A DNA stretch of 64,000 nt. It comes from Owenia fusiformis. Lineage: Eukaryota; Annelida; Polychaeta; Sabellida; Oweniidae. The stretch lies in NCBI GenBank assembly GCA_903813345.2, contig CAIIXF020000011.1, forward strand, positions 16,351,754 through 16,415,753, given 5' to 3'. The position numbers and the translations under genes are program-made. Below the pieces are notes generated by a model. It was not told the DNA's origin and searched no databases. It worked only from the letters and a program-made list of their open reading frames with translations. Below are positions 1 through 64,000 of the stretch, piece by piece; the first letter of the stretch is position 1, and the number at the start of each line of letters is the position of its first letter.

Positions 1-258
1 GGTACGATCCCTTCATTGTTTTACCTTGAGAGGCCAAAGCAGTCCAGTGGATGTCTTACACATTGCAGATTATTGAAATCGTTTTAATTGCACACCATAT
101 TGCCGGAGGAGTGGATATCTCCGATTAGAAAGTAATATTCAAATGTTCTTTATGGCTAACGGAACTATTAAACGAGCAGATGATATCCGTTTTTAAACAT
201 CCGTTTGCATACGATACACACGCTTGCGCCGTAAATGTCGTGTAGATCTGCTTACATT

Positions 259-456
259 TGGCGGATCCACACGTGTACAGGGGGGAGGGCGTATTTGAAG
301 TCAGGCCAAAATGTTGGGCTCCTAAAACCAAGAATTCGGTCCAAATTTTCATTGTTTTGATAATTTGGCCAAAAAGGCCAAGGTATGTCCAAAAAGGCCC
401 ATTTTTGAGGCCCTACAAAACTTTTGGGGGTGTCTCCCCTCCCTATGGATCCGCCA
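259..456. mobile_element. Short MITE with perfect 10 bp terminal inverted repeats (family 1)
   Basis: The element opens with TGGCGGATCC and closes with its exact complement GGATCCGCCA. The interior holds the phrase CCAAAAAGGCC and a stretch CCCATTTTTGAGG. A diverged second copy lies at 52344-52589 with the same interior words. It has no coding capacity; open frames across it are chance. The superfamily cannot be assigned. Confidence 0.75.
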
Positions 457-961
457 GAGCCTACATATGAAAACATATGAATCCACCCATTTCTAAGTTC
501 CTGTAAAAAATTAACGAGAGGCCTGCCTTACGCCTTATCATTTAATTGTCAGGTAAACTGAGCTCTACAGTAAAAACTAAGAAGAAACGATACGACTGCC
601 AGACAAGAAATTGTATTCAATTATTGGTGAAGTTTTGTGCATTACATTCATCTAGATGACATTGATTGCCAATTTCTGAAGACAATAATTTTCCGGTATT
701 AGATAAGATCCCTATATACCGTGTCACTGACTGACTTGTCTGTTCAATTACAGAGTAAATCACAGTTAGGATGTATTATCATTCACGAGTTCATGTTTTT
801 AAATCGTACTTTGCAGTGGCATAGCCAGGATTTGACAGGAGAGGGTTCGAATATGTTGGGCAATTTTTTTGGAGCCACCATGGACTTTCAACTAGAATTG
901 AAAGCCCGTGGAGTCACCTAACGGTGAATTAGGGAAAAATATCAAAATTTGCATAACCTAC
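457..961. other. AT-rich sequence without a recognisable gene
   Basis: No convincing ORF or RNA gene is seen. Around 815-880 there is a worn fragment (ATAGCCAGGATTTG followed by GGGTTCGAA) related to the end of the MITE at 8853-9060. Confidence 0.5.
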
Positions 962-1850
962 GCCAAAGGAGTGATATCGATATGGAGAACTGAATTCAAC
1001 AATTTTTTTTCTTAAACCAATCTTCATTTTATGTAATGTTGACTGATTGACAGCAATTTAATGCGAAAATTATTTCAAAATATTTAATATAACTGTTTTT
1101 ATTAACATTTTTTTTGTTTTTTTAGTGCAATTGTTTTCGCTCCTTTCTACCAATTTTTGACAATGAAATAAAATTTCTTTCCAAACCTTGTAGGAACAAA
1201 ACAGCATATACAAAGGAATTTTTGGTTGATTTAAAAAAGTATTCAAAAAATTAAAACAAAATCCCCCAAAATATACTCCTCAAAAAAAGTTAAGGACCAG
1301 TGGTTTTCCTCATAGGTTTACATGTTAACCCCCATATTTGTTTGAACGACTATTTTCTAAGCGTGGGACAAAAGAAAACCCGATAAAGTAAATAAATCTG
1401 TATCTTGATTCCATTCTCTATTAAGTCTGCAAAATTCAATGTTATATCTCCATTACAATAGGTCAAAATTTGATGTCAAAATTTATGATTTCATGAAATT
1501 TAACAATAATGGCAGATCCCATGTTAAACAAATGGGGAATGGTGGGTTAGGGGCAAATCAGATTTTTGGATATGTATTCGGTAAAACATTTATCAAAAAT
1601 AATTTCTGAGTAGACAATTGAATTGTTTTACTTTGTGCATGCTTTTTGTTAAGCTTACTTTGTGAGAATTTCCGATATAGAGCATCAACGTATTTTTGAC
1701 AACTCATTTTGACCCCATGTGTTATTTCAATGAGAGGTTTTATGAGAAATGATTTTGACTTTTGAGACTCATAATTTTGTAAAACCCGGAGAAACAAATC
1801 AATTTTTGTTATAGACAAGTTAGAAAATTCAATTGTCTATTCCCAGCTAA
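962..1850 (+). repeat. Left terminal inverted repeat of the giant element
   Basis: This arm pairs with 14712-15434. It begins GCCAAAGGAGTGATATCG, passes GTTGACTGATTGACA and AAAGTATTCAAAAA, and ends at CCCAGCTAACA just before the satellite. Divergence from the right arm is clearly visible, with many substitutions and small indels, so this is an old structure. The short ORF at 1558-1818 (minus) lies in the arm and has no family resemblance. Confidence 0.65.
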
Positions 1851-1910
1851 CAATTTTACGTTGTGATAACGTCGTCAGAATATATGTCTCAAGTTGTAGC
1901 AACGTTAAAT

Positions 1911-4900
1911 ATGGAACGTTGTAGGTACAGGAAGGTGTGGACTCGCACAGATGTTTAAAGAACGTTACATTTGACTTAAATATCACGTGTCAGGAACGTA
2001 GTAGCGACCTTAACAATTACGTCGCCAAAATAACGAAACTGTAACGTACTTACATTACGTCATATATACGTGGCCAATCTAAATTTCTGGTAACGTTGAT
2101 ATGGAACGTTGTAGGTACAGGAAGGTGTGGACTCGCACAGATGTTTAAAGAACGTTACATTTGACTTAAATATCACGTGTCAGGAACGTAGTAGCGACCT
2201 TAACAATAACGTTGCCAAAATAACGAAACTGTAACGTACTTACATTACGTCATATATACGTGGCCAATCTAAATTTCTGGTAACGTTGATATGGAACGTT
2301 GTAGGTACAGGAAGGTGTGGACTCGCATAGATGTTTAAAGAACGTTACATTTGACTTAAATATCACGTGTCAGGAACGTAGTAGCGACCTTAACAATTAC
2401 GTCACCAAAATAACGAAAATGTAACGTACTTACATTACGTCATAAATACGTGGCCAATCTAAATTTCTGGTAACGTTGATATGGAACGTTGTAGGTACAG
2501 GAAGGTGTGGACTCGCACAGATGTTTAAAGAACGTTACATTTGACTTAAATATCACGTGTCAGGAACGTAGTAGCGACCTTAACAATTACGTCACCAAAA
2601 TAACGAAAACGTAACGTACTTACATTACGTCATATATACGTGGCCAATCTAAATTTCTGGTAACGTTGATATGGAACGTTGTAGGTACAGGAAGGTGTGG
2701 ACTCGCACAGATGTTTAAAGAACGTTACATTTGACTTAAATATCACGTGTCAGGAACGTAGTAGCGACCTTAACAATTACGTCGCCAAAATAACGAAACT
2801 GTAACGTACTTACATTACGTCATATATACGTGGCCAATCTAAATTTCTGGTAACGTTGATATGGAACGTTGTAGGTACAGGAAGGTGTGGACTCGCATAG
2901 ATGTTTCAAGAACGTTACATTTGACTTAAATATCACGTGTCAGGAACGTAGTAGCGACCTTAACAATTACGTCACCAAAATAACGAAAATGTAACGTACT
3001 TACATTACGTCATATATACGTGGCCAATCTAAATTTCTGGTAACGTTGATATGGAACGTTGTAGGTACAGGAAGGTGTGGACTCGCACAGATGTTTAAAG
3101 AACGTTACATTTGACTTAAATATCACGTGTCAGGAACGTAGTAGCGACCTTAACAATTACGTCGCCAAAATAACGAAACTGTAACGTACTTACATTACGT
3201 CATATATACGTGGCCAATCTAAATTTCTGGTAACGTTGATATGGAACGTTGTAGGTACAGGAAGGTGTGGACTCGCACAGATGTTTAAAGAACGTTACAT
3301 TTGACTTAAATATCACGTGTCAGGAACGTAGTAGCGACCTTAACAATAACGTTGCCAAAATAACGAAACTGTAACGTACTTACATTACGTCATATATACG
3401 TGGCCAATCTAAATTTCTGGTAACGTTGATATGGAACGTTGTAGGTACAGGAAGGTGTGGACTCGCACAGATGTTTAAAGAACGTTACATTTGACTTAAA
3501 TATCACGTGTCAGGAACGTAGTAGCGACCTTAACAATTACGTCGCCAAAATAACGAAACTGTAACGTACTTACATTACGTCATATATACGTGGCCAATCT
3601 AAATTTCTGGTAACGTTGATATGGAACGTTGTAGGTACAGGAAGGTGTGGACTCGCACAGATGTTTAAAGAACGTTACATTTGACTTAAATATCACGTGT
3701 CAGGAACGTAGTAGCGACCTTAACAATTACGTCGCCAAAATAACGAAACTGTAACGTACTTACATTACGTCATATATACGTGGCCAATCTAAATTTCTGG
3801 TAACGTTGATATGGAACGTTGTAGGTACAGGAAGGTGTGGACTCGCATAGATGTTTCAAGAACGTTACATTTGACTTAAATATCACGTGTCAGGAACGTA
3901 GTAGCGACCTTAACAATTACGTCACCAAAATAACGAAAATGTAACGTACTTACATTACGTCATATATACGTGGCCAATCTAAATTTCTGGTAACGTTGAT
4001 ATGGAACGTTGTAGGTACAGGAAGGTGTGGACTCGCACAGATGTTTAAAGAACGTTACATTTGACTTAAATATCACGTGTCAGGAACGTAGTAGCGACCT
4101 TAACAATTACGTCGCCAAAATAACGAAACTGTAACGTACTTACATTACGTCATATATACGTGGCCAATCTAAATTTCTGGTAACGTTGATATGGAACGTT
4201 GTAGGTACAGGAAGGTGTGGACTCGCACAGATGTTTAAAGAACGTTACATTTGACTTAAATATCACGTGTCAGGAACGTAGTAGCGACCTTAACAATAAC
4301 GTTGCCAAAATAACGAAACTGTAACGTACTTACATTACGTCATATATACGTGGCCAATCTAAATTTCTGGTAACGTTGATATGGAACGTTGTAGGTACAG
4401 GAAGGTGTGGACTCGCACAGATGTTTAAAGAACGTTACATTTGACTTAAATATCACGTGTCAGGAACGTAGTAGCGACCTTAACAATTACGTCGCCAAAA
4501 TAACGAAACTGTAACGTACTTACATTACGTCATATATACGTGGCCAATCTAAATTTCTGGTAACGTTGATATGGAACGTTGTAGGTACAGGAAGGTGTGG
4601 ACTCGCACAGATGTTTAAAGAACGTTACATTTGACTTAAATATCACGTGCCAGGAACGTGGAACCAACCTAAACGATGACTTCGCCAAAATAACGAAAAT
4701 GTAACGTACTTACATTACGTCATAAATACGTGGCCAATCTAAATTTCTGATACGTTAATTATGGAACGTTGTAGGTACAGGAAGTTGTGGACTCGCACAG
4801 ATGTTCAAAGAACGTTACATTTGACTTAAATATCACGTGCCAGGAACGTAGAACCAACCTAAACGATAACTTCGCAAAAATAACGAGACTGTAATGTGCT

Positions 4901-5520
4901 TATGCAACGTCACATATACGTGGCCAGTTTTAAGTTCTGGTACGTTAATTATGGAACGTTGTAGGTACAGGAAGGTGTGGACTCGCACAGATGTTTAAAG
5001 AACGTTACATTTGACTTAAATATTACGTGCCAGGAATGTAGAACCAACCTTAACAATGACCTCGCAAAAATAGTGAAACTGTAATGTGCTTATGCAACGT
5101 AACATATACCTGGCCAGTTTAAAGTTCTGGTAACGTTTGTCTTGGACCGATGTAGGCACAGGAAGGTCTGGACTCGCACAGATGTTTATACAACGTTACA
5201 TTTTACTTAAATATCATGTGCTATGAATGTAGTAGCAACCTTAACAATGACTGCAAAAATAAAATAACAGACTGTAACGTGCTAATGCAACGTCACATAT
5301 ACGTGGCCAAGTTAAAGTTCTGGTAACATTAACTATAGAACGTTGTAGGCAAAGGAAAGTGTGGACACGCATAAATGAGTATACAAGTTACGTTCGACTT
5401 AGATATCACGAGCCAGGAATGTAGTACCAACCTTAACAACGACTTTGCCAAAATAAAGAGACTGTAACGTGCTTGTCACATACATGGCAAATTCATAACT
5501 TCTGGTTACATCAAGATAGG
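1911..5520. repeat. 190 bp satellite array, about 19 copies, with higher-order structure
   Basis: The start word ATGGAACGTTGTAGGTACAG recurs at 1911, 2101, 2291, 2481, 2671 and every 190 bp to 4571, then in decaying form at 4761, 4951, 5141 and about 5331. Copies 1-14 are almost identical. From copy 15 onward (GTGCCAGGAACG variants) divergence grows until the repeat fades near 5520. Each regular monomer has about nine ACGT tetramers, including the E-box CACGTG and a TTACGTCA (CRE-like) site. There is no ORF across monomers. Confidence 0.95.
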
Positions 5521-6359
5521 ACAACACATGCAAGGAATGTTCTAGTAACCTTAATTATGCCATCAACAAGATATAGTGATAGTAATGACTAACGTCCAGT
5601 TAAATGAATCATTACATGAACATAATTTAAAGTTCCTGTACAGGAAGATGTAGACACCGATGTTCAGTAAAATTATATATAACACACTAAGCCTAACATT
5701 TTCACATGTGAAGGTAAAACACAACTAACTTATGCTTTGACTTATTAACAAATGTATATTGTTTTTCCAATAATCAATGAGTTAATACACAAGAACTTTT
5801 TTGAGCATCCAAATAGAGAATATTGACACACAGAATTGAACTTAAATATAATTACAGTCTCGTATGTCATCTATCAAAAATCTATCCTATCGTTAATAAG
5901 TTTTATTAAGTATTTTATTAACCCCTAAACGGTTAAGGGGCAGGGGAGATTTGCCGTTCTGGCTTGTCTTAAAATTGAATTAGGCATATTTTAACTAATA
6001 AATCGTGACTATATTGTATTTACTGAGGGATATACTCTGTATCAAAAATCGAGCATTTAATAACTGATTTATCCTATACTTAGTAGATTATGAGAATTAA
6101 ATATGCATTGAAATTTCCCATTTTTCCCCAAATTTTTTTTCACATTTTTAAAAAAAAGATTTTCACATTTTTTTCAAATTTTTTTTCTAATTTTATTTTT
6201 CAAAATATGAGTTAGGCTATATGAGTTTGATAATCTCAGAAACTTAAAAACCACTTTAAAACACCAAGAAAATGTGTATCTTAAGTATATTTTTGAATTT
6301 TGGAACTTTATAAGGTATATGACGTACCAAGAACATCAGTAGGTATGAAATACATCTGT
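5521..6359. other. Degenerate satellite remnants grading into AT-rich sequence
   Basis: Up to about 5720, words such as TGTAGACACCGATGTTCAG still echo the 190 bp monomer. Beyond that I see only A/T homopolymer-rich sequence, including long T and A runs near 6120-6200, and no gene. Confidence 0.5.
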
Positions 6360-6494
6360 TATGTACGGTCGGTTTTGGATACAGGGTTTATCCCTCGGGA
6401 AATATGTGTATATCCCTTGGTCCCTGCGGTCCCTTGGGATATACACATATTTCCCTTGGGATAAAACCTGTATCCAAAACCTCCCAGTACATAA
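6360..6494. repeat. Near-perfect hairpin, arms about 60 bp, GC-rich loop
   Basis: The left arm TATGTAC...TTTTGGATACAGG...TATCCCTTGG is matched by the reverse complement ending in CCAAAAC...CAGTACATA. The apex is TCCCTGCGGTCCC. Similar hairpins with comparable apices lie at 22069-22222 and 25365-25477. ORFs over it are artefacts of the palindrome. Confidence 0.85.
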
Positions 6495-8852
6495 CCCTTA
6501 TATATCTCCCGCTCAACTCAGATATCAATTATATTCCCGCATGTTATTTACCTATAACACTACTAAGTATGGGATTAACCTTTGATGATATTTCGATATT
6601 TCATTTCCGAGATTGTGCCCAGATCTCGGCAGATCTATTCACCCCCTTTACTATGAATGTAATTATATATAGCCTAACTGTTTAGGGGTTATATTGTTAT
6701 TTTTCTGAACGGGAATGAATAAATATTCTAATTTGAGCTTGAACAAATGCTCTATTAGTTAACATGGTATTGATTTTCAAAAAGCAATAATGACCATTTT
6801 AAGTTGGGAATAAACCTAGAAAAATTGCATGTTTCAGATATGAAGCCATTATATCTATGCAATCTTAAAAGTACTGTCCCGTCATAGAGATAAAAATTTA
6901 ATTCAAACTGGCTTGCTTCTCGGAACAGATATTGTTTATGCTAAGTGTTCATTTTTCCTTGAAAGCATGAGCTCTCATTGGTCCTCATCACTTTCCAAAT
7001 GTTTTTTCAAATGACTTGTACAGCTCAGTCGTTGTTTCCCTGGTTGCATGTTTAACACATTGCCATTTCTGCTTGTTTTTGGACATTTTCCTGGAAAAAA
7101 TCAATCTATTGAAAAGTATGAAATGTAACCTGTATACCCATACCCACTCTGTATATTTTGCAGTGTCATTTTCAACCAAAATTGAGCTAGCGATCTATTC
7201 TTTACAATCTCAGATACAATATGTCTCAAAGGTCTACAATGTGTTGTAAATCAGTAAGTTATTGAGGATTAAAAGTGCGAAAATCGGGAAAATTTTTAAA
7301 TTCTTCCAAATATAAATATAGAAGCCATATATATAAAATAAAATACATAATTGTAAAATTCTTTGGTAAAATACTCTAGTATTCCTGAAGTAAAGTCTGC
7401 ACTTTATATTTTTAGAATAGAATGACAAGGATCTTGCTAGATTTGATTCTGCTGTAAACTTAATATATATAAAATACTTCTATAATGAATAATAGATTAA
7501 CCTGGACTTACCGAAGTCACTTTCCTCGCAACTCCCCAAGCTCAGAGGACTCTAGACTGCCTAACTTCCAAACCGTCAAATGTTCCATTCTGCTTGTACT
7601 GCTAGTTTGTCTGAAATATTTTAGAGACGTGTAGTATAAACATTTTATTAGTTGGTTATCTGAAAATGCACCTGAGGGTGTAATCTTTCTTCCACCAGAT
7701 CTGATCTTTGTCTCAGGAGACTTTTTGGGACTACTCTGGGGTAAAACAATCCCTATGCTCATCTGTTTATAGATCCCTAGTAGCTTTTTGTACTATCCTT
7801 TTGTATTTCTACAGTAGAATCATATAGCCAAAACATTCCTTCGTTGACTCTCATAATCTTCATCCAATGATTTAACTAGAGACCTATTTATTAAAATATT
7901 CTATTGGATAATAATTTGAAATGTTGGAACGGTAGGAAAGTAGATACCTGAGAATGACTCTTAACTTTCTGAGATAAAATATGGCAGGTCAACTTCGGGT
8001 CAGTGTGACACCTCTAGAAATAATATAGGCCTACCTGATTAGCATAACACCACTCATCTCAACACAGCCAAAATCATCTCAGGGTTATCATGGGTGAAGG
8101 CTACAACAATCCTGAAAACAGAATAGGTAGATGGGAAAATAGAGGACAATAGTAGTAGTTTAAAAGACTGTTACTTTATTTTATACTTTTATTTCAAATT
8201 GTATTGATTAAGATAAGACCATTAAATTGTGAATATGATGAGTAAATCTACTGAGATGTTTTAACATTGTGTCAATCAGGATTAAGTTCAAACCTTTTAA
8301 AAGAACTTAATTATATAGCAGTCATACTTTTAAAATTTGCACAGGGCGCCAAATTAAATAGCACCAAATTAAAGCAATTTACAGTATCTCATTTGCTGTG
8401 AAACTGTGAAAGTTAAATAATAACTGCATTAAATACAAATGAATACTTTCTGAAGCAAAGAGCCACAAATGATGCAAGTTAATTAAATCAAACGATGAAA
8501 TAATATACCTGATTAGTATGAAACACCATCATCTAAACACAACCAACAAGGTCTCAGGGTTATCATGGATGAAAGCTACAAAAATCTGGTTCATCTCCTA
8601 CTTCTGAAAACAGAGTAGAGAACTATTGTACACTAAGATGGAAAAACAGATGACAATAGTAGTTTTTTTAAAGGCTGATAAAAGTTAACTTAACTTAAAA
8701 GAAATTAACTTTCATTGAATTCGATCAATAAAAACAAAGCTTAATTTCAGATTTGCTGAAGATGAAATACACTTTTCAGTCTCTATCAATTGTTAAAAGG
8801 CGTGTGCTTATAACAAACACCATTTCGATTAAAAAATATAAATATCAATAAT
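6495..8852. other. No gene recognised
   Basis: The region is AT-rich with only short chance ORFs (for example 7517-7762 minus). Two phrases repeat loosely about 0.5 kb apart: CCTGATTAGCATAACACCA with CTCAGGGTTATCATGG near 8033-8095, and CCTGATTAGTATGAAACACCA with the same second phrase near 8508-8570. This suggests an old local duplication. Confidence 0.4.
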
Positions 8853-9060
8853 CAGGCCCGTAGCCAGGATTTGCCAAGGGGGGTTCATTTTTCAAAAATT
8901 TCCAGGGGGGTTCACATTTGACAATTTTGGCCCAAATATGGACAAAATGACTTGAGAATTGCTCAAAATGGTGAAAACTGCATGATTTTGAAAGAATTTT
9001 TGGCCAGGGGGGGGGGGTTCGCCCGAACCCTGCGAACCCCCCCCCCTGGCTACGGGCCTG
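8853..9060. mobile_element. MITE with CAGGCCCGTAGCCAGG ends and 5 bp duplication (family 2)
   Basis: The left end CAGGCCCGTAGCCAGG is mirrored by CCTGGCTACGGGCCTG. The element is flanked on both sides by ATAAT (8848-8852 and 9061-9065), a plausible target-site duplication. The arms carry G-rich and C-rich runs. Related pieces are at 815-880, 18971-19017 and 44932-45126. It is non-coding. Confidence 0.8.
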
Positions 9061-9270
9061 ATAATCATAGTTTCAAGGAAGGTTGAAGTTTCAGGTTGAC
9101 CTTTCAGTCTCCGTAAATTGGTAAAGGGTGTATGCTTAATAACAGACACATTTCCACATCAATAACTGTCAAAGGCGAACCTAAATCATAATGGATAATG
9201 TTTGATTTTAAATTAAATTCACAAAATTTTGCCAGGCATATGTTATATACATATTAATACTAGCCTAAAT

Positions 9271-9742
9271 AAATTTCACCCTATGCAGACAGAGGAAGGT
9301 AGGTACGTTTATGGAGCTCCTCCGCACCCAATATTTAGAGGGGGCTCATATCTGAAAAACATTTCCAAATTTTTATAAAAGCACACAGATACTGCCTGGC
9401 TTCCAAGATGCAAAAATAATTTGTATAGATAGTGTACCTTGAACACCATTTTTTATGAATGCTGGGGACTCAGTATTAAAAGGATAATTTCAAAATATAT
9501 AGGTCTGGGAAAGGTTTAAGGCACACTGCGTCGCTACAGAATGAATTGCGCTACTATTTTCACAATTGTATTGATATTTGGTGTCAAATACACATATCTT
9601 GGTATATTTGAAGTCCCAAAACTGCTTAGTTTCAGAAATATCCCAAATTTAAATTCAAAAATGACCGTTAGCTCCGCACCCTCCGCTCATTTGCTCCGCA
9701 CCCAATATTTCCCACAGGCTCTGTCTGCATAGGGTGAATTTT
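9271..9742. mobile_element. MITE-like element with about 22 bp terminal inverted repeats
   Basis: TTCACCCTATGCAGACAGAG at the left is mirrored by CTCTGTCTGCATAGGGTGAA at the right. Both subterminal zones contain CTCCGCACCCAATATTT. No clear target-site duplication was found. It is non-coding. Confidence 0.75.
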
Positions 9743-9814
9743 GGAACATAAATAAATGACATGTGAATTTGCTGAAGTGACGATTTCCCATGTTAAAAAT
9801 AAGAGAATTTTAGA

Positions 9815-10020
9815 GAGACCATACATCATGCGATTTATCGCATTCTACCCCCACTTTAACAAAAACCTGTATGGCCCAGTTATCTACGCCTGACGTTGTT
9901 GGTCTACGACATTTCAGAATCAGGGAGTGGATAACAGGGCCAGACGAGTTTGGTTACCCCCACTTATGTTTTTTACAAATTTAAGTGGGGGTCGTAGAGT
10001 AGATGAGATTACAGTAAAAT
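9815..10020. repeat. Possible small inverted-repeat element
   Basis: TCTACCCCCACTTTAA near 9842 is answered by TTAAGTGGGGGTCGTAGAG near 9980-10000, with the middle also rich in short inverted words. The borders are unclear. Confidence 0.4.
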
Positions 10021-10381
10021 TTTGAATGTTTGGAACTTCTCTGAATCTAAAAAATAAGCAATTAAAGGACCACATTGAAAAAGAACATGTAAAAATAGAA
10101 ACATTTATACATGTTCTTACTTTTGTTTATTTTAGTTTGTTTTGTAGTTTAGCTATCATATCTGTGACCTCATATTTCAATGCTTCTCTGCCATGTTATT
10201 TTCAAAAAAATTAAAGAAATCCCTAAATATAGTATGCTATCTATTCACTGGTGATTCTCTCGATTACACTGGTTACCGAAACGGTTCATTTTGGTAACAA
10301 AATGTCGGAACGTCGAAGGTACGATTTTTCTTTTTTCCTTATTTCACGCATTGTAGGCAGAATCCCCACAACATTTTTTCT

Positions 10382-10643
10382 CACAAACATGTATCAGCAT
10401 CATATGTTTTAGAAAATGAACATGTTTGCGAAAAATAGTTCAGAAGACAATAGAATCGTCGATTTAATTCCTCACTTAAGTTACATAAACGATTTTCGAA
10501 AAACAGTTAAGATCTGCACTTTTAACCAGAACCGTTTGTGTAACTTAAGTGAGGAATTAAATCGACGATTCTGTTGTCTTCTGAACTATTTGTTCGCAAA
10601 CATGTACATTTTCTAAAGCATATGAAACTGATACATGTTTGTG
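10382..10643. repeat. Palindrome with 104 bp arms and 53 bp spacer
   Basis: Arms 10382-10485 and 10539-10643 are reverse complements with few mismatches. Shared words include ATAGTTCAGAAGACAA, CGTCGATTTAATTCCTCAC and TTAAGTTACA. The spacer and its left border (10499-10541) reappear exactly at 11393-11435. A diverged relative with the same flanking phrase (GGTAACAAAATG...TTGTAGGCAGA) lies at about 20545-20840. Confidence 0.85.
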
Positions 10644-10766
10644 TATTTCTGTATTTCTGCCATCATGATTATCTATCAGGCTAAAGATGGCAATCACTGA
10701 CTCCCCGGGCAATGTCTATTCTTTGAAAGAGGTAGATCTAACAGAGATCACCATCAAGATTAAGGA

Positions 10767-11174
10767 CAGGGTGCATGATGGGAAATTTTCTGCATTCCTC
10801 AATTGAGTCACATGTTATTTTTCAAACAAGAATAACTCCTTCCCCACATTGTCTACATCTTCCAAGTTTGCACAAAGAGTGCACTTATGTGCCTAGAAAA
10901 GCCTTGTGAGAAGGTTTGTTTTGTAAAATGTATAAAAAATGAGAAAATTCAGTGAAAAAAATTTCTGAAATTTTTCTGATTTTTTTCACTGAATTTTCTT
11001 GTTTTCTATACACTTTATCAAAACATTCTTCTCACAAGTCTTTTCTAGGCACATAAGTGCACTCTTTGTGCAAAACTGGAAGATATAGACAATGTGGGGA
11101 AGGAGTGATTCTTGTTTGAAAAATAACATGTGACTCAATTGAGGAATGCAGAAAATTTCCCATCATTCACCCTG
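10767..11174. repeat. 408 bp nearly perfect palindrome (arms about 200 bp)
   Basis: From CAGGGTGCATGATGGG the sequence is mirrored down to CCCATCATTCACCCTG. The arms share GTGACTCAATTGAGG-type words, TTGCACAAAGAGTGCAC and ATGTGCCTAGAAAAG. The centre is AT-rich near 10970. It has no coding capacity. It looks like a foldback MITE or an inverted duplication; weak pairing may continue a few bases outside. Confidence 0.9.
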
Positions 11175-11392
11175 ACCTTAAGATAACTGCATAAACCATT
11201 TGCCATAAACACTTCACCATCCAATCAACACCTCTGCGCCAGATCTGACTTGAAAGTCGCTGATGGTTAATTGACCCCTGGACCCCTTGTAATTGACCTA
11301 ACGAAAATTATGAACCAGGAATTATGATTGAAAATCGTGATGAAATTGAAAATCAATAACATCGATTCAAATATCAGAATATTCAAAAGTTA

Positions 11393-11435
11393 AAAAACAG
11401 TTAAGATCTGCACTTTTAACCAGAACCGTTTGTGT
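11393..11435 (+). repeat. 43 bp exact copy of the spacer of the 10382-10643 palindrome
   Basis: AAAAACAGTTAAGATCTGCA through CCGTTTGTGT is identical to 10499-10541. The surrounding bases differ, so this is a solitary fragment of that repeat. Confidence 0.85.
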
Positions 11436-11863
11436 TCATTCAAAAATTATGAAAATTGAAACGATCCCAACTTTCACATGAGATTATTTGTGTTCTCGCT
11501 GCAAGTACCGGCCATGGAATGCTTTCATTTTAACCTTTGGTGATTGTGTAACATGAATGCATCATTCTTACCTTCGAAAGCTGGCAGTACGGCTCCCAAG
11601 TTGCTTTTAAGCAGCAATATTCTTGAACTTGGAACTGTCCTCCATGTTGATTTCGACGCGGGAATTTCTCTATTTCTATTGGTTGATAGAACAGAATACG
11701 ATAAAAAGCCGAACGAGAAATACATCAAATTTGCGAACGATGTACTTTCCGTTTGTAACGCTCGCCCTTGTTGAAAGGGACTAAAATTTTTGTCCCGAGG
11801 TCTGACAAATCGCCGGAAGAGTGGAGTTTTAGTCAATTTACCGATAATTCGCAAACTTTAGTC

Positions 11864-12034
11864 CCGGTGTAAAAGGGTAGGAGGTCCTATCAAATTATGG
11901 TCCTACTTTCCATTGATTTATATGGTGACCTAAATACAACTCTCCCTTATTATCGTATCCACAATCAGGGCCAGTAAGGGCCTTTAAGAAAGGGGACCAT
12001 AATCCCCAGGGGACCATAATTTCTTTTACACCGG
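11864..12034. mobile_element. MITE with CCGGTGTAAAAG ends (family 3, copy 1)
   Basis: The ends CCGGTGTAAAAG and CTTTTACACCGG are perfect mirrors. A second copy at 46002-46164 shares TAGGAGGTCCTATCAAATTA and ATCAGGGCCAGTAAGGG and nearly all other positions, so the family moved comparatively recently. It is non-coding. The upstream ORFs at 11525-11854 (minus) and 11544-11774 (plus) overlap each other and match nothing I know. Confidence 0.9.
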
Positions 12035-12469
12035 CAAGCTCCAGAGGAAGTCGACATGGACATCTATGAAGTTCAGAGGAAGAAAATATGGAATTTTATA
12101 ACTCTGAGAGGAATAATACATGGAAACTTCCAATTTTGAGAGGAAATTGACATGGAAAAAATGCTCAAAAAGGGGGTCTTTGGCGCGGCACATAGGTATT
12201 AAGAGGTATATTGGAATGAACCCCCCGGGACAGAACGTCAGACTTTTGTCAGCAATAACCCATGGCAAAATTACAACGTCGGAGAAACGTTTTCTTTACA
12301 TCATATTTCCACTCTCACTCTCAATTACCACGTTAAGTTCATCTGTGTGAGCCAACATATGCCTGTGCCTCCACCGATCAGTATTTAAAGTTACCACAAC
12401 TCGAGGCATACATGTATATTCGTTATATATTTAACATTTACTTCACGTCACAAATTAAACGAATTTGTT
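12035..12469. other. No gene recognised
   Basis: Between the MITE and the satellite there are only loosely repeated words (GAGAGGAAATTGACATGG and GAGAGGAATAATACATGG), possibly an old short tandem repeat near 12050-12160. Confidence 0.4.
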
Positions 12470-14600
12470 GAGACCACAACGTCTTTGTCACGTTCTTTTT
12501 CACATACATGTATATGTATTTTTCACGTTTAAACCCCGTTTCGTCAACGTCAAAATTAACTGTTTCGACAACGTTGCAAATAAACCAATTTCGTGAGGAC
12601 ATAGCGTCTTTTTGTAACGTTTCCTGCACTTACAAATATTTTTTCACATTTCAATTGAAAACACGTTTCGACAACGTTGAAATTAACCGTTTGCACTACG
12701 TTGAAAATGAACCATTTTGGTCAGAAAATGACGTCTTTGTAACGTGTTTTACAATTACAAATATTTTTCACATTCAAACCATGTTTTGACAACGTTACAA
12801 TTAGCCATTTTCACTACGTGGCAAATGAACCAATTTGGTGGGAAAACAAGGACTTTGTAACGTTTCCTAGACTTACAATTATCTTTCACATTTAAAACAC
12901 GTTACGACAACGTCAAATTTTACTGTTTATATTACGTAGCAAATGTAACAATTTGGTGAGAACTGCAACGTCTTTGTAACGTTTTCTACACTTACAAATA
13001 TCTTTCACATTTAAAACACGTACGTTACGACAACGTCAATTTTTACCGTTTACATTACGTAGCAAATGTACCAAATTTGGTGAGAACGCAACGTCTTTGT
13101 AACGTTTTTTACACTTACAAATATCTTTCACATTTAGAACACGTTACGACGACATCAAATTTTACCGTTTATATTACGTAGCAAATGAAACAATTTGGTG
13201 AGAAGTGCAACGTCTTTGTAACGTTTTCTACACTTACAAATATCTTTCACATTTAAAACACGTTACGACAACGTCAAATTTTACCGTTTACATTACGTAG
13301 CAAATGTACCAAATTTGGTGAGAACACAACGTCTTTGTAACGTTTTCTACACTTACAAATATCTTTCACATTTAAAACACGTTACGACAACGTCAAATTT
13401 TACCGTTTATATTACGTAGCAAATGAAACAATTTGGTGAGAACTGCAACGTCTTTGTAACGTTTTCTACACTTACAAATATCTTTCACATTTAAAACACG
13501 TTACGACAACGTCAAATTTTACCGTTTATATTACGTAGCAAATGAAACAATTTGGTGAGAACTGCAACGTCTTTGATATGTTTCCTGCACTTACAAATAT
13601 TTTACACATTTAAAAAACGTTACGACAACGTTAAATTTTACCGTTTATATTACGTAGCAAATGAAACAATTTGGTGAGAAGTGCAACGTCTTTGTAACGT
13701 TTTCTACACTTACAAATATCTTTCACGTTTAAAACACGTTACGACAACGTCAAATTTTACCGTTTACATTACGTAGCAAATGTACCAAATTTGGTGAGAA
13801 CACAACGTCTTTGTAACGTTTTCTACACTTACAAATATCTTTCACATTTAAAACACGTTACGACAACGTCAAATTTTACCGTTTATATTACGTAGCAAAT
13901 GAAACAATTTGGTGAGAACTGCAACGTCTTTGATATGTTTCCTGCACTTACAAATATTTTACACATTTAAAAAACGTTACGACAACGTTAAATTTTACCG
14001 TTTATATTACGTAGCAAATGAAACAATTTGGTGAGAAGTGCAACGTCTTTGTAACGTTTTCTACACTTACAAATATCTTTCACGTTTAAAACACGTTACG
14101 ACAACGTCAAATTTTACCGTTTACATTACGTAGCAAATGTACCAAATTTGGTGAGAACACAACGTCTTTGTAACGTTTTCTACACTTACAAATATCTTTC
14201 ACATTTAAAACACGTTACGACAACGTCAAATTTTACCGTTTATATTACGTAGCAAATGAAACAATTTGGTGAGAAGTGCAACGTCTTTGTAACGTTGTCT
14301 ACACTTACAAATATCTTTCACGTTTAAAACACGTTACGACAACGTCAAATTTTACCGTTTACATTACGTAGCAAATGTACCAAATTTGGTGAGAACACAA
14401 CGTCTTTGTAACGTTTTCTACACTTACAAATATCTTTCACATTTAAAACACGTTACGACAACGTCAAATTTTACCGTTTATATTACGTAGCAAATGAACC
14501 AAACTGGTAAAAATTCAACGTCATTGTTACGTTTTTCACACCAGCACAAATTTCGAACTTTACTAACACATTACTACAACGTCATTTTTTAACCATCCAC
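12470..14600. repeat. 119 bp satellite array, about 18 copies
   Basis: ACGTCTTTGTAACG recurs at 12968, 13091, 13210, 13329, 13448 and every 119 bp to 14400, with degenerate copies at about 12479, 12606, 12731, 12852 and 14518. Monomers come in variants (GAACTGCAACG, GAAGTGCAACG, GAACACAACG) in a partly periodic order. The marker GATATGTTTCCTGCAC appears at 13573 and 13930, 357 bp (three monomers) apart. About five ACGT tetramers occur per monomer. The array decays toward the interior of the giant element, mirroring the left array. Confidence 0.95.
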
Positions 14601-14711
14601 CGACGTTTTGTTGAATGTCACAATTTTACGTTGCTTTGACGTTTATATAACGGAAATATACAACGTCTCCAGTGAACTTATATACCACATATGAGTGACG
14701 TTACATGGACG

Positions 14712-15434
14712 TCACTGTTTGCTGGGTTTACATTCCATTTTTGAGAGCAATTGAATTGGTGGATATTTTCTCATATGACATTTGGCAACCCAACCATTTC
14801 CCATTGGATTACATGGGTTATGCCATTTTTTTAATTTCCTCAAATTTGACACCAATTTTTGACATATTGTAACGGAGATATTGAATTGAACATTTTCTGA
14901 AATATAGAGAATAGAGTCAAGGCACATATCCATTTACATTATTAGGTTTTCATTCATTCCAGGCTTTAAAAATAAGAGTTCAAACAGACATCGGGATTAA
15001 CATGCATGTAAACCTATGAGGAAAAAGACTGGTCCTTAACTTCTTTTTGGGAGTATAGATAAAAATCAAGATAAACCTTTTATTTCATTTACAGGATACT
15101 TTTCTAAAATCAACCAAAATTTCCTTTGTACAATCACAATATTGAGAGACCTTAACATGTTGTGTTTATGTCGTTTTGTTCCAATGAGGTTCGGATCGAT
15201 GTTTTCATTTCACTCTGGAAACATGATACCAAGAACAAAACAAGTGTTTGATGTGTTTTCTAAAATAATATAGATGGAAGTATATTATATAATTTATATA
15301 TTTTTCAAATTATATTGTTACCATTCAAAAGATGACCATTAAATTGACAATGTGTTAATTTTTTAGATTTTTTATGACTGGTTTAAGAGAAGCGTGTGTT
15401 CAAAAAGTTATCCATATCGATATCACTCCTTTGC
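14712..15434 (-). repeat. Right terminal inverted repeat of the giant element
   Basis: Its reverse complement follows 962-1850 landmark by landmark, from GGAGTGATATCGATATGG through CCTCATAGGTTTACATG to CCCAGCAAACA. The ORF at 14712-14933 (minus) is contained in it and is not recognised as a gene. Confidence 0.65.
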
Positions 15435-15442
15435 TTAAATCT

Positions 15443-16100
15443 TGCCAAAGGATTGGTATCAATATGTTGGAACTTCAACAATGTTTTCTCTTAAACCAGT
15501 TATTGAAAACTGTAAAAGAACACGGTTCTTTATGAAATGTTGACTGATTGACAACACATTTACTGATATGACGAAAATTAGTTTTATATATTTTACATAA
15601 CTGTTCTTGTTAACATTTCTACCAATTCTAGAGAATGAAATGAAATATATTTCCGAGTCTTGTTTGAACAAAATAGCATAATATATAGCATTTACTTAGA
15701 GCTCTCAATATTATATTTGTACAAAAAATTTAGTTTATTTAACAAAAAAGTATTCAAAAAGTTAAAACAAAAAAACCAAAATAGATAAAAATTAAGATAA
15801 ACCTAATTTACTTCATTAACAAGATACTTTTTTAAATCAACTAAACTTTCTTTCCTTTGTACAATTACAATACTGAAAGACCTAAACACGTTGAGCTTAT
15901 GTCATTTTGTTCCAATGAAGTTTGGATAGATGTTTCATTTCATTCCGACATATGATACCAAGAACAAAAGAAGTGTCTGGTGTGTTTTCTAAAGTAATAA
16001 AGACAAAAATCTATATATATTTTTTCATATTATATAGTTAGCATTCAAAAGATGACCATTAAATTGACGATGTGTAAAATTTTCAGAATTCTTTGATGAC
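15443..16100. repeat. Two further copies of the giant element's terminal sequence, head to head
   Basis: 15443-15780 runs in the same orientation as the left arm (GCCAAAGG, CTCTTAAACCAG, GTTGACTGATTGACA, AAAGTATTCAAAAA). 15785-16100 runs opposite and closely repeats 15060-15390 (GATACCAAGAACAAAA, GTGTGTTTTCTAAA, TCAAAAGATGACCATTAAAT). Together with the right arm this gives two back-to-back palindromes, suggesting an adjacent element end or an internal rearrangement. Confidence 0.65.
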
Positions 16101-18524
16101 GATTCTTTTTCAGACGATTTAGACGTGTTATGAAAGAACATGGAGTACGACATTCGTTAGAATGGAGCAAAAGGGTAAGAATATTCTATATGACTTCTAC
16201 CTAAGATGTTTTTCTTCATACCCACGTATCTACTTTGGCGAACATTCCATGATCATACTTCATAGTAAGCCTACTCGTAATTCAAAACCAAAAATGCCAG
16301 AAATATGTGCTAAATTTGCATTTAGTGTTATTTAATTAAGTTTAAACAGAATATCTATTCAACAACGTGGAAGGAATAATATTTACTACTCGGCCAATTG
16401 CTACTTATTTAAGCTCTTTTAATTTTTTATTTTGTTTTCGCACATATTGTGAGTACGTTCCTTATGAATCGATGTATTCATTTAATACAAGGCAGGCTAG
16501 TGATTTTCAGGCAGAAATATGTGTAACACTGCCAGAATCGCTCAGTTTCCGATTCAGCTATAGAATAAGATTCGTATAAATAACGCGTTTTCAGATACCT
16601 GAAGTTAGGATATATAGTATGGCAAGCAATATAAATTACTTACATTTACATAAAGTCAAGTGACAGCAATTTCATAACGAAATTTATCAACCTACCTCTC
16701 AAGTTTTCCAAAAACACGTCTAAATCGTTTGAAAAAACACGTCCGGGACAATCTTCACTGTTAACACTTGGTCACCGTGAATGAGACAAAGTAGTTTTGA
16801 AAGTGACTCCTGACCATAAGAATATGTTTGCATCCTGAAGTTTACATGTTTGCTTCCTTGTTGCTTCCAAATTGTATGATTTGATTGTCATTTTGTGTCC
16901 TATGATTGAAACATTGTTCTTCATATTCAATTCACTCATGTAAGCTTCCGCTAGTTTTTTCAGTAAATACTATGTATTTATATTGTGAATGATCTTTATA
17001 CTTGCTGTTTGATCTAATTATATCATTAAAAAGTAAGAACGTTTTTAACATGAGCTACCTAGCGTTCAGAACGTTGGCTTCTGTTGGTGCATTACGTGCA
17101 TTACATCACTGAACTAGGCAATCTTAAATATTATCGCTGATTTATATTATAAATTAGGGATCGTTTTGACGTTATATCCCAATCAGACAGTGTCTATTTC
17201 GTTTAGTATGCTTAATTTGTACAATTGAATTCCTTTGACACGTCGCAAAAATTTTGTACACTTATTGTTACACATTTTCGCTTTTTAACACGACATAATG
17301 TGACATTTTTGAGAAAAAATGTACACATATGGAAATCCTTTCGCCCTCCATATTTGCCTCTATATCTCAAGATATTTATGACAAATAACTCTGATATCGT
17401 ATGTGCGTATATTAACTATATTAACTGTTGGTTCGGAGCATCATAAAACACGAATCAATTGATATTTTAGGTGAAATAAATATGTATGTTGCTGTGTTTG
17501 AAAACAGGTGAATGGCGTAAATTCGTCCTTTAACTGTATTTTAATACAAGGCAGGCTAGGACATGCAATGTGTTATTTTTTGTTGACCAGACTTAAAGCA
17601 ATCATTACCACAAGGTACCTGTTTGGAATATTGCTTATCTTTTTAAAAAATATCACTTTAATGATGGATTTTTGGGCAATTAAGAAATATTTTATTTTTT
17701 CGGCAAATATAAACACGAATTTCTTAATCTTAATTGTATCGATCGCGTTGATATTTTTGAGCATGCTAATAAAATGTATGTGCTACCAGCTCTTGAAAGC
17801 GGGACGTTTGATATGTCTTAGTCACATAATTAAGTATGTTTTACTATATGTATACAATTTGTCAAATATTTGTATCCTCCAACACATCGGCCATATTAAT
17901 ATACACTATTGATGTATTATTTTGGTGAAACTTATGCCAGAAGGTACATTTTGATAACATATCTTCGATTGCAGACAATGGAGATATATGATTGAGTGTA
18001 GGTATTTCTGTCGTGAATTGGAGTTGTCTTTATTAGGCTGTCCAATATTTTGTATCCTCCAAACATTAAAATATCATCTTTGGGAAAAATATTTTTAGAT
18101 TATTATTTTGAGTAATGAAAGTACTTAATAAAAGGCTTTAGATCAAAATTATGTAATTTTGGAATTATTTGAATTGTCAAAATGACTTTAAAAATATGTG
18201 AAATATAAACGTACAATCAAAAGTTAGTTGTATTCGTATTTTTATGTTTATATTAAAATTACAGCAAAGAATGAGTCATTGCCAAACCAAAACAATATAT
18301 TTCACTCTCACTTTCACATATTCATGTTCATGTTATATCTTTGTGGGAATAGCGATGTATGTAACCTTTACAGTTCTATTCAAAATGCTATAGCTTTCTT
18401 TTGATTTCCATGACCGGCACATAACCATACCACTTTGAATGACGTTTCTCATTCCCTCATTGCCCACGCTGCGTGTTTTTTCATGATATTATATTTTGAA
18501 TGCCGTTTGTCGTTCCCTATGATG
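16101..18524. other. AT-rich region without a confident gene
   Basis: A 24-25 bp inverted pair (core ACGATTTAGACGTGTT) lies at 16106-16130 and 16713-16738. The phrase TTTAATACAAGGCAGGCTAG occurs near 16478 and 17539. The 134-codon ORF at 17508-17912 (plus) encodes a very hydrophobic, Ile/Leu-rich string as expected from AT-rich DNA. I find no family motif and do not call it a gene. Confidence 0.4.
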
Positions 18525-18960
18525 AATGTTTGGCCTTTGAACTTCTGAGAGCTTGTAGATGATTCTAAAACACTGAATTGGTCAATTTGAAGCAAGTTGG
18601 TAAAATACCTTCTTGACCTTGAGAAGGTCAAATATTGTTTTTGACCTTGAGAATATCATTGAAGGTCAAATCTATAGTCAAGTTTGAACTTTTGAGAACT
18701 TCTAGATGATTTTGAAAAAAGAATTGGTCAATTTGAAGCAATTTGAAAAGTACCTTTGACCCTTTTTGACCTTGAGAACGTCAATGAAGGTCGAATCTCT
18801 AATCTAAAGTCAGATTTGAACTTCTGATAACCTGTAGATGATTTGAAAAAATGGTCAATTTGAAGCAAGTTGAAAAAAATATCTTTTTGACCTTATTTGA
18901 CCTAGAAAAAGTCACCGAAGGTCAAATCCTGAAGGTCAAATAGAAAGGATGTCGTTCAAG
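18525..18960. repeat. Three imperfect tandem copies (about 140-150 bp) rich in TGACCT/AGGTCA
   Basis: GAACTTCTGAGAGCTTGTAG, GAACTTTTGAGAACTTCTAG and GAACTTCTGATAACCTGTAG begin successive units, each followed by GGTCAATTTGAAGCAA. Between them are many TGACCTT and GAAGGTCAAA words, including TGACCTTGAGAAGGTCA at 18614-18630. Confidence 0.75.
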
Positions 18961-20267
18961 ATCGCACGTACGACCCCCCCAATTCCCCCACACCCACACA
19001 TCCTGGCTAAGGGCCTGAGTAATATAAAGAACGACTTCAGACAAAAATGTGCGTGCGTGTTATTTAGAAAAAGAAATAACCCCAGTAACTTAAAATCATG
19101 ATGGTCATTTCGAAAAGCTCTTTAAGGTTAGACGTAATCAAAAGCTACGAAAACCAAATTTAGTCTCCTGTTTAAAAAGCCCTTCTTCACTAAATTGGTT
19201 AGATTCTAGGTTTGCTCAGTAACATATTTCTCCTACTAACGAGAATAACCAGAATAGTGGAACCAATTCTAAAAAATCTTAAAATATACTTTACTTCATC
19301 ATCTAGCTTAGACACTTGCTCGTACAAGTACTAGGTTTTTATTTTATCAAGCAAAAGGTAACGGTTAAAAATAGAAAATAGGATTTCATTGCTTCACAAA
19401 AAACGTTGTAGAAACGAACGTTTTGATAATACAAATACAATATTTTGGGATGTCAAAATCCACCTCATTCTAAAAAATGTGTCTAAATTCCATGATGATC
19501 ACTTACAGAATAAAAAAGCTAGAAACTTCTTAAAAGCTCTCCTTATCAATCCTTCTCTTTTACATTTCTTCCGTAGGAGGATAAGTAATATTAGGGGGTT
19601 TAAGCTTGCATGTAAAATCGAAACGCGAACCTATGTTTTGTACCTTACCGTAACGAGCATTATACCATATACTACATTGATAGTTTGTGAAGTTTGAACT
19701 AAAAAATTCACTGTCATGTTCACTGTCTCGGATGTTGTTACAGACATTTACATATAAAAATATCTAGAAACTAGATTAGATCTTTCTGAAAAGATGAAAA
19801 CATCAGTGCTCAAATGTCATCACCCTCGTGCTGTACCTACAGTGCGCGCGTTCACCTGTCACGCCTAATTTGGTACACACCCTGTGATAATAGGACCCGG
19901 TTCATTCACTTTCAAAACTAAACTAATTGAAAGACTTAACACACATAATTAAAAAAAAGCCGAAAGGAATATATTACATTAAAATACCCTTTTGTATACA
20001 AAAGAGTGAAAATTAATAAATATTTTGCTTTTCAACATTATTTATAATGTATGATGTTATAAAGTAGGCCATGTCATAGTAAAAGGGGTACTCTTGGGAT
20101 GATTAATGGAGTCTAATAGAAATGTTTCCTCCAAAACAGATGTATTGGAGAATTCATGATTATTTGACACCCTTTTCTGGAAAGACCATATTAAATGAAG
20201 CCACAAACTTTATAATATAGTGAGGGCATCGGAGAAGAACTGTACATGTAAAATTGTATGAACGTAT
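18961..20267. other. Mostly unassigned sequence; one MITE end
   Basis: 18971-19017 ends in CCTGGCTAAGGGCCTGA and is a worn end of the family at 8853-9060. The ORF at 19389-19697 (plus, 102 codons, basic, with LHFFRRRISNIRGFKLACK) reads somewhat protein-like. I recognise no domain; it could be a retroelement scrap. Confidence 0.35.
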
Positions 20268-20275
20268 GTCTTGCC
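20268..20275 (+). repeat. 8 bp target-site duplication, left
   Basis: GTCTTGCC here is repeated at 21490-21497, immediately outside the foldback element. Confidence 0.65.
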
Positions 20276-21489
20276 TATAACCGGACAACTCATCCCCTAG
20301 ACAACTCATCCCTGGACAACTCATCCCCTAGACAACTCATCCCCTGGACAACTCATCCCCTAGACAACTCATCCCCTGGACAACTCATCCCCTGGACGAC
20401 TCATCCTTTGGCATGTTTGAGTAATTTAATGTAATATTGATAATTCATATATTATTCAAATGATTTTTAAATGTCTTGGTTATCATGTTCTGTTTTAAGT
20501 TTCAAAATCATATAGTACATGAGCACTGGTACTCCACTCGATAATGTTGTAAACAGACCGTTTAGGTAACAAAATGCCTCAAAAGTATGATTTTTGTTTT
20601 TTCCTTATTCCTCCAGTTGTAGGCAGAGTATCATTTGTCTAAGAAAATGTACATGTGTGCGAACAAATAGTTCAGAAGATAACACGATCCTCGATTTGAT
20701 ACCTCACTTTTGATCCTTGATTTAATACCTCACTTTTGTTCCGTAAACATAACCTCAAAAATGATCTGCACTTCTAACTCTTTCCATTTACATAACAATA
20801 GTAAGGTATATTAGCGACGATTCTGTTGTCTTCTGAGTACAAGTGAACAAAGACTTTCTTAAAGGGAAATCTGGAAAGTTGTTTAAAAAACTATGATATA
20901 CCATGGTACTATATGGTATTGTCAAGGAGATAGTCAACCAATAATATGTAATTTGTTTTGTAAATATTTACCTTTAATTTTACTTTTAATATACAATTTC
21001 AATATTATGTTAACATTGATTGAAGAAGCTTTTTTGATGTCATAAGCTCCTTTGATGTCATTATATGTTCGTTGTTCAAAGTTCAAAAATTCTTTAATTA
21101 AGATTATTTTTTCATAGCAGTCACAGATAAAGTTTCTGAAGTTCATGTTTCAAAATTATGCAGAGAGAAAACTTTATTTTTTTGTCATGAAATATTAAGT
21201 CATGTAATATAAGGACAAGAGATGAACGTTTTAATGGCACTGTTTGACTGTTTGACCATTTTATTGTGTCAATAAAGTGAAAAATAATATTTAGAATGAT
21301 TCAAAATATATTTAATAAATATTTATTTTCCAAAAAAAACTTTACAATTTGTGATAAAGGATGAGTTGTCTAGGGGATGAGATGTCCAGGGGATGAGTTG
21401 TCCAGGGGATGAGATGTCCATGGGATGAGTTGTCTAGGGGATGAGTTGTCCAGGGATGAGTTGTCTAGGGGATGAGTTGTCCGTAAGCC
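20276..21489. mobile_element. Foldback element with arms made of an 18 bp tandem repeat
   Basis: The left arm (about 20281-20410) is a tandem run of GGACAACTCATCCCCTAG and close variants, about seven units. The right arm (about 21357-21484) is the inverted run of the same unit. GTCTTGCC flanks both ends, an 8 bp target-site duplication of the size hAT and P-type transposases make. The interior (20545-20840) contains a degenerate member of the repeat seen at 10275-10643 and otherwise AT-rich sequence. The ORF at 20934-21146 (minus) is not recognised, so the element is non-autonomous. The very tips (TATAACCGG versus GGCTTACGG after complementing) are not perfectly matched. Confidence 0.8.
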
Positions 21490-21497
21490 GTCTTGCC
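21490..21497 (+). repeat. 8 bp target-site duplication, right
   Basis: GTCTTGCC matches 20268-20275. Confidence 0.65.
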
Positions 21498-22068
21498 CAT
21501 GTTATCGCTTTTGACATAGGGGTCGTTCAAAATAATTTGCGGCTAATAATTTCAAACGATAACGTTGACTCTATTTACATTTTTATTTTCACAATTCGAT
21601 ACTAATATCCAAGGAAACATGTCTATTGTTTGTTTGGCACACACAACCGTGTTAAATAATATCTTATTTGAAATTAAACCAGACTTATAGAACGATTAAC
21701 GAAAATATGTTAATTTTTTATTCCTTTGACAATTGATCAGGTAACGAAATGCCAATATAGTTCCATTGGTGCCGCTTACGAATTTATAAAATATAATGTG
21801 TTTCCTCTACAATCCCAGAAAAAATATCGTCATATGAATATTTTAATTTTCAAATTTTGTATTTTTTGAAATATCAATTATCGTAAATTGACCCTTATGA
21901 GCAAAATAATCGTGTATGATTATCAAAAATTGGTCTCGTATTTTTTGTTAAATGTACACCTGAAAAGTTTAAGGTAACAAAAAATGAGCGAAAAGGGTCG
22001 CTGTCGGCAGATTCTATTTTTCAAAAATATGACGTCACAATATGGGAAGATTTAAAATGATATATATA
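21498..22068. other. No gene recognised
   Basis: AT-rich sequence between the foldback element and the next hairpin; no ORF or RNA structure stands out. Confidence 0.4.
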
Positions 22069-22222
22069 GGTTATTTACTGGGAGGGATTGAATATGACCG
22101 AAGGGTAATATGATATTGACCGAGGGAGCGCAGCGACCGAGTGTCAATATCATATTTCCCAAGGTCAATATCATATTTTCCGAGGAATAAAACCCATATT
22201 CAATCCCGACCAGAAATAACCT
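22069..22222. repeat. Hairpin with GAGGGAGCGCAGCGACCGAG apex
   Basis: The arms pair GGTTATTT...GGGATTGAATATG with its mirror CATATTCAATCCC...AAATAACC. Near the tip TAATATGATATTGACCGAG is mirrored by CTCGG...TCAATATCATATT. The right half contains an extra tandem AAGGTCAATATCATATTTTC. It resembles the hairpins at 6360-6494 and 25365-25477 in architecture. Confidence 0.8.
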
Positions 22223-22225
22223 ATT

Positions 22226-22485
22226 TATTCCATAATACATTCCTCCTTAAAATGTTACATTTGAATGCTTTTATCAATTAGTCAAGGTTAAAAATAACCG
22301 GGAAAACCAAAAATAGGTTAATACGTTCCAATACGATTTTTGTCCCGGGGACAATACGATTTTTCCATGTAATACGCTCCAATACGATTTTTTCCCGGGG
22401 ACAATACGATTTTTTCATGTAATACGATTCAATACGATTTTTATTCCTTCATATTTCCCTGGGAAAACAGTAGTATTATGGAATA
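22226..22485. repeat. Small inverted-repeat element with internal tandem copies
   Basis: TATTCCATAATAC (22226) and GTATTATGGAATA (22473) bracket it. Inside, 22319-22445 is about 2.5 copies of a roughly 60 bp unit containing CAATACGATTTTT and CCCGGGGACAATACG. It is non-coding. Confidence 0.65.
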
Positions 22486-22968
22486 AATAACTTTAATTAG
22501 AATATTACGTTATATTCCAAAGAATTAAAGTTACATTCATGCGATACCCTAAAATCACAAGTGCGCCACCTTTTTGCGACGTGTCTAATTGATGGTATTA
22601 GATCAGTATTTCAGGCCTAAAATGCCAAGTGCAAAGCTATTATCGCCCATCTGAAAATTGATCGTTTTTTACCCAAGATAAAGTTAGACATCGCACATAT
22701 TTCCATCTTTGCAAATACCTTAGATATCTTAGGTATTTAAAAACAATAATTTTGTACTGAAATACTACAAAAATTAAGTCAAATATTGAGGAGTTCGCAT
22801 AATTGCCGGAATAGGCGGATTCGAATTTTTTGAAGCAAAATTTAGGATGGGTTCGCACGAACCCTCCACGGCCCTGCTTTGCACAGAGTACACATCATCC
22901 TGATACTCATCGCATATTTCCTTTGTAATACTGAGAAGAAATGACGTGTCATGTTTTTTCATGATGAG
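22486..22968. other. 3' flank of the first receptor, no other gene
   Basis: AT-rich sequence; GGTTCGTGCGAACCC at about 22850-22865 is a short palindrome. No similarity to the 3' flank of the second receptor is evident beyond the stop codon. Confidence 0.4.
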
Positions 22969-24069
22969 TTAATATGATGGTACCTGCACTGTGTCTGTAT
23001 TGCATCGTATGAGTGGAGCTGCATTTTGATTGTCCAGACGACGATTAACTTTGGAATACTGCGTCTCGGGAGTACTTAAGTCCAAAGTGGTACCTGGCAG
23101 TCGTCCGAAACATCCCTTCAAAAGCCTCGCGTATCCCTTCTTTATCTCCCCTGTTCTCCATCCATATATGATTGGGTTTGTTATAAAGTTGACATAGGGG
23201 ATATAACATATAAACGTATTGTGAAGTTTTTGCAGAGTTGCGCTCCAGTAGTTGTAGCGTATTAACTTAACTGTTATGTAAGGTACGGCGGTTAGGATGA
23301 GCGTTGTCATAAGTATGACGCTCGTGGCGAACGCCTTGTGATTCTCTTTGAGCTGGGTAGATCTTCCCATTTGTGACAAACGCAAAAGACTAATAGACAC
23401 TTTAATATACAGGAAAATGACAATAAAGTAGATTATTCCGAGCAGACATGGCCAAACTTGGTCCCACGATATGTTCACGTCTTGACCATGGAGAAAGGCG
23501 GCGACTCCCGGGAGGCTTATGATGAGAGATGCCAACCATGCCAAGGCGATGCAACCGTACATATGCCACTTCTTGGATACATTAGCGTATAGTGTCGGTT
23601 GAGAAATGGCGATATATCGCAGAACTGCGAGGATAAGTAACAGAGAAGCGCTTGTGCAGTAGAACGTGGCAAACAAGATGACGCTGACCGCGTGACAATG
23701 AGCAGAGAATGTTAAATGATGTAATGTGTACCAGGTAGCACCTCCAATCATCAGCCGGGGAAAGATTTCTAAAGATGTCGACAAAGCACATAACATATCA
23801 GCTATTGAAAGATTTATAAATAATACATAGATAGCACTGTAATTTGTCACTACCCGATTTATCACGATTATGCTTAAAATATTAATAAAAATTGCACAAA
23901 CGCACAATAAACCAGCAATAATTCCAAAAGTCACGGCCGATGAAAATTCCTCGACAGCAAGAGCGTTCGGTGTGAAATTGTAATAATCGATAGAAAAATT
24001 AAAGTTCAGCTTGAAGTAATCCGTGAAATTAAAATCGGTGGTCCCATTATCCTCATTTTTAAAATCCAT
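22969..24069 (-). CDS. Rhodopsin-class (class A) G protein-coupled receptor, copy 1
   Basis: A single uninterrupted 366-residue frame encodes a seven-helix receptor. The extracellular N terminus (1-42) has four N-glycosylation sequons (N8, N14, N24, N31). Helix 1 has N63, helix 2 the NLSIAD motif (D91), helix 3 ends LRY at 150-152 instead of DRY, helix 4 has W178, helix 6 has AVPY (P263) rather than CWxP, and helix 7 has NPIIY (N298-Y302) followed by an amphipathic segment and C320, a possible palmitoylation site. Helix 5 has no proline at the usual mid position, and the second extracellular loop is very short. Both are traits of the melanocortin/EDG/cannabinoid/adenosine branch, so a MECA-like orphan receptor at the plasma membrane is a reasonable guess. 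The ligand is unknown. The start ATG has A at -3 and G at +4, matching copy 2. The gene is head to head with copy 2 at 50766-51869, about 92% identical. Confidence 0.93.
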   Translation of the reverse strand: MDFKNEDNGTTDFNFTDYFKLNFNFSIDYYNFTPNALAVEEFSSAVTFGIIAGLLCVCAIFINILSIIVINRVVTNYSAIYVLFINLSIADMLCALSTSLEIFPRLMIGGATWYTLHHLTFSAHCHAVSVILFATFYCTSASLLLILAVLRYIAISQPTLYANVSKKWHMYGCIALAWLASLIISLPGVAAFLHGQDVNISWDQVWPCLLGIIYFIVIFLYIKVSISLLRLSQMGRSTQLKENHKAFATSVILMTTLILTAVPYITVKLIRYNYWSATLQKLHNTFICYIPYVNFITNPIIYGWRTGEIKKGYARLLKGCFGRLPGTTLDLSTPETQYSKVNRRLDNQNAAPLIRCNTDTVQVPSY

Positions 24070-25090
24070 TTTACTTAAGTCACAACAGAAGTCCCGTTGT
24101 TTGGTTTATTGAGAATATATTTCCTATATATCGTGTCTAGTCTTACTCATCGATAGTATTGTCGAATGTCCATCATAGTTATCCCAATTCCAGAGGAGAC
24201 ACTTTTGAAAGTACAATCAGAACGAACAAATCAATCACAGTTGACGAGAACAAGCTTCGTTGAACGGCTTTCATTAAACTAATGTCGCAATTAATCTCCG
24301 TTTGGAATACTATATCCTGCATACATCAAAATAGATAAACCTTCAATAGACCTATAAATAGCATTAAAATGTTTCAATCAACGTAATTGTTACAAGTTCA
24401 TCTTTTCAATGACTCAAGATTGGCTCTAAATCCAAGCGTGTGAACGGACCGACTGCCCGGTGCACCGCGTTGATCTAGCTTAACTAATGATTTGGGTCTG
24501 TGGATGGTTTATATTTACAATCCAGTCAGTGAATATTTGAAATATGTGTCTGTAATCTGTGTGTATAATTACAATACTTGTGTAAAAATCCAACCCTTCA
24601 ATATATAATTCCAATTTCATCGTTCTCATAGCACCTATATCACCTATTGAAATGACTACTGTAGCTCTTCCTACGCTCTCGTTATTATGTCATTACAGAG
24701 GCAACATACTGTCCGTGTCCTTTTACTAGTATCCATCTTTGGTCCAAGCGTATTTCACTTCTTTCCATAAATAAGTAATAAGTGAAGTCCTTTGAATGAA
24801 GGATGTATTTATCAGACTACAGCGCTTCTAGAACATTGAAGCCAGAACAGAAATATCCAGGAGAGAGAATTCAAATCCGCTGGTCTTGGATCCTTACAAA
24901 GTGTTTGTATTTAAACTTAGAATCTTCCGGGTCTCTGAGGGAAAGATGGCGATCCCCGTCTAAGGGAATTCGGTATGATAGCAAATTAAAATGGCTTCTT
25001 CATTGGAGTATTATATTATTTTTGTGTAACGTAAATCATTCCACACATGGCTAACATCTTTCAATTTGCATAACACAATACTATTCGTAT
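24070..25090 (-). promoter_or_regulatory. 5' flank of receptor copy 1, conserved with that of copy 2
   Basis: Read on the minus strand, this flank aligns with the 5' flank of copy 2. Landmarks are CGGAGATTAA, GACATTAG, CTTGTTCTCGTCA, GACAATACTA, GTAATGACATAATAA, GAAGGGTTGGATTT, TTCACACGCTTGGATTTA, GTTCTAGAAG and, farthest out, AAAGATGTTAGCC near 25050. It presumably includes the promoter and 5' UTR. No TATA box or splice site was convincing. It lacks the two insertions found in copy 2's flank. Confidence 0.65.
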
Positions 25091-25364
25091 ACAATTAAAA
25101 CTTAAGTGTGTGATACTTAACACGTGAAGATCGACGCCTCTCTGTACCACTGTAGGCCATATTATTTCTCATGTTTCCCCCTATTTATGATAGGCTTCCT
25201 GTCATAATTAACACACTCTGTGCGAAATTGAAAGATGAAGGACATATTTTAATCAGGAATGTAGGAATCTGACTTAGAATTACATGTGATTTCCATGATT
25301 ACTATATGCATTAAATTGCCATCATTTGGAAATACCCCTCCCCAGCCCTGAGATATATATAGAG

Positions 25365-25477
25365 ATTATCCTATATGCGGTTCAGGATATTGGGATTATC
25401 CCTGCGGCCCTTTGGCAAATATATTATTATATTTGCCAAGGGATAATCCTAATATCCTGAACCGACTATAGGATAAT
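25365..25477. repeat. Hairpin with arms about 50 bp and CCTGCGGCCC near the apex
   Basis: ATTATCCTATA, CGGTTCAGGATATT, GGATTATCCCT and TTGGCAAATATA are mirrored in reverse order on the right. The left arm carries an unpaired GC-rich insert close to the tip. It has the same design as 6360-6494 and 22069-22222. Confidence 0.85.
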
Positions 25478-27782
25478 ATGTTTATCTCATAGCAATCTTG
25501 TTCACATTCTTCAATCGTGGACATTCATGTCCAGTTTTGTTTTCTTGGCCGTGGGCGGATTTTCCTGTTCTCTCAAATATTCCCACATTTATTTTCTCGA
25601 ATTTTTTGATTGATTAAGTGGATGCTCCTTCCCTTTTTTAAACCATCAAACAGATCCCGATTGTCTGTGTTTTCTCCATTGTCGTTTACAGCCATTACGC
25701 GAACGTTACAAATTATGAACAAATATGCGAGCGGCGATTATGACGTAGCGGGCAGATGTACGTAAAGCTAACAGTATGGATAAAGTCCTGAGTAAGGACA
25801 CTAGCGGTTACCGTTAGTGATTTGGTTTTCTGTATAAAAAGTCATTTTTCTCCTTTCCTACCCCATTGGAGCGCCATTTGGCGTTTGGGAAGTGAATTGG
25901 GACTAAATATTTATAAGGTAGGTCCTGATTTATCTGAAAACATGCCAAAGTTCAGTGGGAAATCTCATTTTAAGCTGGCGGCGGAGTGATTTTGACCTTG
26001 ATGATTTTACCAGAATAGTGTTAGGGTTAGTGTCTTCAAGTTTATTTATCTCAAAAATTCGGTGGACAACCCATGGTAAGATTGTTATAGCAGTCTAGGC
26101 GAGTCTCTCCCACTGTGGTATGTTGCAGCAGCACTAGGCTTGGATACTAATCGTTAATAAGATACAGGGTAAAATGTTATAATGGCCACCTATGGGAAAC
26201 TCTACTGTGGTCTTCAACCTATATCTGCCCGCTGATGAAAATATAAGTTTTTACAAACCGGCTTTATGTACCTGTAATACGCGTACGTCCAAGTATGGGA
26301 TAAAAAGGACGACACAACACCAGCGATATATTAATTAGTGTTTTTCCTATTACTTTCCAAAATATGACATTTCAGTGTTTTTCTGAAAAATATTTTTCCA
26401 TAATGGTAGTAGCTATAGCTACAAATAAGGACAATGTTTGATGCAAATATCAATGTTCGTTCGTCCCTTCGGAAAGCTTGGGATAGCTTCGAAAGCATGC
26501 GCAAAGATGCGATTCGGTTCGCATGTAAACTGACTTTCTAAATAGCCAGAATTGACATGAATGTAATACGCAAGGCTGTGTTTTATGGATTCGTTCATAT
26601 GGGTGAGTGGGCCTTTAGATTAAAGTGCCCGATAAAGTATAAAATGCGCATGCGTCCAGGTGTTGATAAACTATAAATAGCGAAAATCCAGGGTTTGTCA
26701 CCACAAGGTAAGCCAGGACGTGTTGAGAGAACAGCTAGCTGAGCTAGTGTTGATATTGAATTCATAAGTAGCCAGATAAGTTTCCTTATTGAAATTACAT
26801 ATGGTTATTAGCAATACTTTGTAGGTGCTAAATAATAAAATATTTAGAGTATATATGAGAGAAATTGGTCATTTCGAACCTGTTGAAAAGTTTGTGGCTC
26901 TCGGCTACACCGGGGAATTTACTTCCATGAGTACACACATAAATGTGGGGTTCCCCAAGAGGTACGCGACAAGGTGACCTGGCATCAAATATGCGACTAA
27001 ATGCTACTATCGAGAAGATAAAATAACGAATACGGCAATAAGTTATTGCATGTGACAATTCCGAGCCTTCATCTCACTGAAGTATTTTGAAGTGAAAATA
27101 GGATTTTTGTTTTGATACATGGATTCAGATGAACGTAACTTTATTCTGACAACTAATCAAAACTGAACAAAATTGATTGTACGTAACAGACAATTTATTG
27201 TTTTACAATGTTTTGATTGGCTAAACGAATGAAACCAACAAATTATGACATGTAAAATGACAATTTTGAAATGTAAAATTTAAAAGTGACAAACACAACC
27301 TCCCTATCCACTCTTTGGGAGCCCTAGTAAATTAGTAATATGTACATGCAGCAGTGGTAGTGTACAGCTTATTATCACACTACGCTTTGTATTCTAAAGC
27401 CTGTTGTTTGTAATAACACTGTTCACTCAACGTATGTTTTGTGTGTGGGCAGTCAACGATAATCATTGTTTTATCCCGGTTATATGACCTCGGCAATTAT
27501 AACAAAACCGTACTAAACGAAAAAACGCAAATAAGAGAAAGCTTTCACACACATATAAAAAATGAACTAGTCTAATCCGCCAGTATAAACTCTGTGCTAT
27601 ACGTAGCCGGGTCAGGCGCACACTTTAAGAACCGGAAAATAAATGAACCATTTACAACCTGATCTTCATCAAATGAATTTAAGAGTAGAATGTCCATGAC
27701 ACCTAGGCTGATCCGATTCAAATACCACACACAATTTTCCTTATTAGTTTATACCAAATCGGGTTCACGAAATCAGCTTTTG
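25478..27782. other. No gene recognised
   Basis: More than 2 kb of sequence without a convincing ORF. Small palindromic words such as GTCCTGAGTAAGGAC and CTAGCGGTTACCGTTAG occur near 25783-25820. The base composition is unremarkable. Confidence 0.4.
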
Positions 27783-27903
27783 TCTTTTTCGAAAAAAGGA
27801 GCCAATCCATCTGTCAATCTGATTACATGCTCGAACAATATCGATCCAATGTTATCTTGTTTTCTCAATCTATTTAGGTTGAGGTTTGATTTCGATCGGG
27901 GGA
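27783..27903 (+). repeat. Dispersed repeat fragment (family 4, copy 1)
   Basis: AAAAAAGGAGCCAATCCATC, ATCGATCCAATGTTATC, TTTTCTCA and TTCGATCGGGGG match in order the reverse complement of 42152-42270. One reading frame is similar in both copies (KKG.xPSV, then ID.MLS.FL, then FDR), so the repeat may be decayed coding sequence of a mobile element. Confidence 0.5.
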
Positions 27904-27934
27904 AAGTCCATTCAGAACACAACTGTTATACAAC

Positions 27935-28531
27935 TACAGGGTGTGCCAAAAAAGGTAACCCAAACAGATGTATGATAATAACTCAGTGTCATTGGTCTAT
28001 CCCTAATAGTATTTTATGGCCATTTACAAAACATGCTCAAAATGCCGAAATGTGCCTCACTGACTGGACATAAATCCCACCAGATTTTTATTTTTGGGCC
28101 TATTTCATACACTAACAACCCTTGGAACATTGAAACGAGAGATAAGAAGGAAAATGAGAACCATAACACAAGATGTTTCTGCTCATGTTGTGAACAATTA
28201 CGCCCAATACGTTCAAGTTGGCCTCCAGACATGACGCCCATATTTTATGGCAGGTTTTGTAAAATGGCCATAAAATCGTGACCACTAGAGAAAGGCCACT
28301 TAGACTCGGTAGAATGACAACACAATGAACAGGGCCTAATTGTTCTAAATATGACACAAAACCCATTCAGGATGACTGAGCAGAGCTAAATGCAATTCCA
28401 AACATGGAAAATAGATGATGGTACTGAGACAAACATTTTTCAAAAACTAAATCAATTTACCTTATACACTTTCAGATATTAATAAGAGTAATTTCATGTT
28501 TGTCTTGGGACGACTTCTGGGACACCCTGTA
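27935..28531. mobile_element. Decayed mariner-type transposon, 597 bp including TA ends
   Basis: It starts TACAGGGTGT and ends ACACCCTGTA, the usual mariner-like termini at a TA target. The inside contains a transposase C-terminal remnant (28063-28236). It is much shorter than a full mariner (about 1.3 kb), so it is internally deleted. Confidence 0.75.
28063..28236 (+). pseudogene. Mariner transposase C-terminal remnant
   Basis: One frame reads PPDFYFWAY, the familiar block around the third catalytic acidic residue of mariner-like transposases (PxDFFLWGY in intact relatives). After a frameshift come NNPWNIET and EIRRKMRTITQDV, then VVNNYAQYVQVGL, matching the usual C-terminal order. Stop codons (TAA after DWT and again before QP) and the frameshift make it non-functional. 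Confidence 0.65.
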
Positions 28532-29473
28532 CAGTTGAGATTTAACCAGCACGAACATTGATCTAGCCTGACTTTTAGAGTAAATCGGGACATTTACCAC
28601 TCAATAGTATTCAACCAAGAAGCCACTCATGTAAGGCAACAAATTAAAAAGGTAATACATATCGAATTTCACTGGAGAACCTGAGGCCATGGACCTCAAA
28701 AAAGTTTAGTTTAACTGGATATTTTCTGATTTGGACCTGTGTTTCAGAAATTCGGCTCAATTTTTTTAAAGATTCGGTGCCTACAATTTCATAATGGGAG
28801 ACAAAAATATTTTGTCGCGTTTGCCCACCTGCCTTGCAATTGTTCGAAAAAGAAAAATTCGTAACCAGGAAGTTCATCCATTTTGTTAAATTGACGTTCC
28901 GTCAAAGAAACAAGTTGTGGAACAGTGTGTTCAAAAGACCTCTAGCTATAGCAAACTTTGTAAATATTGTTAATATAAGCCAGGGAACAGGAAAAGGGTA
29001 TTATCAACATTTTTTCGATATTTTGATTTTTTGCTTATATTCCATCTTGATTCACAAGGTTTCGATTGTTCCTACCTCACCTTGATAAATCTGCCCGATT
29101 TAACCGACCACTGTGTAAATAATCCCCATACCAGCTGAGTATACTCTCAATGTTGCTCCTCTTGGCAGTTGCCGCAGAATTTTGTGAGACGCCACAATAC
29201 CAATCGGCCAATCAACGATGCGATATTTATTCAGACATTTTCAATATTTTGTCACGTGACGAAGCAGAGCGTTCTGATTGGGTCCGTGGACTAAACACCG
29301 GGCCATGAACCGCCACATATGAATGGGACAAACAAATTGACCTTTTATGCCACATGGTCTTTAGACCCAGTGGAAAGCGACGATGCTTATCTTCAGAGAC
29401 CTTTCAAATGAGCCATGACTTATGTCTTATCAAAAGGACGGTGATCAGACCAGTTTTCCTCTGTCGATGTTCA
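28532..29473. other. No gene recognised
   Basis: Short overlapping ORFs on both strands (28644-28877 minus, 28834-29085 plus) are not protein-like. Nothing else stands out. Confidence 0.4.
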
Positions 29474-30034
29474 TACAGGGTGTCCCGAAAGGTACTGGGA
29501 CCCCCTCCTAGACAGAAATATACCAATGTCCTCATAGTACGTGTCATATATCATTTTGAAGATTTTCTAAAGTTACATTGACTTTTCAAGTATCATGGTT
29601 CAACTCCAAAATGGGAAAAAAGTAACAGGCATTTCAAAACAATGTTTCGCCAAAATTGAAGTTCATTTCAGTAACCTGGAAACAGCCCTAAGCTGAGTGT
29701 GACCAAAAACATGGGTGCGATCGTCAAAGATGAGATGCCTTATTGGTATTACAAAATGCCATCCTCTATTTAAGGCGCGTTTAAGGTCATATCTGAAAAT
29801 AATTGCTGCTGTTAACATGGTAAATGGAGACACGGTGACTATTAATTTGTCGTAAAACTGAACTTTACTTTTAGCTAAATTTTGTGACACTAAATTTTGA
29901 AATGCCTGGAATTTTCTATCATTTTTGAGTTGAACCATGCTTGACAAATCAATGCTTGAAAATGATATATCACACATACTATGGAGACATTGGTATCTCT
30001 GCCTGGAGGTCCCATACTTTCGGGACATCTATTC
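29474..30034. mobile_element. Mariner-type MITE with long (about 130 bp) terminal inverted repeats (family 5)
   Basis: The left TACAGGGTGTCCCGAAAGGT and the right ACTTTCGGGACAT are mirrored. Further in, ATACCAATGTC, GTATGTGTGATATATCATTTT and CATGGTTCAACTC also pair. The last bases of the right tip are mutated. A related right half lies at 54550-54859 with an intact ACACCCTGTA tip. The ORF at 29663-30028 (minus) spans the arm and is not transposase-like. Confidence 0.75.
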
Positions 30035-30466
30035 TGAAAATGTTAAATGAATATTGCAAATATCCCGTGTTAAATATTCAGCTATATTTTTGCCACATCG
30101 ATCTTTAAAAAGCTGTTGGTCTTTCAGCTTTCAATTATTTCAACATTTAGATTTCTGGATCGTCAAAATGCACTTCATGCAATATTGGAACACATTTGCA
30201 CGAAGTAAATGTTACATTAAACTAAATAGTTATACATTCAAATTAAAGCAATTCATGAAAATAAAAACAAGCTGTTTCTTGACAAGTTGGCATATGGGAA
30301 CTGAGATAAAAACATTATAAATTGCAAATGTAGAAAATGAATCTACTTATTAGCCTTGAGGAATGGAAACGATGACTTCAAACCATTTTTTGTAACTATT
30401 TATGGGAAGGATATCACATTGAATAATATGTATTGCATAATCCTGCCAGTTAATGTAACTCTTCAG
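30035..30466. other. No gene recognised
   Basis: AT-rich spacer without repeats I can relate to the rest of the window. Confidence 0.4.
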
Positions 30467-31070
30467 TAGAAGACCAGAGGGGGAGAAACACTAGGGTTCA
30501 AAGATGACATACGCTTATAATGTAAACCTGTATTGAGATGACATCGTCGCTGATTGGTCAAAAGTCGACAAACAAATGACGTCATCAATGGCGGTTTCAA
30601 AATTTTCGAAATACGCTTCGAATAATATTATGTTCATTTCTGGCGCTTAAACCAATATCATAGCTTCTCATTTCACATCAAGATAAAGAAAGGTGTACGG
30701 AATATGCCTTTATCAATTAAAACATCCCATCGAAGTGTAGTATTTGATAACTAGCCGATGAAAATTCGAACGAACGAAGGTGGTAAGCAAGAGAGGTAAT
30801 TATGTCTGTCATCTTTAAACTCTGGGGCTTTCCCTCCTCTTGTAGAAGACTATACAGTTCATGGCAGAGGAGGAATAATCCTAGAATTCAAAGATGACAT
30901 ACCCAATACTCAATTGGAAAATACTTTTTATACAGAACGTACATCAATTAAAATCACATCGAAGTGTAGTATTTGGAAACTCGCCAGCGAAATTTCGAAC
31001 AAACGAAGGCGGTAGCATGAGACGTACTCGTGTCTATCTTTAAAGCTCCGGGCTTTCCCTCCCCTTAGTC
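30467..31070. repeat. Two adjacent copies of an inverted-repeat element
   Basis: Each copy opens with an A/G-rich tip, then TTCAAAGATGACATAC, and closes with the mirrored ATCTTTAAA...GGGCTTTCCCTCC. Copy 1 is about 30467-30845 and copy 2 about 30855-31070. The shared interior includes CATCGAAGTGTAGTATTTG and ACGAAGG(T/C)GGTA. Copy 2 lacks about 170 bp of the middle. It is non-coding. Confidence 0.7.
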
Positions 31071-31274
31071 CATGGTATGACGCTTGAATCTCCAATAAGG
31101 AGTTCGTGGTCCATTATAGAGTGCCGACACCCGATCCGATATTATCTTAGTAAATACATGTTGTATTTCGTAAATGCATTATGCATTTCATCTTTTAAAG
31201 GATTCCGGTGCTTCAGTAGTATTATATTGTCATTCGTTGGCAGGACACAAAATCAAAAACAATATGCAGTAAAT

Positions 31275-31583
31275 TGTCATGGACTTTCCCGGACGGGGAA
31301 TGTGATTTAGAATTTTGAATCGATTCAAAATTCGATGGCGACCATACCGTTCTGTAGTCAGGTCATGATGACCTTCTTGACTAAGGAATGCGTTATACGA
31401 CGTTGCACACCGACGTGGCGCGACCTGAACGAACTGCGAATGAGATGGACGTATTGAAGACTGTTTATGAACGAAGTAGCTAATTATTTTAGGCATATTT
31501 CCCGACCACAGCTTGATTGAGCCCGTTTTACGACGTTTTCGTAGGACTGGCAAGAACGGGGAAGAACTAGTTTGGTGTGATAG
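31275..31583. mobile_element. Fragment of the GAACG-rich element family (family 6)
   Basis: It begins CATGGACTTTCCCGGACGGG and ends with the family tip AACTAGTTTGGTGTGATAG. It is nearly collinear with 55788-56094 and with 37370-37652. The ORF 31230-31613 (minus) is a passive frame through this repeat, since the same frame recurs in the 55.9 kb copy. Confidence 0.75.
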
Positions 31584-31600
31584 GGGGGTTAGGCCTCCTA

Positions 31601-31742
31601 ATGCCTGGGTCACCTTTGCTGCGATTCATCGGCCGGCGCCCGGCCGATTGAGTATTTTGTTCAAAATTGAATACATTTCTGAACACAATACTCAATCAGC
31701 CGGGCGCCGTCGTGAAAATCGGAGCAATTGTGACCAAGGCAT
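31601..31742. mobile_element. Palindromic MITE, 142 bp
   Basis: ATGCCTGGGTCACCTTTGCT is mirrored by ATTGTGACCAAGGCAT, and the core CGGCGCCCGGC...GATTGAGTATT is mirrored by AATACTCAATC...GCCGGGCGCCG. The whole can fold into one hairpin with an AT loop. It is non-coding. Confidence 0.85.
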
Positions 31743-34700
31743 AAGGATGATAACTATTTTTCCATATTTTGGAGTACTTATATGCTGTAATGGGATGGAT
31801 GGAATATGAATTTTATTTGTATCATCAACAGTCGCAAGAATAGTCGGAGCACGTTATTGTTTGACCATCAAACGAAACTTTAAAATCATGTTCCACTTGT
31901 ATAAAAAAAATTAACACTCTTCGCAAACGAAACCACCATTTACACCCTCCTTCCCTAACAAAATTGACTTCGTTATTCTACAATTATTGATAATAAGACA
32001 TCATCTCTCTCTCTGGCCCGGCAAGGTGGTAATAATCAGGATTAGTGTTACATATTGGGTATATAATAATGCAACCTATTGACCAGACAAGACGCAGTCA
32101 CATTTAATGCCTCGGCTGTAGGGGATACGCGCGAGAAATAAGTACAGTAGTCAACAATAAGTGCCATCAATGATCTAGAGGCTATTATTGTCGCTGAATT
32201 CTAATATACTAGTACTAGTAATCAAGAAATTAATTAAGATTTTTTTCGGATTGCTGTTGGCGTACGTGACCCATTTGAGACACCAACTTAGGCCTTGGAC
32301 GATACAAAAACATCTGCAATTCTGCATTAGTTGAGTTGGTGGTGTTGGACAATTACTTTACTCTCGTAAATGAAACAACGAAGATAAGACCGTCGCCTTA
32401 ATTCGACCGGTCCAATCAATAGATACGAGGCATCCAAATGATTTATGGGAGGACATCTAAAGAATCCATGAGAGGATACTTGCTGTGAGAAATCCCCTTT
32501 GAACTTAATAAACAAATATTTAATGTATCACACTGGATACGACATTGTTCGTCTTTAAGCTAACCGAAAATACTGTTTTCTGGTTTTAAGCATGACGAAA
32601 ATCATTTACTTCTTTAAGCGCACAGAACTCGTTGCTCACATTGTGTACAGAGTGACCCCAAAACAGAATAGCTCGGAAGTTGATTCATTTCTTTACTGCA
32701 ATTTAATGTAAGGTTAGGGAATCATCAAACATGTCAAGATTGAGTTTTTGTCTGAAAGAAAATTGAAGGGGGGTACGAATGTGGTATTTATTTTCCAGGT
32801 ACAAAAGTACAATCTATGGACGACAATAAAACATCATAATTGTAACATTACATTCATTATCCACCTTACAATAAATAATTCACATCATAAAAAACAGATG
32901 ACTTCAACGTTACTGTATCCACCAACGGAATACATATACTTTACCCTACCAATATTATGTTGGTTTCTGTAATGTATAAACTATGAGTACTGGCCATTGG
33001 GTGAAATAATGGCCAAGTGCCGTATGGCCAAGGCCATTATTTCTCCAAGCCTAAATACGTCACTATAGAATTGACTTTGTTTCCTGAGTAATTTCTATGG
33101 ACCTTAGCAAATCATGCATGTTGGTGACCTGTTGGTTGGTTTTTATTTTTCTAAGATCTATTCAATAGCACTTTAACTATCATAATTAGAAAATTAAAAA
33201 CATCTTTCGTCCAGTTCTCAGCACCGCCACCCCTTGATTTATATCAAAACACTTTTGTTAGCTGGAGTTGCGACTTTTTCAATGGACCTCACACCCAAGA
33301 AGCGTTAAAATGATCATATAGAAAGCCTATAATGGGAACATTAGGACTATAAGAACCCTTAATTTACAATGTCCGGATCGTACGTAAATTAATTGGCATG
33401 AACAGATTATTAAAATCCCAGCACCTAGTATATTACGTAAATATGAGATATACGACCTTCGTTAAGCTTCCTATTTTCACGACACATTAACAAGCATTAG
33501 TATCTTTCAAAAGCAACTGTTACATGGATTAAAGCAACTGTTACTTGGATTTAAAGCTAACTTCCTGAGTCCCGGAGATAATACCTCCTCAGACTAGTCG
33601 GGAAGAGGTCACCTTGAGGAATCATGACTTTCTATTTCTAGCGATCGCGATGGAAAGAGGTGGGACGAGATTGGACTTTGCAGGTCTTCTCCTTTTTGAA
33701 TGCGTCAGAGCTGTATGTGAAAGTTACATCACCTTTCAATGAGAAGAGGGGATAAGCCATAGCTACACCTCGATGTGATGGTGTTATTGACATTTAATCA
33801 TATTGCTTGCATCTTTCATAGGTTTTTGAATTATTGTGTTGCATATATGGCGATGACTTTGCTAATGCACGGGTGTTAAAACACGAATATACCATGAGCA
33901 CATGCTTTGAGGATCCGCGTTGTTTGAACCTACCGCCGAGCACACTTATACATTAAGACCCGTTACACAGTCATGATACCGCTGAGCAAGCTCATCGCAT
34001 CATCGGGTCTGCTTTACCCCCGTGTAATGGTCCTTTACTGGATTTTGTCTATTCCACATCATTTAGACCGAATGTTCGATCTTGTATGAGTACTTGTATC
34101 TACATCTATTCTTGATGTTATGATTATTGGCTATCAATTTCTAATTTCTTCTTAAACATTTATCATAATGACTTCAGTTTATAGAAATGTCGCTTGGTAT
34201 ACTAGTCTATTTTTTATTGTTCACATCGGGCTTCATGGACAATGAGCAGGCAAGAACAAGGTCAGGCGTAACATATAGCCCTTTTAAAGCCAATTTTCCG
34301 CAATAAATTCAAATATCTCAAATGGCAACTATAACGAAACATAAAAATGATTAATTCGAAAGATGAAATGCATTCAATAATATAAGTACCAATTACAGTA
34401 ATTATTCAAAGTTTGACATAGGTTAAAATGATATAACTTTCAAAGGCTTCGTCTGCCGCACAGATAGGAAATTGTCATCGGAGCAATTATTCGACTAGTT
34501 ATCTATTGCCTAATGGTTCCCACAAGTTCCATTATGTTTTTTTATGGTTGCAATATTCAACTCAGATGCTAGGACGTCTTGTCACCTCCCAGAGCTATCA
34601 CATAAATAGTGTCACTCCCGTACATCCAAATACATCAACGAATATTATCACAACCATGCACCAATAGGCCAGTGGAGGATCCAGGGGGGGGGTCAACGGG

Positions 34701-35073
34701 GATGCGAAATTTCATCACAAAGTTAGTTAGTACTTATCTCTTATCTATTGTATAGAACTTTAAAACGTTCAATTGATGCCAAAAAGTAATCTGTTTTGAT
34801 CCCTACGAATTACATTATTATACAGTCAGGTTCATTAACTAAGTCAACATTGAAAAATAAAAATCTCAAATATCGTACATCTTTGATTTCCAAAATAATT
34901 TGTGAGGTGGTTATTAAGACGATAATACACATTTTAACGTATTATATTTTTAGTTTTTTTAGTTTTAAAATAGTTTATTTAAGTGTCACTGATCGTACAA
35001 ATATATACAATATAAAACACATATTAAAACAAAATTTTATAAGATAACCAGCCGGTGTCGACTTATGAGACAC
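31743..35073. other. Long stretch without a recognised gene
   Basis: A hairpin at 32992-33050 pairs GAAATAATGGCC with GGCCATTATTTC. 32013-32036 is an exact reverse complement of 63942-63965 (core TGGCCCGGCAAGGTGGTAAT). Near 34675 there is a MITE-like GAGGATCCAGGGGGGGGG. Short ORFs (32748-32972, 34796-35047) are AT-driven and unrecognised. Confidence 0.4.
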
Positions 35074-35302
35074 TACGAGGGTTGTCCCAGAAGTAATGCA
35101 CTATATGCTCCAATTTTATTAATATTCGATATTTTTCCATGAAATTTTCAGTGAATATTCCTTAGAGATATTTTGATGATTTCACAAAGTGTCGTTGCAA
35201 TTGATACTTGTCAGGGAGGATTACTTGTGCTCCACCTCTGACTTTATGGTCAGAAGATTAAATGTAAGGCTCGTAGTGGCTGTAGCACTAATGTTGATTT
35301 AA

Positions 35303-35620
35303 GTAGACAAAGGCCAATGCAAAGATATATGTACTTTATGTGATTTCAACTACTGCGATACAATTGAACATAGAAGACTGTTTGAATGTCCAGCCGACCA
35401 CTTTATTAAACATGAACTCATACTTGACTTTATAAATGCTTGTAGTGAAATGTTCTCATATTTACTGCAATTGTCACTGCAGGGAAAAACTAAATGGGTA
35501 CTGGGTTCATGTAACAGATATATTTGGAGTCACGACCTAGCCAGAAAATTTGATGCTTGGTCAAAGCGATTTTTAGTCAAATTATATACTGCCATTAAAG
35601 TAAGATTGTATGACATGTAA
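35303..35620 (+). pseudogene. 3' end of a non-LTR retrotransposon (reverse transcriptase C-terminal zinc-binding region)
   Basis: Between an in-frame stop at 35300-35302 and the stop at 35618-35620 the frame reads CTLCDFNYCDTIEH, RRLFECP and, further on, KTKWVLG. This is the CxxC...H...C knuckle and tail typical of the region after the reverse transcriptase of LINE ORF2 proteins. There is no start codon near the beginning, so it is a 5'-truncated copy. An A/T-rich tail follows to about 35780. Confidence 0.65.
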
Positions 35621-35790
35621 TCACTTTTTAATATGCATGTATATTTTTAATATGTATGTTCTACTACATAGATGTAACTGTAAAAATGCTGCACTACTGC
35701 CACTGTTCTAAAAGTGTTTTAGCAAATATATAAAAAATAAAAATTGATAATACTATGTTGATACTATAATAAAATCAAGTTGATGAGCTT

Positions 35791-36520
35791 GGGTAGGGTG
35801 GGGCAGGTTCTTTGTCACGTCAAAAGAAATAAAAAATGAAAATATGAAATAATTAATCAACAAATACCATTTTTTAGCTATAAGAAGTATTCTAAAATTA
35901 TATCTTAAGATACTAAATTACTAAGAGCAATTCTAGATTTAATGGATGTATATTGTAAAGTGTCCCATTTCACATTGCGTCAAAATATAGGCCTTTGCAT
36001 GTGATGTACTTTTGATGCCTTCTCACCCAGTTCTGCTACGCTCTTAGAAATTTCTTCCACCGTGGCAAAGTGAGGTGTTTGGCCTCCCGGGTTTGGGGTT
36101 GTGATCTGGAGTCCAGTCATCATTTTTAGATCTCTTCTGCCACTTCATAATTGTAGTTCTATATGCTCTATACTCCTTACATACCTTTTTCATGGTAGCA
36201 TAAGTTTGTGCGGCTGTGAGTCCAAGTGAACTATGAACTTGGGCCACCGAACGCACAGCCTTCTTATCAAGTTTTAGAATTGCAGCCATATTTGCAACTT
36301 CTTGACTGTGACTGAATTTGAATTTGTGACTATTAAACTGTGGTATTATGCAATCACAATACTAAATGTCATAATTTGTGCTTGGTAAACATCATGCTGA
36401 GTAAATTTCAAAATTTCCCAAATATTTTGATCATTTAAAAGAAAGAAATATAAATAGAATAACACTTTGGAGCTCTTCGTGATTAGAAAAATTGGTACCT
36501 GCCCCGCCCAGCCCTACCCC
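35791..36520. mobile_element. Inner element with GGGTAGGGTGGGGCAGGT ends
   Basis: GGGTAGGGTGGGGCAGGTTC at the left pairs with GTACCTGCCCCGCCCAGCCC at the right. It encloses the helix-turn-helix ORF on the minus strand and is the most recent layer of the nest. Confidence 0.65.
36044..36289 (-). pseudogene. N-terminal helix-turn-helix part of a mariner/Tc1-like transposase
   Basis: The 81-residue product has a first helix-rich block (LDKKAVRSVAQVHSSLGLT), a recognition-type block (YRAYRTTIMKWQKR) and ends with NPKPGRP, the (R/K)PGRP motif after the DNA-binding domain of mariner-type transposases. No DDE catalytic region follows on this strand within the inner element, so it is a truncated remnant. 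The start ATG at 36289 gives a plausible natural N terminus. Confidence 0.65.
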
Positions 36521-36858
36521 CGTGCTGCTATAGCAACCATTCTAATACTTAACATTAACGTATGATGCTGAAACCTCGGGATTTGACAGATAACACAAGA
36601 TTTCAGCTAAGTTGAAGAATATTATAGAAAGTTAGAGCATATAGTACATTACTTCTCGGACAATCCTCGTACACACAATTATTTCCGAATGCCACCAATG
36701 CTACCCCAAATGAGCAGCTTAGATCAGCATTCACATAATTTAATAAGGTCAATGAGATCAACTTACACCTGAATGATCAAATCAGCCTGCCATCTATCAG
36801 TAGAGTTCATGAATACTATATATGGTCAAATAATACAATAAATATTGCACTAACCCTA

Positions 36859-37652
36859 CTATCACACCAAACTAGTTTTCACTACGTTCTCGAAAACGGG
36901 CTTCAACTGTGTAAGAACGGACTGGACGTGCTTAGAACCGTTTGGGGTCTATTTACAAACTTCATCGAACGTACTCGAACGGGTAGGTCCTCTAGAACTA
37001 AGAACATGCTCAAAATGTTCTCGTGATCGATACGTTCTAAAATTAGAACAAGTGACAACGTACTAACGACGAGCTGGACGTACTGCGAACGGAACCGTCG
37101 TACTTCAATCCTACAAGGGACGTTTTAACAACGAGTTGAACTGTCTGAGGACGTATTGAGAACGAGGTAGAACTAATTGCAAACGGGTTTAAACTGATTA
37201 AGAACGTATTTCACTGCTTATGAACGAGTTGGCAAAAATATAGCTATCACAACAAACAAGTTGCCACTGCGTTCTTCAAAACTGGTTTTAAACTGAGTGC
37301 GAACAGAATGAACGTAGCTTCAACTTTCTAAGGTCTATTTACGAACTTCATGAACGTTCTCAGACGGGAAGGTGATTTTAGAATGGAATCAATTCAAAAT
37401 TCGATGGCGACCATACCGTTCTGTAATCAGGTCATGTTGACCTTCTTGACTAAGGGACGCGTTCTACGACGTTGCACACCGACGTGGTACGACCTGAACG
37501 AACTGAAAACGAGGTGGACGTATTGAAGACTGTTTAAGAACGAAGTAGCTAATTATTTTAGACATATTTCCCAACCACAGCCAGATTTAGCCCGTTTTAC
37601 GACGTTTTCGTATGACTGGCAAGAACGGGTAAGAACTAGTTTGGTGTGATAG
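36859..37652. mobile_element. GAACG-rich element, complete copy (family 6)
   Basis: The ends CTATCACACCAAACTAGTT and AACTAGTTTGGTGTGATAG are perfect mirrors. The interior is packed with GAACG(T/A/G) words at short, irregular spacing. At 37245 a second copy of the tip (TATCACAACAAACAAGTTGC) indicates internal duplication. No ORF of note. Confidence 0.85.
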
Positions 37653-37799
37653 GGGGGTAAACGTGAGTTGCATGCATAGTGTAGATTGCACTAATTACAG
37701 CTAGTATGCTGGTACATCTGGAAGCCATTCTCAACGAAGGGTTCGCAAAATAAGTATTCGAAATGTTTGAGTTCGGGGTGAAAAAAGACGTAGGGTAGG

Positions 37800-38100
37800 A
37801 CCTCTAGAATTTGGAAAATTATCAAAATGTTCTCGTGGTCGTCACGTTCTACAATTAGAACGAGTGACAGCGTACTAACGACGAGCTGGACGTACTACGA
37901 ACGGAACCGTCGTACTTCAATCTTGCTAGGGACGTTTTTACAACGAGTTGAACTGTCTGAGGATGTATTGCATGAGAACGAGGTAGAACTAATCGCGAAC
38001 GGGTTTAAACTGATTAAGAACGTATTAATGAACGAATATAGCTATCACACCAAACAAGTTGCCACTGCGTTCTTCAAAACTGGTTTTAAACTGTGATGTG
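37800..38100. repeat. Partial copy of the GAACG-rich element
   Basis: It is collinear with 36995-37290: GTTCTCGTG(A/G)TCG, GACGAGCTGGACGTAC and GGAACCGTCGTACTTCAATC, then the internal tip TATCACACCAAACAAGTTGC at about 38042. The ORF 37827-38096 is a passive frame. Confidence 0.8.
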
Positions 38101-38599
38101 TTTTTAAATTTAGAACAAAAATTTAAACCATCCGCTATTATTTTGATTGCACAGGGCGAAATCTCCATTCCCGGGGAACACTATGGTTACACTAAGAATT
38201 GGCATTCCCTGAAAAATCGTTCGAATTTTCACAAGAAGTTTCATGCATTTTCATTGTTTTAATTGAGCCTCATCTAAAATCATACTCAAATCCGATACCA
38301 TAATTATAAATTAAAATGAAACATTAGACTCACAAGCGGTTTAGCGTTTCGAGCATTTATGATTTGAATACACTGTAGATATTAATATAAAAGTAAGTTG
38401 GCATGTATTCGACAGTTAATGTACACATATGATGTATGCATCAGCGTGTGACCTAAATATCAATTTGTGACCATCATATTTGGCTTTCGACTTACTTACT
38501 GAACCTGACTGATTAGCCAAAACGGAGATAAACCAATTTGTCTAAAATTTACGAAATCTACTCCAATATAGTGGGCCATTCCCCGTGCTAAAAAGAAGG

Positions 38600-38790
38600 G
38601 ATTGATCAAAGTTCATGAACGGACTCAAACGTGAAGGTCCTCTAAAACGTAGAACGTACTCAAATTTTTCTGATCTTCGTCAAAAATATGACTATCACAC
38701 TAAACTAGTTGCCGCTGCATACGTTTCTTAAAACGAACTGGTTTTAAACTTTGTTCCAACGGAATGAATGTAGAATAGTCAACGCTAATC
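38600..38790. repeat. Degenerate fragment of the GAACG-rich element
   Basis: It contains AAGGTCCTCTAAAACGTAGAAC, then TATCACACTAAACTAGTTGC and GAACTGGTTTTAAACTTTG, all matching family 6 in order. Confidence 0.65.
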
Positions 38791-39454
38791 TAATCTCGGC
38801 ATTTCACTCTTGAAATCTATGGTACGTTAAAAACAATGTCGAATCCCTGCAAAGTGATAAAACGAATTGTATTGAATGAACTGCACGGGTATCATCGTAA
38901 GCCCCGCAATGATAAAAGTCGCGAGCAAGTTCCCGCTGAAATCGCGAGCGTAGTCCTGTTTATTTGTATCACTTTGGAAAATGGACCAAAAGGATGAAAA
39001 TACTTATCACAATTCTCTGATACTCTAGCAATACTTTGAAAACAGATATATTTGAAATGTATACATGAAAAATGATACTTTCTCACTAGCATGGAAGAAA
39101 AGGGCGTCAACATACAAGTTTGCATAATTTACTGATCATATATTACTTTTATCGTTAAAATAAAGGCAATAAATACGATTTACATAATATTGGATCAATA
39201 TAGCCTATTGATAAGCTACTGTACAATTACTGTACTTCCATGGGGGTCGAAATACATCATTGGAGGTGTTCCAGTGTTGCCGCTGAAATTAGGATGCTCC
39301 GCTGAAAACATGAGGTCCCGCTTCGACCTCAGGGGAAGTCTCATTATTATTCCATGGAAATATTGAGTTTCTTTACATGAACGTTCACGAACGTGCCAAT
39401 CACAAAGCATATCATTCTAGGGCAACATCGCAACTAGTTCTTCTGCAACTTCAG

Positions 39455-39770
39455 GCCTTCGTCTGACCATCCGTTCGTTCCTGCATGCGTTCGTCCGACC
39501 ATCCATTCATTCGATCGTACATTCGTCCAACCGCCCGTTCGTTCGTGCGTGCATGAGTTTGTTCGTCCGACCATCCGTTCGTGCTTGCTTTTGTCCGACT
39601 GTTTTGCGCGCGTTCATCTGGCAGTCGGTCCAAGCGTTCGTCCGATCGTTCGTGCATGGGAACGTTCATTCGTTCGTTTGTGCATCCGTCCGTTCGTTCA
39701 TTCATTGTCTTTCGGCTGCCCTTCCGTCCATCCGTCTGTTCTGTCCTTGTTCGTTTGCAGGTTTTCCTCT
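39455..39770. repeat. CGTTCGTCC-type low-complexity tract
   Basis: Irregular iterations of CGTTCGTCCGACCATC and CATTCGTTCG. Several overlapping ORFs on both strands (Ser/Arg/Val or Arg/Asp/Glu-rich) simply reflect the tetranucleotide-like repeat and are not genes. Confidence 0.85.
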
Positions 39771-39799
39771 AAAAATGTATTTCCACTTGCCAGATGAGA

Positions 39800-40395
39800 G
39801 TTAGTAAGTAATCAAGAAAGCAAGCAGACAAGGGAAGTTAAGTGAACGAGCAAGGAAGTAATTTAGCAAGCAAGCAAATAAGGAAGGAATAGAGGAAGTA
39901 ATCGAAGAAGTGATAAAGGAAGTAATAGTAGAAAGCAAGAATGAAGGAAGGGAGAGGTAGGGAAGAATCGGTGCAAGGAAGGAAGACTTGTAAAAACAAA
40001 GGAAGAGGGAGAGGAGGGAAAGAGTAAGGATGTAAGTAGGAAAGAAGGAAGTATTGAAGAACGAGAGGAAGTAAGGTAGTAAGTAAGTAAGTAAGGAAAG
40101 AAGGTAAAAAGGAAGGGAAGAAGTTAAGAAAGAAGAAAGTAGGGAGGGAGGGAGAAAGGGAGGGGCGAAAGAAGTTTGGCATGAACGAATAAAGGAAGTG
40201 GGGAGGGAGGGAGAAAGGGAGGGGCGAAAGAAGTTTGGCATGAACGAATAAAGGAAGTAGGAAGGAAGTGAGGAAATATAGAAGTAAGCATAGAAGTAAG
40301 TAAGCAAGGAATGAAGGTAAAAAGTGAATGGGTGCGTGAGTAAAATAGTGGGTGGGTGAGTGAGTGAGTGAGTGAGTGAGTGAGTGAGTATGTAA
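39800..40395. repeat. Purine-rich GGAAGTAA/GGGAGG tract with a 60 bp duplication and (GAGT)n
   Basis: One strand is almost purely purine. Within it, about 40140-40258 holds two consecutive copies of a roughly 60 bp unit containing GAGGGAGAAAGGGAGGGGCG and TTTGGCATGAACG. 40350-40388 is (GAGT)n. The long Ser/Leu/Phe-rich minus-strand ORFs here (up to 199 codons) are products of the polypyrimidine strand. Confidence 0.9.
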
Positions 40396-40608
40396 GCTGG
40401 CAGCAGGAGATTGAGACAAAAATACTATTATGATCATGAATATTTTTCTGACAATCGTTTTGACTGTCCTACATGCAAGCTTACGCCACGAATCTTACTG
40501 AATATCGACTTTTACTCATATATGATGGAATTCCGCTAATACAGTTGGATTGATTGGATTTGATGCGTAAAATCAACAAAACATTTATTTTTTCATCATT
40601 TTAACATT

Positions 40609-40863
40609 TTATCCGATCTGATACTCATCACATTTCTTAGATGACCTCTCTGATTCTGGAAAATGGCATGGAATATCATACTGCAGTTTTTCCATGACAA
40701 TGTATGTTCTGTCTATATTTACTACAGTTGTATTTGCTGTTTTTGAGAATTGTTTCAACAAATAATGTATTCCTGAAACTGGGCACAATAGTCGATCAAG
40801 CTGGGTGCGAAAGTAGGAGATTTCCAGGGTTAAATCAGGATTCACTCCATTTTTGAGAGACAC
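40609..40863 (-). CDS. Unrecognised ORF inside the Transib-like element
   Basis: The 84-residue frame (with DRLLCPVSGIHYLLKQFS and a Cys-containing C terminus) has balanced amino-acid composition, unlike its simple-repeat neighbours. It lies near the right inner repeat of the 38884-41343 element. It might be an exon or remnant of element-encoded protein. I see no catalytic motif. Confidence 0.2.
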   Translation of the reverse strand: MSLKNGVNPDLTLEISYFRTQLDRLLCPVSGIHYLLKQFSKTANTTVVNIDRTYIVMEKLQYDIPCHFPESERSSKKCDEYQIG

Positions 40864-41348
40864 TTGCTCCTGTTTTTAAGCGGGACCTCCTCATGTTTTC
40901 AGCAGGATCTTTGCTTCATTGCTCCTGTTAGAAACTGGGCCTCGAGGAATATGATAAAATTGAAATATAAAATGTTCTATAAAGCTTTAGGAAGTGAAAC
41001 TCAGTACATTTATATTTCATTTCCCTACATTATTGTAACCACAGGACAACGTCGTTCCTCACCTATAACGTAGAAATGTATCGACAAAGATTCAAGATTA
41101 CACTCTTCTCTTCAATTGTCAAATAAAGAGCCACAGAACGACCGCTGGTGAAACTCTTTTCTAGCAGTTGCTTTTTAGTCTCACTACCATGTAATCGTTG
41201 AGGAAAATTAAAAGAAACTCTTTGTAAATCCTACAATTCAAGTAAACTAAAGATACCCCATCTATTCATTTTATTCCCTGCGAGTTCAGCGGGAACTTGC
41301 TCGCGACCTTTAAATCGTAGCGGGGCTTTGGATCTTACCCGTGAACTG

Positions 41349-41824
41349 TCAAACTTGACAAATTGCTAATTTGTTTGTTTTTATTCGGGCAACAGAATTC
41401 CCAGGCCCCTTTCTAGTTGGGAGAATTAGATTTTTAGTGACGTGTACAATGCATTGATCCAAAATGGTTTGACAACCGCCTTGTAATATCAAAAGCATAT
41501 CAGTTACACCGTTGGCAAATCCTACATAACGCATATCTATGAATGAAATTCAGTATGAATAGTTCCTTATTTATTCGAGGTGTGGCAGCATTGCGACAAC
41601 GTGTACCTAATAAACGTAAGTCATGCTATACTAACTTCAAATAATAGGTCTATGAACTTTGCGTCGTCTTTAAATATTTCAAGGTCTTGAATCTCTCGAG
41701 CTAATACACGTGATTTATACTAATTTCTGTTTACCAGGCGGAGAAATTGGAGAATGGTAAGTTATAAAACGGATGTTGTCCCCTGGGCCTGGATCGAGGT
41801 TCTTATGATCACACCTTCAACGGA
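41349..41824. other. No gene recognised
   Basis: Short spacer after the Transib-like element; no repeat or ORF of note. Confidence 0.4.
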
Positions 41825-42100
41825 AAATCAGCACTGATTCAACATTGCTTTTCCCGAGCATTGAATTAGCCATAATTGCCCTTGGGTTGATTCGGTGTTT
41901 AATCAAGTTTGATTCAGGATTGAATCAATGCTAGCTGATTCAATTCAGGGTTTATCTAAGCTTTGTTCAGTGTAAAGGATACCAATGTTAAATCAAACTT
42001 GATTTTAAAAGTTGATTCAGGATTGAGATTTTTTATGTTGGATCAAGCTTGATGTCAAGATTAAATTAACCCCGATTTGCCATCAACCTTGATTCAACCT
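41825..42100. repeat. Degenerate short-period repeat based on TTGATTCAGGATTGA
   Basis: Variants CTGATTCAAC, TTGATTCGG, TTGATTCAGGATTGAATC, CTGATTCAATTCAGG, TTGATTCAGGATTGAG and TTGATTCAACCTTGAG occur within 280 bp on one strand, with partly self-complementary neighbours (AATCAAGTTTGATT). Confidence 0.6.
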
Positions 42101-42151
42101 TGAGAAGTTTGCTGTTTATTGATGGATGATGAATTCAGATCAGCCCATTTA

Positions 42152-42270
42152 TTCGAACCCTCCGATCGAAGTCAGACGTCAGAAAATAGGATAACATATT
42201 ATCGATTTGGTTCTGGCATATCATTGGATAGACAGATCCGGGGGTGACAGATGGATGGACTCCTTTTTTA
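42152..42270 (-). repeat. Dispersed repeat fragment (family 4, copy 2)
   Basis: Reverse complement of the family found at 27783-27903, sharing GGAGTCCATCCATCTGTCA, ATCGATAATATGTTATCC and TTCGATCGGAGGG in that order. Confidence 0.5.
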
Positions 42271-43236
42271 CCAAAGACACCTAGGATATGAAGGTATAAA
42301 CTAATAATAAAAATAAGGAATAGTATTTTTGACATTTGAAACGGATTAGTGAACTTAAAAATGGAAAGACGAATATTAGCCCAAGTGCCATCTACACTTT
42401 AATTCCATACGATTTGATCAGATTATATCATGGGTTATTAATTTTCCCGGTTTTAATAACTTAAAGGATGAATTCCAATTCATAAAATTTAGATTGCGAT
42501 CACAAAATCGAAAAAATCAGAATCTTTTTAACTCGTATCTATATCTTAATAGAATGTCGAAATCATCGTACTAGTTATTGAACAATTACATTCGTAAGAT
42601 TGCACGAGTCTTTCCTGGAATTACATATTTTGGAATGTAATAAGAAAGCATTAGTTCCTTAATGCCTGATCAAATGTCATCTGAGTATCTATTCAAGGTT
42701 ATAGGTATTTCCGAATGATGGTTTAATATTCGCATGGAAGTAACGTGTAATTCATACCAAAGAGGGTTGGATCCTAGCCTTCCATCTCGATATTCTGCCA
42801 TATATGGAGATGTCGTGATTACAAAATTCGAATACAAACAGCCGCCATTTTCGTTCACATCAGAAATTGAATCGTGACTTTTGGTCTTATTCCCAAACAA
42901 AAAATTCCAAAACACGCAAGAAGTGATCGAGATATTGGTTCGAACCATGGACTGCTGATAATGAATTTATAGTCTGTTTAAATGTCAGAAAATAATGACA
43001 TTCTGCCATTTCAATTGTCGGGAAATATCGAGTTGCATGCCTAGGAGCCAATCCTCATTGCTTTCATTCATAATTACACTGTGACATGTCCTTTATCTTT
43101 GAACAAAGTGCATTAATGATGAGGAAAAATCTATTGGGTGAAACATTTTTAGTATATATATATATATATATATTAAGATGAAAGGTACAAATGGAGTAGA
43201 ATTCTCATTTTTACGCACTTTATATATAATCGTTTG
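42271..43236. other. No gene recognised; (TA)n at 43153-43174
   Basis: Unremarkable AT-rich sequence with a short TA dinucleotide run. The ORF at 42670-42948 (minus, 92 codons) is not recognised. Confidence 0.4.
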
Positions 43237-44057
43237 ATTTACACTAGAGCCCTAAGACGTCTTGGGTGAAACGTTTTAGCGTTAAAATGTTTTACAAATG
43301 TAATGTAAATCCAGATTTTCTCAAGAGCTCTCGGCTAAGAGAGCTTAGCTAAAACGTTTTAGGACCCTAGTCATAGCCAAGACGTCTTAACGTTAAAACA
43401 AGCGAGTGTAAATCCATCGGTTTTAGCTAAGAGCTCCTAGCCTGTTTTTTTACGTTGCGCTGAACGAAACATTTGAAACTTCTGATTACACGTATCGCAT
43501 GGTCCTTTCTTTTGTCTTATTGCTTGTTCCCAATATCATCCCAAAAATAGCGAGAACTAATTTGCCTGGCGATCTATGATAATCCTAATATACACAAAAT
43601 ATGCACAAAATCTTCCCATTCTCTTTCATTGTTTTAAGAATGCTCTCTTTAGACATATTTTTGTGAAACCGATGCATTCTTTAGCACAAAGTATAGAAGC
43701 GGGAAAGGAATAGCTATATTGACGGAACCGTCCTTCTACCAGTACTGACCTGCTTTTTGCAGTCTAAATGTATACCTGCATATCATGCTAATATCTAATT
43801 TATGCATAAAATCGTCCTGCTCTCTTTCATGCTTTTAAAAATGCTGTCTTTAGGACACATTTTTGTGACTGAACCGTCCCTCAACCAGTACTGAACTGCT
43901 TTTTTTCATTCTACATGTATACCTGCATATCTCTAAGACGTTTTACAAAAACAGGAGTAAACTTAATCATATTTCGTAAGACGTCTTGAAAATGGTGGTG
44001 TAAACTCAACATAATTTTTTAGCCAAGACGTCTTGGAATGTCGCGTGCAGTGTAAAT
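43237..44057. mobile_element. Element with ATTTACACT ends and repeated AAGACGTCTT palindromes
   Basis: ATTTACACT at 43237 is mirrored by AGTGTAAAT ending at 44057. The perfect decamer AAGACGTCTT occurs at 43254, 43379, 43978 and 44025, with AAAACGTTTT at 43351 and AGAGCTCT near 43324. (G)TGTAAA(T/C) words recur beside them. The centre (43500-43920) holds two loosely repeated halves (TCTTTCAT..TTTTAA.AATGCT, then GACATATTTTTGTGA). It is non-coding. Confidence 0.65.
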
Positions 44058-44089
44058 AGGACTAATGACTAGCACTGTTCTCACGATTA

Positions 44090-44333
44090 AGGTGCAAGTG
44101 CAATGCACTTTTAGTACTGCACTTTGTACTGTACATTAAAGATGTTAGCCACATGCACGTGTGGAATGAGTTGTGTTACATGGAATGATGAGGACGCTTT
44201 TTTATTTTATCATCATACGGAGTCATCTTAAATTTTAAAACGAATTGCTGAAACGATATTGTCAAGCTCGAAAAAGCATCAAGCCTTTTGTTAGGATTTG
44301 AGACCAGGATATGAATATATATCTGAGATTAAA
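44090..44333 (+). promoter_or_regulatory. Outer part of receptor copy 2's 5' flank, cut off by a transposon
   Basis: AAAGATGTTAGCC at about 44132, GTGTGGAATGA, GGATTTGAGACCAG and TATGAATATATATCTG align in order with the minus-strand reading of 25055 down to 24850 in the flank of copy 1. The alignment then resumes at 49721, after the insertion. Confidence 0.6.
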
Positions 44334-44931
44334 CACTGCGTCAAATGTGAAATTCTAAGCAATTTCTAGACGTGCAAAGATAGTCTAGGAACTCCGCGTA
44401 TCTAGAGATTCCAAGACGTGTCAAGAGGTGCAAAGACCTCGCGTGTAAAGAGCGTGTCAAGAGTTTTGATATCTCTTTGCACAGCCTTATCAAAACAAAC
44501 AGTATAATTAGACCGGCCACATGTTGTTATGCCCTATAGTCGCGCTTAATTATACTTTACTAGGATTGGAATATAACAATCATTTTAATTTCGTGTTAAT
44601 AATAATTTGTGTTTTTTAAATAATTATCAAAATAAAATCAATTTAAAAGTATGTGTGTGCGTGTACATGTAAGTATAGGCAATAGCTTAGTCGAAATGAG
44701 TAGACGTGTGCAGATGGAGATCGCCTATCTATTTTGCTAAATCTGACATTTTTACAGGATCATGATATAGATCAAATGAAAACACGAAATGTGTTTTTCT
44801 TAGGTTTATCTACCCTGATTTCGAGTGATTTTAACTTGGACGCATATTCCTCTTTTAAAACAGTTTAAATAATTAACAAAGTCCACTTTGAACTCTGTCA
44901 ATCATATTGGCAAATATGTAGATAGCACATG

Positions 44932-45126
44932 CAGGCCCGAATACAGGGGGATAGATTGGTTCCAGCGACCCCCCAACCTCCGTGACCAAAATTGCATTTT
45001 TACCCCATACTGAGCACCTTTTAAATTATTTTGCCCATTTTTGAACTAACATTGCCAAAGGTGAACTCCCCCTGGAATTTCTTAAAAAAGTAATCCACCC
45101 CTTGGCAAATCCTGGCTACGGGTCTG
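44932..45126. mobile_element. Degenerate MITE, family 2 (CAGGCCCG)
   Basis: It runs from CAGGCCCGAATACAGGGGG to AAATCCTGGCTACGGGTCTG, related to 8853-9060 but with a mutated left end. It sits inside the CACTA-like element. Confidence 0.7.
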
Positions 45127-45955
45127 AAACGTCATTCTGATCTTTCTGTTTCACCTGAAACATGCTCTGATATAATGAGGCATATTCTGTGATCTGAGCA
45201 TATCAGATGGGAAGAGTTATGAATGTCAATAAGTGTGATTGTTATCATGTAATCATCTACCTTAATGTCAATACATTACATACATACATGTAGTAAGGCA
45301 TTGTACATGTATTTAACAACAGGTACATCCTTCTTCAAAGGACTTCATTTATACTTGTAAAATACCCTTGCAGCGAGGATGCAACAGGCACAGTTACACA
45401 CGTTTTATGACCCCAATAAGATGAAATATGAGCTGGGATGAAAGATCTCAAAAATCAAGGGCTGAGAAGATTTGAGATGTCATGGTTTACTATCATGATG
45501 CTGAAACATGTGTCGCTTATTGTCACCAGTAATAATCATGATGGGGCGACGGCAGTGCCCCGAGTCTTTTTGATCTGTTTAATATTATTAGTTACTAATT
45601 AAAATTGAATAATTTAGGACCCCGGAAGCAAAACAGCTCTTTGTTATGAAAGGAATACACCACCCACATGGACAGAACCCCTCATGTAAACCATCTATAA
45701 ATACCTTTGAAAACAATTTGATTTCGATCTACATCTGAATCTCAGATGGAGAGTACTCTTTGACAATCAATCGAACATAATTGCAATCAACTTCCATGAT
45801 ATTTGCAATTTTGAATTTGCAAACATTTTGAATGCAAATTTACTCAAGTACTATATCCTGAGTTCTGCCCGGATCCCCGAAAACGTTTAAAATCAAACTC
45901 GATTATTTAGCTAGACTTCAGAATAAGGGATTCAATAGAAACATGAAATCCATAT

Positions 45956-46190
45956 CACTGCATAAATTGTGGAATTTCTAGTAATTTTTAGACGTGCTTA
46001 GCCGGTGTAAAAGGGTAGGAGGTCCTATCAAATTATGGTCGTACTCTCCATTGATTTATATGGTGACCTATTTCCCTTATTGTCTTATACACAATCAGGG
46101 CCAGTAAGGGTCGTTAAGAAGGGGGACCATAATCCCTGGGGGACCATAATTTCTTTCACACCGGTCTAGAAACTCGTATCTAGAGATAGA
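45956..46190. repeat. Internal CACTA-like tip interrupted by a MITE
   Basis: CACTGCATAAATTGTGG, ATTTCTAG and TTTTTAGACGTGC parallel the start of the 5.4 kb element. The match resumes as TCTAGAAACTCGTATCTAGAG after the MITE at 46002-46164. Confidence 0.5.
46002..46164. mobile_element. MITE with CCGGTGTAAAAG ends (family 3, copy 2)
   Basis: Nearly identical to 11864-12034, with ends CCGGTGTAAAAG and CTTTCACACCGG. It is inserted in the repeat at 45956-46190 and so is younger than it. Confidence 0.9.
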
Positions 46191-49100
46191 GGAGGGGAGA
46201 GAGGGCTAATTTTATAGCTGAAATTAAAAATAGCTTATGATCTATAAATATAATATATAGTTGTTCTTATAATGAACAACTATTGGTTTAATATCTGATA
46301 TGTGGACGGATATTTCTTGATTTGGTTTAAAAAGAAACTGAATGTAGGGTTGCAAAAATGATGGAGACAAAGACCAGATTTGCAAAATTGGGGGAGTGCA
46401 TTTTCCCAGGATTTCAAACAATACTATATCTAAAATGTTGCCCCTCATGTATGTTACTGTAATGTGTCACCCTAGACCCCTTTGTACCGTTTATGCCTCA
46501 GACATATTTGCTACTCGAATGGTATACTATATCTACGACCAACACCAATCGTTCGGCATTACCCGGGGACACAGTTACACTTCACATTCTTGCATTGCCC
46601 GTGTGTCAACCATACGGCGCCCGCGCGGCCAACCTCGTTTTTAAATTTTTGATACACATCACATCTTTCAACTAGAGAGAAGCCCCGGGAGAGAAGCTAA
46701 TCGGTCTTATAGAAGGCCATGATTTCTTATGATGCATTTCAATGCCTGCATAGAGATTTTTCAAAAATGTTTTCCTAGAACAGCCAGGAAAAATAAATCA
46801 CATTTTCATTTCCCAGGAACAACATAATCCGTAAGAATCCATTGGCATCATTCATTTACATCTAAAATGTACTATTTTGATGTTATATGAGCAAAAATAT
46901 TTTGACCAACATATTAAACAATCAGACAGACTGGCTCACTTTATGAAAGGCCATTTGTTTCTTCATCTACAGGATATTTCTATGGAAGTTTACAATCAAG
47001 TCAATATGTTTATCTTAGTGTTTAGCATAGGTAAGAATGGGGGATGGGCTGGCGGGGGTCCTTCTTTGAATAATTCCAAGGGGTTCATATATTATCACAA
47101 TTTTGTTACAAAATCACTTGGAAAGTGCATGATTTGAAAGATTATTTGGCCAAGGCGTCCGCTATTAACATGAGTATGAATTTTATAAAAAAAATTACTT
47201 GAATCAAAATCGAAGAATTCCTTGCCCCGTGTGTTCACCATTCACCCCGGGGGTTCACACTCGGCTCAGGTGGGGTACCTTTTTTACATTTGGTATGTCA
47301 AGCCAATGGACCCACATTTTAAGACAGATTTTTCCATTTTCTGGTATAAGAATCGGTGTGGAAAATATGTTACCCCTCAATTGTGGTACGGCATTGGTCC
47401 CGGGGCATTGGTCTAGTTGTTACACATATCCTTCATTTGAGGTTGTTCATGATCAAATTACTCAAAGATCTGCCTTCTTCTCGGGGCATTCGATATTTCG
47501 AATGGCCTTGGTCTTATATTCTGGATATTTGGTACCCGGGGGTATGGCATTGGTTCTATATTTGGACGTTTGACATGGCATTGGTCTTGTGTTTGGACAT
47601 TTGATATGGCTTTTTGGGGTTTATTTTAGTTTGTATGAGAACACATTTAATGCCACCCCCCCCCAAATTACAAATCTACATCTATTCTCTCTATCCCAAA
47701 GGTGGATCGGAAGAATGAAAAACAGATGCAGACTCGGGACAGTTGCAAGGGGGGATATAATGGAGAAATTCGTTTTGATTTTGAGTCTAACTGAAATATT
47801 TTGTCACAAATATTAATTAAATACGCAAATAGCCTGTTTTATTAAATGAAACTAGGGCAAAAAATCTATTCATTAAATCTAAAGCCTAGACGATATCTTC
47901 TGTAATCAAGGTGGTTTTGGTACACTTCCGCAATTATAAAAACAAAAACATAGACTAAATTATTAATCTTTTGTTATCATATCAGATTAAGTCAGTTTTG
48001 TCTCCGATTGTTATGCAGGTGTGTGTATCGACTCCAGTGAACAACATTAAGTGAATCAATCCTTGAAATTCCCAAATTCATTCCAAATTCTGGCCGTTAA
48101 CCCCCCCCCCTCCCCCATGTCTCTTAATTACATTTATTTTGCAAATGATATATAAATTATAGATTAAAATATTTCATTTTCGAATTGCACAAAGGGCAAC
48201 ATGTGAAGATAAAACCGCGATCCTAAAGCTACTTGCGAAACAAAGTGGTTTATGGTCATCAATATCATTATTATATTAATACCAATACAATGTACCTCTA
48301 TGAATATCATAAATTCACTCCTTTTTAATATCAATAGTCAAACAAATTAAGTAGTATGCTACAGTTGGTTATCAATCGGAGTTCACGACCTATTGATTAC
48401 TCTTTAATACAAAATTTAACCATTTTAGAATGGGTAACTCACCCCCCCCCCCCCCCCCGTCCATGTCCATGAAGTGCGTAGACTGACATAATAGTGCCAT
48501 TTATTAATTAAACATCACTGATTTATGTTGAGACATTCAGTGCGATTATTTCATTTCTTTGTTCAAAAAGTTAAAGCACCAATTAAATACATATTTTTAT
48601 CACACAAAAGGGGCAGAATACTTGACCTTGTATCAATTCATATCCCGATAATTCTTTACAAGGGAATGTTTCTTATTAAAACATAAGCAGCGCCTAGGCG
48701 TCGATTGGGGAGGGGGTCAATCCGGTGTTCTCAGGCTATGTACAGCCAAGTATCATGTTTATGTAAAAACCCTACGTTCCCGAATCACAATCAGACAATT
48801 AATTAGTATATTTGCTGTGTCTAGCAATTGATCATAGAATTAGATGTTGCGAAAACTATGGGAACTTGTACCTGTCTGTTTATGTATAGGCTGGGAAAGA
48901 ACAGCAGAGAGAATGGTACATTCGATTGAATATGCTTGTTTTGCCCAATTGTCATTGTGTATTAAAATGCCCCTCATTTATCATATGTATGGTCACAAGT
49001 TAAGTCGGCGATAATTTGTATTGACTTAACTTGAAACAAATTACTCCGAAATCCAAATACTCATCGAAAAGTAAGGTTATCTTTATATTAAGCTAATACA

Positions 49101-49489
49101 AAATAAATATATAAATAGGCCTGATGTATCAGTGTTTTCAAAGTTTATTGCACGTTTTATCCTTGAAACGCCTTTCTTTTTCTTATCATGATATGTATTT
49201 CCTTCACTTAGGATCAATGCGTCGATTAGCATTGCCTGTAACTGATTTATATTTTCAAAAGGCGGCATGAAATTGCCAAAATGTTTAAATAAGTCAATGT
49301 GTCAGCGTACATACAAAATAGTCTGTTTAATATTTGCTACATGTACTTGTTCCAAACAGTCTGCGAAAGAATGATTAAAAAATATATCAATTAAAAGTAT
49401 CAGAGAAAAAACTTGCAATCGTTTAAAATACTGTATGTATTGCTATTGGTAATTAGGTTAGTTGTTTACACATAATTATGTTGTTCAGT
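46191..49489. other. Interior of the CACTA-like element, no gene recognised
   Basis: No transposase-like ORF is seen. 47380-47620 holds loose repeats (ATGGCATTGGTCTTGT, TATTTGGACGTTTGA, TGGCATTGGTTCTATA), and overlapping ORFs there are shadows of the repetition. C-runs occur at about 48101-48115 and at 48442-48458 (17 C). Confidence 0.45.
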
Positions 49490-49720
49490 GTGCCAAGAGC
49501 GTGTCAAGAGATTCCATTAATTGTCACAGGGCGTGCAAAGACTTTTTGACATGGTCTTTACACGTCTTTGCACTGCGTGTGCCAAGAAGTGCAAAGAGGT
49601 GTAAAGAGTTGAATTCATCGCGTGTCAAGAGGTGTAAATAATTGGCACGTCTAGAAACCCGGCGTGTAAAGACCAGTTTCTAGACGTGTCAAGAGTTGGA
49701 ATCCCATATTTCATGCAGTG

Positions 49721-50765
49721 AAATGGTCTGGCTTCATTGTTCTAGAAGTGCTGTAGTCTGATAAATAGACAAGAACAATATGTTATTGCCTTTGTAATGA
49801 CATAATAATGAGAGCGTAGTAAGAGCTAGTCATTTCAACAGTTGCTAAGCTGCTATAAGAGAACGATGGGATTGTTGGAATTATAAATCGAAGGGTTGGA
49901 TTTCTACACAAGTAGCGTTAATTATACACAGCCAATTACGGACACACGGTTTGATTATTCACTGATATAAATACAAACCATTCACACAGAACCGGATCAT
50001 TGGCTCAGAAAGATCCATGGAATGCATCGCACAATTAGTTTCTTCACACGCTTGGATTTAAAGCCAATCCTGCGGGTCATTGGAAGGATGAACCTTTGAT
50101 ATTAGGCGTCGATTGGAACATTGTGATGCTGATATCTATTGACGATCTATCTGTTTTTATACAGGGTGGGTCAAACACGTCCACTTTTTTTATTCCGATA
50201 TCACTTTATTGAAAATGCATGGATTTCAATTGGATTTTTGTAGGATATGCAGGAATCGATTTTATAATTGTTCCTGAAATGGGAAAAAGGCTCTATTAGA
50301 AAGCGACGAAGCGATAATTTTCAATAAGAATGGTAAAGTATTAATCTGAGTCTTAAAGGACATTGAAAAACACGTTCTTTCCCATTTTCAGGAAAATTTG
50401 TAAAATCAATTCCTGCCTATCTTGCGAAATTTTCTTTGTAATTTGAATTACATTGCATATCTAGTATGTTATATCGAAATGTGGACGTATTTTTGCCACC
50501 CTGTATATGCAGCATATACTATTCCAATCGGAGATTAAAATCCGACATTAGCCTTAATGCAAGCGTTTCAACAAGACTTGTTCTCGTCACCTCTGATAGT
50601 ACTCTTGAACGTTTCTTATGGAATACGACATTTGACAATACTACCGATGAGTTAGATAGTTTGATGAAAGAATCGAAATTATTATAACACGAAATAAACA
50701 TACTCGTATTCACCATTAACCAAACTAAGGGAGAGTTGTAACTTGTAACTGAAATAAGGAGTAAA
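49721..50765 (+). promoter_or_regulatory. Proximal 5' flank of receptor copy 2
   Basis: It aligns with 24850-24070 (reverse) through TGGTCTGGCTTCATTGTTCT, GCTGTAGTCTGATAAATA, GTAATGACATAATAATGAGA, GAAGGGTTGGATTTCTACAC, TTCACACGCTTGGATTTAAA, CGGAGATTAAAATC and GACAATACTACCGATGAGTT. The copies differ by many substitutions and by a MITE insertion at 50162-50503. Confidence 0.7.
50162..50503. mobile_element. 342 bp mariner-type MITE in the receptor's 5' flank
   Basis: CAGGGTGGGTCAAACACGTC is mirrored by TGTGGACGTATTTTTGCCAC then CCTG, with TA on each side (50160-50161 and 50504-50505). The inner arms also pair (GGATATGCAGGAATCGATTT with AAATCAATTCCTGCCTAT). It is absent from the matching flank of receptor copy 1. 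Confidence 0.85.
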
Positions 50766-51869
50766 ATGGATCCAAAATATGAAAGCAATGAGACCAACAA
50801 TTTTAACTTCATGGATTACTTCGAGCTGGACTTTAATTTTTCTATTGATTATTACAATTTCACACCGAACGCTCTTGCTGTCGAGGACTTTTCATCGGCC
50901 GTGACTTTTGGAATTATTGCTGGTTTATTGTGCGTTTGTGCAATTCTTATCAACATCGTCAGCATAATCGTGATAAATCGGGTAGTGACAAATTACAGTG
51001 CTATTTATGTGTTGTTTATTAACCTTTCAATAGCTGATATGTTATGTGCTTTGTCGACATCTTTAGAAATCTTTCCTCGGCTGATGATTGGAGGTGCTAC
51101 CTGGTACACGCTGCATCATTTAACATTCTCTGCTCATTGTCACGCGGTCAGCGTCATCTTGTTTGCCACGTTCTACTGTACAAGCGCTTCTCTGTTACTT
51201 ATCCTCGCAGTTCTGCGATATATCGCCATTTCTCAACCGACACTATACGCTAATGTGTCCAAGAAGTGGCATATGCGAGGTTACATCGCCTTGGCGTGGT
51301 TGGCATCTCTCATCATAAGCCTCCCGGGAGTCGCCGCCTTTCTCCATGGTCAAGACATGAACATTTTATGGGACCAAGTCTGGCCATGTCTGCTCGGAAC
51401 AATCTACGTAATTGTTATATTCCTTTACATTAAAGTGTCGTACGGTCTTTTGCGCTTGTCACAAACGGGGAGATCGTGTACCCAGCTCAAAGAGAACCAC
51501 AAGGCGTTCGCCACGAGCGTCATACTCATGACAACGCTCATCCTAACCGCCGTACCATACATAACAGTGAAGTTAATACGCTACGACTACTGGAGCGCAA
51601 CTCTGCAAAAACTTCACAATACGTTTATATGTTATATCCCCTATGTCAACTTTATTACAAACCCAATCATATATGGATGGAGAACAGGGGAGATAAAGAA
51701 GGGATACGCGAGGCTTTTGAAGGGATGTTTCGGACGACTGCCAGGTACCACTTTGGACTTAAGTACTCCTGAGACGCAGTATTCTAAAGTTAATCGACGT
51801 ATGGACAATAAAAATGCAGTTTCGTCGACACGATGCAATACAGACACTGTACAGATCTCGTCATGTTAG
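50766..51869 (+). CDS. Rhodopsin-class (class A) G protein-coupled receptor, copy 2
   Basis: An intact 367-residue single-exon paralogue of 22969-24069. About 31 substitutions and one extra Cys in the third intracellular loop (after GRS) separate the two by hand count. Residues 66-170 (end of helix 1 to the start of helix 4) and a run of about 70 residues covering helix 7 are identical. Changes cluster in the N terminus, the second extracellular loop with helix 5, the third intracellular loop and the C-terminal 25 residues. It keeps NLSIAD, LRY in place of DRY, AVPY and NPIIY. The N terminus retains sequons at N8, N24 and N31 but loses N14 (T16M). Unlike copy 1, its 5' flank carries two transposon insertions within about 6.4 kb, one of them starting only about 0.6 kb before the ATG, so its expression may differ. 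The ligand is unknown. Confidence 0.93.
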   Translation: MDPKYESNETNNFNFMDYFELDFNFSIDYYNFTPNALAVEDFSSAVTFGIIAGLLCVCAILINIVSIIVINRVVTNYSAIYVLFINLSIADMLCALSTSLEIFPRLMIGGATWYTLHHLTFSAHCHAVSVILFATFYCTSASLLLILAVLRYIAISQPTLYANVSKKWHMRGYIALAWLASLIISLPGVAAFLHGQDMNILWDQVWPCLLGTIYVIVIFLYIKVSYGLLRLSQTGRSCTQLKENHKAFATSVILMTTLILTAVPYITVKLIRYDYWSATLQKLHNTFICYIPYVNFITNPIIYGWRTGEIKKGYARLLKGCFGRLPGTTLDLSTPETQYSKVNRRMDNKNAVSSTRCNTDTVQISSC

Positions 51870-52343
51870 TTCTGTGCATACTATTTATGAAAAGATTTAC
51901 CAAAATTACCTCGTGAAAGATGTTAATTACTAAACAGATAGTAACACTGATTTGAACAGACAATTCAAAACAGACAACATCACTTTATCTGATTATAGTG
52001 ATCTTATCCAAAACCGGAAATTACGGAGATCCAAAATGGCCAATTAATGTCACCCATATGAATGTCATGTAAAAAATTTCACCTGCAATTGAATACAAAG
52101 TCTTGTCTGGTATTCAAATATTTCCTTTCTTATTTTCACCTTTGACTCAGTTTAATCAAGAAGAATTGAAATGATACTTAGGTAAGACAGGGGTAGCTAG
52201 GTACATGAGGCCGGTGCCTTGCCAATTTTTTAAAGAAATATGTGGTTTCTGAATTAGAATGTAATCTAATTGGCAGTATTTTATCCAACATTACATTTAT
52301 CTACGAGATTTCAAGAGAATTTCACGCTAGCCGTTGCGTAGCA
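51870..52343. other. 3' flank of receptor copy 2, no other gene
   Basis: AT-rich sequence without obvious similarity to the 3' flank of copy 1. No clear polyadenylation signal could be singled out. Confidence 0.4.
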
Positions 52344-52589
52344 TGGCGGATTTAGCAATTAACAAGGGGGCCTTTTGAGTCTGGAAAAAAAATTGGGCCC
52401 TTAAAACCGAAAATTGGGCCAAAATTTTGAAAATTAAAGTCCATTTTTGATAACCTGGCCAAAAAGACCTAAAAAGGCCTAATTATGCCCAAAAATGCCC
52501 ATTTTTGAGGTCATACAAAATGTTGGGGCAAAAAAACTAAAAATAATTTCTGGGCCCAGTAAAGAGGGGAGGGCCCCATAGACCCGCCA
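52344..52589. mobile_element. MITE family 1, second copy
   Basis: It begins TGGCGGATTTAG and ends GACCCGCCA, with GGCCAAAAAGACC, GCCCATTTTTGAGGTC and ACAAAATGTTGGGG shared with 259-456. It is longer and more diverged than that copy. Confidence 0.7.
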
Positions 52590-53578
52590 CTGTGTAGTTT
52601 GCATGTTTTCTTGTGTTTTTATAAATTCTACATGCTTCCAATGTGCTTTGACTGGCACGGATGAGAATTTTAGTGAGCTGCAGTGTGATGGATTCCTGTA
52701 TTCTCGTTTGTGGTTATAAGCGTAACCTATATTGCTTGTCAAATATGAACGATTGACATCGTGTAAAAGTCACTTGGGATTTGGAAACCAGAGATTCTAA
52801 ATTACTATGGAGTGCGACAACACATTGGAAAATATGGAAAACATGTAGAGTAGTATACAAGATAAAATATTTACAAAATCTGATCTAACATCATCACATT
52901 GAATTCGAGAGCTGATCGATCAACATCATTTTTCGATACGAAAAACAGCGATCTCAATCAATATTGTACTTCAAACATTTTGTGGTAAAATTATACTAAG
53001 CCCGATACGGGATTACAATGGCATCAAGAATGGCTTAACTCTAGGCCATGTCTGAAGGGTAGGTCAGATTGACCCTCTTGATTTTTTCATCAGTACTTTT
53101 CTTCAGGTTCTTGTTGTGCCTCTCTATTTTCTTAGCTTGAACCAGAGATAAACAGTGACACATTTTGGCCAAAAACCAAGGTCATTTGGGGTAGCGGGGA
53201 GCAAAGTTATGATAGTTGGATCTTGATTTACGCTGTGCATTCGTTTGACTTCGCTTCTTAAAAGAAAGCGTTATCTTTGTAGTTTAACTAGATTCTGCAC
53301 ACAGGGTAAACTTATGCCAAAAAGAATGAAATTCGTAAAATATTGATGGTAACCTTGTTTTTTACTGTAGAAATCGCAAAGTGATGATAACTGCTCTGTC
53401 TGATAAATAAACACTTAGCATATTCAATTTTCTTTCCAAGATGCTTTATTTCATGAAAATCGAGCCACTACAGTGCGTATCAAAAAAAACGCAACAGATT
53501 GTTATCTTGGAAAAGCACAAAACCAGTGATAACAGCATTGATTTCATCCAATGCATCATAAAGCCATGTGTCTCCTCT
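52590..53578. other. No gene recognised
   Basis: Unassigned sequence. GTGCGTATCAAAAAAAACGC near 53473 resembles a mariner-type terminus, but no mirrored partner was found. Confidence 0.35.
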
Positions 53579-54365
53579 TTACAATGATATATCATTCATT
53601 GATATTTGGTCATGGTTGTGTGAGTAATCATTCCATTTGCAAAGTGGGCCAAAATTAGCTTTGCGCCAAGTTATAAACATTGCAAAAGTCAGTGTACGGA
53701 GCCGATGCAATATTGGACGAAAACATAAAATCAATGCTGACTGCATCTTTTTATTAAATGTACCAAAAAGCCAAATTACTCCTCTTTGAAATGGAATATC
53801 ATTCATTCACAGGGGGTCATCTCTGGCCGAATAATCATTAATTTTGCAAAGTGGGGCAAAATTCAGCTCGGAACCAAGTTTAAAACATTGCAAAAGTCAG
53901 TACAAGGGGCATAGGGGCTATTGGAAGAAGGTGTGACAGGTATGGCATAGACAGTAAAGTGTTCATACTCATACTCTTCCAAGAATACATCCTATACCCC
54001 TCCAAATTGCCACCACTTCCTTGCACATAAAGATGCGCTCATCTGTCCACATCATGCATGATTAAGCCCTGAATCATGTGTGGGTTAAAGCATAGAAAAG
54101 CAGCCCATGGGCAAATCTTTCTCGAGGTTTTGCAATATCTGGTGGAGGAATTGTGAGCACAGATGCTCCTGAGATAGCTCCAAAAGAAAAAGTCACAACA
54201 ATTCAAATCAGGGGAACTTCCATTGGCACTTAGCCCTTGCACTGATTTTTTCAATATATAAAACTTGGCGCAGAGCCGATTTTGACCCACTGTGCAAATG
54301 GAAGGATTTCTCACCCAACCATTACCACATGTGAATGAATGACATATCATTTCAAAGAGGAGAGA
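53579..54365. repeat. Three copies of a 120-130 bp unit (two direct, one inverted) around a transposase remnant
   Basis: The units 53579-53700 and 53784-53910 (plus) and 54235-54365 (minus) share ATATCATTCATT, CCATTTGCAAAGTGGG-like, CAAAATT.GCT and CATTGCAAAAGTCAGT-like words. The inverted copy directly abuts a mariner-type transposase fragment, so the unit is probably part of the same decayed element. Confidence 0.65.
54039..54240 (-). pseudogene. Mariner-type transposase C-terminal remnant
   Basis: The minus-strand frame contains SSPDLNCCDFFFWSYLRS, the block SPDLNPxDFFLWGYLK of mariner/Tc1-like transposases, with the expected acidic residue (D of CDFF). It then becomes unrecognisable after about 20 residues. 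The frame starts upstream in the 120-130 bp repeat, so the 114-codon ORF is a chimera of repeat and remnant. Confidence 0.7.
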
Positions 54366-54549
54366 CATGGCTTTATGGTACATTAAATGCAGTAAGGTTA
54401 AAACTTGGCAAAATGAGGGACATCGAATACAAATTGATTCGAACTTAAAATTGTACTTAAACCATTTTACTCGATTTAGTTATGCCATCTTACCGTATGA
54501 AGGCTGCTTGGAATAGGGGTGTAGCATTATGTAATTCTCATAAAACCTT

Positions 54550-54859
54550 TTTAAGATAGTTTAGAAGAGATTCCTTGGGAGTATTTGCGCACATCCAACT
54601 CACTATCCATCCTATCTTTGATAATAGCACCCATATTTTCGGTCATACTCGGGTCAGAGATACTGCATTGAACTTTAGTTTTGGCCAAACACTAAGTTTT
54701 GAAATCTCTGTAACTTTTTTTCCATTTATGAGTTGAATTAAGATACTTAGCAAATCAATGCAAATGTGGATGAGCTTTAAAATGATACATAACACATACT
54801 ATGGAGACATTGGCATATGTCTATTTAGGGGGAGTCCCATACTTTTGGGACACCCTGTA
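54550..54859. mobile_element. Right half of MITE family 5
   Basis: ACATACTATGGAGACATTGG, then AGTCCCATACTTTTGGGACA and CCCTGTA, match the right end of 29474-30034. The left counterpart was not found within the preceding kilobase. Confidence 0.7.
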
Positions 54860-55291
54860 CATACGTTAAACTGAGAAGTAAAGCCTGGTAGGGGAGACTG
54901 GGGCAAAATGGAACGTGTTTCAGTATTTTACAAGAGAATATAAATGAGTTCATATTCAGCATTACAAACTTGTGTTATATATTTGAAACCCCTTTAGAAT
55001 GCTTTTGCCCCTGTCACATATTGCTTCGGTCTCCACCATTTCTATTTCAAAATAAGAGTAAAATCAGTATATTGCTTTAGTACTGAACTATCTCTGAAAC
55101 AGCAAAATTCATCACTCATTACATTTCAGTTGTTATCATCGAGATCCTATATCAAAACCAGATGGAGAAGTCATAGTGCATCGAATTGTTCATAAATCAT
55201 CTATTTCGGGATACATTGCCAGTACATTTAGATGCATCTAGTAGAAGCTACCACATAATATACGATTCGTATATCGCACTGGGGACACACT
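54860..55291. other. No gene recognised
   Basis: Short unassigned spacer. Confidence 0.4.
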
Positions 55292-56094
55292 ACGAACGGA
55301 AGTGTCGTACTTCAATCCTACTAGGGACGTATTACGACGTTGTGTAGTCAGGCGTAAATTGCAGCCGTGAGTACCCCAATCTAGTCCGTTTGTAGCTCGT
55401 TCATTCTGTTTTTAGACAGACCCAACTCGACCGAATAACGTCCTTCCCGTTTATAAAGGTTCACAGGTTCTCATACAGTTCTAATTATAAGAACGTCCGT
55501 GTAGTTCTCGCACAGTCATTAAACTGATTAAGGACGTAATTGAACTGCTTGGATACGTTGTGTAGACGAACGCACAATTTAACCCGATCTAATTTTGATA
55601 CCAACGTACTGCAGACGGAATAAAGACGAGATGAACGTATTAAAAACTGCTTATGAACGAATTAACAAAAATAGCTATCACACCAGAACCAGTTGTCACT
55701 GCGTTCTTCAAAACGTTGCCGAATAGGTTTTAAACTGTGTGCGAACTGAATGAACGTAGCTACAACGTTCTACGGTCTGTTTACGAACTTCATGGACTTT
55801 CCCGGACGGGGAATGTGATTTACAATTTTGAATCGATTCAAAATTCGATGGCGACCATACCGTTCTGTAATCAGGTCATGATGACCTTCTAGACTAAGGG
55901 ATCCGTTATACGACGTTACACCGACGTGGTGCGACCTGAACGAGCTGCGAATGAAATGGACGTATTGAAGACTGTTTATGAACGAAGTAGCTAATTATTT
56001 TAGACATATTTCCCGACCACAGCCAGATTGAGCCCATTTTACGACGTTTTCGTAGGACTAGCAAGAACGAGTAAGAACTAGTTTGGTGTGATAG
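55292..56094. mobile_element. GAACG-rich element, left-truncated copy (family 6)
   Basis: It is collinear with the 36859-37652 copy from CGTACTTCAATCCTAC onward, with the internal tip TATCACACCAGAACCAGTTG near 55677 and the outer tip AACTAGTTTGGTGTGATAG at 56094. The expected left tip is missing. Confidence 0.8.
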
Positions 56095-56106
56095 GGGGGT
56101 TAGTTG

Positions 56107-56430
56107 TCTCAATAAGCACCGTACCAGGTATGCTTTCTGGTTGATATCTGGAAGATGAAAATGTTGCAGGGAACCATGTTTATGGTGTAAGACCTTTCCT
56201 TTGCAAGTTATTCTGATTAGATTTATTTTCAAATTTAAACCAGATCGAAAGAATCTGTCAGTTCCAGTTATGCTGAAACTGAAAAATGTAAAATTGATTT
56301 CTAATTTCCATACATAGTCACACTCAACGGACGTCATATTTAGGGGTAAATTGGCCATGTAGTATCTGAAGTCGTTAAGTGTATTTAACAAATATGTTGT
56401 TTTCAGGTTTACAGTTTCCATTGATCTCAA
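56107..56430 (-). CDS. Unrecognised ORF segment, possibly spurious
   Basis: About 107 codons from an ATG at 56430 run without a stop, with mixed composition (for example VECDYVWKLEINFTFFSF), then continue into the GAACG-rich repeat to 55906. The repeat-derived tail recurs at 31230-31613 and is not genuine coding sequence. The unique upstream part could be an exon or chance. I see no domain. Confidence 0.2.
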
Positions 56431-57947
56431 TCATCGCTATTCGATTTGTTCGTCTACAGTAACACCCGATCAATCACAATTGAAACCCTTTGGGAAAGGT
56501 ATTTACTAGATAAATGAAAAATGCTTAGTGATAACTATAACTCAAAGTCCTTTGAAAAACGATTCATCTTGTGCAGAGAATTATGGTTACATTGTTGAAA
56601 TAGAGGGTTCATAGCTGACATAAAACATATACTTGGCATGCATCAATACATTCTCAGAGGGTTTTAAATAACAGTTAGTATTTGCCTAATGGCCCTCTAT
56701 TGTAATTATTATTGATTGAAGAACATAATAAAACGTAAACCGTGTAATTGTAAACATTAAGATACGAGACACAAACGTCCAGACTGTTCTTACTTCTGCA
56801 TTGGATGAAATGATTTGATGAAATAGCAAATGTATTCATGTAAAAACATCAACGTCGTTCTTGAATAGGGATGAACAAGTTTTAATTGAGAAATAATACT
56901 GATGTTCAATTTATTAATTATGATTTGTATGATCAATTTATCTTAATGTTCTTTGAGTGCGTCAATAGAATGAACAATACCTTATTTGTATATTAATGCT
57001 CAGATTAAATAAGTTGCCTTGCAAGAATACTTATATTTTTTCTTGTTACCGTGTTATATTGCATAATAAAAGTAGTATGAAGAGTACACGTGCTCGCAGT
57101 TTAATTAAATCCCTATTCCTCATAGAAATCCCAAAGCTATTTAAAGCGTAATACTATTCTTTCATGGATGTCAATGTAAGATATCTACTCATATTGACCA
57201 TCTGATCGCTGATATGACTAAGATAAGCAGATTTCTGAGCTGTACTTTATGGTATCCCACCAAAGAAAATTGAGTGTCATCTGTCTCATGCAGAATCTAT
57301 AGCCTTTTTTTCATTTTATTGTTTTCATTTTAATTCAAAATTAATTCCGACGATGAATTGGAAAGAGGGGTGAGATGTACACTTGAAGGCTGGTTTTAAA
57401 CTTGCTAGCAACTCCTATTAAAATATCAGGTTAGATCAAGGGCTGTTGAAATCCCATGGTGACATCTACATTTCAACATGGTTCAGAAAGTCAGGATTAG
57501 TAAGTTTAATTAACAGCATTGCTTAATACTTGATTTTGATTGGCTAAGAGCTTGAAGACTTTTACATTTGAAAAATGATATCACTGTTTTTAAATTTCCC
57601 ATCACCATCCAACAAAATGATAAAGATAAAATCTAACTGCAGAATATGAACCTAAAAACATTGAAATATATAAGTGCAAATGTCAAGGAAACCAAACAAG
57701 AAAGGCAAACTGTAAGTGTAAATGTAAGTGTAAAACCATCCCGGGAAAACCATGATCTAACGTGAAAAGAAACAATGTCTTACATCCCCTTCCCCCTCCA
57801 ATCGAGAACCAATATCACAATCCAGGACCAGATCACCAAGGGACATTTCATTCATACTGAAGTCATTACAATACATGTTGAAGAAAAATTGAAAACATTG
57901 ATAGCTAATACTCATAACATCAAAAATAGTTGTAGATACTAGTACTC
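56431..57947. other. No gene recognised
   Basis: AT-rich sequence; a short TGTAAG(TGTAAA) iteration at about 57709-57735 precedes the satellite. Confidence 0.4.
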
Positions 57948-58894
57948 AAATGATGTGGGATGAATAAGACACACATACCAAAATTGAAAGCAATACATTT
58001 TCTCAATCAATATTAAATTTGAGAAAATTGACCAGCTTTGTGGAAATATCAAAAACAGTAATTTTGGCTGTTCCATTAGTCTGCCTCTGAAGACCTTCGT
58101 AGCCGAAACGTCTAATATCAAATGATGTAGAATGAATAAGACACACATACCAAAATTGAAAGCAATACATTTTCTCAATCAATATTAAATTTGAGAAAAT
58201 TGATCAGCTTTGTGGAAATATCAAACACAGTAATTTTGGCTGTTCCATTAGTCTGCCTCTGAAGACCTTCTTAGCCGAAACGTCTAATATCAAATGATGT
58301 GGGATGAATAAGACACACATACCAAAATTGAAAGCAATACATTTTCTCAATCAATATTAAATATGAGAAAATTGACCAGCTTTGTGGAAATATCAAAAAC
58401 AGTAAGTTTGGCTGTTCCATTAGTCTGCCTCTGAAGACCTTCTTAGCCGAAACGTCTAATATCAAATGATGTGGGATGAATAAGACACACATACCAAAAT
58501 TGAAAGCAATACATTTTCTCAATCAATATTAAATATGAGAAAATTGACCAGCTTTGTGGAAATATCAAAAACAGTAATTTTGGCTGTTCCATTAGTCTGC
58601 CTCTGAAGATCTTCTTAGCCGAAACGTCTAATATCAAATGATGTGGGATGAATAAGACACACATACCAAAATTGAAAGCAATACATTTTCTCAATCAATA
58701 TTAAATTTGAGAAAATTGACCAGCTTTGTGGAAATATCAAAAACAGTAATTTTGGCTGTTCCATTAGTCTGCCTCTGAAGACCTTTGTAGCCGAAACGTC
58801 TAATATCAAATGATGTGGGATGAATAAGACACACATACCAAAATTGAAAGCAATACATTTTCTCAATCAATATTAAATATGAGTGGAAATATCA
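57948..58894. repeat. 172 bp tandem repeat, block A (about 5.5 copies)
   Basis: AAATGATGTGGGATGAATAA (with minor variants) recurs at 57948, 58120, 58292, 58464, 58636 and 58808. Each unit contains TTGAAAGCAATACATTTTCT, TTTGGCTGTTCCATTAGTC and GCCGAAACGTCTAATATC. Minus-strand frames of 83 codons repeat with the units, but 172 is not a multiple of three, so there is no long protein. Confidence 0.95.
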
Positions 58895-60406
58895 ACAAGA
58901 ACACAAATGTGTACAAAATGTCCCCACCTATGGGTGATCCCGTCAAATGGTTATCCTAAAAATGAGTAGACAAGACTTTACCGACACAATTTGAGGACGG
59001 AAAATCCAAAATGGCCACCTTAAAATTTACCAAGAATGCCAAAAAATTAGTCAGTTCTAGATTTTCATACTAAGAACCACCCCTGAAATTTTGAAATTGA
59101 TCCGTCACACAGTTAACCAGAAAACCTGTAAACAAGACTTTACAGACAATATTTGAGGACAGAAAATCCAAAATGGCTGCCTTGACATTTATCCAGAATG
59201 CCAAAAAACTAATCTGTTCCAGATTTTCATACTAAGAATCATCCCTGAAAATATGAAATTGATCTACCAAACGGTTCACCTGGAAATGTGTAGACAAGAC
59301 TTTGCAAACAAGATTTTAGGACACAAAATCCAAAATGGCTGCCTTGACATTTACCCAGAATGCCCAAAAACTAATCAGATCTAGATTTTCATATTAAGAA
59401 TCATACCTGAAAATTTGAAATTGATCTACCAAACAGTTCACCTAAAAACGCGTAGACAAGACTTTACGGGCAAGATTTTAAGACGGAAAATCCAAAATGG
59501 CTGCCTTGACATTTATCCAGAATGCCAAAAAACTAATCAGATCTAGATTTTCATACTAAAAATCATCCCTGAAAATTTGAAATTGATCTACCAAACGGTT
59601 CACCTGGAAATGCGTAGACAAGACTTTACAGACAAGATTTTAGGACGGAAAATCCAAAATGGCTGCCTTGACATTTACCCAGAATGCCCAAAAACTAATC
59701 AGATCTAGATTTACATACTAAGAATCATCCCTGAAAATTTGAAATTGATCTACCAAACGGTTCACCTGAAAACGCGTAGACAAGACTTTACAGACAAGAT
59801 TTTAGGACGGAAAAATCCAAAATGGCCGACAATAAAAAAGTGGTTATTAGTTTTTGCTGATTTCTTCTTACAAAATTATCACATATAACTACTGTTAACA
59901 ATAACATAGGCTTTTACAACAAAGTACACCTGAAATCATTTATAAAGCTACTAAATAGTTAAAGTATGAAAACTGAAAACACCATTTAATATGATACAAA
60001 GTATTATCGTGCGCTAACTTTTCTTAAAACATTCAAAATGGCTGACATGATTGAGCTAACAGGTCCAAAACCTATCAGATCTAGAATGAAGTGAGCTGAA
60101 CAAGATGTTAAAGGTTTTAAAAGCAACTGTGAAGCCGTTTTTCTTAAAGTTTGCAGACAAGGATTTTAGCATTTGACTTCAAAATGGCCGACAGGAAGTA
60201 GGTATCGAGTTAATTTTTTTTCATCCACATCTGTATGCACTCATAAGTTATCCCTGAAAATTTGAAGGTGATATCTGTAGCGGTTTTTGAGAAAACTGCC
60301 GGACGTACGGACAGACGGACAGACAGACAGACGGACAGACAGACAAACGGACAGACGGACGCGCCTAGGCCGACAATATGGCCCCACACTATGTGGTGGG
60401 GACATA
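58895..60406. mobile_element. 1.5 kb element with TGTCCCCACC ends inserted in the 172 bp repeat, copy 1
   Basis: The 172 bp unit is interrupted after TGGAAATATCAA and resumes at AAAAACAGTAATTTTGG. In between, TGTCCCCACC (near the left border) is mirrored by GGTGGGGACA at the right. The interior is about six tandem units of roughly 162 bp, each with TCCAAAATGGC(T/C)GCC-like and GTAGACAAGACTTTAC words, then a (GGACAGAC)n tract at 60303-60358. No ORF of note. Confidence 0.8.
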
Positions 60407-61077
60407 AAAACAGTAATTTTGGCTGTTCCATTAGTCTGCCTCTGAAGACCTTCGTAGCCGAAACGTCTAATATCAAATGATGTGGGATGAATAAGACACA
60501 CATACCAAAATTGAAAGCAATACATTTTCTCAATCAATATTAAATATGGGAAAATTGACCAGCTTTGTGGAAATATCAAAAACAGTAAGTTTGGCTGTTC
60601 CATTAGTCTGCCTCTGAAGACCTTCTTAGCCGAAACGTCTAATATCAAATGATGTGGGATGAATAAGACACACATACCAAAATTGAAAGCAATACATTTT
60701 CTCAATCAATATTAAATATGAGAAAATTGACCAGCTTTGTGGAAATATCAAAAACAGTAATTTTGGCTGTTCCATTAGTCTGCCTCTGAAGATCTTTTTA
60801 GCCGAAACGTCTAATATCAAATGATGTGGGATGAATAAGACACACATACCAAAATTGAAAGCAATACATTTTCTCAATCAATATTAAATTTGAGAAAATT
60901 GACCAGCTTTGTGGAAATATCAAAAACAGTAATTTTGGCTGTTCCATTAGTCTGCCTCTGAAGACCTTTGTAGCCGAAACGTCTAATATCAAATGATGTG
61001 GGATGAATAAGACACACATACCAAAATTGAAAGCAATACATTTTCTCAATCAATATTAAATATGAGTGGAAATATCA
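60407..61077. repeat. 172 bp tandem repeat, block B (about 4 copies)
   Basis: Units start at 60475, 60647, 60819 and 60991. The order of small variants (GACCTTCTTAGCC, GATCTTTTTAGCC, GACCTTTGTAGCC) parallels the last units of block A, showing that block and insertion were copied together. Confidence 0.95.
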
Positions 61078-62576
61078 ACAAGAACACAAATGTGTACAAA
61101 ATGTCCCCACCTATGGGTGATCCCGTCAAATGGTTATCCTAAAAATGAGTAGACAAGACTTTACCGACACAATTTGAGGACGGAAAATCCAAAATGGCCA
61201 CCTTAAAATTTACCAAGAATGCCAAAAAATTAGTCAGTTCTAGATTTTCATACTAAGAACCACCCCTGAAATTTTGAAATTGATCCGTCACACAGTTAAC
61301 CAGAAAACCTGTAAACAAGACTTTACAGACAATATTTGAGGACAGAAAATCCAAAATGGCTGCCTTGACATTTATCCAGAATGCCAAAAAACTAATCTGT
61401 TCCAGATTTTCATACTAAGAATCATCCCTGAAAATATGAAATTGATCTACCAAACGGTTCACCTGGAAATGTGTAGACAAGACTTTGCAAACAAGATTTT
61501 AGGACACAAAATCCAAAATGGCTGCCAGAATGCCCAAAAACTAATCAGATCTAGATTTTCATATTAAGAATCATACCTGAAAATTTGAAATTGATCTACC
61601 AAACAGTTCACCTAAAAACGTGTAGACAAGACTTTACGGGCAAGATTTTAAGACGGAAAATCCAAAATGGCTGCCTTGACATTTATCCAGAATGCCAAAA
61701 AACTAATCAGATCTAGATTTTCATACTAAAAATCATCCCTGAAAATTTGAAATTGATCTACCAAACGGTTCACCTGGAAATGCGTAGACAAGACTTTACA
61801 GACAAGATTTCAGGACGGAAAATCCAAAATGGCTGCCTTGACATTTACCCAGAATGCCCAAAAACTAATCAGATCTAGATTTACATACTAAGAATCATCC
61901 CTGAAAATTTGAAATTGATCTACCAAACGGTTCACCTGAAAACGCGTAGACAAGACTTTACAGACAAGATTTTAGTACGGAAAAATCCAAAATGGCCGAC
62001 AATAAAAAAGTGATTATTAGTTTTTGCTGATTTCTTCTTACAAAATTATCACATATAACTACTGTTAACAATAACATAGGCTTTTACAACAAAGTACACC
62101 TGAAATCATTTATAAAGCTACTAAATAGTTAAAGTATGAAAACTGAAAACACCATTTAATATGATACAAAGTATTATCGTGCGCTAACTTTTCTTAAAAC
62201 ATTCAAAATGGCTGACATGATTGAGCTAACAGGTCCAAAACCTAATCAGATCTAGAATGAAGTGAGCTGAACAAGATGTTAAAGTTTTAAAAGCAACTGT
62301 GAAGCCGTTTTTCTTAAAGTTTGCAGACAAGGATTTTAGCATTTGACTTCAAAATGGCCGACAGGAAGTAGGTATCGAGTTAATTTTTTTTCATCCACAT
62401 CTGTATGCACTCATAAGTTATCCCTGAAAATTTGAAGGTGATATCTGTAGCGGTTTTTGAGAAAACTGCCGGACGTACGGACAGACGGACAGACAGACAG
62501 ACGGACAGACAGACAGACGGACAGACGGACGCGCCTAGGCCGACAATATGGCCCCACACTATGTGGTGGGGACATA
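61078..62576. mobile_element. 1.5 kb TGTCCCCACC element, copy 2
   Basis: Nearly identical to 58895-60406 at an offset of 2183 bp at the left border and 2170 at the right. The main difference is a 14 bp deletion near 61526 (GGCTGCCAGAATGCCC), plus scattered substitutions. A (GGACAGAC)n tract lies at 62473-62528. Confidence 0.9.
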
Positions 62577-62830
62577 AAAACAGTAATTTTGGCTGTTCCA
62601 TTAGTCTGCCTCTGAAGACCTTCGTAGCCGAAACGTCTAATATCAAATGATGTGGGATGAATAAGACACACATACCAAAATTGAAAGCAATACATTTTCT
62701 CAATCAATATTATATTTGAGAAAATTGACCCGTTTTGTAGAAAAATCAAAAACAGTAATTTTGGCTGTCCCATTAGTCTGCCTCTGAAGACCTTGTTCTT
62801 AGCCGAAACGTCTAATATCAATTTCCAACC
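62577..62830. repeat. 172 bp tandem repeat, block C (about 1.5 copies, diverged)
   Basis: One regular unit (62645) is followed by a diverged one with TTGACCCGTTTTGTAGAAAA and an extra GTTC before TTAGCCGAAACGTC. This is the degenerate edge of the array. Confidence 0.85.
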
Positions 62831-64000
62831 ACAACTGACAAAGTCTAGACGCAAGACCAAATATTTCATGGCATGCAACTTTAATTTTCATGAACTCGGC
62901 CAATAATCAAATGGTGGTCAAATAAATTTCGCCTGAACAAGGAGGATTAAGCCGAGATCTTAATCATGAAAGATTACCACGATGGATGATGAGTCCCAAA
63001 TACTTTAACCAAAAAATCTAAAAGCTCAAGGTGTCATTTCCTGTTGCAATGCCACTGTTCTCAGTGTTTGTAAACTTTAATATAACAGTCCTTGATCTAT
63101 TTCTATACAGATTTGGCTAAATCCCTTGGAGTTTTACTAAGTTACCAACATTAGAGATAAACAGAATGGGTCCTTTTAGGAACAAGACACTTAACAAAAA
63201 AATCAAATTAATGAATTCGCGGATACTCTCCTTATAAGTAGCTACATACTTTACCCTAAGAAACAAAGATATGACAATTGTTGATTTGTTTTTGCGATAT
63301 TCGAATTCATGGAAGTTATTGAGGGTGTAAGCAGTGGTCTATTTTTATTTTTATTATGATATAATTCATTAGATATCATTTAGTTGTTCGAATAGTGCAA
63401 AAACAAAGTTTGGCCTTATTTAGTATATTCTGTGTCATTTTATATTTTCACCACTAGCAAATGTGTAATAGTCCAGTAGGAAGGTCATATATTGTTCTTA
63501 ATTTTCACCACCGCCATTCTCTTCGGAAGTTTCTACACTTTTTGATATGACTTTTTTGATCCCATTGGAATTTCACCAACTATCAATTCTCTCTCGATTA
63601 AAAAGTCTCCTTTTTAATTTTGAAAGATTTTCGGGTCTTGGACACTAGTACTTTCATTTATTTCCGATTTTGTCACAATATCAATGTTTATGATATTCAT
63701 GTGTATGTCCTCAACATCGATTATTCTCAATCAATCTTGTTGTTCAAAGTTGAATCTAAGGACAACCACTTAAAGACAAGTTCGGAAAATAACATATCGA
63801 ACAAGACATTTGCGAATTAGTCTATCTAGTTGTTTTGTAGCATAAAAGTGCTTACATTTCACTCGCTGTGAGAGATTCTATCAGTAGTTTACCTTGAGTT
63901 GTCTGTTAACATGACAAATATTCATAAACAATATACGGTATATTATTACCACCTTGCCGGGCCAGTTCTAGGGGTTTTAGTGCTAGTTTAGAAGGCATTC
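62831..64000. other. No gene recognised
   Basis: AT-rich sequence with only short chance ORFs. 63942-63965 is an exact reverse complement of 32013-32036 (a 24 bp match including TACCACCTTGCCGGGCCAG), probably the end of a dispersed repeat that continues past the window. Confidence 0.45.

Follow-up and report, generated by a model that had tools for sequence, protein, structure and literature searches.

A head-to-head pair of single-exon class A receptor genes in Owenia fusiformis, probably a dispersed inverted duplication with later insertions upstream of one copy

The analyzed window, a 64-kb (64,000-nucleotide) stretch of a contig of the polychaete Owenia fusiformis, carries two intact, intronless open reading frames (ORFs), one on each strand, that point away from each other and whose start codons are 26.7 kb (~27 kb) apart:

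22969..24069, minus strand: copy A, a single-exon class A GPCR of 366 aa (ORF and Pfam 7tm_1)
50766..51869, plus strand: copy B, a single-exon class A GPCR of 367 aa (ORF, Pfam 7tm_1 and likeness to A)

Both proteins matched the Pfam 7tm_1 profile above its cut-off of 30.5 bits (E 6.1e-14 and 52.6 bits for A; E 2.6e-13 and 50.5 bits for B), covering profile positions 2-260 of 260 in each case. The core motifs of class A receptors were recognized in the sequence (INI, LSIAD, LRY, AWLAS, AVPY and NPIIY) and were assigned by eye to N1.50, LxxAD2.50, R3.50, W4.50, P6.50 and NPxxY. Departures from the class were LRY instead of DRY (L at D3.49) and A, not W, at position 6.48 in helix 6. In stop-to-stop ORFs the frame upstream of the start codons was open for just 12 (A) and 8 (B) codons, which excludes a longer N terminus within the same exon. 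The hydropathy profile of B showed above-threshold peaks that were assigned to helices 1 to 6 and none for helix 7, which is placed by the 7tm_1 profile and NPIIY alone. The nearest solved structures were weak and mixed matches (S1PR2, somatostatin, alpha-1A adrenergic, 5-HT1A and melanocortin receptors); the best match shifted with the query, being either S1PR2 or SSTR4, and several ligand families (somatostatin, S1P, amine, melanocortin) were weakly matched together. An AlphaFold model of B alone (mean pLDDT 45.3, pTM 0.29) was too poor for a fold search. Two stretches fitted a pattern in the search for IMG/VR relatives, neither of them coding for a relative, and Rfam and tRNA scans gave 0 matches.

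The two proteins were identical at 335 of 367 aligned columns (91.5% by tblastn) and their coding DNA at 1013 of 1098 positions, in agreement with a preliminary description of two head-to-head receptors about 92% identical, whose ORF coordinates proved exact. Amino acid differences fell mostly in the N terminus, from TM4 to loop 3 and in the C tail, while codons 81-160 had none. Given this distribution and a transmembrane core that has hardly changed, A and B are presumably membrane receptors for one shared ligand class. The Nei-Gojobori estimates were 0.219 for dS and 0.046 for dN (dN/dS ~0.21), indicating that the duplication is old, that both copies are under purifying selection, and that they are not two haplotypes of one gene.

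The similarity between the copies extends as a mirror image into their 5' flanks, where that of B is split by two insertions. The features of the two flanks were the following:

24070..24875, minus strand: 5' flank of A with firm homology to B, of which ~80 bp (24726-24805) are in A only
24869..25075, minus strand: outer 5' flank of A, with probable homology to 44125-44316
44125..44316, plus strand: outer 5' flank of B, on the far side of the CACTG element, with probable homology to A
44334..49720, no strand: EnSpm/CACTA-like insertion of 5387 bp (5.4 kb), with CACTGC...GCAGTG ends and AAA on both sides; gap in A
49721..50161, plus strand: 5' flank of B between its two insertions (flank alignment)
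50162..50503, no strand: MITE-like insertion of 342 bp, with ends CAGGGTGG / CCACCCTG and TA on either side; gap in A
50504..50765, plus strand: 5' flank of B adjoining the start codon (flank alignment)

Three mirror blocks were clear, namely 24325-22966 / 50504-51872 (86% identity), 24737-24269 / 49750-50214 (72%) and 24849-24806 / 49724-49767 (93%), and firm homology ended near 24875 on the side of A and near 49696 on that of B, leaving a spacer of 24.8 kb. Two weak blocks lay beyond, an inner one (24907-24869 / 44280-44316, E 0.14) and an outer one (25075-24961 / 44125-44230, E 4e-4), the best E in a reversed-sequence control being 0.39. In 5000 random placements across the window, the compared loci excluded, none attained the score of the outer block, 35.0 (maximum 32.0), and 3 attained that of the inner block, 18.5. 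Jointly the two scored 36.5, against maxima of 33.5 among 1925 window placements and 24.0 among 1000 first-order Markov samples. The outer block of A was also similar to 10775-10875 (67.6%, E 3e-7), the site of the 32.0 maximum; 10775-10875 and 24975-25073 thus form a weak direct repeat that lies in the outer flank of A and is absent from that of B (score 15.5). Since the two outer blocks are weak, the outer limits of homology named in the preliminary description, ~25090 and ~44090, are probable rather than certain. On the B side the weak blocks take up the similarity to A again beyond the CACTG element, stopping 18 bp short of 44334, and with them counted the spacer measures 19 kb. The mirror homology of ~1 kb proposed in the preliminary description therefore stands, firmly as far as 24875 and 49696, weakly over the outer 0.2 kb, and with its outermost limits only probable. 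Over the flanks common to both copies, 648 of 888 aligned positions were identical (~73%), the outermost positions being uncertainly aligned. A 35-bp piece of the flank of A (24773-24807), missing from the matching site of B, was found out of order in the CACTG insertion of B (45324-45356, 91%, E 5e-5), a match that may reflect capture, a shared repeat or chance.

When the flanks of B were joined without the two elements, they aligned to A across both insertion sites, and neither insertion was present in A. The 342-bp element forms a long inverted repeat, imperfect at 62.7% over 303 columns, and its terminal inverted repeats and TA duplication are those of a Tc1/mariner-type MITE. The 5.4-kb element starts with CACTGCGTCAAATGTG and finishes with CATATTTCATGCAGTG (reverse complement CACTGCATGAAATATG), has CACTR ends, a 3-bp AAA target duplication, which by itself is weak in AT-rich DNA, and clusters of short subterminal repeats at each end. 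CACTG ends, a 3-bp flanking duplication and subterminal repeats are features of EnSpm/CACTA elements, hence the label; the element differs from these in that a transposase domain was undetected, and it is for this reason probably non-autonomous or degraded. Six-frame scans of 25.1-49.7 kb, in 18 X-masked pieces, gave 0 Pfam families at E 0.01, with a low sensitivity that is apparent from their having missed an HTH_29 match obtained from single ORFs (see below). A second CACTGCAT end occurs within the 5.4-kb element at 45956-46182, beside a MITE-like repeat (46002-46164) that is 88% identical to 11864-12034; this points to nested or rearranged elements.

Within the spacer proper (25110-44080), two further elements were delimited by their ends:

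35074..36671, no strand: spacer element of 1.6 kb with 44-nt terminal inverted repeats (89%)
38884..41343, no strand: candidate spacer element of 2.5 kb, with terminal inverted repeats of 30 nt at 80% and then 33 nt at 94%

The first is presumably mariner-like. Several dispersed repeats are also present in the spacer. Among 42 stop-to-stop ORFs of at least 90 aa, ten were tested against Pfam at E 0.1, seven of these from the 19-kb spacer. Matches came from two of the ten and stayed below cut-off throughout; the most informative was HTH_29 at 36047-36361, inside the 1.6-kb element. The spacer may be mostly transposons, yet the earlier claim that it is was not borne out, as just 15% of it was similar to elsewhere in the window, hand-picked blocks of repeats, terminal inverted repeats and hairpins came to about 39%, and no transposase domain was found above cut-off in scans of low sensitivity; nor did anything in the window indicate that A and B had once been neighbours. 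Repeats were also observed outside the pair. Satellite arrays occupy 1901-5474 (190 bp x 18.8) and 12649-14535 (119 bp x 15.9), 16-bp tandem arrays at 20283-20406 and 21359-21482 are mutually inverted copies (95% over 128 bp), and at 57946-62821 a 2.4-kb stretch is repeated in overlapping tandem (58223-60648 / 60406-62821, 98.5%), each copy including arrays built from units of 172 bp and 162 bp.

An assembly artefact, either two haplotypes or a misjoin, is a further alternative, of which the preliminary description had named the two-haplotype form. It is contradicted by the silent divergence of 0.22, the flank identity near 73%, the two insertions private to B, the opposite orientation of the copies and a window that contains no N. 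Divergence, private insertions and orientation together leave practically no room for two haplotypes, and an artefact of any kind is very improbable.

At the other end of the genes, homology between A and B stopped no more than 3 bp from both stop codons, with unrelated DNA directly after. In the same orientation, the best E beyond the stops was 0.048 when 1.5 kb was compared and 0.049 over about 6-7 kb; an opposite-orientation similarity past the stop codons (best E 0.007) was taken as chance. Since 3' sequences at a flank-like divergence would still align, this limit is a genuine edge, either of the copied segment or of sequence replaced afterwards. Neither this 3' limit nor the two insertions that split the flank of B figured in the preliminary description. 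The duplicated unit thus measures ~2.1 kb and comprises ~1 kb of 5' flank together with the complete single-exon coding sequence, without the 3' UTR. A unit with upstream DNA and without a 3' UTR does not fit retroposition, so that an origin of one copy as a retrogene, which the intronless structure of both coding sequences might suggest, is the least probable of the readings weighed here: the loss of upstream DNA with retention of a 3' UTR and poly-A tract, by which a retrogene would be known, is seen in neither copy, as ~1 kb of upstream DNA is common to both and a shared 3' UTR or poly-A tract is lacking. A bidirectional promoter for the pair was rejected given the distance between the start codons.

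The short homologous unit also bears on whether A and B could belong to a more extensive tandem GPCR cluster, a segment of which was later inverted, rather than being the products of a primary inverted duplication. Clusters with receptors in both orientations are described for starfish GPCRs (PMC5442662), and in a receptor family with many members each of the two might have a closer relative elsewhere. However, no third copy or fragment of the gene was detected by tblastn in the 64-kb window, and the unit stops at the stop codons, making a cluster with inversion unlikely.

The distribution of the differences raises a further question, namely whether gene conversion has occurred between A and B, which is possible. 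Silent differences were patchy (chi-square p about 0.005 over nine 40-codon windows, the last 7 codons excluded), with an excess at codons 216-245 in a permutation scan (p 0.018), and differences were scarcer at four-fold sites (20 of 149) than at aligned positions of the proximal flank (94 of 436), with a Fisher p of 0.03. These results would be expected if the pair were much older, with coding sequences partly homogenized by conversion and sharp limits reflecting conversion tracts and selection. In contrast, three run-length statistics on the silent differences were not significant (p 0.35, 0.225 and 0.09), and the overall dS was close to the hand-calculated Jukes-Cantor value of the proximal flank (~0.25). 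A much older, homogenized pair has only a slightly better chance than an inverted cluster, and a low one. A related and more doubtful idea, to which we give a lower chance than to either, is that A and B still exchange sequence by conversion, the core being held near identical while regulatory flanks, loops and tail diverge. If true, the two receptors would be tied to one ligand pocket, with expression freed after a transposon displaced the upstream DNA of one copy by several kilobases.

The reading that is considered likely is that A and B represent a dispersed inverted segmental duplication, followed by insertions in B only and with both copies constrained. The mirror homology supports a DNA-level copy of the gene with its 5' flank, and with it the inverted gene duplication proposed at the outset; the weak outermost 200 bp and the out-of-order match of 24773-24807 speak against a direct inverted duplication. 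On this likely reading, ~2.1 kb from the 5' flank to the stop codon would have been duplicated to a site 19-25 kb off and in the reverse orientation, most likely through repair of a DNA break or a template switch during replication. Each copy would have retained its own promoter side, and the derived one, A or B, would have had to acquire a 3' end and a polyadenylation site where it landed. Purifying selection would then have acted on both, and we infer that the region upstream of B later gained the 342-bp TA-flanked MITE-like element and the 5.4-kb CACTG-ended transposon, by which regulatory DNA upstream of the insertions, if any, would have been moved from about 0.7 to about 6.4 kb off the start codon. 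The locus would thus be a clean, small inverted duplication in which the gene and its promoter side were copied and the 3' end left out, with internal dating provided by two insertions in one copy only and by the silent divergence. It would be of use to work on duplicated receptors in this genome, and by itself alters no view.

Inverted duplicates are common, and given the precedents in human, Caenorhabditis elegans, Aplysia and starfish, the locus is a fresh instance of a familiar kind. Young human same-chromosome paralogues are inverted in 77 of 143 cases, as frequently as they are direct (PMC4546093), and newborn duplicates of C. elegans are often adjacent and inverted (PMC2728529). The pair resembles these in being a short, single-locus copy, nearby, in opposite orientation and with complete genes; it differs in its greater age, with a dS of 0.22 against a KS of up to 0.1 in the human age cohorts quoted (PMC4546093), and in having one 5' flank split by transposons. 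Among receptors, the Aplysia AcCRb genes are reported to be intronless and to occur in pairs with spacings of about 9 and 13 kb, a retrotransposon separating the members of one pair (PMC2700072), and the crown-of-thorns starfish ApORs to comprise 12 class A receptors clustered over 140 kb in both orientations (PMC5442662). In these described features, A and B share with AcCRb a class A, intronless and paired condition (PMC2700072) and with the ApORs class A membership and both orientations (PMC5442662), and are set apart from both clusters as two copies in the window with constrained coding sequences (PMC2700072, PMC5442662).
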